Source of the DNA: Sclerodactyla briareus
Taxonomy: Eukaryota > Echinodermata > Holothuroidea > Dendrochirotida > Sclerodactylidae
Direction: 5' to 3'
DNA: 64,000 nucleotides
Assembly: GCA_026419785.1 (NCBI GenBank)
Contig: JAODTK010001443.1
Span: 62,001-126,000 of the forward strand
Part shown: positions 1-64,000 of the stretch, piece after piece
How positions within the stretch are numbered: the first letter of the stretch is position 1
Layout of the letters: each line of letters starts with the position of its first letter
The notes under the pieces: generated by a model
Told to the model about the DNA's origin: nothing
Databases searched by the model: none
What the model saw: the letters and a program-made list of their open reading frames with translations, nothing else
Program-made: the position numbers and the translations under genes

Positions 1-1230
1 TAATCACCCGGGCGTATAAGATATATTTGATCAATGTACCGCTTGACGTGACACTGTTAATTTAGGTTGGAAATACAATGAAGGTGTACAAACTTGTTAC
101 GGGCTACCAAACCTTAAAGCAATAAAGTGTAATATTCCAATAGAGAATGCGAATAACAGATAAGCCAAGACAGTGATAATCAATCATCAGTTTGACCGCC
201 CGTCAAATCGAAATCTTATCGTACCGAGAGGTGGAGCAGCATAAATACTAGTTCTTCTCATTTGATCATATAAATAGGCCCATCATTGAGCAACACGCAG
301 ATGATAGTTACACTAAAATACAGATATGGAAGTGGAGCACATTACCAACGAGCAGCGACAATTCCATCGACAACAGGTAGATAAAGGACAAGGATTACTA
401 ATCGGCCAAAAAAAAAAAGAAAAAAAATAAATGAGGAAAGATCGAATGGAGGTCACAAGTGAAACTGTACCTGTCTATGTACACATTGGTGTATTCGTGG
501 ACATGGGATTCCCATTCAATGCGCACGTTCGCTGTGTGGATTTGGGTTATCCGGAACAAACTCGAATTGGACGAAACCGTGAGGGATCTCAGTTTACCTT
601 GCTGCGATTAGGGCTAAAGACTGGAACCACAATCTGTCAATTTACTGTCATCCAGTATACCCTGCCTAGGGGTTCGTTCCTGACTATACCGAGTGTTACT
701 GAAGTGACAGTTGGGTTTTGTTGAATACAGTAATACAAAGACGTTTGCCTAATAGACGTGTAGTGGTGATATATACCGAGATATATTATATATTGGAAAA
801 GTAGGAACTATAATCATACAGCGTTCTCTGATATAGTTTTTCCTCGTGGTACTCGTGACGGAAATATCATTCATTTGTGGGAATAATGGAACTAATTCGA
901 CAAAACCGAATTGGTAGAAACAATTTCTGTGCCAATAGGGACCCAATTTTGCTTCTGGAAGTAATGGGGTAATTTTTTTCGTAGACACCGTTCGAGGATA
1001 TACTGGGCGAGACGCGAAGAAGTACAGACTAGTTCAATTGATTGTTTACCTCCTTTAGTTTACATAAATAACAATGTGCGCTGATGACCCCCTTCCTCTG
1101 CGAACATTTGAAGTCATTCAGATTCATCGCATGTGCTTGAACAGTTATAGTTATCGGTCCCAATGTACATTTGTCAGAGATTCGCAGTATAGCCATAAAA
1201 TGGTTCGGATATGTGAATACATATCTCGAG
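1..1230. other. Unassigned non-coding sequence with a poly-A stretch
   Basis: No gene, tRNA or repeat copy was recognised. The only marked feature is an A-rich stretch near 409-430 (a run of A, one G, then more A), which could be the tail of an old plus-strand retroposon whose body would lie to the left. A 97-codon open frame at 431-724 follows it, has no recognisable domain and is probably chance. Confidence 0.5.
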
Positions 1231-1234
1231 TATA

Positions 1235-1305
1235 TTTTATATTAATTATATTATTTTTATTATATTATATTATACTATGCTATATTATATTATATATAAG
1301 AGTGG
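1235..1305. repeat. AT-rich low-complexity tract
   Basis: About 70 bases made almost only of A and T, built from variants of TATATT and TTATAT. It is a simple-sequence tract of no clear origin. Such tracts are hotspots for slippage. Confidence 0.75.
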
Positions 1306-1372
1306 GCGGTACGCTGACAATAACTAGTGTACCTTCTTCAGAGCAAGACAAAGCTTCACGAGTCCACTGTAA

Positions 1373-1491
1373 CATACCTGTAGTAAAATCAGCTACATAG
1401 ATCTACCGGCTTGTAACGAGTGCCAAAACACCTGTAATAATATTATTTCACCTCCATCGATCTTTGCATTCCCCCCGTAACATTCATCAGT
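1373..1491 (+). repeat. Dispersed repeat R4, copy a
   Basis: This segment aligns with 2991-3107. Shared blocks include CATACCTGTAG, TAGATCTA, GTAACGAGTGCCAAA and CACCTGTAATAATATTA, followed by a shared GATCTTTG. The two copies lie 1.6 kb apart in the same orientation. No coding capacity is visible. The transposon class is unknown. Confidence 0.75.
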
Positions 1492-1790
1492 GACAAAAGC
1501 TTCACGAGTCCATCACGTTACATATCCAATATGAGTAAATAACAATTTCCAATAGAATCGTGTTTTGGAGCTTTAGGTTCACATTGGCAACACTGCATTG
1601 ATGATACGGAATAAACTACTCGCCTCCCTGTCTGTACACGATCCCAGTCAGATTTGCTTACATTAATAGTTTCAAGTAATTCCTGGGTATACATACTGGC
1701 TGATATACTACGATCTTAAACTCGTCTGAAATATTATAACACGAAGGGTAAAAAACAAGGCTCGAACTAGACTATCATCTTCAGAAGTTC

Positions 1791-2134
1791 CTTGTGTTCC
1801 TGTTGGATCCGACGTTTGCTCGACAGTTCGGAGAAATTGATATTTACTGTCCGTCTCTGCCCAGTGATTTCATTCGCGTTCGGTCCTACGTTCTTTTGTC
1901 CCTCGAGTAAACGTCAGGTCCCCAACCACAACACGGTGCAACCGTTGACGGCCTCACCGCCAAAGAGAATGTCGACATTTACTGCTAATTTGATAATGGT
2001 GCATCTCAATACCACGAGTTACTCTCTTGTTTTCAGCGAGCGATCTCTTCCTCTACGCAATGATGCGTTACGTTGCAATGCATGAATGTATCACATGCCT
2101 TAACACACGACACCCCGGATAAAGAGACACGGAT
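1791..2134 (+). repeat. Dispersed repeat R5, copy a
   Basis: Best-preserved member of a roughly 340-bp family with relatives at 11446-11745, 17925-18140 and 9390-9580. Shared blocks include GCTCGACAGTTC, TTGACGGCCTCA, ACTGCTAATTTGAT and ATGGTGCAT. A 97-codon open frame across it is not preserved in the other copies, so it is not treated as a gene. Confidence 0.7.
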
Positions 2135-2990
2135 GTATAGATGTGGCATCTTCGGTCTCGAATCGTGACATGCATGGCGTGCAAAAAGAAAGATCACTGT
2201 TATGGTGTGACACTACAAGTTTCCACGCAGGTGACAGCGTGTCGATTACCAACGCACCGTTTTCCCCAATTCCACTTCGAGTCTCCCATGCTAAGTGCTG
2301 TACAAATATCGGCTCAAAATTACTTCCAAATGGGTGGTTGGGTGACGGATATTACCATGATGATATCGTCAATTCCTTTGAGTGAAGGGGGGCAGCATGT
2401 CACTGAAAAGTTCGACTGAAACCGAGGATTCGATATCAATACGTCCTGGACAACGCAACACGTCCATAACTTACAGGCCAGCGGTCATGTAACAGATTTG
2501 CTTTGAACTAGAACAGGTGAAAAAGGGACATATAAAAGATATTTCAATTTCAAAATGGTAATCACTTAGAATTTGATACTATTCTTTAATCAACTGTGAA
2601 CGATTTTTTTTTTTTATTTTTTTATAAATATTCATCCCAAAAACCATAGCTGGTTTGGTACAAGATTTTAGGAGTATAAAGTTTTACTTCGACTTAGTAT
2701 TATAGGGGATCCTATGATTCCTGTGCCTTCTCGATACACCCAAATCGGCTGAAATTCGGTCAGGAGTTCCGGCTGTCATAATGTAATAAATAGAAAGTAC
2801 TGAAAGTCCAGTCATAATTACATGACCATTGGCCTTAATTTAAACACCCACTAATCTACTAGTCTCAGACCCCAGTCTGTCAGCAACAACATCTGACAAT
2901 AACTTTTTGCATTGCAGCTATAGTGGGTTGTCAGGCTCAATTGACGATTTCATATTAGGTTGACACAGATACTGGAGAATTATTAATGTG
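2135..2990. other. Unassigned non-coding sequence with poly-T tract
   Basis: No recognisable gene or repeat copy. A poly-T run with one interrupting A lies near 2604-2624 and could be the reverse of a retroposon tail. Nothing else stands out. Confidence 0.5.
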
Positions 2991-3107
2991 CATACCTGTA
3001 GGAATATCACCTGTATAGATCTATTGGCTTTGTAACGAGTGCCAAACACCTGTAATAATATTACTTCAACAGTCGATCTTTGACTTCCACCACCCTATAA
3101 CATCAGT
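2991..3107 (+). repeat. Dispersed repeat R4, copy b
   Basis: Aligns with R4 copy a at 1373-1491 over about 117 bases, with scattered substitutions and single-base indels. It keeps the GTAACGAGTGCCAAA and CACCTGTAATAATATTA blocks. The level of divergence suggests old copies. Confidence 0.75.
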
Positions 3108-3794
3108 GCATCTGTCCGTATGTACCAGACCATAAATCACAGTCTACTGTGTGTACCCAACTGTACCACGTGGATCGTTTAAAAAAAACGCTACTGTTGG
3201 CACTTGTTACTGATATCCAAGTGCGCAAACTCACATGTAGCTTTTAGCGATCCTGTTTTCGCCATCTATGTTAGAATGGGGGTTCCTACCTTTCCAGATC
3301 GTAGACTTGGGTTAAATGATCCGAGGGGGCACACAACAGCGAGGGACTAATTTTCTATACACGAAATCAGATAATATGAATGCTATGAAGATGCTATTCA
3401 AACAATGTGGTTTTCAGCTCTGGTCGCCCCAACCCGGGGTGTCTATTCAACGGGCAACCATTAGATGGGTCGCGCGTAGGACAAATCTGCATTAGCGCAG
3501 ACAGAAACATATTTTTCAACATGCAGGTTAGGCTGTTTCAATCGACTGTCATATCATTCTCTTAAAATGGACAACTCCTCTGAACAGAGCTTGACATCTA
3601 ATAACAGATTCTTTAAGTCACACGCAGTCCATGATACCTGATGCCTCTATTCCAACCATGAAATTACTACTCTGAGTTGTTATGCCAACCGTACTCCACC
3701 AAATCATTCAAATCCATCCGCGCTGCAACTCGGGAACAGCAAGTGAACACTCAATTTGCAATCATATAGTCATTACTTGGGATATCCCCAAATC
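3108..3794. other. Unassigned non-coding sequence
   Basis: No gene, RNA gene or repeat relationship was recognised in this stretch, which includes an A-run near 3181-3188. Confidence 0.5.
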
Positions 3795-4010
3795 ACCTCG
3801 CTCCCGGAGACCGATTACGACCCTCTCATGAGGATAAAGCAATTAGCGACCCACAAAGCAGAGGAAAATTCCGAGGAATAGTTCTCCCGATAAGTACAAT
3901 TGGGTCGCAAACAACACGGAGGGGGCAACGAACACAAGATGGGTTGATAATACCGAGAGACACCCGGCTCATGGTCGGTCATGATGTCAATTAGCCTGTT
4001 CACGGTTACA
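3795..4010 (+). repeat. Dispersed repeat R2, copy a
   Basis: One of three co-oriented copies (with 12960-13190 and 22740-22925). Shared landmarks are CATGAGGAT followed by CAATTAGCGAC, an AAAATACTCCTC-like block, a GAATCGGGTCGCAAACA-like block and a GAGGAGG-like block. The minus-strand 62-codon frame here is not shared as a protein between copies and is taken to be chance. The family is unrecognised. Confidence 0.7.
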
Positions 4011-4694
4011 GTTTAATGAGATGATGATTCGTTGTGTCAAAGGTCATAGGAGTACATAGGAGTACACTGACCGTCCTACGTTGCACGATCAGTGTGCAAA
4101 ACCATTTTTCGGTGCTCCCCTAATGATAACAAAACATCCCACCAGCACCAAACTTTACGAGAATAACCGGTGTGGCACCCCCATAATTATCGACATTAAC
4201 ATCCGAGAAGATGAGAAGATGTGGTTGCCAGTCTCCGAGAGTGCGTGACCTCGTCTATAACCCCCGGACTGTTTAGTGGTGAACCGTTGGGCCGCCGCTG
4301 GAGCTAAGACTGTCCCAGCTGCCAGTGACCGATGGTGTGAATGCCCGTCTCAGATGCTCTCAAAAAGTGGAATATTATCATCAGGCACTGTCAGTGCTGG
4401 GTAAGGGAGAGTTGCTATGTTATTATAAGGATAGGAAATCTAGATTTGACCATAACTTCAACGACTGAATATAAATTACGACCATTTTTCTATAAACGCT
4501 GGATGCGTCCGTTTGGATTATAGTTAGGGGGAGGTGAGCTCAGAATATTACACCCAGAAATATGTTAAATAGTGGAAATGTTGCCTGGGTCTCTCGATAG
4601 CTATGGAAATGTGTTTTGTTTTCCCAGCCACTAGGTTTCGTTTCTAAAGGTCTCGACGTACATACTTATTAAGCTAAATTAGATAGCCATTTTT
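4011..4694. other. Unassigned spacer between R2 and R3 copies
   Basis: No gene seen. A short direct repeat, CATAGGAGTA twice, lies near 4045-4065. The corresponding spacer of the second array copy (13191-14714) shows no clear similarity, so the spacer is either fast-diverging or inserted independently. Confidence 0.45.
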
Positions 4695-5070
4695 CCTCTC
4701 AGAATCTCTAGAAACTCTCCAAATTGGAGAAATCTCATGACCGTTAGACTAACAAGCCAGAGGGACTTCAAAACAGTTCGATGTGATCCTAAGAGCAAAT
4801 TGGATACAGAGGATCCTAGGTTTTTAAGAGGTAGTCGATCCGCTGGAACAAAACGGTTTTGACAGCCTTTCGAGCCCTCGCTGAGTCATACCTTTCAGTA
4901 GAGGCCAAAGATTATATATAATGGATTCGTGGCGACACTCATCACAATGTATCCTAAATGCTTCCAGCCCATCCCAATTCGCTACGCAGTTGCTATTGAG
5001 TGTGCTTTCATTGCTCCTGGCAACCACGACAACTTACAGCCTTCATTGGCATTGATTATGTCAGGCGTAG
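4695..5070 (+). repeat. Dispersed repeat R3, copy a
   Basis: Aligns with 14715-15110 over nearly its full length and with 23750-24010 over its first two thirds. Shared blocks include ACTAACAAGC, AATGGATTCGTGGCG, TTGCTATT.GAGTGT and ACGACAACTTA. The 85-codon open frame through it is broken in the other copies. It lies about 0.9 kb downstream of R2 copy a. Confidence 0.72.
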
Positions 5071-5689
5071 ATCTATCTATTGTGTTTCATAGGCTGGATG
5101 TTTTTGTAAACAGGACCCAGGAGTATCTTACTCTCCTAGGCGGGAAGTGTATACTTGCTCTCTTAGAATTGCGACGGATTGCTTGAAGCTCTCGCAATCC
5201 GAAATCTCAAATTTGAAGTTCGAACTCGGTTGTTCTCTAGTTATCCAACTCATCTGTCTTGGCGCAATGACATCACGGAAGAATACAATCTATGTGCGAT
5301 TGGCTTCAGGTGATTGCAACGGAGTTGTCCAGACTGAAAGTGGAAGTTTCTTATTTGGAGGTGAGATTGGAAGTTACATTTCCATAGGTACATAGTCAAT
5401 AAATTTGTACCATAGAAACTTACGGATTCTGTAGAATGTTCCAATGATTCTCCTGATGTGACAAGTTCTGAAACTGTAAATTTTACCCTGATCCTGCATT
5501 GGACATGTCTTTACCTTTCCAACAAACGCACATGATAAAAATAAAATGTTTCAATATCACTTAGTTAGTTCCACACTTCTACTGAACGAACAAATAACGG
5601 TAAAAACAGTTCAGTACCACACGTCGTCTAGACGTATTGATATCATACTCCGCATTAGAAATGAGTGGTAGTGCAGTGTGATGGATAAA
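5071..5689. other. Unassigned spacer between R3 and R1 copies
   Basis: Two short overlapping open frames (82 and 85 codons) occur here. Neither shows a recognisable motif. No RNA gene or further repeat copy was found. Confidence 0.45.
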
Positions 5690-6065
5690 GAATCATCATG
5701 CAATCCCCTCTCAGGCCCGATAAGACTTCAATTCCATGCGAAATGAATGCCCCCACTGAACTGCAAACGCTCGATAAAATCCCTATGATCGAATCATGTC
5801 ACATGTGGGGGGGGGGGGCATCACCAATGCATTATTCATGTTCTGAGTTCTTCGATTTTCATCCAAAACATACTAAAAACTCACCGACGCCCTAAATCAT
5901 GTGCATGAAACTCGACTTGTCATAGTTAGATATTCACTGATATTCCTTCCAGGAAATCGTTTCCTGGAGTGAAATACATTTATAAATAAATTAGTAATCG
6001 AACGAAAATCGATGATCGGAGCAGATGAGGAGCCTAATACCAATACATCGGTGTCGTGTATTTCA
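5690..6065 (+). repeat. Dispersed repeat R1, copy a, with terminal hairpin
   Basis: Aligns with each 400-bp unit at 15506-16305. Shared blocks include TGCATTATTCAT, ATCCAAAACATACTAAAAAC, AGTGAAATACATTTATAAAT and AAATTAGTAATCGAACGAAA. A perfect 8-bp stem with a TCG loop sits at 5949-5967. A 12-G run at 5807-5818 is private to this copy. No protein is encoded. The class is unknown. Confidence 0.78.
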
Positions 6066-6169
6066 TTTTGTTTTAAACAGATTCAAGAACTGCTGGGGAT
6101 TTGCACGCCATCATTGCAGTAGATGGCTGATCCCATCCCATGTGTGCCTGTAAGCAGGTAAGTATGGGC

Positions 6170-6320
6170 AATTCAAATATTCACAAATATCCTACTTTGG
6201 CGTGATTTCCCCTGGCAGCCCAAAGTAAAAACATTCGTGAATAAATTACCAATCAAGCGAAAATCCGATGATTATGAGAAGCCTACTTACTAACTGATAT
6301 CGGTGTTGTTTCATAAAAAA
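6170..6320 (+). repeat. Partial R1-like copy
   Basis: Keeps the R1 block AACATTCGTGAATAAATTA-like, then AAGCGAAAATCCGATGATTATGAG, broken here as AAGCGAAAATC and GATGATTATGAG, and ends like R1 with a GATATCGGTGTTGTTTCAT-type sequence. It lies about 100 bp after copy a, so R1 may itself tend to duplicate in tandem, as it did at 15.5 kb. Confidence 0.55.
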
Positions 6321-6343
6321 ATACCCTTAGATATATCGGTGTT

Positions 6344-6388
6344 GTTTCATACACTTATGTTTCATACACTTATGTTTCATACACTTAT
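6344..6388 (+). repeat. Three exact 15-bp tandem units
   Basis: The unit GTTTCATACACTTAT occurs three times without a mismatch at 6344-6358, 6359-6373 and 6374-6388. The sequence just before it (ATATCGGTGTTGTTTCATA) is also repeated once upstream at about 6296. Replication slippage is the simplest cause. Confidence 0.9.
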
Positions 6389-6528
6389 ATATAACTCGTT
6401 TGCAAGGGTTAACGTGTGACAACCCGTAGTGCTGCACCTAATTGACAAAACCAACCACCAACCAATACATCAATCGACCCACTTAATGTATGAATTGTCC
6501 CAGATTCAAACCGTCCTCTCTGTCAGTG

Positions 6529-6780
6529 ATAATGATCTATATACCGTCGTCATTGTCATTACCGAGTGAAAAATTTTTTACACTATACAGGTAATACTGG
6601 CGGTTAGTATAGTAGGTTCCTAAAGGGCAATTCCGAAAAACCCCATCCCTTGATGACGATGCAACTTTTGACTTCCATTTGGTATAATCGCCCAGTCCGT
6701 CGATGATTCATCAGATATTACAGAATGTCAAAAATTATCGACCCATTATTATTCACTAGAGGCGGGACTAAAACCGTGAG
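6529..6780 (+). repeat. Dispersed repeat R6, copy a
   Basis: Aligns with parts of 16879-17360. Shared blocks include ACCGTCGTCATT, GATGACGATGCA (second copy AATGACGACGCA), CGCCCAGT, ATTACAGAAT-like and TATTCAC followed by GGCGG and CTAAAAC. It lies downstream of R1 in both places, which supports one long ancestral unit. Confidence 0.6.
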
Positions 6781-7038
6781 ACACGCTCGAACATGAGTGG
6801 GGCTTAGTCTAGATGTTGACTGTTGAGTTCTCGTGTAAATATTCCCTAGCATGCCTGTGGAATCGGTAAATTAATTCGTTCAGGATTAGATTATGGGTCA
6901 TTATATAGGCCTTGAAAATCCTCGTCCTACTAATACTTACATCATGGCCATCGCCTTTACAGCTATCTATATTAATGAGTGAGCGGAGCTAGTGGAGTCC
7001 TGCATGGGAACGTAGCAATGAGCACAGGCAGGTCGTGC

Positions 7039-7071
7039 CATGTTGCAACTAGGCAGACTAGTTGCAACATG
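7039..7071. repeat. Perfect 13-bp inverted repeat
   Basis: CATGTTGCAACTA at 7039-7051 pairs perfectly with TAGTTGCAACATG at 7059-7071 across a 7-base loop (GGCAGAC). The stem could form a cruciform or an RNA hairpin. There is no T-tract or gene beside it, so a terminator reading is not supported. Confidence 0.85.
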
Positions 7072-7436
7072 TAAAGGAGCTGTTATCTCTGTTTTCTATA
7101 TATTGTATGCCATGGTAGTGAGTGTTACTACTGCTCAGCGTTGGCCAACACAACCTGTACAATTGATGTTCCCCTGAAAAAGTGGAACCACCCTTTTTTT
7201 TTGTACTCCTTAAGTCAATTGGAAGGGGGTCCTCTCCATGTGGATCGTTCTAGCTTTATACTGGAAGTACACTTCCAAGAGTAGCAACTGGTTGCAATTG
7301 TGAGTAATTTTGGCTGTATTCTCACAATTGTCTATGTTGTAGGCTGGGATTTCCGCCCCGTGTCAGGGTGGCCGAAATGTTTCCGCAAACTTCCACTGTT
7401 TCGAAAATTCACTTTCACATATATATATGAAATATA

Positions 7437-7440
7437 CTTT

Positions 7441-7472
<32 letters not shown>
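7437..7472. repeat. (TA)n microsatellite
   Basis: About 30 bases of almost uninterrupted TA dinucleotide preceded by CTATATTA. Likely polymorphic in length. Confidence 0.9.
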
Positions 7473-7475
<3 letters not shown>

Positions 7476-8224
7476 GAAAATGTTCATCCGCCGACACGCT
7501 GAATGGATCAAAAGTCGCAGCTTGTTGACTAACGTAGTGCTGAAAACATTATCCAAGGAACCCCAACAAGGGCTAATGTATTTGGGGCCGTGTACGTCGG
7601 AAATTGGAAGATTAAAATTACTGAATCTGTACGAATAACCAAAGCCTCCATCCGTTGGCTCATCAGAATGTTTTTCGCCTATTTTACTGGACTGTTCTAT
7701 ACGTTCTCCTTCAAAATCTTAATTTCGTCGTAGCCTTCGTCAGGTGTTCGTCGAACATTCATTTCAATTATTGACCTGACAGGCATGTGAGAATTGGGGG
7801 CGAAATTTCAGATCTAAACGATTTCGACGAACCGTTGACTATTTTTATTATTTATAAATATAATATGAAAAACTTACCAATACTACTTTGATAGAACGCC
7901 GTAATTCCAACGGGTCCAGATGCGAAACTGTTTGAAAAAACAAAGTACGAACATAGGTGTGATTGGTGAGTTTGTAAATGTGGACAATATTCTAGAAGAT
8001 CTTGTCGAGGTGAACCGTCTGTTACAGACGCATCGACTGCAAGGGCAATGGCATGTAATTAATTAGACGGCAAACAACGTTCATACACACACTGCAATTT
8101 TTGATTCCTCTAAAAAGTGATTCACCCAAGTGGTTCATTTCATAGAGGAAAGTTTCACGTACTGGACCTTTGGTTCATTCACCAGCGATGAAAATTCTAG
8201 GCCATATAGTTTTCCACAATCTAG

Positions 8225-8310
8225 ACTATAGGTAGGGCTGTAACGCGACTCGGATTTGAACCGAACCTCCCGGCTGGGCTACATGGCAGCATAGTGTAAT
8301 TGCTACTGGC
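8225..8310 (-). repeat. tRNA-like sequence, probably a SINE head or tRNA pseudogene
   Basis: On the minus strand a clean T-arm is visible: a TTCAAAT loop closed by a five-pair stem (TTCGG with CCGAG), with the B-box GGTTCAAATCC at 8252-8262. An A-box-like TAGCAATTACAC lies at 8294-8305 at tRNA-like distance. The anticodon region can form only a short stem (GCT with AGC around a seven-base loop), and no clean acceptor stem was found, so a functional tRNA is unlikely. It may be the pol III promoter of a decayed SINE. Confidence 0.35.
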
Positions 8311-8721
8311 TCAATAATTACGTAAGAATACACGATGGCTGGTCAGCTATCGTAGTATCGACGAGACTCGATGCATAAAAAATGATGCGGATAGATGCGA
8401 TATACACGTCGTAAGATTATTGTCACGTGTGCATCAGCCAACCTTAGCAATATGTGTACGGAATGGCTAACAAGTACACTAAAAACGACCGGCTGATGTG
8501 CACTACTTCAGAAGCTATTTTCTGATTTGCTAATAGTATTGTATCGTAGCTATTTATATTTCGTTATCCCCAACAAAAATGTACGCCTCTACACCGTCAT
8601 ATGCTAGGCATTTGCGCTGTGTGTATGTATACTATAATGAGCAGTTATGACGCACTTTCAAATGTTTAGTTAAATCGCTCATTGCCACATTTCCGCTCAA
8701 TTGCAGTTTAGGAACTAACAA

Positions 8722-8954
8722 TTAAAGATGGACTGTCGTCTGCTAGTGTGCAGCGAACAAGCGACAGCGATTTTGCACACTGACGGTCAAACGACAAACA
8801 ATCGTAATGTGCTGCACAAATGCTGGATATCGGATCACATGCTTTATATCCTATATACCGAGTTGTGCTGCACATTACGATATTTTGTCGTGACGTCATG
8901 CAAAATTCGTCGTCGCTTGTTTGCTGGACGCTGGCAGACGACATCCAACTTTAA
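8722..8954. mobile_element. 233-bp fold-back miniature transposon with TTAA ends
   Basis: The left arm starts TTAAAGATGGACTGTCGTC and the right arm, read backwards, starts TTAAAGTTGGATGTCGTC. The arms stay complementary over about 90 bases each, with mismatches and small gaps. The innermost part (8801-8819 against 8863-8881) matches at 18 of 19 positions around a 43-base loop. No transposase is encoded. TTAA at both ends fits a target preference such as piggyBac or Kolobok, but the superfamily is an inference because nothing autonomous is present. Open frames of 77-78 codons on both strands are shadows of the palindrome. Confidence 0.85.
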
Positions 8955-9389
8955 GGAATAAAGCGTTATCTGGGAATAAACACTCTAAACTAAGAATTCG
9001 CTAAATAATGCGGACGAGGGCGAGTCGATTCTGTTTTTCACTTGATTTTAGTCGAACTGTTTATGGCACACATAAAAGGCGAAAATTGCGCTGTATCCCG
9101 ATTCTACAACCCTTAAAATTTGTGGAACAAGCAATTCTTCCAGGATACCATATCTAAATATATCCCAAAATATGATAAGAAGTAGGACAAACTTTAACGT
9201 AATATTTCCATCATATTCGCAAAAAACAAGAACCTATTTTATTGTTTGGTTACTTAATCACTGTCTGTTGTTGCAAAATTGTGGATTGGTAGAGTGCATT
9301 CATGAGTATTTCCAATAATGAAACTGGAAAGTGAACTGATGTTGTTAAATGGCAGTTTCTTGCAATTATCGAATCACATTCGAGCGCTC
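8955..9389. other. Unassigned non-coding sequence
   Basis: No gene, RNA gene or repeat copy recognised between the fold-back element and the R5-like segment. Confidence 0.5.
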
Positions 9390-9580
9390 GCAGGTAAACG
9401 CCCGTTCATTGGCCCCGCCTGTACGTTCTGAAAGTTCAACGCAGGTTTTTTTTTGCCACACATACTCATTTGCATGCGGCAGTATGCCCCCCCCCCCCAA
9501 CCGCCAGTCCCCGTGGATTAACTTAGCAATCCTATAAGTCCTCTTAACGGCCTCATCCTCAAAAGGTATATCTGAAATTT
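9390..9580 (+). repeat. Dispersed repeat R5, degraded copy d
   Basis: Matches R5 copy c in CATA.TCATTTGCAT.CGGCA and matches copy a in the ACGGCCTCA block near 9548. It also carries a T-run (9446-9455) and a C-run (9487-9499) absent from other copies. It is more diverged than copies a to c. Confidence 0.5.
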
Positions 9581-11445
9581 AGATTTATTTCGAACGGCAA
9601 CCGTCGTACTTTCCCCGGTTTACCTCTCGCTTCGACGACAATTAGTGATTTCATGCATGATGGATGGAGTAAAGTATCGTTGACGATTCACAGTGGATCA
9701 CAGTTTATGCAAGGGTCATATCTGTTTTTGACCAGTTGGAGCGAATGGTCGTTACTGCGGCCTTCTTTGCTGCTCATAGTTTTCTCTTGAATAGAAACAT
9801 AGATTCAACTGCGGAAAAATATGAGATGGAAAGAGACAGAAGATAAGTTATCCCCTTCTCTTACGTAATAATCCAGTAGTTCATCTACAGCATTTTTCCT
9901 TTAATGTATGCAAAGTGAATGATGCACGTTATGTCACGGACTGTCCGCGTTACTTTCGATGTCCTGCTCCAATTACCAAAACATACGTTTACTAACCATT
10001 TGGTTTATTCCTCAAGTTTAGAGGTAACAGTTGACAGGTTGTGGGGTGTGGCGGTTTTTCCGTTGCTGAAATCAAACACTGTCAATCTGAGACGTTTCAT
10101 GTAGCTCGGATCATGCATTGGTAATGCATTGCGATACTTTTTATTACAAAAAACTATTCTTCACGTTTTTCCCTCACCGGTATCTTATACAATACGTTTT
10201 TGTTTTTATCCAAAACATTGTTCACCAAGTTGGAATACAACAAGATACTGACTCATCACCACAACAGCCGAAATATTGCTTGCCGTGTTTACACAGTCAG
10301 CGTCTACATTCCAAGGACCATTGCAAATAGAGCATGTCTTCTTCCCGACTGCCAGAACATAACTGGACTTTGGCAATAGGGGTGCCTTCAAGATGTTGTA
10401 CGTGCTTGGCTTACAAACCAATAACCTGCAACGATTTTCTTCATCAATTTCAACACACAGCGCATCGGAGTGTTTGAAGAAGATCACCATAGCTCCAGTT
10501 CAACAAATTTCATCCACCACACCCACCATGCGCACATACGCACAACCACGCATAACACAATGGTGGTAACTGCCAAAAAAAGGTCTCAAGTGACTGGCAA
10601 ACCACCGCCCTGAATTTCGTACGTCGACGACTTAGACTCTGGTGTCTCGACAATAATGAACAAACGCGCAATATTCGCATCGTCCTATTCCATGGCCTAT
10701 AGCTCTTGTGTCATATGCATCACTATTGATTTATACATGGACAGTCGAACAGAACGAAATGTACGGCGTATAGTAGTACACCTCATATAGTTGCATAGGT
10801 AACAATTGTGCTCTGGCGAAACAGGACGCCAGCCATCCCGCGTGAACGATTAACGTCATTCAGAGTTACCCCATGTGCTTGAACTAGTCGATAAATCAGT
10901 CCGCACATTTGTCACAGTTTGTCAACTTCTCCTAGCATAGCTGTTAAGTTTAAATATCTATGAAGAATCGTACTGGTGACAGTCACAAAGTCCTCAGAGA
11001 GGACGTCGCATGGTTCAATCAAAAACGGTCGGACGGAGCACTGTAATTTATTTCAAGAGAAGAGAGAGAAAGAGGACGACGGAGATTTATGTGCCCTCTT
11101 CAAAGTAAAATATCTGGTAATGTTGTACGTCAGTGGGTTACATCATAAAAATATGTATTATAATACAGATATGCATTAGGTGCACTGCATTGGCGATAGG
11201 TACATGTATATCGTTGGAATATCCTGTGGGTAGCTGTAGTCAAAGTAACCTTACCTACGTACATATTTCCTTTACACAACGTTCTAGCAAGGTAGACAGG
11301 GCGGCTTAAGGTGATTCCTGGGTCAAATATCACATAATACTCCAAGATTTATCTGAAAGCAGGACTAGGACAAACGACTAGCACCCTCAGTCATTGATAT
11401 TGAAAATCAGTGAGAGATTTAGGGCCTCCACGTCAAAATCTTATC
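9581..11445. other. Unassigned non-coding sequence
   Basis: About 1.9 kb in which no gene, tRNA, obvious hairpin or repeat copy was recognised. Short open frames (94 codons or fewer on both strands near 10.1-10.5 kb) have no recognisable motif. Confidence 0.45.
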
Positions 11446-11745
11446 CTGTGTATTCCAACGTTGGCTCGACAGTTCAGATACATTTAATGTGCTTCTCGCT
11501 TGTGCCCCGCCATTTTATTTGCGGCCAGTCTTACTTTTGGGGAGATTTAGGTCCTCCGTCTCAATACAGTCATACAGCTGTTGACGGCCTCATCGTCAGA
11601 GAGACACCATGATTCACTGCTAATTTGATCATGGTGCATAATTGGCGAGCGTTGTTTTGCCACGCAGTGATTCGTTTCGCTGCAATTTATGAGATGCATC
11701 ACACCTTGGTCACCGAATTGACACTCCAGAAAAGACAGATCGGTG
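11446..11745 (+). repeat. Dispersed repeat R5, copy b
   Basis: Aligns with copy a (1791-2134) from TTGGCTCGACAGTTC through TTGACGGCCTCA, CACTGCTAATTTGAT, ATGGTGCAT and a final GACACTCC...AAAGA block. It is about 40 bp shorter than copy a. Confidence 0.7.
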
Positions 11746-12324
11746 TTAACTAATGTTTATTATTTTGTCGGTATCGAAAATCTATACAGCATGGCGCACG
11801 GAATGGAGGGAAACTATTTTGACAAGATAATGAGTTCCAAAATCAGGGGCTAGGTTCCAGTGTTAGCGCTCAGAAATTGAATCTGGGAGGAAATTTCCCC
11901 TCCTATTATGTTTTCTCAAGAGAAGGATTTTCAAAATCAGGAGGGGTGTTCCATCAGCATTAGTCGATTTTAGCTGATATAGGTGGAAAAATCCCAAAAA
12001 CCGGAGAATTCCTCACCTACAACTATTTTGTGTGTGTGATTTCCCCAAACACAGTCGAAATTGATCATTTCCTTACTTGTGCAAACCCGTCTTACTACAT
12101 GTCCGCGGCAAACATGTCGATTGCCCCCCTCCCCCTCTCGTTTCTCGACACTTCCTTTTCCAGTATATGTTCGACAAAGATTCGCTTCCAGTCCATCCTC
12201 GTCCAATGCAACACGTTACAGACCAACACTTCCTAAATATCCACAATAATAGGCAGCCCTCTACGGCAACAACATCGGTCAATGCGTGAGGCAATTAAAC
12301 TGTAATGGGTGATGTTAGGCTCGA
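11746..12324. other. Unassigned sequence with overlapping short frames
   Basis: Five overlapping frames of 62-78 codons occupy both strands at 11970-12294. This reflects low stop density in a C-rich stretch (CCCCCCTCCCCCTCTCG) rather than a gene. No domain was recognised. Confidence 0.45.
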
Positions 12325-12440
12325 GTGCGATTTACGAGTATACATTTGAACATGTTTACATAACCTGATAGAAGATTACGGAAACATGAAGCTTCCCCAT
12401 GCTGTCTCCTTGGCTGATTGCCTGTACGTTTATAGCCTAT
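12325..12440 (+). repeat. Dispersed repeat R7, copy a
   Basis: Aligns with 19655-19790: GTATACATTT, then AACATGTTTACATAA (second copy AACGGGTTTATATAA), and a CTG-TCTCC-TTGG-CTGATTG block matching CTGCCTCACTGATTG. A short, old repeat of unknown class. Confidence 0.5.
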
Positions 12441-12454
12441 CACCTTATGCTAGC

Positions 12455-12509
12455 CTAGTCTGTACTAAAATAGGGAATGGCCGCTATTCCCTATTTTAGT
12501 AAAGACTAG
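12455..12509. repeat. Long hairpin with a 15-bp perfect core
   Basis: ACTAAAATAGGGAAT (12464-12478) pairs perfectly with ATTCCCTATTTTAGT (12486-12500) around GGCCGCT. The stem continues outward as CTAGTC with GACTAG past a three-base internal loop, so 21 pairs form over 55 bases. It is isolated from any recognised element. It could be a very short palindromic transposon end or an RNA hairpin. Confidence 0.85.
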
Positions 12510-12959
12510 CTGTATAAACCCAGTGACTCACGCCATACACCAGACAATTGGAACAAGTTTATTCGACTGTTCTACTTCAGCATATTCTGAAATTTGCCCG
12601 TACTTTTTCGGTGATATCTGTCGTGTGCATTGGCATCATCCCACGACACTAAATTGGCTCTAGTCTATATAAGTGTCGTTTTCAAAGGGAGATAGCATCA
12701 TTTGATATAGAGCTCGACATTATGACAAGAAAAATCAGAAATTTTTATGTGTTCTTTATAGCACCTGTGTGCTCTACGCTCAATAACATATAAGAATGCT
12801 CTACCGGTTCATTCTAGCTGATCATCAGCGTTGCAATTCAGATTCAGCAGTGATATACTTAAGATTTTCAATGACAAGTAATAACCAGGTAGCCAGGGAA
12901 GTGCTAGAGTTAGTAGTTCTGGGGTATAACAAGTGCTATCACTCTCAACATCTCCAATT
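12510..12959. other. Unassigned non-coding sequence
   Basis: No recognisable content between the hairpin and R2 copy b. Confidence 0.5.
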
Positions 12960-13190
12960 CACCTCGTTCTCAGAGACAGATTACAACCCCTCCCCCCCCC
13001 CCCCCACACCCCCGCATGAAGCAATCAGCGAACTACGAAAGCGAAGGAATCTCGGGAAAATAGTCCTCCCTTTAGATAAGTAGAATCGGGTCGCAAACAT
13101 CAGGAGGAAGGGGAACTAGTAAACACAGGGGCTGCCTATGCTAATACAACTGGCTCCTGGTCGATCACGAATTCAACTTGGTTAAACGAG
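12960..13190 (+). repeat. Dispersed repeat R2, copy b
   Basis: Aligns with copy a (3795-4010): ACCTCGTTCTC.GAGAC.GATTAC, CATGAAGCAATCAGCGA, GAAAATAGTCCTCC, GAATCGGGTCGCAAACA and GGCTCCTGGTCGATCA. A C-run at about 12989-13004 interrupts it. Confidence 0.7.
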
Positions 13191-13664
13191 CCACGCTTCA
13201 GACCCGCGCCGCTAGTGCCATGACGGTTCTATACTGCAATATGCCCCAAATTTTTCAACGATGTGTCGGCAGAGTCAGAGTTCGAAATCTGATATCGAAC
13301 TTAAAACCTGGCAAGGGGCAGGGACCTGAATTCGCCCAGTTGCCTGCAGCAAATCCTTCAAGGGAATTTTCGACATACTGCAACGTGGAAGAATTGGGGT
13401 AATAGTACACACGAAGGCGGCCAACTTAGAGCGAAAGATCGTGTGGTATCATTGACCATTGGCAAGCAAATAGTCAAGATTCGAAATCCAAAACAGTCAC
13501 TAGACGTTTTTCCTGGGAGGCTGTATACTCACATTTTCGAAGGTCGAGGGCTTGTTCTTAACTCCGTGGTGTTGAAGGGACTTTCTGGGGTTACTGAAGT
13601 TTGTTACGGGATATTTGTAGGAATTTTCGTTGGGTCACGCTGGAATTGGAACTAACGCTCCAGG
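13191..13664. other. Unassigned spacer
   Basis: Short open frames (74 and 70 codons) with no recognisable motif, and no repeat copy identified. Confidence 0.4.
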
Positions 13665-13825
13665 TTCCGAGAGAGTAGACGGGTCCTGGAGTTCACTGAT
13701 CTTCCTTTCGGATGGGGACCGTAGAAGACGTTCCCGGGAGCATGGTGGGATTGGTTAAAATCCGGCCTCGATATAAACTGATTCACTAGTCGAGAAGAGA
13801 AGGCGAGTTCGCCGGTGCTCATCAG
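13665..13825 (+). repeat. Dispersed repeat R9, plus-oriented copy
   Basis: Matches the reverse complement of 25575-25745. Shared blocks include TCCTGGAGTTCACTGATC, GGGAGCA, GCCTCGATAT, CTAGTCGAGAA-like and GGCGAGTT followed by CGCCGGTGCTCATC. These are the same family inserted in opposite orientations 12 kb apart. Confidence 0.75.
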
Positions 13826-14714
13826 CGAGCAATGCGGGCCAGGGTTCTACTAGGTGGCCTCAAGTGGATTCCTGAACCATAGAATCATATCAAACATGTC
13901 AACATCTATCCCTCAATTTTCTTTGTCCTAGTATCTTATGAGGAGCGTCCGGGAGAAGATACGCTACATTTTTGAAGTCTTTGAAATCTGGCTGAAACAT
14001 ATCGAGCCCGTTTCCCCTACAACCACACCGATGATATTTTTCATCACTGCCATTGTGGACAAAACGCTGAGCAGTACACATAAAACCAATGGAAGGCGTT
14101 CGAAGGTTTTAACAGATGATCGGTGGTCAAACCATCGAGGGCAGTCTTCAAAACCACCGAGAAATTTGCCTCGTCCATTACGAATGGACATTGATGGGTC
14201 AGTTCGTGTCGCGTTTTATGTACAGAAGTATTGCATCGCGAAGGTGTGGCGTCTTGTGGCGTCTTCCGGCGCGGTATTCGGAGAGGAGCTGTAATATCTT
14301 ACAATTGGACGGCGTAGCAACATGAGAGGTATCATTTTTGTCTCTGCATTGTGAACGTCATCTAACCAAAAACAACCATTCACTCGAAAGACTCCCAGCA
14401 TAGACCAGTAAACCAAACCGGCCCAGGTTCTATTCGACTTCTTTTGATCGATTCGCTTCGGTCTGTTGGTGTGGTTTTTGAAACGACAATAATGGAAATC
14501 AGCTAAATGATTGATATGTCGATGAACCTATGTAGTCTGTACCTAAAAACCTGCCGTGTCATAAAATTATTAGGGCATATCACCAGCACCCTGTATCCCG
14601 CGGACAACGATAGGATATCAAGAAAATACAGTATAACGTTTTTTTCCGCAGGTCTCGAACACGAACGTACCATATTGAGCTAAATAATTAACTCTCGAGT
14701 GACGCTCGAATCCT
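13826..14714. other. Unassigned sequence with several short frames
   Basis: Frames of 60-118 codons overlap on both strands at 13899-14416. The longest (13938-14294) shows no recognisable domain. A short direct repeat, GGCGTCTTGTGGCGTCTTCC, lies near 14248-14267. Confidence 0.4.
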
Positions 14715-15110
14715 CTCAAATTGCTAGCCAGTCCAGTTCTTTATAACCTTCTCGATTTGAAGATATCTCGAGACCGCTATACTAACAAGCCGACGGGACT
14801 TCAACACACCTCGACGTGATTCTAAGGGCAAATTGGACTTATTGGACCCAGGTATTCCATGTTCCTGATGTTTCAGGAACGCTGGGACAAATCGGTTTGA
14901 CAGCCGCTTGGTGATTCATTCCAATACACACTGCATGATCGAGGCGCTGACAACAATGTTAATGCGATGGATTCGTGGCGGCTCTCATCTCAATAAACTG
15001 TAACCCCTCCAGTCCGTTCCTGTCTGCTACGATGTTGCTATTAGAGTGTTCTCGGGCAGCCCCGACAACTTATCACCCCACTTAATTGGTACTGCTCATA
15101 TTAGGCGAGG
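14715..15110 (+). repeat. Dispersed repeat R3, copy b
   Basis: Aligns with copy a at 4695-5070 over about 390 bases, including ACTAACAAGCC, GGACTTCAA.AC, CGATGGATTCGTGGCGGC and CCGACAACTTATC. A private 8-bp hairpin (GTTCCTGA with TCAGGAAC, 14861-14880) interrupts it. It is followed by R1, as in the first array copy. Confidence 0.72.
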
Positions 15111-15505
15111 CCTCATAATGAACCGGTATTTGACAGGTTGGTATTTTGTAGGCCTATCAAACAGTTGAACGTGGACAGGGTCCAAGAATAGTTTACTATA
15201 TTTAAAGCAACGAACATTGAGTGTCCACTCGCTTTCCAAATGCTGCCAATTTCTTTGAAATTGTATTAACCATAAATCTCGAATGTAGACACATATTGCA
15301 AACTCGTTTTTGTGTTATCCATATCAGTCAATAACGCCACTAGTTGAGGAGGAAACATAGTTTAATAATGTCCATTGTAAATCATTGCCTTATAGTGAAA
15401 AGTGCAAGTTAAAAAGTTTATTAATAAGTCAATGAATGCTTGCCATCTTTATGGATTCGCGTTACCCATATGACATCAATTAACTAAAAGAAATATGTCC
15501 CGTGT
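15111..15505. other. Unassigned spacer
   Basis: No gene. One TAGGCCTA palindrome at 15149-15156. Only faint similarity to the spacer after R3 copy a (an AAATCTC.AAT.T block). Confidence 0.45.
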
Positions 15506-16306
15506 TCACTGTCTCATCGGGTCACGATGTGCAGCATGCGAATCTCCAGTGACCCTTCCTCAGGCACGATGATAATTCCATAAAAATTAATCCCCAAATA
15601 CAATCACGAGGAATTCGTGCACTTTAAGCGAATCATGTCAGATGTATAGGGGAAAATCACTATTGCATTATTCATCACTACTGGGTTCTTAGATTTTATC
15701 CAAAACATACTAAAAACTCACAGACGCTTTAAATTGTGAGCATGAAATTCAACGTATCGTAGTTAGATACCGGTTTATGCACCGATATTTTCCCCGGAAG
15801 TCGTTCCGGGAGTGAAATACATTTATAAATAAATTAGTAATCGAACGAAAATCTGATGATTATGAGGCTAGGCGCCTACCCATATATCTGTATTGTTTTA
15901 TTCAGTCACTGTCTCATCGGGTCACGATGTGCAGCATGCGAATCTCCAGTGACCCTTCCTCAGGCACGATGATAATTCCATAAAAATTAATCCCCAAATA
16001 CAATCACGAGGAATTCGTGCACTTTAAGCGAATCATGTCAGATGTATAGGGGAAAATCACTATTGCATTATTCATCACTACTGGGTTCTTAGATTTTATC
16101 CAAAACATACTAAAAACTCACAGACGCTTTAAATTGTGAGCATGAAATTCAACGTATCGTAGTTAGATACCGGTTTATGCACCGATATTTTCCCCGGAAG
16201 TCGTTCCGGGAGTGAAATACATTTATAAATAAATTAGTAATCGAACGAAAATCTGATGATTATGAGGCTAGGCGCCTACCCATATATCTGTATTGTTTTA
16301 TTCAGT
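15506..16306 (+). repeat. Exact 400-bp tandem duplication of repeat R1
   Basis: Positions 15506-15905 and 15906-16305 appear identical, with the match running one base further (16306). Both copies contain the R1 hairpin (7-bp stem CCCGGAA with TTCCGGG, loop GTCG, at 15793-15810 and 16193-16210). Other repeats in this window are strongly diverged, so perfect identity means a very recent duplication, ongoing homogenisation, or an assembly artefact. Confidence 0.97.
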
Positions 16307-16878
16307 TGGGGGGGAAATAACGTAGTCCATGTGGTGGAGGGAGAGAGGATGTTTTAATGTCAACTGCGTGCCTGTAGCACCAGCGACCTATTTTGGCGAC
16401 GTCTATCCTCCGGCATAGTGAAGTAGTCAGACGGATTTTTGTCGAGCAGACTACGCTAAAACACGATGCCTGGAGCCATTTTTACGGTCATCAAATGTCT
16501 CAGAAGTCTATAAACAACCCTCTCACTCTTTGTTATAGGCTACAACAGCTTGCCCTATTCAGGATAGTAGTATTTTAATTACTCTATCGTGTCAACTGCG
16601 TGTCAAATACCAAAGCTTGCATCCCAGTTTGAAACTGACGATATTTTCGGAACGCCTCACTTACTGGACAATGGCGAGGTATATAAGAGCAGTGGATCAC
16701 TTCTGCGCATTGTGCATGATGGGAAAGTATATGTTTGACACGAATGAGAATGGCAACGTGTTGGTGTCGCACCTTTTGTTGCAGCACAGAAATCCAATGG
16801 AGCATGATACATATCGTTTGGTTCAGTTTGACAAAGCGATGCTTTTAATGCACACAGGCTCGTCCTAGACTATAATAG
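16307..16878. other. Unassigned sequence with short open frames
   Basis: Open frames of 61 and 83 codons (plus strand) and 73 codons (minus) occur. The 83-codon plus frame and 73-codon minus frame overlap. No domain was recognised in any of them. Confidence 0.4.
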
Positions 16879-17360
16879 TGAGCTATATATCCTCTATAAC
16901 CGTCGTCATTCAATCCTATTGTCATATTATTGTCAATCACAGAAGATTTCGCACAATGCAGTCACCACCATAGACATGCCTATTCACTCTGACGCGCTCT
17001 CGATTGATTGACTGGTCAGATTACGCCTAACGGCGCATTAACACTAACAGTTTCTAACACCAGCACAGAACATATACACACAAACTTTTAGGTATAGGGC
17101 ATGCATGACCAGTCCTAATATCAGGCTGCCTTATAGAGCCTGAACTGCTGAAGGGCAAGGATTCGATAACTCTTAATGACGACGCATCTTTTAACTTGCC
17201 ACTTGTATCAACGCCCAGTTAATGCTTCCATGAAAATTATACAGAATTGTAGACGGCGTTCAACACTGTTGACATGATGGGAACCATCCCGCAAGCAACT
17301 ATATCTACCCCTTCGGTATCACCACATTAGTATTCACGGAGGGCGGAGCTAAAACTTATT
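16879..17360 (+). repeat. Dispersed repeat R6, copy b
   Basis: Aligns in blocks with copy a (6529-6780), with extra sequence in between: ACCGTCGTCATT, AATGACGACGCATCTTTTAAC, split here as AATGACGACGCA and TCTTTTAAC, then CGCCCAGT, ATACAGAATTGT and GGGCGGAGCTAAAAC. The larger length suggests insertions in this copy or deletions in copy a. Confidence 0.55.
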
Positions 17361-17924
17361 TAGTGGGGACAATGATAATATTTTACGTTCACTGTATACG
17401 ACGTGGGAGGCATTTCAATTAGGAGGCGAATGTCATACCTTCACAATGAAGGACCTCCACCAACCAGGCTGACTCGATAACTGAGATGTAAGAAAAAATA
17501 TTTAAAAAAACCCTCAACAATAACCCATTAGTGGAACCCCGTAATTCAAAATAATGCATAGGGGAGTACGGCACCGGAAAACGTTAAATTGTTGAGTGGC
17601 AGAAACAGACGATATTCTATACTCTACCCTCGAATTATAACAACACTCCCATTTTCTTTTTAGATACTGAACATGTCAGAATATAAACGCATTGGTGTCA
17701 ATATAGTGTTTGATAGATACCCAATGAAATTGTGTGTATTTTTTTTCATTGTTTCATACACAATCCGTTTGTTGTTGCCGTACTTGGCGCCAAATCGTTC
17801 AACCTCAAAATTCTCTATACAGTTGCTTCTCCCGGTAATCCCGGGAGTAATATCGCCATCGTTTTCTAGATTCAATCTAGATTCAATGTACTTAAACTAC
17901 GACCGGTCATGGCCTCTAACAGAC
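17361..17924. other. Unassigned sequence
   Basis: Contains the first part of a 137-codon open frame (17673-18086) that runs into repeat R5 copy c. The predicted protein has hydrophobic patches but no recognisable family. Its overlap with a dispersed repeat argues against a host gene. A short tandem TCTAGATTCAA occurs twice near 17866-17888. Confidence 0.4.
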
Positions 17925-18140
17925 CGTTCTCCTATCCCAGCGATTATGTTCTTTATAACCCGCTCTGCCTTAGCTTATCATATTCATTTGCATACGGCAC
18001 TTCACCCCCTGATGATTTTCACAGCCCTAAAACGTCCTGTCGGCTCACCGGCGAAAATGGAGAACCTGAAATATAGAGATATTTGATAATGGTGTATCGC
18101 GCTCTCTCCTCGAGTTTCGCTCTCTCGTCCGCTGGATGTG
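17925..18140 (+). repeat. Dispersed repeat R5, copy c
   Basis: Matches copy d in CATATTCATTTGCATACGGCA and copy a in GGCTCACCGGCGAAAA, TTTGATAATGGTG.ATC and a CTCTCTCCTCGAG-like end. Confidence 0.55.
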
Positions 18141-18639
18141 CAATATTTCGATCCCATCTTTGGAGGATGAAATAAAGTTATCGCTAATAGGTTACAACAG
18201 ACGCGAATCGTATGTTAATGGCATGGATACACTCAGCAGCTTGCCGCCCCAAGGGTCATACTCGAATGGCTACCTTTCAAGTTGTCGCCATAGAGAAGTA
18301 CATACGGTAGGTCTAGTTCATATTCTTTGTTGATTTCATTGAGACTGTTACAAACTCAAGAGAGACATTTCGGTTCGGTGAAAGTCGGCTTGCTGTCGGT
18401 GATAAGTTTGTATGGCCTATATGGTGTTCGAGGGTGATTTTCGCATGCTCTAGATATATTGACCCGAATTTTATACAGAGTGTCCAATTCGCAATGTATG
18501 TTCACGAGTCGGTATTTGCCTCAAGCTCGAGCTGGTAAGTCAATTGCACGAAACGAAACTAATCAAACGGGAACTATGATAGGAATTGCAGAATTAACGT
18601 ATGAAAATCATGCAGAGGTGTAGGTTCGAGTCTACGTTG
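18141..18639. other. Unassigned sequence
   Basis: No gene recognised. A T-arm-like GGTTCGAGTCTACG lies at about 18622-18635 without an A-box, and is treated under rejected calls. Confidence 0.4.
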
Positions 18640-19500
18640 TACCCTTGAGCAAGGATTAGTTTTGTTCAGTTAAAAGGGGTCAGGAAGGACACAATACTCA
18701 TGAGAGACCCTGAAGCCAAACCATCCAAAAGAGAGAGAAATAACCCAGATGCCTAAGGAACTCGCCCACAATTCTTGAAAATTAAATAAATCAAGAATGT
18801 TCTTGAACGCATTCACCACTTAGACAGAATTACAGCATATCTTCAGAAAGGCTTTTCCGCTCATTAATAACTGCGAGAAGAAATATTCACGAATGTCCAA
18901 TGTCCAATGCACAGCGTTGCCACGAAGCTTGAGCAATGACCCAATTGGTAGTAACATTGGAGTACTCAAGAATTAGTGAAAGAAAAGGCCCTCTAATCCA
19001 TGAACAATTTTGAAAACCTGAATCAAATCACCTCGAATTCCTCTCAGCTCCATCGAATTTAAGTTAGACCAAGGTAAATCTCTAAGACAGTGAATTCATC
19101 CAGTAGCCTTCGTGAACGTTTTCAATTACCTCTCATCTTCGAGAAACAAGGACTCAATACTTAGACGAATACTACAGATAAGTTCTAGCCACCTACATCA
19201 ATATCTTTATCAAGCAAACTGAAGTGACTTCTAATCAAGTAAAAAAGAATCCAATTACCTTTCCTCGCAGCTTAACTCAGCACACTGCTTAGAGGGTTCA
19301 AAGAATTCACTCGATGAATATTTTGACCATTTTACTTGAAGGAAGCGTTGCGTTATTATTATTGCGAGTTTCCTAGAGAGTTTTATGTCCCAACACTCCG
19401 AAAACAATGTTGTTGGCATCTAGCTGTCTACAGCAATTTAACGAATAATCTGCCTTTACTTCGAGGTGAAAGATAAAAATGTTCTGAATGTCATATTATG
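18640..19500 (-). pseudogene. LINE reverse transcriptase relic, minus strand
   Basis: Read on the minus strand, this aligns at DNA level with the LINE relic at 61940-62900, from the block around the template/primer-grip region to the 3' end. Readable pieces include LRDLPW, then SMELRGIRGDLIQVFKIVHG, which matches the RRxRGDMIxVxKIxxG motif of jockey/CR1-type reverse-transcriptase C-termini, and REYFFSQ. Shared DNA landmarks are GAATTCACTGTCTTAGAG, TTTACCT, TCGATGGAGCTGAGA and TTCTCTC near the end. Stops and frameshifts break it throughout. The 5' part is missing. Confidence 0.75.
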
Positions 19501-19654
19501 TTTTTCGAGCTTACACAAGAGAGTACTATTTCCTGGTTTCTGGAAGTAGCCTGCAATAAAATAAAAAGGTCGGTTTTGTTGCCGCGCGTCGTCAGAATTG
19601 CACTATGATGCCGATAACACTAGGCCTAAACATTGAAACCATCGGAGGCTGTAT

Positions 19655-19790
19655 ATTGCAGTTTGAGCGTATACATTTCAACGGGTTTATATAAACATGA
19701 TCGGAGGGCGGTGACAGCAAACATTCCGATGATAACTGCCTCACTGATTGATGACTCGTGTGCAGCTGTAGTAATACTACTGCCGGAGAG
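19655..19790 (+). repeat. Dispersed repeat R7, copy b
   Basis: Aligns with 12325-12440 in GTATACATTT.AAC, a GGTTTATATAA block and CTGCCTCACTGATTG. A 107-codon open frame at 19633-19956 covers it and has hydrophobic stretches but no recognisable family. Confidence 0.5.
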
Positions 19791-21754
19791 GTATGTACTA
19801 TGTAGGGGCCGATGGGTAGGTAGCGTGCTAATAATACTAACAGGCCAGCTATTACAAATTGCAGCGTTTATTCAAAACGAGTTAGTACAGTCATCATTGT
19901 TGAAAGTCCTCTTGAATTTACTGATTTTAGTGGCTCCGACTGCCACTATTTGGTGAAGCATTCCAGGCAATCCAGGGGCTTATGACTCCTTGTGTGAAAA
20001 AGTTCTTGCTAATCTGAATACGTCGGTCAGAAGGGGTTGTTTAACGCTTGAGATTATTTCCCCGGTAACACTTTCGGAAAGTGGAGGGAAAGTCCCCATA
20101 TCAACGTTGTCGAATCCTTGGGGATCTTAAAGGTTTCTATAATGTCACCTCAATTCCAACGGTTCCAGACCTGAAAGCTGTAGTGCTGTTAAACGCTCCT
20201 CTTACCAGAAGAAACAGAGAAGGTTCACAGTTCAGCAAGAAGGCTCACTAGCTCAGGAATACTATGATGCGGCGAACAGTGACGTGAAAGAAAGAGTTTG
20301 GTGGCGATGATTGAAGTAACTTGGCGACGAATAAGAGTTTGTGAAAAAGTGGCCCTTCAACTACGAAGTTAAAAGTGAAGTTTAGCGACGAAGTAGTTTA
20401 AATGCATTGTATTGTAGTATCAAGAGGTATTGTGCTACACTGATCTATTTTCATGACTCGGATAATTGTGTCCCCTAAGCCTTACTTTATATGAGTCCAT
20501 TGATTATTGTGACTATTACTAGTGTCGTAGTAAACACGGATGCAGGAAAATCCATACTTGTTCCGGGATGTTTCGCTAAAACATGGCGCATATATTTCAA
20601 CGCTGAACGAGTCTGATACGTCGCTTTATTTCGACTTGAGTGATGAAAAAATCAATGAATACCGAAAACATCACCGGTATACTGTTTTATGACCCTGTAT
20701 CCCAATACCTTTCCGTAAATGAAGTTCCCCTCTAGTATTTCCCCTGATAATAGGAATATATCATATTATGACTGTTTCTTTAACGAGCAGCAACAGTCCA
20801 GCGACAGGTGTACCCCAAAACAAAGGGACTAATGGGGACACATCCCGTGAGTGTCGTAAAATGCGGTGAGTAGGCATAGCCTATCCTTGGCGCGGACCAT
20901 ACAAATACATGGCTCGAACAGTAGGTTAGTACAGTATAAATGCCAGGGTATCCCTCTCCCCCCCCCCCCCCAACGGACCACACCAACAGGCCATAGCGGA
21001 TAGCGTAGGATTCATTAGACATGTCAGAGCTGAAACAGCTAACGCACTGACATCGACTGACTGTCAGCTACCATGCAATAATTATGGTCGACAGAAAATA
21101 AGTCACTCATAAGTTGAGTTTGATGTGTTCCTAGAAACACTGTGATAGTTTAATCTGTACAGTAGGGTAGCCGCTGGAAGGGGTTTTCGACGTTTAATCC
21201 CCGCCAATGAATTTCGAGCGACCGAAGTATTTTTAGTGGGAGCTTTACTGTAGAACTCCTGACCGTAACCCCCAGTACCAGACAAGTCTCACGCTACGGC
21301 ACAGTCTATACCGTGTTGCCCATGACATCAATAATAATAGTTAGGCCTTCATACACGCCCTTTCTGGCAAAAGGGGTCCGGTGAAATATATATGTAGTAT
21401 TCTGTGAAAGGCGACTAATTGTAATGACTTTAACTTAAATAAAACTCTATGAAAACTATATAACACGAATGTCTTATCTACCTACCCACCTCCCTCTCAC
21501 GGGAACTCTAGTTTCTAGAGGTAAGTAGTTTATAGAGCACCCGACATGCAGACGAGAGATCCGAATTTTTAGTCCAAGTCGTGTCGTACAAATGGCACTG
21601 AAAATAGAACCTAGTACCTAGGCCTGTGGGTGTTCCATCATAATAATCATAATGGGGAAATCTGGAAACAATTCGGTAGGCCACGATGGTCGGGGGCTGT
21701 GGAACTGAGAGTACATGTTTAAACTGAGTGTACATGTTTCTAAAAAAAAAAAGT
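19791..21754. other. Unassigned sequence with one C-run
   Basis: About 2 kb with no recognised gene or repeat copy. A short AGCGACGAA-type motif recurs at 20310-20390, and a C-run lies at 20957-20971. Minus-strand frames of 60 and 80 codons (20780-21285) have no recognisable motif. Confidence 0.4.
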
Positions 21755-21762
21755 GTATAATG

Positions 21763-21936
21763 CAAGGGCGCAGCCACTAGGGGGGTCCGGGGGTCATGAC
21801 CCCCAACTTTTGGGAAGGCTTCCATATACATAATGATTTTTTCACACAAATGTTTCCCATCACTGCTTCGGACCCCCCCCCCCAATGGCTCTTGACCCCC
21901 CCCCCCCCCCAACTTTCAGACAGTGGCTGCGCCTTG
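21763..21936. mobile_element. hAT-type miniature transposon with perfect 8-bp TSD
   Basis: The element starts CAAGGGCGCAGCCACT and ends AGTGGCTGCGCCTTG, giving terminal inverted repeats of 15-16 bp with one extra G on the left. It is flanked on both sides by the 8-bp duplication GTATAATG (21755-21762 and 21937-21944). An 8-bp TSD with CA-starting GC-rich inverted repeats is the hallmark of hAT elements. The 174-bp body encodes nothing and contains two C-runs (21876-21885, 21896-21911) and a mirrored G-rich stretch. Perfect TSDs imply a fairly recent insertion. Confidence 0.92.
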
Positions 21937-21944
21937 GTATAATG

Positions 21945-22739
21945 AAGTGATCGTGAATCACCTAACTAGTAACGGAATTTCTTAAATTAATATTTTTTTC
22001 TATACTGAACACTATTAAAAATACATCGAATTTGGCTGTAAAATTCATTGGATCCAATTCTTCCAGGTGCCACAGTTTGCATCAATTTATAGAATAATTA
22101 CTCAGAATGAAATACTTGAATTCAGTCACTGTTTCACAGTTCAGCAAGTATGAGTTATAATGAGTCGATCATTGTAGTGGTTTGGGCAATTTGCTGTTAA
22201 ACATGAACAAAACTTGTCGACATGAAAATATGTGGAATGAAATATGTTCTTTGACGAGAAAGTTGAAGAGGGAAATCAGAAAAGTATTCAGTATCTGTCA
22301 TTTAGTGGCCCAAAAAATATGTCATTCCAGTCCGATCCAGATTCACCTCAAATTTGCGTAAAACTGTAAATTGGCTCTCTCTTATAAAAGAGAAGACAAT
22401 TTTTTTTTTTTAAATGCACTCGGTTGATGAATATTTATAAACTGTTTACATTCATCTCATTGTGCACTATATATCTTCTATACGCACTGATCGACTCATG
22501 ATAATGATATTGACTCATGATAACGCTACCATACAACCACTCATTCTGTCCCCCTCCCCTCTTCGAAAAAATAGAGGACGTCCGCCGCTCTTGCTAATAC
22601 GTTGAGCATGCGGGGGATTATCAATTGTGACTTGAAAGCCGGAACCTGAACTTTCTCCCGTCTCAAATCTATAGTTTTCTACAAAATCGGCACATACTCC
22701 AATTTGACTGTTTTCTTCTACTACATCCAGTATTATCTC
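21945..22739. other. Unassigned non-coding sequence
   Basis: Contains a T-run near 22399-22412. A 133-codon minus-strand frame (22515-22916) extends into R2 copy c and shows no recognisable domain. Confidence 0.4.
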
Positions 22740-22925
22740 AGCGACCGACTCTACGAACCATCCCATGAGGATTAACCAATTAGCGACAGAGAGCGAAGAG
22801 ATCTTGAGAAAATACTCCTCGTGACGATGAATAGGTTGAATCGGGCGCAAAACATCACGGAGGAGACAGTAAACACTCAGAAAGCTTGTTAATACGTCGA
22901 ATGTTGAATTCGTCACGATGCCTCA
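22740..22925 (+). repeat. Dispersed repeat R2, copy c
   Basis: Aligns with copies a and b: CATGAGGATTAACCAATTAG, the AAAATACTCCTC block, GAATCGGGCGCAAAACATC, CACGGAGGAG and GTAAACAC. It lies about 9.8 kb after copy b and 1 kb before R3 copy c, which parallels the first array copy. Confidence 0.7.
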
Positions 22926-23116
22926 TCGCAAGTGATAAATATCTGGGCTTCGTGTGGAGGATATGACAGTATGAGAGAGAACGGTTGCGTCACTGTATGG
23001 TAACACTGATGTGTTGGTTTATGTTGGTTATGCCGCGAAGTGACACGCATGCGCACCGCATACATGCGTACCGCATGCACACACATGCACGTCCGATGTG
23101 CCTATGAAAGGAGAAT

Positions 23117-23170
23117 TAAGGGTCGGTCACACTATAACGATATTTTATCGTTCTGCCAGTCTGCTGCACG
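23117..23170 (+). mobile_element. End of a TTAA-flanked miniature transposon
   Basis: TTAAGGGTCGGTCACACTAT followed by AACGATATTTTATCGTTCTGC resembles the terminal sequence of the element at 52696-53129, read inward from its right end. The other terminus of this copy was not found downstream, so it may be truncated or its right end lost. Confidence 0.5.
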
Positions 23171-23749
23171 ATTTTTCCTAATTCTAGGCTAGGGCGGACA
23201 TTTGTACCAATTGTCATATCAATCGGATGAACCGTCAAAGAGTTATTGCGCTATCACGTCTGACGGCGGCGGTAGAGACGACAACTAACACTTAAAAGTG
23301 TTACGAGGATATACTTAAGCCATGCCGTACCGACAACGAATCCCGCAAAAGGCAGGGATGGAAAAAAAAAATGAAAAAAAAAACATCAAGAAACTTTTTG
23401 GGAACTCACCGTGCCAGCAGGCTTACGAATTCAATGACGTGAAACATGAGCTGAAAGATACGGCACTCTACCTTGTTCCTACAGTCTTGACAGGAGATTC
23501 GTATGTATATACATTATTATATCAACTACGTTAACATGGGCGCTGGAACCGGGGGGACGGGGGGGGGGGAGTCCCCACCAATATTCGAGACTGCTCCCAT
23601 TGACTTTGTGTTTTTCCACACACTATTCCAAAAAAATGGCCATGCCCCCCCCCCCCTCAATATCGGAGACGAATCGGCGCCAATGACTGTAATTAACGTT
23701 CGAGTGTCACCCTAAAACAACCATATCCTCGTTACAACGTTCCTTCCTC

Positions 23750-24010
23750 AAACTCTTCAGAACCTTTCAATTTTGGAGACGTCACGAGCCCGCTAAACTA
23801 ACAAGCTAAGAGGATTTGAAAACATCTCAGCAGGCTGCTGGCATGGGGGACATCTTAACGGATGGAAGTTGGATACATGATATTCAGGATTTTAAGAGGG
23901 ATGTCGTAACGCTGATACGAAATCGTTTGACGGTCGGTTATGTGAGTCACGATATTAGAGGCCCGTCAACGTTTTTATAATGGATTCGTGGCGACTCGGC
24001 ACTGGAGTGT
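23750..24010 (+). repeat. Dispersed repeat R3, copy c (partial)
   Basis: Matches copies a and b in CTAAACTAACAAGC, TAAGAGG.ATGTCG, AAATCGTTTGAC and ATAATGGATTCGTGGCGACT, then similarity stops. It is about 9 kb after copy b. Confidence 0.65.
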
Positions 24011-24067
24011 CTGAGAGGCCATTAACCTATTGCCTAAACTGTGCAGATTCCCTAGGTTCGTTGGTTC

Positions 24068-24140
24068 GTCTGATTATGATGATTATGATGATTATGATTA
24101 TTATGATGATTACTATGATTATTATTATCATAATTATTGA
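24068..24140. repeat. Imperfect (ATT/ATG)n microsatellite
   Basis: About 70 bases of TGATTA and ATTATT variants. Possibly the remains of a LINE or SINE tail, but no body was recognised beside it. Confidence 0.85.
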
Positions 24141-25574
24141 GTATATAGGGTAAAATTCTATATATCGATCCGGAAAATAGAGCCTATTTTTCTTCGAACT
24201 CTCCTCGTGTTGTCCGTGCAATTTTCTTGATATCTTTGGCCTGTTGATACACCATGGCGTGTAGCGCAACATTGGCCTTTGTTCAGTTATTATAAATCGA
24301 ACCGTAATTGGTGATTATTTGTTATCACGCTATAGGCTGGTATTTCTTACCGCAATATATTTTATCCACTACCGAAAACATGTAACACATTGTCTGGCCG
24401 AATGTCAGTCCACATTTCGATAACAACGTTAATTCACACTAGGAAACTTATTTCTCTTCCAGGAACGTGGCGTGATTACACTAATTTGTAATAATCGATG
24501 TTGTCAGGTGATCCAACTCCGACCAGCGAACTCTTCTCTAGAACTCATTGGTTAACCTCTCAGCAAAGTACAAGAATTATGGAGGCGTCTCTTTCGTCAC
24601 CTATGGTGACAATTTGGGCGACTCCCCAGGGGTGAACCTGGGAGGGTCACGACCTCTCCAAATGGGCCTGTCTGCCCATATTACGACATTGATCTCGAAC
24701 AGTCGAGAGGACTCAGTGGGCCTGGGATGGTACCAAAGACGAACAGCACAGTATTAGCACGTGCCAATTGATAGTATATGATAGTAGGGATATAATGTGT
24801 CCGCTAGTTCAAGGAATTTAGAGAAAATGTTCAGCAATGAGATTCGGGAAGACTGGCAATTAATCTGATAGCATGATCTTTGGAGTATCAAAGCGACATC
24901 CTGGCTCTCAGTGACTGTTTGGGTGAATTGCTTTGGCAAATTGTTGTCGCCCTCGACTGTGACTATATGGGGATGAGACGTAAGATATGACCCCCCCCCC
25001 CCCCCCCGAACATACTGGGGGTATACTGGGTGATTTGCAGACTGTTCAGTGTCAGGAGCGGCCGGAAGGGAACATGCCCAGGTTACGGCTTATGAACATC
25101 ACATGGTGAAGCATTACCTAGGCGTCTATTAACCTATGTAATTCTCTCGGGGGGACACATGCCTTACTTGGGTGTAGCGGCCTATAGTCTACACAATCTG
25201 TATTGATGAGTATAGTGCTTAGAGGAATATGGTAAATGAATGTCCCTCCAAAAAAATTAGCTGTGAGCATGACATTCATCATTTCAGTTTTAACTAATAT
25301 ATTGAAGTGGAAGTCGCCCCCTGAAATAGAATGCATTCGTGAATAAATTAGAGAATATAGCAAATCAATAAATGAATCCCTTCAATTAGGAGACATGCCT
25401 GATGTTTTATTCATGCGCAACCCATGGGGGAGTTGACGATGCATTGACGCTGGTTGAGCAACAACAATTCGAGCGGAGCTAGCATCTTCAGTCATGATTA
25501 ATTTTTCATTTGAAATCCACAGGTTCGGGAAGCCAAGTAAGGCTCATCATGGAACCCTGACTGTATTGATCGTA
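24141..25574. other. Unassigned sequence with a doubtful R1 tail
   Basis: Holds a C-run (24991-25007). At 25320-25345 the block ATGCATTCGTGAATAAATTAG matches R1-like sequence near 6240, shown here as CATTCGTGAATAAATTA, at the place predicted by the 10-kb spacing, but the surrounding similarity is weak. No gene recognised. Confidence 0.4.
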
Positions 25575-25745
25575 GATGAGCACCGGCGATAACTCGCCTC
25601 CTTGTTCTCGACCAGTGCTCAGAGATGATATCGAGGCAGGGGTGTAACCTGCTCCCGGAACCGCCATTTTGATTACAGAACCGAAACGACGATCAGTGAA
25701 CTCCAGGAACCGACCACTTTCTCGGCTCCTGCATGGAGGAGCGGA
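25575..25745 (-). repeat. Dispersed repeat R9, minus-oriented copy
   Basis: Reverse complement of the R9 copy at 13665-13825. It keeps GATGAGCACCGGCG, ATATCGAGGC, TGCTCCCGGAAC and GATCAGTGAACTCCAGGA. Confidence 0.75.
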
Positions 25746-27732
25746 AGTTCAACGTAACTGATCACAGCCAACTGACGAGACTTATGGCAAATATCCAGTT
25801 ACAACCCTTTCCACTACATTACAGCGGAACCATGAAGCGAAGACCGAGATCTCGCCCATTAAACTACCAGTGCAGCCACCTAGAGAAAAACGTCATGTGA
25901 CTGCTGAAATTCGAACCGGAACCAGGAATGTTTGTACGTTTCCAAATTCTATTTGGCTTATTTGAACAACAAATTGTGCGGGGGATGGCAACTATAATTG
26001 TACAATTATTCCGTCCCATATTTCACCTCTTCCCCTGGACAAGAGCTTACATACATGAGAGAACTCATAGAATCAACATCTCACAGTCTTCGCAACAGTG
26101 GTTGTCTTTTATATTTCCTATCCGTAGTACTGGTATACATACTACATCTACATAGTTTATTGGGTATTAAGATCTCGCCTTTATAGTTGGCCTACATGAC
26201 TTGTTACACATGTTCGGTCATCCGTACACTTCTAAATTTAATGCTCAGTCAAATGTATACTTCTGAATTTAATTTGGTTCGAACAACCAGCTGTGTGGAG
26301 ATGGAATTACTATTACTATTATTCTGTCGCAGATTTTTTAACCTCTCCCCCTTGAGTTCGAATACATGAGAACTTCCAGAATCAATGAAGGAAATCCGTT
26401 CATCGGCATCACCTGTGGCGCTTTCGCTTTTTTCGTATCAAAACCAGAGGGGATTTGAATTAGTTAGGGAGGGGCAATTCCCGCAATACTGACAGCGGTA
26501 GGCCTATATGGCAGTTGTTCCAGCGACGAGGACAGGCCATGCGTGGCGAATGTCCTATGGTTATGCAATCGAGGGAATTGGCAGACTGCGAGGCTGGAAT
26601 TAGAAGCTCGGGTGAGGCTGGAGGCTCGGGTGAGGCTCGATCCTACGACAGCGTTTGTAAAGAAGAATAGAAACAAGCGGAAAGGAGTTTCGCTAATTGG
26701 AAGTATGTAAATGAGAACACAATTCGGAACATTTGTGGTAATTAAGGGAGCAAGCCTACACCTCGAGAATGTTCATGTCGACAGGCAATTTCTATAAAAA
26801 AAAAGAGGGCCCCGGGCCCAATGCCCAATTTATTTGTAGGCCCCTCTATCACACCGTCATCTTCAGGGTGTGTACGCTTATGCGCTATAGGGCTGCGAAG
26901 CAACAAGAGAATAGGGGATGAATTAGGTTCCCAGATTTATTGGTGGTTAAGTGCATTTTGGGAACACCCACGTGCCGAACGACTGCAGTGACATCACACA
27001 CCACTACACATGTGCGGGTTCCCCTCTCACTCCGTCGCGCTTCATATCAGCGGGTCATCGGTATTTACGACTTTCACGAGGGTTCAAGAATGTTTTCCCA
27101 GGGATGAGAGGTTACCGATGAAGGAGTGAAACTCAATCGTTATGGCTTTCAACGGTGGAGTGCATCCCAACAGAACTGCGAAGTACCAATATAACCGAGT
27201 CGCCGACCTATAGGCCTATGCGAATAGACTGATCACATAAACCCACCGTAAGGCTAAGGCCCTTTCGTTATAGACATCATGGACCATAGGCATACCACAG
27301 TGAAGAGCCTTTGCCATTTTTTTTTAATTACTACGGGGTCGCAAATGCAAACCAGTGAGACATTTGCTCTGATTAGCAGTCAAATGTGGGTCAGGAATAC
27401 ACATTTTCGAGACGGGTTATGGGCAAATCCTCATTTTTCCATACCCTGCACATTTAATTCGGGGGAGAGAGATAGGTACCCCGGGCGCAACTTTTGAAGA
27501 GCGTCCCTCTATGCCCCTAACGACGCCACTGTTCCCTGGAATTCGCAAGCGGCGATTAAAAGGGAAGGCTTTTGTTTTCTATGATGCACATATTTGTTAG
27601 TGCCTCTCTGTCCGTTTAATCTATCAGCCGGCAACGAGGCCGATTCATTCATTAAACGTTGACCATTCAGAGACCTCCACTCAAAATGAATCCAACCTCC
27701 CTATTCTGGGTGGGCGAGGCTCGAAACCGTGA
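25746..27732. other. Unassigned sequence
   Basis: About 2 kb with no recognised gene. A GCTCGGGTGAGGCTG unit is repeated twice near 26606-26638. TAGGCCTA palindromes lie at 26499-26506 and 27211-27218. A GACGCCACTG at about 27521 resembles a hAT-like terminus, but no partner end was found. Confidence 0.4.
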
Positions 27733-28113
27733 GCAATAAGCGACAATGCACTCACCTGGTTTAAATCTTATCTCGAGAATCGGAGCCAGGCTGTTGCTGT
27801 TGATAACAGCCTTTCTGACCCCCTCCCAGTAAAATGTTGGGTTCCACAAGGATCAGTAGCGGGACCCGTGATCTTCACTATGTACACTTCGCCTCTCGAG
27901 GACATAATATCGTCAAATGAAATCCAGTGCATGTCATATGCTGACGACACCCAACTGTATATGTCTATGAACCCCTCCAACCGAAACGAGTGCATTGGGA
28001 AATTGGAGCAATGTCTGGCCGATGTCAAGTCTTGGACGATTGGCAACAAGTTGAAGCTGAATGGCAGCAAACCGATGTTAAGTCGCGCAATTCGAGAACA
28101 ACAGTACCAGTAA
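27733..28113 (+). pseudogene. LINE reverse transcriptase, palm/YADD part
   Basis: Reading from 27733 just after an in-frame TGA (27730-27732), the frame gives SDNALTWFKSYL, a CWVPQGSVAGP motif (normally GVPQGSVLGP, with the first G replaced by W) and MSYADDTQLYM, which contains the catalytic YADD box at about 27938-27949. It then continues through SWTIGNKLKLNGSK, matching the usual W...NKLKLNxxKT element, and ends at TAA 28111-28113. The homologous reading then continues in other frames, so a frameshift separates it from the next piece. Not functional. Confidence 0.88.
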
Positions 28114-28770
28114 CTGATATAAAGATCGGAGATATAAGTGTTAAACCATCATCGTCCAGCTCGTAATCTTGGAGTCATTAGACGATTGCTTATGTATGTC
28201 TGAGCACATTAACAACATTTGTCGTAGTGCAACGTTTGCTATTCGAACATTGGTAGAATTAGGCAGTATCTTGATCAAGCCACTACCGAGAAATTAGTTC
28301 ATGCCTATGTTACATCCCGCCTCGACCAGTGTAACTCACTATTGTAGGGGTTACCCGATTCGCAAATCGCAAAGCTTCAAAGGGTGCAGAATACCGCCGC
28401 CAGATTGGTGAAACGGGCAAAGAGGCATGATAGTATCTCCAATATTCTGAGTGAGTTGCACTGGTTGCCTGTACGACAAAGAATCATTTTTAAAGTTAAC
28501 ATGCTCACCTACAAGATGCTACATGGTTTTGGCCCCGCTTACCTGACAGAGCTCATTACAGCTTAAGTTCCCTCCCGGTCTCTCCGCTCTTCTAACCAAA
28601 ACCTACTGAAACCGCCAACACGTCTGGCCCCGTACTGCCTACGGCCGTCCCTCCTTTATGGAAGCGGCACACACAGAGTGGAACAAACTTCCTCAGCATG
28701 TCAGACTTGCACCATCTTTAGACACTTTAAAATCAAGCTGAAAACTTGCCTTTTCAATCAGTAACTTTGT
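28114..28770 (+). pseudogene. LINE reverse transcriptase, C-terminal part
   Basis: After frameshifts the frame reads NLGVI, CLCMSEHINNICRSATFAIR, then HAYVTSRLDQCNSLL, a TAG where a Tyr codon is expected, GLPDSQIAKLQRVQNTAARL, and LHWLPVRQRIIFKVN (open stretch 28384-28566). This order is characteristic of CR1/L2/RTE-like reverse-transcriptase C-termini. Later pieces (PSRSLRSSNQNLLKPP, FKIKLKTCLFNQ) follow past a stop in the ITA...VPSRS region. Several stops and at least two frameshifts make it a pseudogene. Confidence 0.88.
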
Positions 28771-29972
28771 AATTTGTCCTTCCTTCGGGTTTTATACATT
28801 GTATAGTTTTGTAGTTTTTATTCACTTCTATTCACTGTTCTAATTGTTTTTTACACTCTGCCTCTTGTTGTTTCAGTGGCCTGCTTTGCGTGCTATCTTG
28901 CCACATTCTTTCACTCTAGTACTTGTTGGTTCTTTTACTCCTTTATGGTTTTTATTTTCGTCTTTAATCTTTGTAAAGCGCTTTGAGATCCTCTTGGATT
29001 ATTTGCGCTATATAAAAGCCGTTTTATATTATTATTATTATTAAGCAATAATCGAACATGCGTTAACGTACGTCGTAGTGTTACAACTTAACGACATGCG
29101 CCGTCTACATGCAGATATGATAACCTTCGAATAGCCCGGACCCGTTAAAAATGTCTGCAGAATATGACAACTTCATCAACGTCAATCTTCTATGGCGATC
29201 ATTCCACCCGCTACATAAAATAGATAAATTTGTAATTTGGATAAGTAGAGAAATAAATTTATCATATATAGAAATTGTAAATAAACGCGAGACTAAAGAA
29301 CACATATCGAGCCCGTGCCCCAATTTGTTATACTCTCTAATCATCTCCAATTGTCAGATTGTCTACAGTTACCAGGTAAACATTGCATTTTAGGGGTCGG
29401 TAGGCTACGGAATACCATGACCTATTGGCTACATTTGTCGTAAAAAAGATCGTTTCATGTGGTGTTAACGGTTTTTTTTCCCGAACCACATCCGCAATGA
29501 CCCTGGATGTTTCATTCCTAAATCAAGTTATCGGTAATTTCAAATTGTTATATTCCACCAAGGACAGCCTCCATTGGGTGCCATTACGACTGCTATAATT
29601 TCTTAATAACCCACACTGATTGGCTTATTAATCGTGAACAATGAGAACGGAAACATTTACCTTTTGGGTCTGCCGCTGGGGTCGACGGGGGACCTAGACG
29701 GTCCCATAATCGGTACACCTGGTGTGGTGATGAGGGAGAGGGGGTCAGGGGTCAAGAATGGTATAGAAAAGTAGGTATATATTTCAAATCGGCGTGGCAA
29801 TGTTATCTTTGACTAATCAATTAAAGGGGTACGTTTGTACGCCAGTTTTGTGCAATACACCACTCTGCAGAAATATACTGTAGGTCTATATACGGAGTCG
29901 ATATTTCCTTCCATGCAATTGGAACCAACGTATGTTGAATTTTAGCACTTATTAGAGAGAGTGTCACAAACG

Positions 29973-30000
29973 AGGGAAATGCTGCTCGAAGCATTTCCCT
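29973..30000. repeat. Perfect 11-bp palindrome AGGGAAATGCT type
   Basis: AGGGAAATGCT at 29973-29983 pairs with AGCATTTCCCT at 29990-30000 around GCTCGA. A related imperfect palindrome sits at 45111-45150, sharing AGCATTTCCCTGC. Two copies suggest a small dispersed palindromic element. Confidence 0.8.
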
Positions 30001-31055
30001 GCACAAACTTACCTCCGTATGGATATGGTGAGGAAACAAATATTTCCGTACGTTATACTCTGTTCTCTTATAAACAGTACAATACTGCATACAGTGAGCT
30101 ACCTGGATGGGGGATGCTCCTTAGATTAGATTACATAAAACAATCCGGTGCGAATACTGCCTGCATTTTTAATATACACGGAGCGATTGTTGCTCATTTA
30201 CCGGGGATTAGATTAGTTATTAGACTACAGTTCACCCAGGATGATTGCAAAGTCAATTTTTAAAATATTAGGTTTATAATATTATAATGGATGCATACTC
30301 ATTAGGAGTTATCACGTGATTCCTATCACTTACTGCAGTCCCTTTGGGTTGCCCGGTTTCGGTTGTGTAGACTCGATTGACTACTATGAAGGATATGATA
30401 AACAAAGGATACATGACTGGTATAGTCCATACCCCTTTAAGGAACGATAGTGGATATCCAGCATTTCCACATTTCAATTTCCTCCGCGGTGAACATGATA
30501 GTACCTAACTGTCGCAACCCATTAAAACTGACAAGGTATTTGTGTCAAACCTGATTACGGACCCTACTTCTTATCCTCTGCGCGTTCGATAGAATGAATG
30601 ACGCTCTGCTTGTAAGCTCGAGGTATCGGTTACATTGTTGTTTAGAATAATTTGATTTCATGACGTGGGGACCTAGCCGGGTGTTTGGGAACGACGCATT
30701 GTCTCCCGAGAACACCTGGTTCACCGCCACGCTGGTGACAATTGAGATCTATACGATAGGGTTTTCAACTTGAATGCTATACTGAAAAAATCAGGCAAAG
30801 TAATTCGAAATAACACTTGATGGAATTATTCTAGTAAAGTAGAATATTTTTCATCGAAATAGATTGCTGTTCAGCCAGAGTAAAGCCTGTAATTATCGCA
30901 TTGTGTAATCAATAGCCCAAAGTATATATATTGCAACCACCCCCCCCCCCAACCCACCCCCCCCTCAAAAAAAAAAACACTCGTAAGGGCTCCTCGGTCA
31001 ATAATTCAGTAATAATTTCACTACGGACGTCTTGTAGGACTGTTCGTGCAAGTGT

Positions 31056-31073
31056 CTAATGCATATGCATTAG
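31056..31073. promoter_or_regulatory. Palindromic POU-factor site (MORE-type)
   Basis: CTAATGCATATGCATTAG is a perfect 18-bp palindrome containing ATGCATATGCAT (31059-31070), the published core of the MORE element bound by POU/Oct homodimers. The sequence match is exact; function is inferred only, and no nearby gene was identified. Confidence 0.35.
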
Positions 31074-31909
31074 CTGTATGAACGAGCAACCATACTACTC
31101 AAGTACCACCTTATACCGACTATCGTCAATGTCATGCACCTTGTACCGTGGGCCTAACGTTAGAAAGGGCTAAGTAAATTAGTCGAATTATTTCTAGGCC
31201 TACCTGCTCCATAAATTATTCAACAACGAGAAACCGTGTTCATTTTCAATCAGCGGCGAAAAATGTTTTCCTTATTACCGTTCCCACTCGGGAACTTTCG
31301 CTGCAAAGCAATAAACAGCTTGGAAAACTTCACATTCTCGGCCCTCTCTCACAACTCACTAAGGTCTATTTTCTATATCGTACTATTCATGTTGCCTATT
31401 CTTATCAAATAAGATATTCAAAATAGCAATCATGATAAATTGCAGACTTCTCCGACAGAAATGAATGTTTCGTTCCCACCTGTCAATATTATTAAATTTC
31501 CAGATTCCAGATATTACACAGATATTCGGAGAGAAATGTAAAACTTTAGTATGTTAGTCTAATAAGGTTTCTCGTAGAAGTGTAATTGATTGGCGTGATT
31601 GGCTTCTTTAGATTGTAAAGACGATGACGTAATTGAACAGTTCCCCAAGAGGAAGCTATTGCCATTAACCACTGATATATACCATAGCGAGAAGGCACAA
31701 CTAAGTTGGTTTATTGCAACTAGGTTGAAGAGTGCTAGCTACTTCTTAACCCAAGACTACCTTCTGATCTGGCGGCCTCAGGAGAACCGCGCCAGCGGCC
31801 TGCACTGAGAGCAGATTTAGAACACCATACATTCATATTAGCGTATTGCTATTCGCAGAGCAGACCCTAACAGGGTCTGTCCTGTTTTAGGCAAGTGTTC
31901 GGGCGGGAA

Positions 31910-32480
31910 TATCAGGGGTTGGGGCTGTGACCGCCGCCTCCGCCGCCTCCGCCGCCTCCGCCGTCTCCGGGGCCGTCTCACGGAGCCGTATCCCCCTCGG
32001 CGCTTATTATTATCCGATTGATCTGAATCCTGGTACACATGTTCGCCCTAATGAAATCTCGTATGGGTTCGAAAATGGGCATTACTAGACTGCATTCTGC
32101 TGCACTATATACTGCAGGTTTTACGCGGAAATTAGTCCGAAAGTTAGTCCGATTTACACGAAATTTGGTGTGGTGAAGACAAGGTTGGTCAGATTTTGTC
32201 GGATTCGAACGAAACTTAGTGATGTGGGCTGTTGTTAGTCCTAAACAGTAAACACATGAAGTAATTTCTGAAAGAGGTCAAATTTGCATAAGCCTAATTG
32301 ATGCGATTGTTTTCTAAATTTGTCGTTTTCAAACGAAACTTGGAGGATGTGGACTACAGTTGGTCATCCGAAGTCACCAGGGGTCAAATGGACATGATAG
32401 ATGTGATTTCTCCAAATGAGGTCCACAAATATAATTTATGCGGGGATATATACGTCTGCGGTTCACCCGCCTGCATCTAG
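31910..32480 (+). repeat. GCC-headed AGGTCA-rich repeat, copy F1
   Basis: Begins with a (CCGCCT)n head (31930-31970), continues through a GTACACATGTTCGCCC and GGGTTCGAAAATGGGCA landmark, two internal subunits containing AACGAAACTT, GATGTGG and TACAGTTGGTC, and ends CGTCTGCGGTTCACCCGCC then TGCATCTAG. The same order is seen at 43560-44215 and 52495-53565. No protein is encoded. The 66-codon Arg-rich minus frame is just the GCC repeat read backwards. Confidence 0.75.
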
Positions 32481-35400
32481 TTTATTATGTATATATAACT
32501 CGAGAACCAATAGTTTAGAAGAAAAACCCTCATGCAGAGCTATACTGTATTTCCACTGTCTTCCAGTCACAGAAATTCGAAATAAAACAGACTCATTTAT
32601 AGTACTGCCTATGCAAAATTACCATAATCACATTGCATCATAGCAAGTTGAATCTAGTACTACATGTGATATCTTTCTCAAAACGTCAACGTCGGGCTGC
32701 TGTATTTCCATTTCATTCCCGCATAATTAAGCAGTTTGTTTTATTTGACTTTATCTGAGACTCAACTAACAACGGTACACAAATCACGACTGGGCCAATT
32801 AAAAGTACTGGTCAAAATTGCACATTATTGGACAACGTACACGAATAATGTCCGAGTCGATAGACACAGCGATTAGGATTTGAGATCGCGGAACTGGTCT
32901 GTCGATAGATGAAGTTTTGTGATACGACACAGTCTATGTCACGAATCATATAGTTATCCTCAGAGCGACCCAATCAGCTGGTTCCCCGTCAAAGGTATGG
33001 GATGGCCCACGGCGGGGGCCCACCCACTGATATTTCATGACAACTTCTTAACAGCCGAACATCAATACCGACGCTAAGTTGGCGATTCATGACAGCCCGA
33101 CTAGATTATCCCTGTTATCAATGTTTGTGACGGTGCAGTCTGAGTATCGCGGTTTCTGCGCAACGGGAATCCATCAAGTTTTGTTATAGAATATGGACTA
33201 TCGCATCGGGATGATGTAGACGCCATGGGCGCCATTGGTCGCACAATATGAGGAGGAGGGCGCGACCTTGACTTATTTTAATGTAGGGTAATGTGAGTAT
33301 CTTGTCCCGGAGGCGTCTGCCGAATAACCGTCTCAAAATATATTGGAAGCAGGTAATGGGTCGCAACCCCCAAAGTCAAAGGTTCGCCGGATCGTCAGCG
33401 AGACGGTAGTCTTGTCCAAGAGGCTCCGATTGTTGTTTTCCCGCACCCCTTAATTTAACTCAATTACTTTGTTTTCCACTACGCCACACACAGATTTATA
33501 AACATTCTTTGATCTGTGTCAATCCAAACGTCTTGTCATACTCTTCTGATGGTCACAGGTCAGGTCATGGATATGCATAATCAAACTTCACGTGAGTGCG
33601 AGAACTATAGGCCTAATTACTGCGACATTTACGCGATGCGCAAATGAGAGTGCATCATGGCAACATTACACAGTGAATACTGAATGCAGGATGTTCTAAC
33701 AGTTGCCAGTTACAACGACGCATATTCAAAGAAACGTCCAAACACATGACGTGATTGGCCTCCTCATATCATGAAGATATCTGGTAAAATCTGGACAGTA
33801 TGAAAAGACGACATTATTACTGAGCATCTCACCACTGACATATATTGAAGAGAACGAGAGGGTCCACTATTAGTTGTTGTGTATGACACATCGCCTCGGG
33901 AACAATAACATCTCCCAACGGAGTTAGACTAGCGAGACGGAGACTATCTAATACTGAGAGGTATACCTATACATGGTAACACAGCTACTAACTTGAACGC
34001 GACAATAATTCACAGCAATTTCGTTTCATATGGTCAAATGTGTTGATGACACCCTGGAATCTAATGACCTTTGAAAAGATTCTTGAAATGACCGTAGATG
34101 GGTGTCAGTCAAACATCAGTTGCCTAAACTGTGATTGGTTGCTGAAGATTCCACTATGATGGCCCCCGGGGGGTTGAGGATATCTATGCATGCAGCCGAG
34201 GGGTGATCAAAACAATATTTGAAAATGATACTAGGAATTTTGCCCTTGGGTGATCGAAATGACCATTGGAGAATGTCATCGTCATTCTATCCTAATACTA
34301 ATAAAGATAAATAAAAAAATTCGGAACGTGTCATAGAACTATTCCAGAAAACTCGTTGGTCAGTCTATGACCGAGTGACCCTTCCTGGGAAGCGGCCGCA
34401 CGTCCTGTTTCAGGTTTCATCATTCCTGTTTACCCATCCACCCCCCCCCCCCCCCCCCCTCGTCATTTCCAGAAACAGCGAAATCAATTAACCACTTAGC
34501 TTACCCTGCAATGAGCTATTTGTTCCCTCCTGGAAAATTGAATTCTCCATCACGCAAATTACCATGGTGGTATATTAATCTTACGTCACATTCGCCCAGA
34601 TAGCCTTGAGTGGGCTTCGGGGCGTTAGAGCACTCGGAGTGGCTGCGTGCCTCGTTTTAGATTTTCTCTTTAAATCATTGGTGGGCTTAGCGCCGTGTCC
34701 TGCTACCCTAAAAATATGCCTACAGTACGTCAGACAGTCAGTCCTACACACATTGATGTATGCATAATGCATGAATGAATTAAGAATGCTTTAGGCGATT
34801 CGGGGTTCAAGAAAGAGAATACAGTCGTTCAAACAGGCTGGAATGAACGCATTTTTTCTTTTTCAGAGAAAAAACAAGAACGCAACTCTGCGTAGTTTAT
34901 TCCTTGCCTTTTTTCCTGACATGTTCCCCTTACTCACTATCTCAAACCCTGCTAGATGTGTGTTGCCAACTCAAACTACAACTTGACACAAAACGATCAC
35001 CGGCATCTTTACTAAAGCGCATGAGATGAGATACTTGTTGCTTTTGACCAAGGTCAAAAGTCATCTGAGGGCATTGAAGTGAAATACTGAAAATAAAACT
35101 GGTAAGTACGTATATCTTGAAGAGTGAAGGTAAAGGCACGAGTCATAACCAGCGGGTCCAACGTTTTCCATTCAGTGTGGGAAGTCCCAGCGACCGAAAC
35201 ACTAAGTCAGCAGACTGCAGCAAGGCTAAATGATGAGGATCACGTTAGCGAAAGTTATCACTCATAAGTAACTGGTGTGGTCAAAGCAGATAGATTTAAT
35301 GAAATTGGGCGTTCTTTGAATCGGACGACCACATCATTTACCAATGTGAAAAAATCTCTTTTGTAGGGGTATATGTTGTGGGGAAAGAGAATGCCCCATA

Positions 35401-36902
35401 CGGGCCTATATATTGTCAATTGCATCCCTCCTTGAACAAGGCGAGTCATTGTAGGTACTTTCAGTGTCCAATAGCATGGTGTCTCACATGTTGGTCATTT
35501 TACCCATATTCGTTATCACTAATGTTAACTGCAGGGGTAAGCATTGCCAGTAACGTTTCAATTTGTACAGCAGAGTAGTCTGTGGTCTTTCAAAGTGACT
35601 GTGGGGGAATCAATTTTCATTATTTTCAGGCACAAGTGACTGAGGGGTGCATCATTTTGTTGACCCACCTTAGTGCAATGACTCACCCTGTCTGGGGTAC
35701 AGGGGTGTTGCAATTGACAAGTGCATAACTGTTTAGATACTTGTATTAAAGCCCTTTACCAAGTCCACAAATGTGGTTATTTTTGCTATTTTTAGGGTCA
35801 ACTTTTCACAAGGTTTTCAAATCAACTATTCTCTCCTACATTGGTGGGGTTGGGGAATGTCTCTCTATATGGCCCACCCACATAACAAATATATCTGGCT
35901 GCACGATAATAATACAAATAGATAATGGAACAGACAAGATCTTTGTAATTTTCTCGTATATATAGCCCATGTTGAGACATTTCGAATTATGTGGGCTCAG
36001 TTAATGTTGATCCAGTATGACTTCTGCCAAGTGTTTAACATTTATATCCCGGCAATCACTTTCCCAAATAGTCCCCCACATCAAGTGACAGTCAACACCA
36101 GATAGATCGCACTGGGGAAGAAGAGAGATCTTATAGATTCAAACCCCTGCCTATTTCTTCCTGGGGTAACAGGGTAATGCCCTCACTTTTAGCTCAATAG
36201 CAAAAAATGCCACAATGTTGCGCCATTCCCCACTTTCAGAAGCTTCCTTGACCTTGCTTCTTCATCCTCCCAACTCACTACCCTCTCCTGCTTCTACACC
36301 CCACAGTTAATGCCCTCATTAGGGCTTGTCTATGAATCACAGGTAATGATACCCAATGGTCAGTCCGGCCCTTTCAAGTAATTCAAAACCTGGAGTGTGC
36401 TTTTCGCATTCCCAATGGGGAAGTGTAAACAATCAGATAATCAGTATACCGAGTGCACACAGAGAATAATTGGATTACCCACTCTCAATCCTCTGAGCAT
36501 TGCCAGTGCCAGGTACCATTTCTACACAGAATGTCTGACAGGCAGTCTAAGTTTATTATGTGTTTGTTTACTTCTCACTTCTTGCAGTCTCACACACACA
36601 GCTTGAGAGATTAAATGTTGACCAGTCAAACTGAAGCTTATATAGTATACATACACAATGCAGACAGTGTTGAAGAGGATAATGGCTGGGCTACATAGGT
36701 ATTCTAAATGATTCATGCCGGTACTTTCCTGGTGTGGGCATTTTCTGCTGGGTAAACAACAACTATTAAAACACCAACACATGGGAAATTGAGATCATAT
36801 CACCGTTTTCAATTAATGTAAAGCAACAAACTTGGCATTCTCCCCTCGAGTAATATAATATACGCCTGTGGAAAAATTGCCAGTTTGTTACTGGTCACTT
36901 GG
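32481..36902. other. Unassigned sequence
   Basis: About 4.4 kb without a recognised gene. It holds a C-run at about 34441-34459 and a perfect 20-bp palindrome at 35041-35060 (listed separately). Short open frames (69 codons or fewer) are scattered on both strands with no motif. Confidence 0.4.
35041..35060. promoter_or_regulatory. Everted AGGTCA palindrome
   Basis: CTTTTGACC and GGTCAAAAG flank AA, giving a perfect 20-bp palindrome that contains two divergent (T)GACC/GGTCA nuclear-receptor half-sites. Binding is an inference; the palindrome is directly visible. Confidence 0.3.
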
Positions 36903-37461
36903 TGCTAGTCCAACATTCAGACATATCAGGAATAATAATAAATGACAATTGAAGAATTTGTACTGTCTTCACTGGGGGAATACTTGTATGGGGAAGGGGA
37001 GAAGGAGGGGGGAGTTGAAGCAACCCAGATTTTATGATGAGGGCATCACAACACTTTGGTGGTCGAAAATATAACACTAAATGAGAGGAGTATACGCAAG
37101 AAGAGGCGTTTCTGCTTTGCATTAGGAATTTGTCAATAAATGCAGTGATGCAGGCTTCATATAGGGCTACATTTTTTTAATTTTCATAAGCTTCCTATGA
37201 AACCTGGGGGGGGGGGGTTGCGTGCAAGACCAAAATGCCAACCCACCCGTAGCACACCACTACTGATCAGAGGTCATATACCTGTCCTGGGTGCTATTCC
37301 CATATTCAAACATATCAGGGATGATAATAAATGAACATTCAAGAATTTGTACTGTCTTGTCTGGGGGAAATTTTGTTGCTAGTCCAATACTCAAACATAT
37401 CAGGAATAATAATAAATGACAATTGAAGAATTTGTACTGTCTTCACTGGGGGAAATATTTG
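36903..37461 (+). repeat. Three copies of an ~83-bp local repeat
   Basis: Copies at 36903-36985, 37291-37373 and 37377-37461. Each has the order CATATCAGG.AT.ATAATAAATG, AAGAATTTGTACTGTCTT, then CTGGGGGAA. Copies 1 and 3 are closest (CAGGAATAATAATAAATGAC shared), while copy 2 is more diverged. Copies 2 and 3 are adjacent. Confidence 0.88.
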
Positions 37462-37499
37462 TTTGGTTGGTTATATGCTTGTTCTCACTCTGTACGATG

Positions 37500-38215
37500 A
37501 ATCGTTGCAGAGATATAAGGATTGTCCTATGGTGACCTGGAATGACCTTGACCTGATACCACAAACAAGAGGGTTCATTCACTCAGCATGGGTACAATCC
37601 ACACACTCAATTTGAACTCAATAGGTATTTGCATTCATTTGATATCGTGCGACGAGTGCATATGTCAAATGCCAATTTATCCACATTTCAGTGTTTTAGC
37701 TGTCTTGACCTTCCACATTCATTGAGATAGCTTGTGATATGAGTATCGTAGTATGGTAGTGTCATAGACGTTTTTGTTTGTCTTAACAAGACGCACCCTG
37801 CCTAAACAAAAAAGCATGCAAAATCACTAGGTCAAAAGTTCAAATGCAGGTCAAAGGTCAAATGAGGTCAAAGTCGGTCCCAGATGTATTTCACCCAGAC
37901 GAACGAAACTTTCCATTCACGACAGTCCTCCAAAATGTTTAGTTCCGAGATATATGCCGATTCCTGTGGTGACCTCGAATGACCTTGACCTGATACCAAA
38001 AACAATAGGGTTCATCTCACCATACATGCTAACCACATACCCAATTGAACTTGATAGATACTCCGTCGTCCAGATTCGTGCTGACAAGCTTTTTGAACTT
38101 TGCCCTCTCGTGACCTTGAATGAACTTGAACGGGCACCCAAAACAAATGGGTCATCCTCCCCATATGTGCAACCCACATACCTATTTTGACTTATACCAG
38201 TTTCGTACGTTAATA
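37500..38215 (+). repeat. TGACCTTGACC-rich repeat units
   Basis: Three related units begin near 37503, 37941 and 38081. Each contains GTGACC followed by T(G/C)GAATGACCTTGACC or a variant, then A(C/A)AA, and GGGTTCAT or GGGTCAT. The first and second share TGACCTTGACCTGATACCA exactly. The units are rich in AGGTCA half-sites on the minus strand. No coding capacity. A (CA)n tract follows. Confidence 0.75.
37829..37870 (+). promoter_or_regulatory. Cluster of AGGTCA direct repeats (DR2, DR1, DR4)
   Basis: AGGTCA at 37829-37834 and AGTTCA at 37837-37842 form a DR2. AGGTCA at 37848-37853 and 37855-37860 form a DR1. The latter and AGGTCA at 37865-37870 form a DR4. These are classical spacings for RXR heterodimers. 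The site lies within repeat-derived sequence, and occupancy is unknown. Confidence 0.35.
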
Positions 38216-38229
38216 ATCTGCCTGACAGC

Positions 38230-38270
38230 TGTCACACACACACACACACCACACACACACAACACGCACG
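38230..38270. repeat. (CA)n microsatellite
   Basis: About 40 bases of CA dinucleotide with three small interruptions, placed at the 3' side of the TGACCTTGACC-rich repeat. Confidence 0.92.
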
Positions 38271-38299
38271 TGCAATGACTGCATAGATCCTGTTGCCCT

Positions 38300-41200
38300 C
38301 CGGCAAGGAATCAAAAAGGATGCCACTCTGTGTACTGATGGCTTTTACGAAACGTAACGTTCACCTGTAATATTCCGAGTGTGTATACGGTTGCCGAGAT
38401 TATGTGTCAAATGGATACCGCCAGTATTCATGTTCATAGTGCTCATGCTAGGGGCGTGTCACCCCCCCCCCCTCGCTGGGGAATCCTACCCCACCTCGCC
38501 CATCGGTCAAGGAAGGGGATGTGATCCGGGAGTGTCCGGGACATGAGCGGCTCCCCCTCCCGTGAGAACCCCACTTCCCGACCGTCTAGATCGGATGTGG
38601 GGATGGGGGCTCTGACAAAGTCACGGTCAGATTCCGCGAGAAGAACCCATATGAAGTGTCTGAATTCGTTGCCAAGTGGCTGCAGGAAGAGGTTCATGCG
38701 GTCAGAGAAAACAAATTCATCCATATGAATTGAGCGAGCAATGAGTGAGCAGAATTCCCATATACAAGAGCTGCTGAAAATGGCTTTACTATGTGAATCC
38801 TACAGTGTTAAACCCTCTAAAACGCATCCTTATCAAAATACTGCGAATGTTACATTCATACCGCACCATCTTCGACCCATAGGTATTCTCAGCCCAACTC
38901 TAAACTTGATCATCGGAAGTGCCATACCCCTTATAGTAACCATATACCGAGCCCGCTCTAGGAAGGCTCACCGGGCCTGCCGGGAATTGGTTGAAAATCG
39001 ACCCGATACCTGCAAGAGCTGGGCAACCAAAATTCCTTTGTCACAGATCACCACATCGGGCGTAGCAAGGGCAGAAAAACAGTAAATGTCGTCCGTTCAC
39101 TGCTCAGTTTGCCCGTTCTTTGCCGACAAACTTTGGCAATTTTATGACCGAACCATTTTCGTGTTAACAAAAAAAATAGGGGAATAGCATACTCCATGAT
39201 TGCCGGAGCAAATGGGGTATATGCTGAAGGGATGGCGCACGGTGGTGTTTCAAAACTGTCAATCAAAAGGAAAAAAAAGAAATAAGGTAATGACTGGAGC
39301 CTGGAGGTATTATATTGCCCGAAGTTTGTGATTATGTCAACCGGAGGATTGGCGGTTTGACCGATGGGCAGGGCGAAGCGATGATTAAAACAGAACTGAT
39401 CGGTCCAAACTGACACAAATCACGTTAGTACAATCGATTCAGTACTCCAATATTATATATTCCGCAGGGTCAGATGTATCGTTTGCAAACATACAGAAGA
39501 CCACTGACCATTTTACTACCAAAACTGGCCATTTTGTGCAAGGACAATGGTACAGATACATTGCTGCAACCATAATGGGGAATGTTTCTAGTATAGTTCC
39601 GAAATTGTTGAATTTTACCCCATAGCTTAAGAGGCCGCTACATACAGGACCTCTCGATATACCTCCAAGGATCTCGTAAAAGGTGGCGAGGGGGCGGGGG
39701 GGTTGCGATCCCAACGACCCCAGGGTGCGCCCTATAGCAGGTGGGGTATTAAGTGGTATGACATTGTCGATACAGAATACGCTTTTAAAACATGATAAAT
39801 TGTGTAGGCCAATATAGCGACGGCGCGAGGTGAGTACGGTTACCATTTCCCAATGTTGCGTGCAACCATAAATTTGCGAGGCCCATTATTGTCGAATAGG
39901 ACAGAGTCGGTTAATCTAGTTATAATCGAGCTCTCGCTAATGGCCTACCCTGTTTTCCCCTGGTCACTCGCGGTGTAATCCCTGACACTTCAGTTAAATC
40001 ATGCGCACAATCAGCAATCGAATCGAAACATTTTTTACAGAAAAAATCTAATGACAAATGCCCGACAGCCTGGTGCCGTACGTGGACATAACAACGTCGC
40101 ACGAACCTAAGCAGTCATTGTATCTCTGCGTCTGTTGGTCTGTCCGTACATTAGTACGAAGTATAGCGTTTTTGTTCGTGTGTTGTTAAGGGGATGTTAT
40201 TAATCTAATATTCCCCCAATTAGTCCCCCCCCCCCCCAGTTCCCCCAGCCCCCCCAATAACCATTTTCTATGAGAGTTGTTGAAGGGAAGCAGGGGATTT
40301 AAGTAAAAGAGTCACGTGTGATTTTGACTTTTCGTGTCTACTACATAGAGTAGAATTTATTACTGGATGACCGGGAATAGACCGCAAGAGAAATGGTGGT
40401 CACGAAGGCTCACCTACACACATCGAATGAAATGTTTGAAAATTCATCACGCCTCCTGTGCCCGTGTCTTATACACATTTTCCATCGACCTTGAGTATTT
40501 CATCCTATTTCACGCGGCATTGGTTGAAAATAGAATATTTTGGGCCTTTAAAGAGGACGACCAATTAGTAGAACACAATAAATGCCACTAAATGGTGTCG
40601 ATAGTCACGCACGCGAACGAGACCAGTTCCACCCCTGACAAAGGAACGTAAGTATTATAGTGTCCCCACTGATGCCTCGCTGTCTGTCTATAGGTACCAC
40701 AATACGGAATATCGAAAAGATTCGCGACTCTTGATAAGGGAGGAGGCATTCTTCAAAGGTGTAGTTAACCTTTTGTCAAATTGGCAACAAGGTGCGATTC
40801 AACAATGAAAGCGTCCAACCATCACGTCGTCCGTACTGGATATGCCTGACGGAGTAAAGTAACACCAATAACCGCACGCGCAAGGCAACCACACTATATA
40901 CTAAAACTGTGCGAAACTTTACCCTATCAAAGAAACCAGGGAAGATACCCTCTGTCAGGTGTAGGCGTTAAAGTTCAGTAAATATTTTCACGGGATGACG
41001 TAAATTCAAAATATATCCAGGCCTCCTCGAGATTCGAGACTGCGATGAACTGCCTGTCAATGACAAAATGTACTTTGGACGAGGTTCGTCAATTGTCATG
41101 CCACCGACCAAAAGCGACAACGACATTTGCAGGACGAAATATCTTCTCAATGCAATTATACATAGATGACGGTATTATATTTTCATTCTGATGAACCAAT

Positions 41201-41344
41201 AAAACAAAACAGAAAATCGATATATCGTAGGAAGATTTTCCGCAGTCTTCCTCTAGTGGGGCGTGAAGGCTCACTGTTGAAATGAGGCGGAGATTGAATG
41301 CTTTCTTGGCACCCTCACTTCGCCGTATTCTTGGATACCGATGC
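38300..41344. other. Unassigned sequence with several short open frames
   Basis: No recognised gene. A relatively GC-rich pocket at 38443-38728 has open frames on both strands (93 codons minus, 61 plus) but no motif. Further frames of 114-135 codons at 38741-39846 also lack any recognisable domain. C-runs lie at 38461-38472 and 40227-40239. Confidence 0.4.
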
Positions 41345-41348
41345 TAAT

Positions 41349-41568
41349 TAAGGTGGGTTGTGGTCATGGAAGGGTGTCGTACGATTGAAATTATCGTACG
41401 ATATTTTTATCGCACAAGTGTGAGCAGCGCTTTAAATGAATAGATCAATTTATCGTATCATATTGTATCGCACAGGTGTGAACACTCCCATCGAAATAAC
41501 ACTTTTTAAATCGACGTCTGACAAATGTATCGTATCGTATCGTATCGCACAAGTGTGACAGCCCTTAA
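41349..41568. mobile_element. Possible TTAA-flanked miniature element with CACA(A/G)GTGTGA repeats
   Basis: The right side, read inward, begins TTAAGGGCTGTCACACTTGT, similar to the TTAAGGGTCGGTCACAC terminus at 23117. Inside, TCGCACAAGTGTGA or TCGCACAGGTGTGA occurs three times (about 41411, 41471, 41545), together with runs of ATCGT. The left end is less clear (TTAAGGTGGGTTGTGG at about 41349), so the boundaries are tentative. Confidence 0.45.
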
Positions 41569-42952
41569 TGCACACCAGTACCCTAGCCGATGGGCATTAA
41601 CCCATGGAATGGAGGTTGTGAAGGACGTTTAGGAACGCATTGTCTTCTTTCCTTACGCGTCGGTCACTATAATCCACGTCATATCACAGCCGCCACAAAC
41701 CAATAGTCAATCAAATCACCAAAATTACTCTCCGAAGATTTGTTTTGTTTGCATTTCTTTTCTGAACATAATTTCTGATTATGCAGAGGTTATTGGTACG
41801 GTATTGGCGTAATTATCATACATTATGACATACTGCTATGGACGGACCATAGCCACAGGCAGAACAAAGATCAGGTGATATCGGTGTGTGAGATGAATCC
41901 ATCCAAGCATGACGACCATACTCTAGTCGTGTATCCATTGGTGTCCCCTACTCAGACCCAATACCCAAAAATACTGACCACGAAACAGTTCGCTGTGAAT
42001 GTCATTTATTACGAGCGGATGACGCTTGTATTTTAGTCGTTTGGGTGCGAGGTTACTTTCTGTAGCCTTGCGCCAGTCGCTTCAATCAATTAGTCAATGG
42101 AATGTACATGTTATAATATGAACAGTTCTCTGGTGCCGTGTGCAAAAAGTCTATAGCATCGATGAGCAGCTCTGCGTCCCTTATAGTTTGGTAATATTTT
42201 TAATTCTAGTCAGGTTACGTCCGAATTGGAGCGACGGACAAGCTCCGAAGCTTTCAATCGAGATTTTAGACCATTGTCATGTCCGGAGAGGAAAGACGTG
42301 AATCAGAACAAATCGGCTTCAACAGTTTGTCTCTGTGCTTCTTCGAAGTAACACGCTAACTAAAAATTTTATTTTAGATCCATTTCCCTTGCAACGAATG
42401 GAATGAATTGACTGAATTTACTGATGTTTCGGGCAATTAGAATTAGACGCTTAGACGTCATGTATCCCAATTTTCAAGACGAGCTCGCTTCCCAACCCAC
42501 AGCCATTGCCAGGGGCAATGCGAACAGCGCTTAGTAGATGAAGTAAAATTGTGTTCGCGCCTAAATGTTTTTTGAACTTGAAGAATACATAAATGGACGT
42601 AATCCTGATATTCTGTTCCCATTCATTCCATGACGGTGTTCTCAATAGGCCTATACTTTATAAAATTATAGAATTTTACGTGCCTGCAGTCTCACGGCAA
42701 TTATCGCAGATTAACAAACAAACACGAAAGCCACAGTATAGATCACGAACAATGCGGATTCCTCTTTTCACTGATGTCCGTGAAAATGCCATGCGGTCCT
42801 GAGAATTATCTACCATCCCTTTTCAACAGATTTCTCCGAAAATAATACACTCAACATCTTTTACACTCGTACACAAATCCGCGTCCTTCGCACATCCATA
42901 CTCTCGCTACATTCGCTCGTACGTTCTATACAACTATTCACAATTTCACATC
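41569..42952. other. Unassigned sequence
   Basis: No recognised gene or repeat copy. A TAGGCCTA palindrome lies at 42646-42653. Open frames are 69 codons or fewer. Confidence 0.4.
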
Positions 42953-43036
42953 AGCATCACGTGACGAAGGCTGGGTAAGTGGGTTCGGCCTAACTTTTCG
43001 GATCTCGCGGCCCGGGTTCGATTCCTGTCGTGTGCG
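42953..43036 (+). repeat. tRNA-derived SINE head
   Basis: A perfect B-box GGTTCGATTCC sits in a T-arm (CCGGG, loop TTCGATT, CCTGT) and is preceded at tRNA-like distance by an A-box-like GGGTAAGTGGGTTCGG. An acceptor-like GCATCACG (42953-42960) can pair, with one extra base, with CGTGTGC at the 3' end. Anticodon-arm and D-arm pairing are poor, so this is more likely the pol III promoter head of a SINE or a tRNA pseudogene than a working tRNA. The SINE body would run to roughly 43255. Confidence 0.5.
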
Positions 43037-43559
43037 TGTCAGTTCTTCCGTTTTGAGGACAGCTAGTGGAGTTCTTTGTGTTATTTTACGGTGTCTTAAA
43101 CTTATTTGTACCAGTTTCAATTTGGGGCATGGTCGCATTAAATACCCATAGTTTGCGGAGGCCAGGTGTAGCTTTGTCATGCCTTTTGGCGGCAGGTACA
43201 GCTTGTTTCAACTTTTTTTGGCGCATTTGCTTGCGGCCCCAAAATCATGCATGACCGTTCACATCAGCCAATGGCCAGAGTAGGGAACTTTGTATACAGC
43301 AGAAATGAAATCTCTTTCAAGCACAAAAACAATCTAGGGACCATATGACGAAGCAACACAATTTCTGAACGGAGTGGGTGTTCGATGTGCTAATAACCAC
43401 TATCTTTTCGACGGTCATTATAGAGGCAAAAATGTTCTCCTACCCAAGACCCGCCAAGAATATGGTGACTTGCAGAAAACAGTGAGGCAATGGGGTTTTC
43501 CGTCTTTATCTACAATCACGTAGCCCTACTAAGTATATCCCGCGACGCGGTAAGGCGTC

Positions 43560-44215
43560 TGGGGATATTATAGATGGTTTGGGGTGTGTCCGCCGCCGCC
43601 GTCTCACGCCGGAAACTTTGGGCGTTTTAGCGGATAACTCCCCAACACAATGTCCGATTGACACGAAACTGGTGCACATGTCCACCCCCATGAAATCTCG
43701 AATGGGTTCGAAGGGGCAATACGCATGTCTGCTGCCCTCTAGTTTGGAAAGTTTTATGCGAAATTGGAAGTTTGTTGCGATTTGTAGACTAATCTGGTTT
43801 TGGTAGGGGTAACAATCGTCCCGAAAAAACATGGCAGGTAATTTCAAGGTCATCGGAAGGTCAAATTTGTATAATAATTTATTGGTTTTTCAAAACTTTA
43901 GTAAGACATGGAACGAAACTGATGGGTGGGTCAATCATTTGGTCCTGACAAAAGTCATTTCAAGGTCATCAAGAGGCCAATTTGCATTGATTTGCGATTT
44001 TTTTCAACTGTGTCGGATTTGAACCGAAATTGGTGGATGTAAACTACATTTGTTCCTGATCAAAGTGGAGGTTCATTTTAAGGTAATCAGAAACCAAACT
44101 TGCATAATGTATGCGATTTCTTAACCTCGTCAAATTGGAACCACTTGTGTATGTCGGCTACATTTCTTCCAGAACAAAGTGTTAGGCCATTTTGAGGTCA
44201 TCAAGGACCAATTTT
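43560..44215 (+). repeat. GCC-headed AGGTCA-rich repeat, copy F2
   Basis: Same order as F1: a (CCGCCG) head, GTGCACATGTCCACCC, GGGTTCGAAGGGGCA, then at least three internal subunits of about 130 bp, each containing an AAGGTCATC or AAGGTAATC, an AATTTGCAT or AACTTGCAT, TGCGATTT and a CGGATTTGAACCGAAATTGG-like block with GATG.A.ACTACA. The terminal GCGGTTCACCCGC end of F1 is not seen here. Confidence 0.75.
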
Positions 44216-44247
44216 GGATGGGAAATTTTTCTGCTGCTGCAGGCCTT

Positions 44248-44329
44248 TCCATATCAAATGAGTTGACAGTCCCGTTCACTGATTTTTCAAATGCGGGGGA
44301 CGGGACTGTTCAATCTCATTTGATATGGA
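44248..44329. ncRNA. 82-nt fold-back hairpin, pre-miRNA-sized
   Basis: TCCATATCAAATGAG-TTGACAGTCCCGT, split here for length, at 44248-44275 is complementary to 44300-44329 (ACGGGACTG ... CTCATTTGATATGGA) with two small bulges around a 24-base loop. The stem has about 26 pairs, the size of an animal pre-miRNA. It sits directly after repeat F2, so it may instead be a tiny inverted-repeat element. Expression is unknown. Confidence 0.4.
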
Positions 44330-44345
44330 CAGGGTTATCCATTTT

Positions 44346-45574
44346 GAACCAAGGCTGGGGGATATAATTAAATCAGGTTACTCACTCGAAAAAAAATCTA
44401 CATGAAAAAGATAGCACCTATCCTTCCCCTTAATTTTTCGCGAGTATGAAATGCCTTGCATTCTGTTTAGTGTCCAACAGCCCGGTCGTTTGCTAATGAG
44501 GAGGATGTACAAGCTTGGGCGCGCTCTAGTAAGAAATCGACCCACGCCCCCCACCAAGCCCCCCCCCCCCCCCCATCCCCCCGAGACGAATCTCTTGTAC
44601 GCCACTACTTATTCCATTGCTAGGATCTGTCTACTTCTGTGTGAAGTGTGAAGTACAGGGTATCTTAACAATAGTAACTCAGAACATGGTTCATGTCATC
44701 TAGAGGGCCACACAAATGGTGTGGATGCTTTCACTCCGTGGGGGTGTCAGGTTGTGGGGGGGGGGGGGGGGGGGGGGACCCTTCATAAATGCTCTCAATT
44801 TCATGATCGGCGGGGAACCATTTCTACCAGCTGATGCCACACCGTCGTTGGACTGATATAGAGTTGGGAGTACAGGTCAAATGTCGCGATATTAAATGGG
44901 GCTCGTTTCCGCAATCATCCGCAATGTGCAGAGTAGTTTATTCGATTGTTTTTAGCGCCATGGTTCAATGTGTTTATACTGTGGGGAGGTATCCTCTTTC
45001 GCTCACTTCAGTCTGGTTAGATATAGTAGGCCTTAAGGAATCAACACATGACCACGTGGAGGATAGTGTTAAAACACGGGCCATGGACAGAGAAAAAATG
45101 ACTATCTGACAGCAGGGAGGAATGTTTGAGTAGCATTTCCCTGCTGACAGTGACCTCCAGACAGACGGGAACTACCACAATTTATATTTAGTTTCAGAGG
45201 CTCAGTCTGATTTCGAGGTTAATGGGTCAATGCTCTCATCGGGCTTTCAATTTGCCCCGGTTAGTTCGTACTCCGTAGTGCAAGCCGAAGGTAATGCCCA
45301 TTGCATGAAGCCCATGGCGGGTGGCACCCTATATCATGTATACCAAAAGCGATGTCCCCGCCACAAGACTGTCCAGAATAAGAACGTTTACGGTTTCTTG
45401 TTTTGTTGTTCGTTGCCTTTTCAGTCGATTAGCCTCTTTCATGATTTAATACTGACTTAGTCTGATTTTAGGATAATTTCCTAATTATGGGCTACATATG
45501 TTCAAACAAAATGGTGAAATTTATTTCTAAGGTAATTTTATGCGAATTGTCAGAACATGACATTCAGTCGGATT
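44346..45574. other. Unassigned sequence with G- and C-runs and a palindrome
   Basis: C-run at 44563-44575 and a 22-base G-run at 44756-44777. The imperfect palindrome at 45111-45150 (CAGCAGGGAGGAATG against CATTTCCCTGCTG) is related to that at 29973-30000. A 91-codon frame (44834-45109) has no recognisable domain. Confidence 0.45.
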
Positions 45575-45889
45575 CCACGGGAAGTTACGGAACATAGTGG
45601 ATGTGGACTACGCACTTGACCTTGACAAATTGGAGTTTGTTTCGAAGTCAACGCAGTATACGAATGAAAAGTGTGAAAAGTAAATATTTCTCATGCAAAT
45701 TGTTATGTAACCACGCCTCATCGCAGATATAATTGCGACATGCAAAATTGTACCGGCAGGGCCCAGTTCTACTATGAAAGTATACCATCGACATCCCAAA
45801 GTTTCCCCCATGGTTTCAATGAACATGAGGAAAGCAGTGGCGTATTTCGGAAGAAGGGGGTTAGGTCACACCCCCCCCCCCTCCCTCCC

Positions 45890-46450
45890 CGCTAAAGCGG
45901 TTTTTGTCTCGCCTGAACTTTGTTAAGGGAGAGACATAGTGGTCACTTTGTGGTGTGTCTGTCTGTCTGTCGTCTGTCGGGTCCGTCCGTCCGTCCGTCC
46001 GTCTGTCGGCTGTCCCGTCCGATGTGCGGTTTTTTAGATATCTCCGAACCGTGGAAGCCATCATGCTGGGATCTCTTTGTGGATGGTGCGCGCGGTGAAG
46101 AGTTGCCGATGTGAATCCACTTTTCGGCCCAAAGGACCATTCTCATTTGCTAAATTTGCATATTTAATGAAATTGGCTCGGGATTTCTTGTGTACAAGAA
46201 TCTCTTGATTCGGTAGCAGCATGCATGGTGATGCCCGTTCAGGGTATTAAACAACTATGAAGATACACGAATCGTCAGATTCCTGGCATGATATATGCTA
46301 ATTAAGAAGTCTAATTTGCATAATTTCTGCGATATTTTGAAGTTGTTGGATTTTGACGACGAAAACTTGGGGAGGATGGTTTATCTTAGTCCCAATGAAT
46401 TTGCCAGTAGGGACGAGGGCCCACGAGAGGTATTTAATGTTACTAAATTG
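45890..46450 (+). repeat. (GTCT/GTCC)-headed relative of the F repeats
   Basis: Starts with AGGGAGAGACATAGTGGTCA and a (GTCT)n then (GTCC)n tract (45955-46019). It then carries ATATCTCCGAACCGTGG, CATTTGC..AATTTGCATA and TCTAATTTGCATAATTTCTGC, which parallels the GGTCAAATTTGCATAA..TGCGATT subunits of F1 and F2. It merges with the tandem array that follows. Confidence 0.6.
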
Positions 46451-46457
46451 TAATTCA

Positions 46458-48030
46458 GGTCACTTAGGGGTACAAAAACTGTTTTCTGGCCTAACGGAGG
46501 AATGAAAACGTGAAGGCTGGAAGGTTCACCATTGTGATATAATTGTTGACCTGCATGTTTGTGACACTGACCTTGACCTCAATGTGACCTCGGTCGGGTT
46601 GGTAATGTGGGTTAAAAGGTGTGAGTTGAATAAAATGTGCTTAATTTAAGGAGGTACCAGGCACAAAAAATAGGAAAACTGGGTATTTTTGGATATGTGA
46701 TAGACTTTGTGTGTTGTATGGATGAGACCAACTCCCGCTTTGATCGGGACACTTACTTGGTAGTTACAAGGGGTCAAAGTTTAATTTAAAGTTTTCGCAC
46801 ATACATTGGCGTGTTCATTGGATGCAATATGTCTAGGAGGGATGCAATCACATGGAGAGTAACAATTTTTATAAAAACCGCCATGTCTTGAAGGTCATCA
46901 AAGGGTTCACTTAGGGGTCAAAAACTGATTTAGTACTTTTTGGCATAGCACTGGGCATGTTCAATCAGAATGCAAAATGCTCCTAGGAGTGGATGTAATA
47001 CATGGAGAGTTATAATGTTCATAAAAACTGCCATGTCATTAAAGGTCATCAAGGTCACTTAGGGGTCAAAAATGTTTTTCTGGCCATAATCGGAGAAGAA
47101 GAGAATTGAATACCTGTGAAGGGGAGGTTAACTATTGTCATATAATTGTGACCTGCATGTGTGTGACCATTGACCAACCCAATTTGAACTCTGTCGGGTG
47201 TCATTGTTAAAGGTAGAATCTTGATAAATGTGCTTATTTAAGAAGTTACGGGCAAAAAAAAATAGAACTGGTTATTTTTGGATATGGGATAGACTTGGGT
47301 GCTTCATGGAGGAAACCAATCCCGCTTCGATCGACGCACTTAATTGGTTAGTTACAAGGGTCAAAGTTTAATTTAATAGCTTTTTAGAAATAACACATAG
47401 GGGCGTGTTCATTGGATGCAATAGCGTCTAGGAAGGGATTGCATCACATGGAGAGGAGAACAGTTTTATAAAACAACCGTTTCATGTCATGAAGGTATCA
47501 AAGTCAAGTAGGGGTAAAAAAATGTTATAGTACTTTGGCAATAATAGCATGGGCATGTTCATCAGGAATGTAAAATGCTCCTAGGGTGGATGTTGTATCA
47601 AATGGAGGAGTTACAATTTTCATAAAAACTTGCACATGTCAATTAAAAGGTATTTCAAGGTCACCTTCGGGGTCAAAAAACTTTTCTGGCCATAATCGGA
47701 GAGAATTGAATATCTGTTGAAGGCCTTGGAAGGTTCACCATTGTGATATATTGTTGACCTGCTGTGTGTGACCTCTGACCTCATTGACGCTGTCGGGTGG
47801 GTGGTCATGTGGTTAAGGTTTTGAGTCTTGAATAATGTGCTTATTTAAGGAGTTACGGGCCAAAAAAATAGAAAACGGTTATTTTTGGATATGTGATAGA
47901 CCTTTGTGTGCTTCATGGAGGAAACCAAAACTCCCGCTTCGAATTCGGCGCATACTTTGGAGGTACAAGGGGTCAAAGTTTAATTTAATAGCTCTTTTTC
48001 GCATAAACATTAGGCGTGTTCTTGGGAATC
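46458..48030 (+). repeat. Tandem array of ~600-bp AGGTCA-rich units
   Basis: Units begin with GGTCACTTAGGGGT-type sequence at 46458, 47053 and 47659 (periods 595 and 606 bp). The third is cut off near 48010. Each holds in order CTGGCC.TAA.CGGAG, AAGGTTCACCATTGTGATAT, GACCTGC.TGTGTGTGAC, GTGCTTATTTAAGGAGTTAC, ATTTTTGGATATG.GATAGAC, CTCCCGCTTCGAT, GTTACAAGGGGTCAAAGT and CACATGGAGAG. Each unit also has an internal half-repeat of about 185 bp. Copies differ mostly by small indels. Short open frames here are chance. Confidence 0.9.
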
Positions 48031-48099
48031 CCCTCATGAAACTGGTGGGCGAGGGGGTGGGAGATGGTACACCGTTGATCCCGATAGATTTAACAACAG

Positions 48100-48760
48100 T
48101 GTGAAGGTCATTAAGGTCATTAATGTGGAATAATTGGCATAAATTACACAATTTTTTGAATTTTGTTTAAATGGCCAGAACAATTGGAATGAATGAATGC
48201 AGTTAGGGTTGTCGTAGAGATTGGTCATGGTCATTTTTGGGTTCGTAATCAAACAAACTCTCTGACAAGGTCAAAAGGTCAAAGGTCAATTTTAAAGAAA
48301 GAAAATGGCTATGTTTTAGGAGTTACAGGCCAAAGAGAATAAAAACTGTCGATTTTTGGTTATGTGATAGTTCTATATCTGCTACAAGAGAGAAACCCAA
48401 CTCCCGCTTCAATCTGACCACCTAGTCTAAAAGTTACAAGGGCGAAAGGTTGATTTTGATACATTTTGGGCGATAGCATAGGGTGTGTGTACCGGATTAC
48501 ATAATGCTTTGGGGGGCTGGGCTTGGTGCATCACATTGGGCAAGCATTGTTCATAAAAACCGGTCATGTCATCAAAGTCATTAGAGGTAAAGAAACTGCA
48601 AAGATTAACATTTTCTGACAATCTTTTAGTGACTGTGTGTTATATAACTGAAATTCTGGGAGTTGGACATTGCTTGCATATGCTCAAGGGTAACTTTTGC
48701 ATAAAAAAACGTATGTCATCAAGGTCATTAAAGGTCATAGGACAAAAACGTCAATATACA
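48100..48760 (+). repeat. Diverged related unit downstream of the tandem array
   Basis: Keeps the array landmarks GGAGTTACAGGCCAAAGAGAATA, given here as GGAGTTACAGGCCAAA, ATTTTTGGTTATGTGATAG, CCCAACTCCCGCTTCAAT and GTTACAAGGGCGAAAGGT, but with a different upstream half. It holds the triple AGGTCA site at 48268-48288. It ends in CATCAAGGTCATTAAAGGTCA near 48740, shown here split as CATCAAGGTCA and TTAAAGGTCA. Confidence 0.75.
48268..48288 (+). promoter_or_regulatory. Triple AGGTCA direct repeat (DR2 plus DR1)
   Basis: AGGTCA at 48268-48273, 48276-48281 and 48283-48288: the first pair is spaced by two bases, the second by one. These are canonical RXR-heterodimer spacings embedded in repeat DNA. 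Function is inferred only. Confidence 0.35.
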
Positions 48761-51700
48761 TTTACTGAACAAGCTCCAGAGACGTACGCTACCTTTTAAG
48801 AATGGTTTAGTCTTGGGGCACCCTAGATGACCAGCATGATGTGAAATCACATATGAGAGCATGCTATCAATAACAAAATATTTTACTCATTAAAACCCCT
48901 CAGGCATGTTATTTCCACTCATCTTAACTAGTATTCCATCTGTGACAGACAGAGATTTCATTAATTGTCAAAACCTGCCTTTTTACTTGAGGTTCACATC
49001 AGCCTGTCATACCTCTTCTGGGCCCCCTAACGACCATATAAAGGGTAAACACTCAGTCCCCATTTGTTTACTTACTCCCAGGCCCCTATTTCAAGAATGG
49101 AATGGTGCTGTCAGGTGTAAACTGCAGTAGCTCTGGTGTGTTGGATGGAGGGAGGGAGGGTAAACTCCCTTGTATCACTATATAGTCATAGCTTCAGCCA
49201 GTAGGGCCTCCATGACTCCTGCAGGGAGCCTAATTAGATGGCTTATTCCACTCTAGAAGGGGAGTGAGAGGGGGGGTGTGAACTCCCAAGGGAGTTGATG
49301 GAAGGAGTAGATGTATAAGCGGCATTACTCTTTGATGATATATAGGATAACGGTATTAGATTTTGGGTCCATTACATGTTTGGACCACCAATACCAGTAA
49401 TCTGAAGCGAACTATTAACTCAGTAAGTATTGTTTATAATGGGAGGGTACAGTAGGTAGGATCAACGGGTGTGTTCTCAATGATGGCAATGAATTTGAAA
49501 TATTTAAGAGGTAGTGGGATATTTAAGCAACATATGGAATGCATAGTAATTGTGTGCCTGGGTGACTAAAAGAAGAAACAATGATCGCGCAACAAGGCGA
49601 GGACACTGGTGGGCGATCGCCTTGTTTTTACATGAGGGTTGGACTGACGAAATATTAAGTGCATGAATGCACCACACGAGGTCAGCGAATGATTGGTAAT
49701 CTTCATTCTTGCAAAAAGCATTTTACCGGGAGGAAAGAATTTTTTTTTCGCTCCGCGGACAATGGTTGTGGTCGTGGACAATTAGCTCTTATTAAAAACA
49801 GTTTAAGAGTTTTCAACGGAATCCCCCTCCCCCTGAAGAATCTATACGGCCCTGGAAGAGCTTCATCGAAAAGATCCTGTTCAAGTGATATCATTATCCC
49901 GTGCCGTATACGGGTTTACACACGAAAAGAAACATAATCAACAGCCCAAGAACCGTTCTCATTATTGCGCTTTTAGGTTATTGAAACTATAGCCCCCCAG
50001 TATGCATTTTTCCGCCGAGAACAAGGTGAGTTCCTTTTCGAGGTCGAGTTCTTTTTGAAGTCCGAGATTGGGGATATAGGACCCCCTCTAGTTCATTTCA
50101 ATTCCGTTACTACTATGTGTTACTGTGAATATGTCTTCAGGTCAGTTGCTCAGATAGAATTGTCTACGCGTTCAGCAGTTCGATTGGGAATAATGATCGT
50201 ATCCCAAGGTACAATTTTTATGCCTATCTAGGAGCACTATCCACACACTAGATCCACTGCAGTCTGCAGAGGTTTTCTAATAATAGTTCATACCCAATCT
50301 TGCTATTTACGAGCCAACAAGGGGTTTTCGACTAACCTGTTCGATCGGTGACGTAATACCTCAGTCCCCAGATTGCCAGACTACGGACCTAAGTTTCACT
50401 TAGTTATTGTGCAGTGGATGTGGTCTAGAACCTGAGTACGAAATCCACCGTAAGTAGTAGGCCTACTAATATGACAAACATGTAAAATCTGTTCAAAGTG
50501 TCAGCTTCGCGCGCGGTTTTGCTCCGCGAGCCCACGTCAGTATGACAGACGGGGCTAATACTATTGTGCGCAATTCCTCTAACCAAACCCTCAGTGCCAC
50601 CTCCTTTCATAGACGGAAGTATGAGTATATAAAATATTCCATCCCTGTCCAAGTCCACACATGCCGCTCACTGTACGCCGATTCGCAGTTCTCCGCTCAC
50701 TGGGAAATGAATTAGTGTGTTGTGTTTTGTAGAGGGCTTCGCCCTACAGCGCGGATAAAGATCAACACTGGTAATGGAACTTGGAGGCGATTGAATTTAT
50801 CGTTTCGTTGACTTTCTTCTCCCAAAGTTCACGCCGGTCTGCACCTCTCGCCATCACCTTCTCGTTATTATTTCATTTTCCCGAAGAGTACGTCCAGGAC
50901 AATAACTAACCGTTACTCGGTCACTGACGGCAGCAGTGTGCCCAACCCTACAGGCATACGAGTTGCCAGTGCCAACACAACGGGTGGTAGGGCGCTAGTA
51001 CTTCGATCCTATGGTACGAGATCGCTGATGCGGAGAGACAGAGATTCGTTCGAGCTCTGAACGCCCACAGGCTGAATCAGCGACCCTCAGAAGCTATACG
51101 GTAATGAAGTTATGTCAATTATAGCAATCATCATAACAATAGCACCCATTGAAGACCCATGGTGTGAAGATTCCAGTTTATCGAGAAAATCTTCAAACGA
51201 CGAGAATAGAAGTGAATGATTTACCTTAATGAAGAATTATAACGATCTAGGGATTCACTAGAGGGTGTAATCGTCAGTATAGGCTATAATAGGACTCACC
51301 AATCTTAAGGGCCCCTGTTGTAAATTTTGAATGATATGTCTGAAACTTCTGTGAACCGGGATAGCTAAATAGTTATTATTTATTAGGTCCTCACGTCTAC
51401 GCAGCGGGTAGGTGTCGATATGATGTCTTCCTTTTGTACGGGGATGAAAAAACAAAAGTATATATACTAATTTAAAATTATATCAACATATGCGTGTCAG
51501 ACCCCCGAATAAAAAGCACCCTCCACGATTCATTTTCGCTGCATATTTTTCTCTATTCTTAATATCAACATAAGAATATTTTGACCAAAACGTGCATGTC
51601 CGTCCTGAGAATAATCTCTCCAAGTGTTTAATAGCAATCATATTTCGTACAAACAATACACTTGATTGTGTTGCCCAACGGCCTTTCGGCGCGTTGTCGC

Positions 51701-52494
51701 ACCTGGAAATAGCCCGGACGCCAAATTTTGCTGAAAAAGATAGGGACGAGAAAATTTGTTTCACCTAGTTTTGGATAACATAGTGCATTTCAGGTTTAAG
51801 TAACCCCCCATCGTAGCTATGCGATAGATGCGAGGGGTCCACTATCGTATTCGACACTCCTCACCCATGGGGGTGGGGTGGTTTGCTGGAACCTGTCAAC
51901 GACAATATGAACAAGTGTCATATTAAAGTATTTTTAGATATGGATATGAACAATATATTTATTCATCGAGTCCTATTTAGTTTCTTCCGCCGCCTCCAAT
52001 GCCGCCGCCACCGGCCCTAATACACCTGTGTGTATGCGCATCCACCCGAGGGCTTCAGCTGACTAAGAAAATCCTCAGTCGGAAATTTTAAATTGTAGAG
52101 GGTCCAGTTTTGGGTGTGGAGGAAGGACACTAGCGAATCTCCGCCACAATCTTTTTTTTTTTTTGGCCGAAAAAAAAACTCGGGTTTATCGAATTTGTGA
52201 TTCGTTCTATGCTGCTGAACCGGTTTATCCCGATCGGATTAACCGGAAGCAATCGATCTCTAAAACAGAGTTTATGAACCCCCCCCCCCCCCCCCCCCCC
52301 CCCCCTCCAAGAAGTATTCCTCCGAAAATCTCGGTTTATCAAAATAGTTGAACCTCTTATGAGATAGAGCGGGTCATCGATCGATAACTGGGTCCATCTG
52401 GAAACGTCCCTTCAGCACTCTCCCTCCCAAGAAGGACTAATTGTATCCCCCCGAACTGGAAGTGTCCGGGGATAATTTGCTGTGAGGGTGTAGT
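48761..52494. other. Unassigned sequence
   Basis: About 3.7 kb without a recognised gene. A 27-base C-run lies at 52279-52305, a T-run near 52151-52163, TAGGCCTA at 50458-50465, and a short hairpin TGTAGAGGGC/GCCCTACA near 50729-50749. Open frames are 93 codons or fewer and have no motif. Confidence 0.4.
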
Positions 52495-52695
52495 CGCGCC
52501 GTCTCCGCCACCGCCACCGCCGCTACCGCCGCCTACCGCCGCCGGAATAACTTTAGCCGTTTGACGATAACTCTTTACCTGTTTTAATGCTCTATCAGGA
52601 TGATCGGAACTTGGTACATATGTACGCCCTTGTGAATCTCGGATGGGTGCGAAAGTGGGCATCCACTGCATGTCTCTCTTATTTCACAGGTTGTA

Positions 52696-53129
52696 AGGGC
52701 GGTCACTACTAGAACGATAGTGTCGTTGCAAACGATACCCGATATTATTGGTCAGGGCGATTACTACCGGGCCTATCAATATGCGGCTGGAACACCCTGC
52801 CGCATGGATGAGGACTTGATTCGCTATTGCCAAACCATTCCCGTGGGGAAAAGCCCCTTCCCGGGCCGTTTGGATAATCACATAATTCCTATTTATCGTT
52901 GAGCTCAACGATTAATAGGACGACTCTTACCATTTTTCGCTATGACGTCATTTTAGGGAATGAGGTATTTTTCGAAACACTTCGATCTTGAGAAGGTATT
53001 GTGATAATGTAATAGTATTCATGACAATTGTTACACACAGACCCTATACTTCCTGGTTTCCGCCTGAAATCTAAAAAGATCGTTGTTGGAGCAGAACGAT
53101 AGAAAAATCGTTATGGTGTGTCCGGGCCC
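52696..53129. mobile_element. Miniature transposon nested in repeat F3
   Basis: The left end reads AAGGGCGGTCACTACTAGAA then CGATAGTGTCGTT. The right end, read inward, is AAGGGCCCGGACACACCATA then ACGATTTTTCTATCGTTCTG. These are imperfect inverted termini, and the right one matches the terminus at 23117. The element splits F3 into head and tail. A palindrome (52888-52919) is inside. It encodes no transposase; the 60-74 codon frames are chance. Exact ends and TSD are uncertain. Confidence 0.65.
52888..52919. repeat. 32-bp near-perfect palindrome
   Basis: CCTATTTATCGTTGAG followed by CTCAACGATTAATAGG, one mismatched pair in 16 and no loop. It lies inside the nested miniature transposon. Confidence 0.88.
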
Positions 53130-53565
53130 TTGCTCGAAATACTGAGGAATATCGATATACATGAGACTTGGTGGGTGGTGACCAAAGTTGGTTACGAATA
53201 TAAATGACGTTGATTTCGAAGTCACAGCGGTTTAAAATTTGTTTTTTTTTCGCAATTTTTCTAACTATGTCGTATTGTGAAAAAAACTCGGTGGAGGTGG
53301 ACTGTTGTTAACATGAAGGTCATTTCAGGTCACGGAGGTCAAAGTTGCATGAATCATGTGATTTTTTTAAACTCTGTCTCATTTAAACAAAACTCAGGAA
53401 TGAGGACTACAGTTGGACCTCAGTGAACAACGGGCAGGTATGCGCATTTCAAGTCAATGGAGGTCAAATGGATCTAATTTCCATTTGCTTCTATAAACAA
53501 GGTTCACAAAAGGCCGCCTGCGGGATATACACGTCGGCGGTTCACACGCTTGCACAATGTCGTTT

Positions 53566-55171
53566 TGGAAATGAGGCTATGAGTAAGTTTATCATTGGAG
53601 TTGTCATGGTACTTCGGGGGGGGGTAGCACTCTCTAAGTCACAGTATTGTGGTCATATCTAGAGATTATAATGAGCACAAGAAGGATTGTGGAAAGAATG
53701 GGAGTTATTATTTAATAAACGATTAAACGATGCATCACCATGTACTATGTTACTCTCGATAATTTCGTGATGGTAATATAATCACCCAGTGAAAACGCAT
53801 TCTAAAATTGTCACAGCATGATTTCCCTTGGCATTACTTCTGCTTCCCCGATCGGATCCAAACCAGATAATCTAACATTCAATTGTTAGTAAAATTCATG
53901 TTTTTACATATTAGTTTGCTTAGTATACAGCCTTCCCGTAGTTACTATCGACAGTGAGACACTGAAAACCAAAGGAGAGGTGAGGCGCACCCAAAGACGT
54001 ACAACTCGATTGAAGGACAATGCAGGATCGGGCAAACAGAGGTTGTGTCGTGGGAATGGAAAATCTTCATCTATAGGTCCAACCCCATTAAATACGGACG
54101 TTCATGTGTGGAGTTATTGGCCTTCAAAGTGGGGAGAATCAAATTGCGCATTTAACGCATGAACGTCACACTCGGATAACCGGCCCCGGGAAAGTATTCA
54201 TGATTTCATTGCTGCATTTCGTTTGAATGAGTAAACATTACCCGAATTCTGTGTCATCTCTTCACAAAGTGACATCACCACCTACCAACCCACTACAGCG
54301 ATCCTATCCCATTTACTAAATGCTTTTCGAAGTGGAAAAATTAATTGTTGAATTTCAATAGAAAGTAAAGATTGTTTGCAGGGTTGTGCAAGTATGACAT
54401 CTTTATTATTGCATGATGGGGAGTGGTCCTTGGATATGCGCATGCACAGCACACACTGAAAGGACTGTTAACTCCGTAACGGAAAGCTTACGAACTTAGT
54501 GTTAGGACTGGATCGCATGCAGTTTCTCCAGCAAACATATTATCCTCTTCATCATTAATCATGGCGATTGTCCTGTAAAATATTAGAAACCATGGTTCAT
54601 CATATGGCAAGTGGAGCAGCCTCGGGAAGAGACTTCCAGAAACAGAGGGGGCTATTCCTCTCACGCCTGAGCTTATATAGTTGTTCTTTCAAAATAAAAC
54701 TGCCGAATGCGGTTAACGTTACTCTGCAAGGCTGCGCATATCGCGGCGTAGCGAAGCTAATGCGAGAAAACACCAAGGACACAGGCTGTTTAAAAGGCTA
54801 CGACAATGAGGAAAAGATCGGGGACCCAAAACTTATGGATCGTCTCGTATTGTAAGTGCAGATCAATTACATATTCTTCCTGTGAAGTAGCCTAGGGTGA
54901 TGATTTTCTCTCCCCCCTTCTTAATCGGGCTCACCGGCCAGCTTTATACTTTCTCCCGTTCCCCCCCCCCCCCCCCCCCCCCCCCCTCCCACGAAAAAGT
55001 GCCCAATCTCTCTATACAACTCCTATACCAAAATCATATGTCTATCTACAAATCGAATACCATAGCTCCAATTTCGACTGCTCCACTATTTTTTTATTTT
55101 TTTTTATACCGAGGAAATGTGGAAGCCAAGCTTCATTTGGGGTGTCCGAGGATCTGAGGATGTCTGCTTAA
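53566..55171. other. Unassigned sequence
   Basis: No recognised gene. A 95-codon frame at 54568-54855 has no recognisable domain. A 26-base C-run lies at 54961-54986 and a T-rich run near 55090-55105. Confidence 0.4.
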
Positions 55172-55650
55172 CAGGGGCGGCGCCAGGGTTTGACGATGGG
55201 GGGGCGATTTGGCCTATGTGTGTCTGACATGGGGGAGTGATAGTGGTCTAAGGGGACGGGTGTCCCCCTCCCCTTTGCGATTTTGTGAGTCATTAAACTG
55301 CTAGATGCAAATGGTGGCCACATTTGATACACTTTGTAAGGGTATCTCGTCAACGAGTTTGCACCTAAGCTGATTAACAAACGCTGGTCAAATGACCCAG
55401 TGTCTCAAACACAGTTAAACATACACTACCTCGTGCGAACGCTACTTTACCGCAACAGTTTGAGTCTCGGATTTGAGTCGATGGAGAAAGAATTGAAAAT
55501 AACTAAGTTGGGGATACTTATTTTGCATCCACCCCACCTGACGAACAAACGTGTGCATTAAAACATAATTCTGTCGATTTCATTTTCGGCCTCAAGAACC
55601 CATGAGGGCAGCGGCCCTCCCTGCCAACCCCCCTCCGTGGCGCCGCCCCG
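55172..55650. mobile_element. hAT-like GC-rich TIR element without clear TSD
   Basis: The left end is CAGGGGCGGCGCCAGGG. The right end CCGTGGCGCCGCCCCG reads inward as CGGGGCGGCGCCACGG. The GGGGCGGCGCCA core is perfect on both sides. Next to each end lies a G-run or C-run, as in the other hAT-like elements here. The 8 bp flanks do not match, so either the outermost bases have mutated or the TSD has decayed. No transposase. Confidence 0.6.
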
Positions 55651-58600
55651 ATGAGCAATCCAAACGTTCTATGCAACCAGTACGCCCAGTCATGATGTGA
55701 GGGTTATTCAGTGTTAATGATTTGAATTACCGCTGATGTGCCTTCTTCTTTCATCATTTCACAGAACGATGAATTGCTCTATCCCTAATCACGTTGTTTT
55801 AAGCGATGTTCATTATGGATGTAATAAATTATCCCCGCCATTACGATATTGATTAATGACAACACTAATGACACACTCGTGTCAGAACCTCAGAAAGTCG
55901 ATATAGCTAAAAAGATGTTTTCAGCTGAAGCTATATAAACATGAAAATGGTGTAGATGAATCACCTCTTTAACAAATGGAACATGTACTAAGATCCATCG
56001 TTGGTCAATTAGAATAGATATTAGGTTTATGATGTAGTCAGGAAATGTCACTGTGGACGTCATCAATTAAACTTAAGTATATTAGAGTGAAACAATATAA
56101 ATATGCGTAAGGGCGCTTAATGGATGTCAGAATTGCTGCAGACACTAAGTTATCGAATCTGTGCCTGTCGATTCCAAGAGGTTTAGCAGAACGGTTCTCG
56201 TTTCAACCCATATAGCAATAACTACGATTTTAGTAGTTCCTTGTGGTAAATTGCGATTATACTAGTAATATCAATGACCGAAATAGGCGTTAGCAGGAGC
56301 AATCCGTGCATATAAAGCAGAAATGGAGTGCGTGCAGGCACGTAATGATTTGAATTATAAACAGTCTGGACAGTGTAGTACACCCAAACTCATCATACCG
56401 AGTACATTTTTCGAATAATTGTATTTTCGGCGTCTAATAGAAGAGCCAAAATAATTAGAATTTACTTGGAATCTGAGGTGAAAAATAGAGGACATTTTTT
56501 CTCCTCAAATACACCCAAATGACCAGATTCTAATTATTTCTCTGATTTTTCGATTAATGGAGAATAAAGAAGTTAGGCAAGAAATTGCGTGCCACTGTGA
56601 GTCTTCTTGAGTAAGTTTGAATGTTTCTTTCACTAGGAGCTTGGACAATGGAACCTAGTTAAAGTAGTTTTCCCAGGAATAAAACAGAGCCAAAAATGCA
56701 TTGTGTGTGGAATATCACTGGGGTAGGCTATGTGTCCTAACAAAGTTTGGGTGTGATGAAAATTAAAAACACGGTTAGCGGAAGTGTATTTTTTGTTATT
56801 CATTTAATTAGTTATAGGAGGTTGAGCAACTATCACGACTGGAACTGTAATTGTCGTCAAATCTTCAATGGCTTTTCGTGAGTTGCTTTTTCAGCATTAA
56901 TGGGAACAGGTGAATGAAGACCAACGTGAAACAGTTCCACTGAATCCAGTTCATTATAACTAAGCTAACAGCTATGGAAACATTCCAGTTACGGCGAGAT
57001 TCATGAAAAAAATCGCCCCCGGAAATCCGGTAAGTTCCATTACCGACCGAATATCCGCCGCCCGCACGGGTTCCGGTACATCCCGGACCGACACCTCATT
57101 CATCAGATCCTCTGGGTTTAATAAGTTTAACGTCCTAAAGTGGGCTTATATCACGTAGCCGTGCGAGGGTACGCAGGCCAACGTCTAACCGAACCGCTCG
57201 TTTCTAGTAAGAAACTTAAACTGGCTGAGATGCGTTCCCTCGTGCTAGTCCCATATAGCAGAACAATAGGTAAGGTGAGGTGAATCAGATTCTGATAAAA
57301 GATTCTAAGCAACACGAGCGAGGGGGGAAGTGTTTTAGGTTTTGATAAAACCACAAAAGTGTCGGTATAAAGAAGAAAGAAATGCAGACAATATGGTCCA
57401 CATCAGTTGGAGCGGGTTCCAACGAGAGACTGTTCCAGCCCCCCCCTCCTGTGGCTACGCCATAGGATGAGGTGATTCAAGTCTAGGGACAATAAAAGGA
57501 ACACGCGTTAACACAGAAGATGAGAGGAACACGGCCACTCAGGCAGGGCCGGAGTTTTCCCGAGTATGTAATGTGTGTAATAGCATTGTTCAGACGCCTT
57601 TGATAGCAAGCCATTTGTGGACAACAGTCCATGCATTTCATACCTACTGGTATAACATGAGGTAAAAAGGGTTGTACCTCAAACTTGAATTGAGGGTCTC
57701 CATTTATAATGTCTTGCGAACTCACACGCACACAAAATTCTCAACCTCTCCAAACTTTCAACGAATGGTTGCCTTCCGTCGCTGGATTACTGTTTATAGG
57801 AGGAAACACCCATGGGCCTCACAGGAGTAGGTTGCACCGTGCAACTTCCACAGTAGGTGATGTGTATTTATTGGGTGAGGCAATTGTACTCCCATTTGTG
57901 AGTGATGAGTCAGTGACTTGATGACTTCTTTGATTTAATTCCTTCATTGCACTTGGAGAATCGAATACCACGTTCCCTTCCCTCCGCTCCAACTGGCTTC
58001 AGCCCCTCCCTACTCGCCCTCTCCCAGAGAACCATGCCTCTACAACACAAGTATATATATAGGGTGATGTCTCTCAGACTGACATGCCTTAGGGAAAAGA
58101 CCATTTGTCTAGGGCATCTAGCTATAGGCACAGACGCTATAGGCGCAGCTGCGTAAGTTCCAATTGGCTTGAGAATAAGGCGTAATGGACATTCCTCAGT
58201 AATATGTCAGAAGTACCTGTGCGCCCCTTTCTAATGTTCTATATTGCCGAAAATCGTTCTCGCCATAGAAAGCTCGTCGGGTGAATGGTGAGGCCTATCT
58301 CCTTCGGCTTTCCCCAATGGGGGAAGAAATAGGGAGTAGACTAAAACATATCTACCAGATCATTCATTCACCACATCCCTTGTACTAAATCTTGGTGAGG
58401 GTAATAAAATGTTTCGAGCATATTGGCATTTGCCTGCGCGATATAACTATCCGTGGTTAACACAGATTTCTATGTTAATGGAAAGCGCTTCTACCTGCAA
58501 AGAATGCGAGCCAGCGCAATCAGTTTGCAAAATAGCGCCTCTCTCACTCCACAAAACATTCAGCACGACATACTCGCACACAAAACTGCATAAGTATAAT

Positions 58601-59487
58601 TGTATCGCCTAGATCAAATACCGAAAAAAATTGCCGGCTATGCCTATGAACTTTACCAATAGGTAGTGCGAAGGATATGGAGAGAACGTCCAATCTGTAT
58701 ATCATCGGAGATTCCATCCTCCGACGGAGATAGACTCATAATGCTCTATTTCACACTATACGAGCTTCTGTGACAGTGCTAGTGAGCTAATATTTATTTT
58801 CAGCACCATAGACAATCACGAAAGGCCCCTTACAGGACCTCAAAATATTCCGAGAGTTCTATACACATAAATTCATATTTCTACGGCATTACTAGAATCA
58901 TACGTAGCATGTTACCAGTGTAGTGCAAATGTCCAGATTCTACTTACGTCTCCTGATTTTTCTCTCAATTCTCTTTTTTTTTGGGCCGGAAAACATATTT
59001 CTAAGAATTATTTCATGCTGTCAAATTTTGTTCATGTCTAGAGCAGCCAAATGGCCACAAACTCACAACAGTGATCGATCATGATAACTATAACAGCATA
59101 AGTTGCTAAGTGTGCAATGTACCGATTCAGACTTCAGGGCTCCCATCTAAGTAATTTTCATGAAAACTATATAACTGTGCATCTGGAGGATCTGATCCAA
59201 TAAATGATGATTTCCAATTCTGTGTATTTAGTTGGTTATCCGTTACTCGCCAAATCATTGACTCATGTTACATATACTGGCCATCGCTCTAGAATATATA
59301 CTCTCCCGAAATACCCCCAAAGCATGTGCTATTTTTTGTGAGGGGAGAAGGTGGCGTGAGTATTTCGTGTTGGTTGTACCGTGTGTAACTTTTTTGTTTT
59401 TAATTTGTGAGGGGGGATGCGTACCACAGAGTTCAGTGGCTTGTAACAAAACTCCCCAACCATGTTACTATTTTTGTAATTTACTAT
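55651..59487. other. Unassigned sequence
   Basis: About 3.8 kb without a recognised gene. An inverted repeat AATAATTAGAAT/ATTCTAATTATT lies at about 56450-56461 and 56527-56538. At 57110-57260 the minus strand carries GATATAAGCCC then TTAGGACGTTAAAC, resembling SINE 3' tails, but no head was confirmed. Frames of 82 codons or fewer show no motif. Confidence 0.4.
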
Positions 59488-59495
59488 CTTGTGTA

Positions 59496-60481
59496 CAGGG
59501 GCGTCGGGGCGTTGGGTTTGGAAAAGTGGGGGGGGGGACACATCGAATGCAATTGAACATCTAAGCGGAGGGCCACCACCAGTTGGTGCAGAGCGTACAA
59601 AGAAAATTCAGATTTTCAACCATCAGATGACGGAAAACGGCACTGCCAAGCTCAATAGCACCCATCTACTATGTGTGTGATTTGAGTAAAAAGGACAGAC
59701 AAACAGTTGGCATGGTGTATACTAGATGATTTACTGGTATCAACCAGGGTATTTGTTATTACCTTTTCTACTTGGCTGTTGGTTGCGTGGGATCAGGGGT
59801 TTCTACCGAACGGGCTCTGGTGGGACCGAAGGAAAAGCCATAGCGTTACGGGACCAGTCAAATTTGGGAGCAGAACATTTTACCCGAATTTTTACGGGGC
59901 AGTGAAAACTGACTGGCTGCGCGCGAAGACGCGCGAAAAAAATTGCCAGGTTTTCCGGGCATTGTATCGAAAAGACTGCGAAAATCACGCATTTTTTTTC
60001 ACTTTGTTTTCCCTTTCCTTATTTTCCACAATTTTTTTCGCCCGAATTTTCCATCTCAGAAGAATGTGGGGGGGGGGGAGGGGGAATTGCCCCCAAGGCT
60101 TCTGAATTAATCGGGTGAACGAAATGATTGAAGCATTACATCGCATATTTAGCCTGCAACAGCCTGGAGAAACACGCGCGCGACACACTTCAAATTTCGA
60201 AGAAACTCGGTATGAGCTGGCTAATCCTTCTACTTCGCACTAGTCGGGTCAGACACCTTCACCTGGGGTCCGCACCTGGAATTGGTGGACTCGAGACATT
60301 TTCAAACGCGATAATTGTTTGGTTTAGACAAATGGAAATCAGTTTAGAGTGATCAAAAATCGGCATGTGCTATTATTTCTTCGGTCCCGAAAGGTGGGGG
60401 GGGGGACAACGATATGATATCCCAACCACTTTTAAAAGTGGGGGGGGACATGTTCCCCCCGTCCCCACTGTTGACGCCCTG
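59496..60481. mobile_element. 986-bp non-autonomous hAT element with perfect 8-bp TSD
   Basis: Starts CAGGGGCGTCGGGGCG and ends TTGACGCCCTG, with CTTGTGTA duplicated exactly on both sides (59488-59495 and 60482-60489). The terminal inverted repeats (CAGGGGCGTC against CAGGGCGTCA) differ by one G. The subterminal motif AAGTGGGGGGGG.ACA occurs three times (about 59522, 60391, 60434). The body includes a G-run (60067-60078) and a 132-codon frame (59707-60105) with no transposase motif, so mobility would need a transposase from elsewhere. Confidence 0.92.
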
Positions 60482-60489
60482 CTTGTGTA

Positions 60490-61939
60490 CTTTACACTGT
60501 GATCTATTCGTGGTTGAAATCTGTTATCCTGTATCATCGTTAGCATGGTAATATAAAGTTGGATTGAATCAATTTTTATAAACGCAAGGAATCACTACCA
60601 TATTCGGGGTCTTGTTTAAGATTCCGGTGTACGGAAACCGCGCTACAGCGCTTCAGAGATTTTCTATATCATCAGCACGCCCTCATTTTAGCTTAACTCC
60701 GTGATCTTACGAACAAATAAGTATCAGAAAAACGCCATCAATTCAAACTTGAGGTAAATATATTCTAGAGACCAGCTTCATCCGATTTGTGGGCCACGGT
60801 GTCAAATTTGGTGGTCGCATTGTGATTGTGCGAAAAGAACCACAGAACCGTGGACCTTGAACCAAATTAGGACGCCGCTTCATCCAGGACTGTGTAACTC
60901 GGGACGCGAATTCCTATCTTACGCGGAGCGCCAGAATACCGGGCGCCATGATCAATCTCAGAACTCTGGACCCGGATATTCTCCTCGCTAATCGTCAAGT
61001 ACAGTAATAACGTCGTTTAGCTTGTTATGTCTAACTGATGTAAACATCGTATATTCGCGATGTTAAATAGGTCCGTTATTCTTCGAGTTCAAACGTCACT
61101 ACTTGTGTGTCTCGGGGATCTTGCTCTAGGCCCTGTCATTTTTTGTTTTTAAATTTCATATAACCAGTAATGATAATAGTTTATGTGTTCTTTGGTTCCA
61201 TCAACTTTGCGCTTATGATAGGTGCCACATATATTTTACTCATGACAGCAGTTGCCATGATCTGTTTCAGATTCCATGCCGTTCACGTCAGACTGAAAAC
61301 TTGGGTTGATTATACCAGTCGCATTTCGAAAACGTTTTTTTTTTGTTTCATGTGTTCACCCAGCAACCATGCCAGTAACCTGTCCTGCAAATTTTCGCCA
61401 AAGAATGCCTGTGCAATTGCTTCCGGTGTACTCCGTGTTTTCTATTTTCATACATTTATCATAAATCATGCATTGATCTCGCTCAATATGATAGTAATTT
61501 CCTCGCATGTTTTGGCTTTTTCTGCTCACCATCTTTCTCGCTGTTTCAGCTCATCACTCTTGTGCTGTCAAATATTTGTTATGGTATTGAACTGACAGCG
61601 TCCACCACTCTCCTTAAATTTTGCAAGTCATGTCAAAATGATCTTGAAAACCGTCGCGACATCAGCCTGACACCGTCGCTACTCCATTCAAATCTCTGTA
61701 TCCTCACTTTGTAGGCCGATACTATTCTAACCACGCAGATTGATCACCTTTGAACAACTATTGCTTTAAAGTAACATTGTCGTCTCACACGTCGCAACAC
61801 CTCTGCGAATAATGGAGGTGGACGTCACGACAACGCCGCAACACCGGACTGATTTACCTACGTGCATCAATACCTCCCACACAATTCCCAGGACGGCAAG
61901 GAAAGGGGGTCTGTGAGGGTGAGAGCAGCTTATGATGCC
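60490..61939. other. Unassigned sequence with the longest open frame of the window
   Basis: The 141-codon frame at 61170-61595 (plus) is the longest in the window. Its product would be hydrophobic with about ten Cys and several possible membrane stretches. It contains no recognised family motif, lies in pyrimidine-rich DNA, and is not followed by a splice pattern that could be judged. It precedes the LINE relic in the same orientation, but no endonuclease motif was seen. Confidence 0.3.
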
Positions 61940-62900
61940 CCTACACTCGGCCTCCACTTCTCCATCATTCGCCAACAATACGTGTCTCTCGATCTATCTG
62001 TCTATGCAATTCAATCACAATATTTATCAGGAGTTTCTTCGAACGATTATGTGGGCAATTGTCCAAAGGGATCTTGATATCATCTCCGATGTCTCCCGAT
62101 TGGCAAATGTTTTTCAATGGCGATAGTGCAAAGTTATGCATATTGGTTTCCACAATCGTAACGCTTCCTCCAAGTTAAATGACCAAAATATTCATCCGGT
62201 GACATTACATAGGAATCTCGATGTTCTTTCGATTCTTCTTTGACCTTCTAAGCAAGTGTGCTGAAGTGTGAGGAAGGTACTGGAATTCTCACTTCAATTT
62301 CCTTGACTAACGATATTGTTGTCAGTTGTTAATCAGCAGTTGAGACCCTCAACCTGGATATTCTGTCCAAGTATGGATCCATATTGCTCGAAAAGACCAG
62401 CAGGTCATTGAAACGTTCAGCGGAGGGCCACTTGATTAATTCACTGTCTTAGAGATTTACCTACGAGGGGAGAATTAAGGCGGTCTCGCTCTACTTCGAT
62501 GGAGCTGAGACATATTTCGAGGTGCTTTGTTCAGATTTTTAATTGTTTCATGTATTCGAGGGCCTTTCCCTCCCCCTATTTCTTTGAGTTTGCTAAAGTT
62601 ACCACCATATGGTCATTGCCTCAATCTTCGTGGTAAACGCTGTAGATTGGACAATTCGAAATATTTCTTCCCTACGAGAGTTATTAATGAGTGGGATTAG
62701 CCTCCGAAGATTTGTTCTGTCTAGAGTGTGAATGCATTCAAGAACAGATCGGATTTATTTTTCAGGACCGTGGGCACATTCTTTAAGCATCTGGGTGATT
62801 CTTCTCTTGGTTGGTTGTGGCGCCATGGTCTCTCATGAGGATTTTGTCCTTCCTGCACCCTGTCACTACACTGAACAGCTGTTTATTTGTATCCTTGTTT
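61940..62900 (+). pseudogene. LINE reverse transcriptase relic, plus strand
   Basis: Recognisable pieces in order: a palm-like block at about 61940-62020, then SSNDYV and VQRDLDIISD (62060 region), KVMHIGFHNRN (about 62131-62163) matching the CKVMHIG motif of jockey/CR1-type LINEs, and from 62611 HCLNLRGKRCRL followed by DNSKYFFPTRVINEWD, then SVNAFKNRSDLFF. The last three match the conserved LINE C-terminal order (RCRL..RK.FFS.RVIN.WN, SVN.FK.RLD). Stops replace Asn/Trp-side residues after INEWD and before SVNAF, and frameshifts occur between blocks. It is non-functional and the same family as 18640-19500. Confidence 0.82.
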
Positions 62901-64000
62901 CAATTACATCGGATCATGTTGCCAGTGGCAACTGCATGGACTGTTTTCTACAAGGTCAAGGAAGAAAGTGGATCATAAAATCCGCAATGGTCACTATCCT
63001 GAGACTCTGATCAATGCCATGTCTAACATACAACTAAGTCCTGTCCTCGAATGGCCTAGTGTTATCTCGACTCTTACTCTGATCCCCCATAATGATCGAT
63101 TATAGCATCCATCCGTGTTTTAAAGCCAAGGGCAGTAGCTGAAGCCCACCCCCCCCCCCCTTCATCGCTAACCTCTCCCTCAATTCCCCTAACACAATCA
63201 ATAAGTGCGAAAAAATGTGCACGCCTAAGCAATCAGCTATACTGTCCCACTCTAACATCCTCCTACCGATAGTAAAAATTTCTAACTACGCCCACTGGCA
63301 GGTGATATACCTGAACACCGAAATGGTAACTTGTGAACTTGTGATGTCAAGTTGAAAATGCTAGTGACCTGCTATGAATGATTGAATGGCTCTATCGAGT
63401 TCGAACCTGACTTCTCTGGAATGACTCGATTTGCCCCATATTAGTCATGTGACCTGAAAGAACAATTATCGTGACTTGTCGCCACCGTGGACCTCTGCCT
63501 AACAAGCGCAAGTTGAACTCTTGATCGCTGGCGGACGAGCAAAATTCCCTGTTGCGACTACACTCCATGATTTTTACCAATCCACATTTATTGTTCGTTC
63601 ACATTTACTTGACCTTCACTGACATTTGTCATAACCTTGGAAAGGCCTTGGACATATCTACCACATTAGCCTAATTTTTGCTACCAGTCCCAACTACTCA
63701 TTCCTAGCTCTTGTATATTACCTATCACATCCCCAACAACCAACATGGTGACAAACTCTTTCTGGCTCAACAGCCAACAATCTAGAGCCAGATGTGTTGA
63801 TAGACATCATTTTCCCCTGGACACAGGTTCCCTTGTCAACTAGGCTGCAGACCTGGACCCTCCTGACCGATAAAGGTAAACCTGCTCTGCAGAGGGATGG
63901 AATAATGTCACCAAACTTCCTCTAATACTGGCACCGAGAGCTCAATTGAAGTTGGGAAATCGGGGTATTAATTGGATTCAGTTAAATTAATACACTATGC
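62901..64000. other. Unassigned sequence after the LINE relic
   Basis: No gene recognised. A possible short TIR element occurs at 63127-63297. Minus-strand T-arm-like sequence near 63395-63410 lacks an A-box. Confidence 0.4.
63127..63297. mobile_element. Possible hAT-like miniature element
   Basis: Left CAAGGGCAGTAGCTGAA and right end (inward) CAGTGGGCGTAGTTAGAA align with one gap on each side. A C-run (63151-63161) lies next to the left end, as in the two confirmed hAT elements. No target-site duplication was found, so the call is tentative. Confidence 0.3.

What the first reader, a model, noticed from the sequence alone, without database searches (positions are those of the whole stretch)
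1791..25345. Colinear repeat modules at ~10-kb spacing: a decayed giant tandem repeat?
Modules R2, R3 and R1 recur in the same order and orientation near 3.8/4.7/5.7 kb, 13.0/14.7/15.5 kb and 22.7/23.7/(25.3) kb. R6 follows R1 near 6.5 and 16.9 kb, and R5 precedes R2 each time. Independent transposon insertions would not be expected to keep order and strand. Either a roughly 10-kb segment was tandemly duplicated twice long ago, or these modules are parts of one long repeat family. The spacers between modules look unrelated, which is puzzling under a simple duplication model. The third R1 copy is weak.
Basis: seen in the sequence. Interest (0 to 1): 0.72.

Follow-up and report, generated by a model that had tools for sequence, protein, structure and literature searches.

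The report
Decayed three-copy tandem DNA duplication
A stretch of roughly ten thousand bases of apparently non-coding DNA was copied side by side twice long ago, and the copies have since worn away by mutation, deletion and insertion of mobile repeats into scattered matching islands; this looks like ordinary genome decay rather than a new kind of element.

Summary
Unit A (1048-7910) and unit B (10780-17550) share five strong islands and several weaker ones, same strand and order, at offsets of 9.1-10.6 kb. A third unit C keeps two firm islands (22736-22895, 23740-23997) and a doubtful one (25261-25351). Profiles of the islands find no firm copy elsewhere on the 183-kb contig. A 35-place pattern from island M3 hits three places in the 319-Mb genome: A, B and C. 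So this is a local tandem duplication, not, as far as tested, a dispersed family.

The "unrelated spacers" are largely explained. Three of six A-B spacers keep weak homology; others hold interspersed repeats. Simulated decay with one substitution rate plus large indels gives similar coverage, identity and island size.

Not reproduced: a 45-base perfect run in M4 (0 of 480 simulations), which may mean selection or gene conversion. B also carries a perfect 400-bp tandem copy of M4.

Verdict: an ordinary, well-supported ancient tandem triplication; interest low.

The parts
1048..1182 (+). M0, unit A (partner 10780-10920)
   Evidence: blastn E 3e-08; profile built from both copies finds no other place at E below 0.1 on the contig
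1798..2204 (+).
   Evidence: blastn E 1e-17 with 11444-11821
2410..2463 (+). M1b, unit A (partner 12169-12216), weak
   Evidence: local block, offset 9759, score 17.0, within the range of the controls
2468..2846 (.). Interspersed repeat in unit A between M1b and M1c; by the block boundaries B has 17 bp there
   Evidence: 55 other match rows, 736 first-look candidates of which 40 were scored; flanks; alignment
2841..2950 (+). M1c, unit A (partner 12234-12333)
   Evidence: block score 24.8; better than 100 of 100 random segments
3784..3990 (+).
   Evidence: blastn E 2e-15 with B and 4e-09 with C
3979..4249 (.). Interspersed repeat in the A spacer M2-M3
   Evidence: 34 of the 39 non-array match rows
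4499..4638 (.). Second interspersed repeat in the A spacer M2-M3
   Evidence: 5 of the 39 non-array match rows
4705..5067 (+).
   Evidence: blastn E 5e-31 with B, 1e-11 with C; pattern found only in A, B and C genome-wide
5710..6068 (+).
   Evidence: blastn E 6e-50; run statistics
6208..6313 (+). Second, diverged partial copy of the 3' half of M4 in unit A
   Evidence: profile E 1.6e-09
6522..6774 (+).
   Evidence: blastn E 6e-05 for its core 6649-6696; three weak blocks
7773..7910 (+). M6, unit A (partner 17400-17550), weak
   Evidence: blastn E 0.024; block score 25.4, within the range of the controls
10780..10920 (+). M0, unit B
11444..11821 (+). M1, unit B
12169..12333 (+). M1b and M1c, unit B
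12950..13176 (+). M2, unit B
13443..13897 (.). Interspersed repeat in the B spacer M2-M3
   Evidence: matches elsewhere on the contig and an inverted copy at 25501-25915
14738..15107 (+). M3, unit B
15506..16306 (+). Perfect 2 x 400-bp tandem copy that carries M4 of unit B (15559-15907 and 15959-16307)
16878..17355 (+). M5, unit B
17400..17550 (+). M6, unit B, weak
22736..22895 (+). M2, unit C
   Evidence: profile from A+B only, E 4.6e-11
23740..23997 (+). M3, unit C
   Evidence: blastn with A; profile from A+B only, E 2.3e-20 for 23754-23997; pattern with 0 mismatches
25261..25351 (+). M4, unit C, doubtful
   Evidence: profile E 0.018 in the window, 0.052 on the contig; right order and strand
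18038..18123 (+). Possible third M1, inconclusive
   Evidence: E 0.0025; competing alignment to A 9461-9679

Best explanation
A roughly 9.7-kb segment of apparently non-coding DNA in a 319-Mb eukaryotic genome was tandemly duplicated into three head-to-tail units long ago; unequal crossing-over or replication slippage is the usual route (recalled) and is inferred here. The units then decayed separately, with about 0.3 substitutions per aligned site between A and B, frequent small indels, large deletions and insertions of interspersed repeats. Stretches spared by large indels survive as the colinear modules; the spacers are where insertions, deletions and repeats have accumulated. Shown: order and strand of the strong islands, no firm copy elsewhere within the stated sensitivity, repeats in spacers, residual homology in some spacers, no codon phase in M0-M4. 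Inferred: the duplication mechanism, the neutrality of most modules, the order of the two events.
For: Blastn on both strands, with no order imposed, puts the five strong A-B islands and two A-C islands on the + strand in the same order. A colinear search (order and strand imposed) gives 13 A-B blocks, against 2 or 3 in each of three controls treated alike; four of the 13 exceed the best control score of 33, the other nine are individually within control range. A+B profiles find C-M2 and C-M3. No firm other copies on the 183-kb contig or in 221 kb outside the array. M3 pattern: 3 forward, 0 reverse, 0 control matches in the genome. Query 5690-6790 finds only itself and M4 of B. Spacers M0-M1, M1-M2 (through M1c) and M3-M4 beat 100 of 100 random segments. 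A high-copy repeat fills A 2468-2846 where the B blocks are 17 bp apart. Simulation with pair identity 0.74 and large indels (0.016 per site, mean 150 bp) gives coverage 0.26 (0.08-0.48), identity 0.767 and largest island 371, against the real 0.23, 0.752 and 407. Identities of M0-M4 do not differ (chi-square p 0.17) and their mismatches show no codon phase, 5 of 5.
Against: The 45-base perfect run in M4 (best 50 columns = 49 matches) appears in 0 of 480 simulations, and M4's longest run and best window beat 2000 of 2000 shuffles, so M4 is not explained by uniform decay. In M3 the three-way identical columns cluster (longest run 14, 0 of 5000 shuffles); in M2 they do not (P 0.69). The fitting simulation gives more islands (11.7 on average) than the real 7. 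Spacers M2-M3, M4-M5 and M5-M6 of A-B, and all four M2-M3 and M3-M4 pairs with C, show no residual homology. The tails of A and B beat 29 of 30 random segments, but the upstream pair beats 28 of 30, so the tail signal is weak and the ends of the unit are not fixed. The third unit rests on two firm islands.
Confidence: 0.85

Rival explanations
1. The modules are tandem-duplicated functional non-coding elements (enhancers or exons of a non-coding RNA) held by selection, while the spacers evolve freely.
For: Decay with small indels alone cannot give the real pattern: in the three settings at pair identity 0.75 coverage stays at 0.81-1.00, against the real 0.23. M4 has a 45-base perfect run. A 14-base run within M3 is shared by all three units and goes beyond chance. 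Both firm C matches fall almost wholly inside A-B modules.
Against: Adding large indels to uniform decay removes the need for selection on the islands in general, though not on the M4 core. Identities of M0-M4 are alike. No Rfam match at E up to 1 in 1-28000; fold z-scores of 12 pieces of M0, M2, M3 and M4 lie between 0.77 and -2.00, the lowest in M4. No second species was available.
Confidence: 0.12
2. The M4 core is alike in A and B because of recent short gene conversion, not selection (compatible with the best explanation).
For: M4 is a site of repeated local rearrangement: a perfect 400-bp tandem in B and an old partial copy at 6208-6313 in A. The run is confined to about 50 bases.
Against: No direct test; a selected element would look the same in one genome.
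Confidence: 0.4
3. The modules are pieces of one large transposable element inserted three times.
For: Order and strand would be kept inside one element. Interspersed repeats abut M2 (3979-4249) and M1c (2468-2846).
Against: M3 pattern: three places in 319 Mb. Query 5690-6790: only itself and M4 of B. The five fetched loci of the repeats at 3979-4249 and 4499-4638 share no module with the window apart from the last 12 bases of M2; loci of the 2468-2846 repeat were not compared. No module profile hit at E 0.1 in 221 kb. The pattern would miss a copy with more than 3 changes in 25 fixed bases, so a few equally diverged copies could be missed.
Confidence: 0.05
4. The modules are exons of three tandem paralogous genes or pseudogenes.
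For: Exon-like sizes (about 130-410 bp for the strong ones) with diverged spacers. The best protein-level match in M4, on the minus strand, is 74% over 31 aa.
Against: No codon phase in M0-M4, 5 of 5; only 10 of 97 gaps are multiples of three; protein-level similarity appears in several frames and on both strands; no Pfam match among the 9 array ORFs scanned (the M4 minus-strand frame was not among them).
Confidence: 0.03

Closest known systems
Tandem (segmental) duplication
   Same: Head-to-tail, same orientation, kilobase-size units at one place, homology not limited to genes.
   Different: About 75% identity in the alignable part, far below the usual 90% cut-off for segmental duplications (recalled definition); two units well kept, one fragmentary.
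Duplicated conserved non-coding elements (dCNEs)
   Same: Short non-coding islands in matching order among diverged spacers, one with an unusually well kept core.
   Different: No cross-species conservation shown, no gene identified beside them, and the islands in general fit neutral decay. Literature seen only as a search listing (PMC1896008, PMC6730951, PMC4008492).
Fast DNA loss as described for Drosophila pseudogenes
   Same: Loss of about half of the DNA per ~0.2 substitutions per site. [quoted passage not shown] about 0.23 per site; the settings of my fitting simulation work out by hand to about 45% lost per lineage at about 0.16.
   Different: Other organism; my rate is a fit to one locus, not a measurement.

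Membership tests
Ancient tandem duplication | Two or more neighbouring copies in the same order and orientation | tested here: met
   (order not imposed). One search imposes order, so there only the number of blocks against controls counts
Ancient tandem duplication | Homology not confined to a few modules | tested here: met
   3 of 6 A-B spacers beat 100 of 100 random segments (one of them through M1c); 3 of 6 do not
Ancient tandem duplication | Copies confined to one place | tested here: met
   contig; 221 kb; genome, M3 pattern; M4-M5 query. One search was too insensitive to count (it missed A and C); M0-M2 had no sensitive genome-wide test
Recent segmental duplication (>=1 kb, >=90% identity; recalled definition) | Identity of at least 90% | tested here: not met
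   1478 of 1951 aligned bases, 75.8%, in 13 A-B blocks
Dispersed transposable element | Copies at unrelated places | tested here: not met
   within the stated sensitivity
Tandem gene cluster | Coding exons | tested here: not met
   M5 and M6 were not tested for codon phase
Conserved non-coding element cluster | Slower evolution than neighbouring DNA across species | not testable with these tools
   The genome has no held relatives; within the genome the M4 core stands out and a short run in M3

The most novel reading that the evidence does not exclude
The M4 core (45 bases identical in units A and B while the aligned rest is about 75% alike) is a selected non-coding element, and the tandem triplication multiplied a regulatory element or a non-coding RNA gene whose copies are still kept; the perfect 400-bp copy in B would be the latest amplification of it.
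Probability: 0.12. Interest if true: 0.4.

Novelty: new member of a known kind. Interest (0 to 1): 0.2.

Why it matters
It is a worked example of how an old tandem duplication in non-coding DNA turns into colinear islands among unrelated spacers, an appearance that can be mistaken for a cluster of selected elements. The simulations show which part of the appearance needs no selection, and leave one 45-base core that does need an explanation.

Tried and rejected
Coding exons: protein-level self comparison showed similarity in several frames and on both strands at once; Pfam found only a reverse-transcriptase fragment at 27733-28110, outside the array. Non-coding RNA: Rfam gave nothing at gathering cut-offs in the window or at E up to 1 in 1-28000; folds of 12 pieces were unremarkable. 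A fourth unit: comparing C and B with 28000-40000 gave 5 and 2 blocks scoring 16.0-21.2, no better than the controls (A was not compared there); none on the rest of the contig. The B-C comparison was spoiled by an overlap of the two ranges and is not used. The first lax alignment aligned reversed sequence as far as the real one (7594 against 7566 bases, though at a lower score) and is not used. Profile scores of copies that went into a profile are circular and not used as evidence. Gene context: 10 more ORFs from the window and contig, picked by hand from a list ranked by amino-acid composition, gave no Pfam match. Identifying the organism by COX1 failed: 0 matches. Repeats were sought genome-wide for 1040-7790 of unit A and 14600-15110 of B only; the queries 12900-15110 and 13170-14650, an M4 pattern and an M2 pattern did not complete. 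Papers: two of three searches gave only listings; of one paper I saw passages. I did not search the literature for this locus itself.
Full report
What the window is. It is part of contig C1434 (bases 62001-126000 of 183,138) of a genome of 319,486,128 bases in 3171 contigs. I read it as non-coding eukaryotic DNA. The organism is not known to me; a search for COX1 found nothing.

Check of the observation. Low-stringency self-comparison on both strands gives a parallel diagonal. A and B match at 1048-1182/10780-10920, 1798-2204/11444-11821, 3784-3990/12950-13176, 4705-5067/14738-15107 and 5710-6068/15559-15904, with offsets of 9732, 9646, 9166, 10033 and 9849 and E-values from 3e-08 to 2e-50 (alignments). 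Weaker matches follow at 6649-6696/17172-17219 (E 6e-05) and 7773-7910/17400-17550 (E 0.024). A search with order and strand imposed gives 13 A-B blocks, against 2 or 3 in each of three controls treated alike. Four blocks exceed the best control score of 33; the other nine do not, among them M1b, M1c, the M5 blocks, M6 and 9461-9679/17979-18183. C matches A at 22736-22895 and 23740-23995. Profiles made from A and B alone find these at 4.6e-11 and 2.3e-20, and a doubtful M4 at 25261-25351 (E 0.018). All lie on the + strand in the same order. A possible third M1 at 18038-18123 is left open: M1 of A matches there (0 of 1000 random segments as good), but M1 of B does not (130 of 1000), and A's tail matches the same stretch about as well.

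Local or dispersed. Nine module profiles were run on the whole contig. Apart from the copies that went into them, they find the partial M4 copy at 6208-6313, the second 400-bp copy, 18038-18123 at E 0.0072, 25261-25351 at 0.052 and two minus-strand hits at 0.67 and 0.74. In 221 kb outside the array (rest of the contig, five repeat loci, five 10-kb samples) there was no hit at E 0.1. In the genome, the query 5690-6790 finds only itself and M4 of B. A 35-place M3 pattern with 25 fixed bases and up to 3 mismatches finds A, B and C with 0 mismatches and nothing else, with 0 reverse and 0 control matches. The limit is that a copy with more than three changes at those bases, as an equally old fourth copy may have, would be missed. 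The plain DNA search with 14600-15110 found only itself but also missed A and C, and the searches missed the other copies of M0-M3, so their silence proves nothing about these modules.

Spacers. Genome searches with unit A (1040-7790) and comparison with the background show interspersed repeats in the spacers: 2468-2846, 3979-4249 and 4499-4638 in A; 13443-13897 in B; 18663-19352, 21758-21943, 22019-22303, 23189-23280 and 25523-25946 in or around C. 3979-4249 overlaps the end of M2 by 12 bases and 2468-2846 the start of M1c by 6. The repeat at 2468-2846 lies between blocks that in B are 17 bp apart, which fits an insertion in A, with the reserve that one flank (M1b) is weak. The 998-bp spacer M5-M6 of A has no other match in the genome by this search and stands against about 45 bp in B, so it is a unique insertion in A, a deletion in B, or wrongly paired weak blocks. 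Residual homology: the best local score beats 100 of 100 random segments for spacers M0-M1, M1-M2 (the match there is M1c) and M3-M4, and does not for M2-M3, M4-M5 and M5-M6. The tails beat 29 of 30 and the upstream pair 28 of 30, so neither fixes the ends of the unit. None of the four M2-M3 and M3-M4 pairs with C shows homology; before M2, A-C beats 7 of 30 and B-C 29 of 30.

Does the pattern need selection. Real A-B, with one of the two 400-bp copies left out: coverage 0.23, identity 0.752, 7 blast pieces, largest 407, best 50 columns 49, longest perfect run 45. With small indels only, the three settings at pair identity 0.75 keep coverage between 0.81 and 1.00, and the three settings with mean coverage of 0.24 or less have mean identity of 0.66-0.70 (12 settings of 12 runs). 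With large indels added, coverage falls into the real range at about the real identity: 0.26 on average, 32 of 60 runs at or below 0.25, at 0.016 large indels per site of mean 150 bp, though with more pieces (11.7) than the real 7. So a single substitution rate plus insertion and deletion is enough for the islands as such. It is not enough for the M4 core: none of 480 runs reached 49 of 50, and the longest perfect run was 37. Within M4 the longest run and best window also beat 2000 of 2000 shuffles; M1 has a milder excess (best window P 0.0065) and M0, M2 and M3 none below 0.05. In M3 the three-way identical columns are clustered (0 of 5000 shuffles), in M2 not (P 0.69). Selection and short gene conversion both remain possible for M4. 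That M4 lies in a perfect 400-bp tandem in B and has an old partial copy in A shows local rearrangement there and makes conversion plausible.

Nature of the modules. No codon phase in M0-M4, 5 of 5; gap lengths not in threes (10 of 97); no Pfam match in the 9 array ORFs scanned; protein-level similarity in several frames and on both strands, the best in M4 being 74% over 31 aa on the minus strand; no Rfam match at E up to 1 in 1-28000; fold z-scores between 0.77 and -2.00 for 12 pieces of M0, M2, M3 and M4. They behave as plain non-coding DNA.

Age and order. The 13 aligned blocks of A and B agree at 1478 of 1951 bases, about 0.29 substitutions per site by Jukes-Cantor (worked out by hand; blocks chosen for likeness, so an underestimate). 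In end-to-end three-way alignments A-B is slightly closer (M3 0.632, M2 0.681) than A-C (0.613, 0.631) or B-C (0.573, 0.634). This hints that the A/B split is the younger, but it is weak. The pace of DNA loss needed is like that quoted for Drosophila (passages of PMC3296715): half-life 14.3 My at 0.016 per site per My, against about 45% lost per lineage at about 0.16 substitutions per site in the fitting simulation. This is a comparison, not a measurement.

Conclusion. An ancient tandem triplication of a roughly 9.7-kb non-coding segment, decayed to islands. It is a new instance of a known kind; the main loose end is the M4 core.

Noticed in passing
15506-16306: Two perfect 400-bp tandem copies carrying M4 of unit B, amid islands that are otherwise about 75% alike between units: a recent duplication or an assembly artefact.
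   Followed up: partly
46437-48618: Tandem array of about 600-bp units (3-4 copies, roughly 65-79% alike) with strong G over C skew (0.23 at 46-48 kb).
   Followed up: no
18663-19352 and 62157-62877: Inverted pair about 700 bp long and 70% alike, probably two copies of an interspersed repeat.
   Followed up: no
8722-8954: Imperfect palindrome of 233 bp (78% self-complementary), foldback-element-like, in the tail of unit A.
   Followed up: no
2468-2846: High-copy interspersed repeat of about 380 bp (736 first-look candidates in the genome).
   Followed up: partly
27733-28110: Reverse-transcriptase fragment (RVT_1, E 1.4e-13), LINE-like.
   Followed up: no
36899-38190: Cluster of short direct repeats (families of about 85 and 70 bp), with AGGTCA-like words in an 18-bp repeat at 37829-37873.
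   Followed up: no
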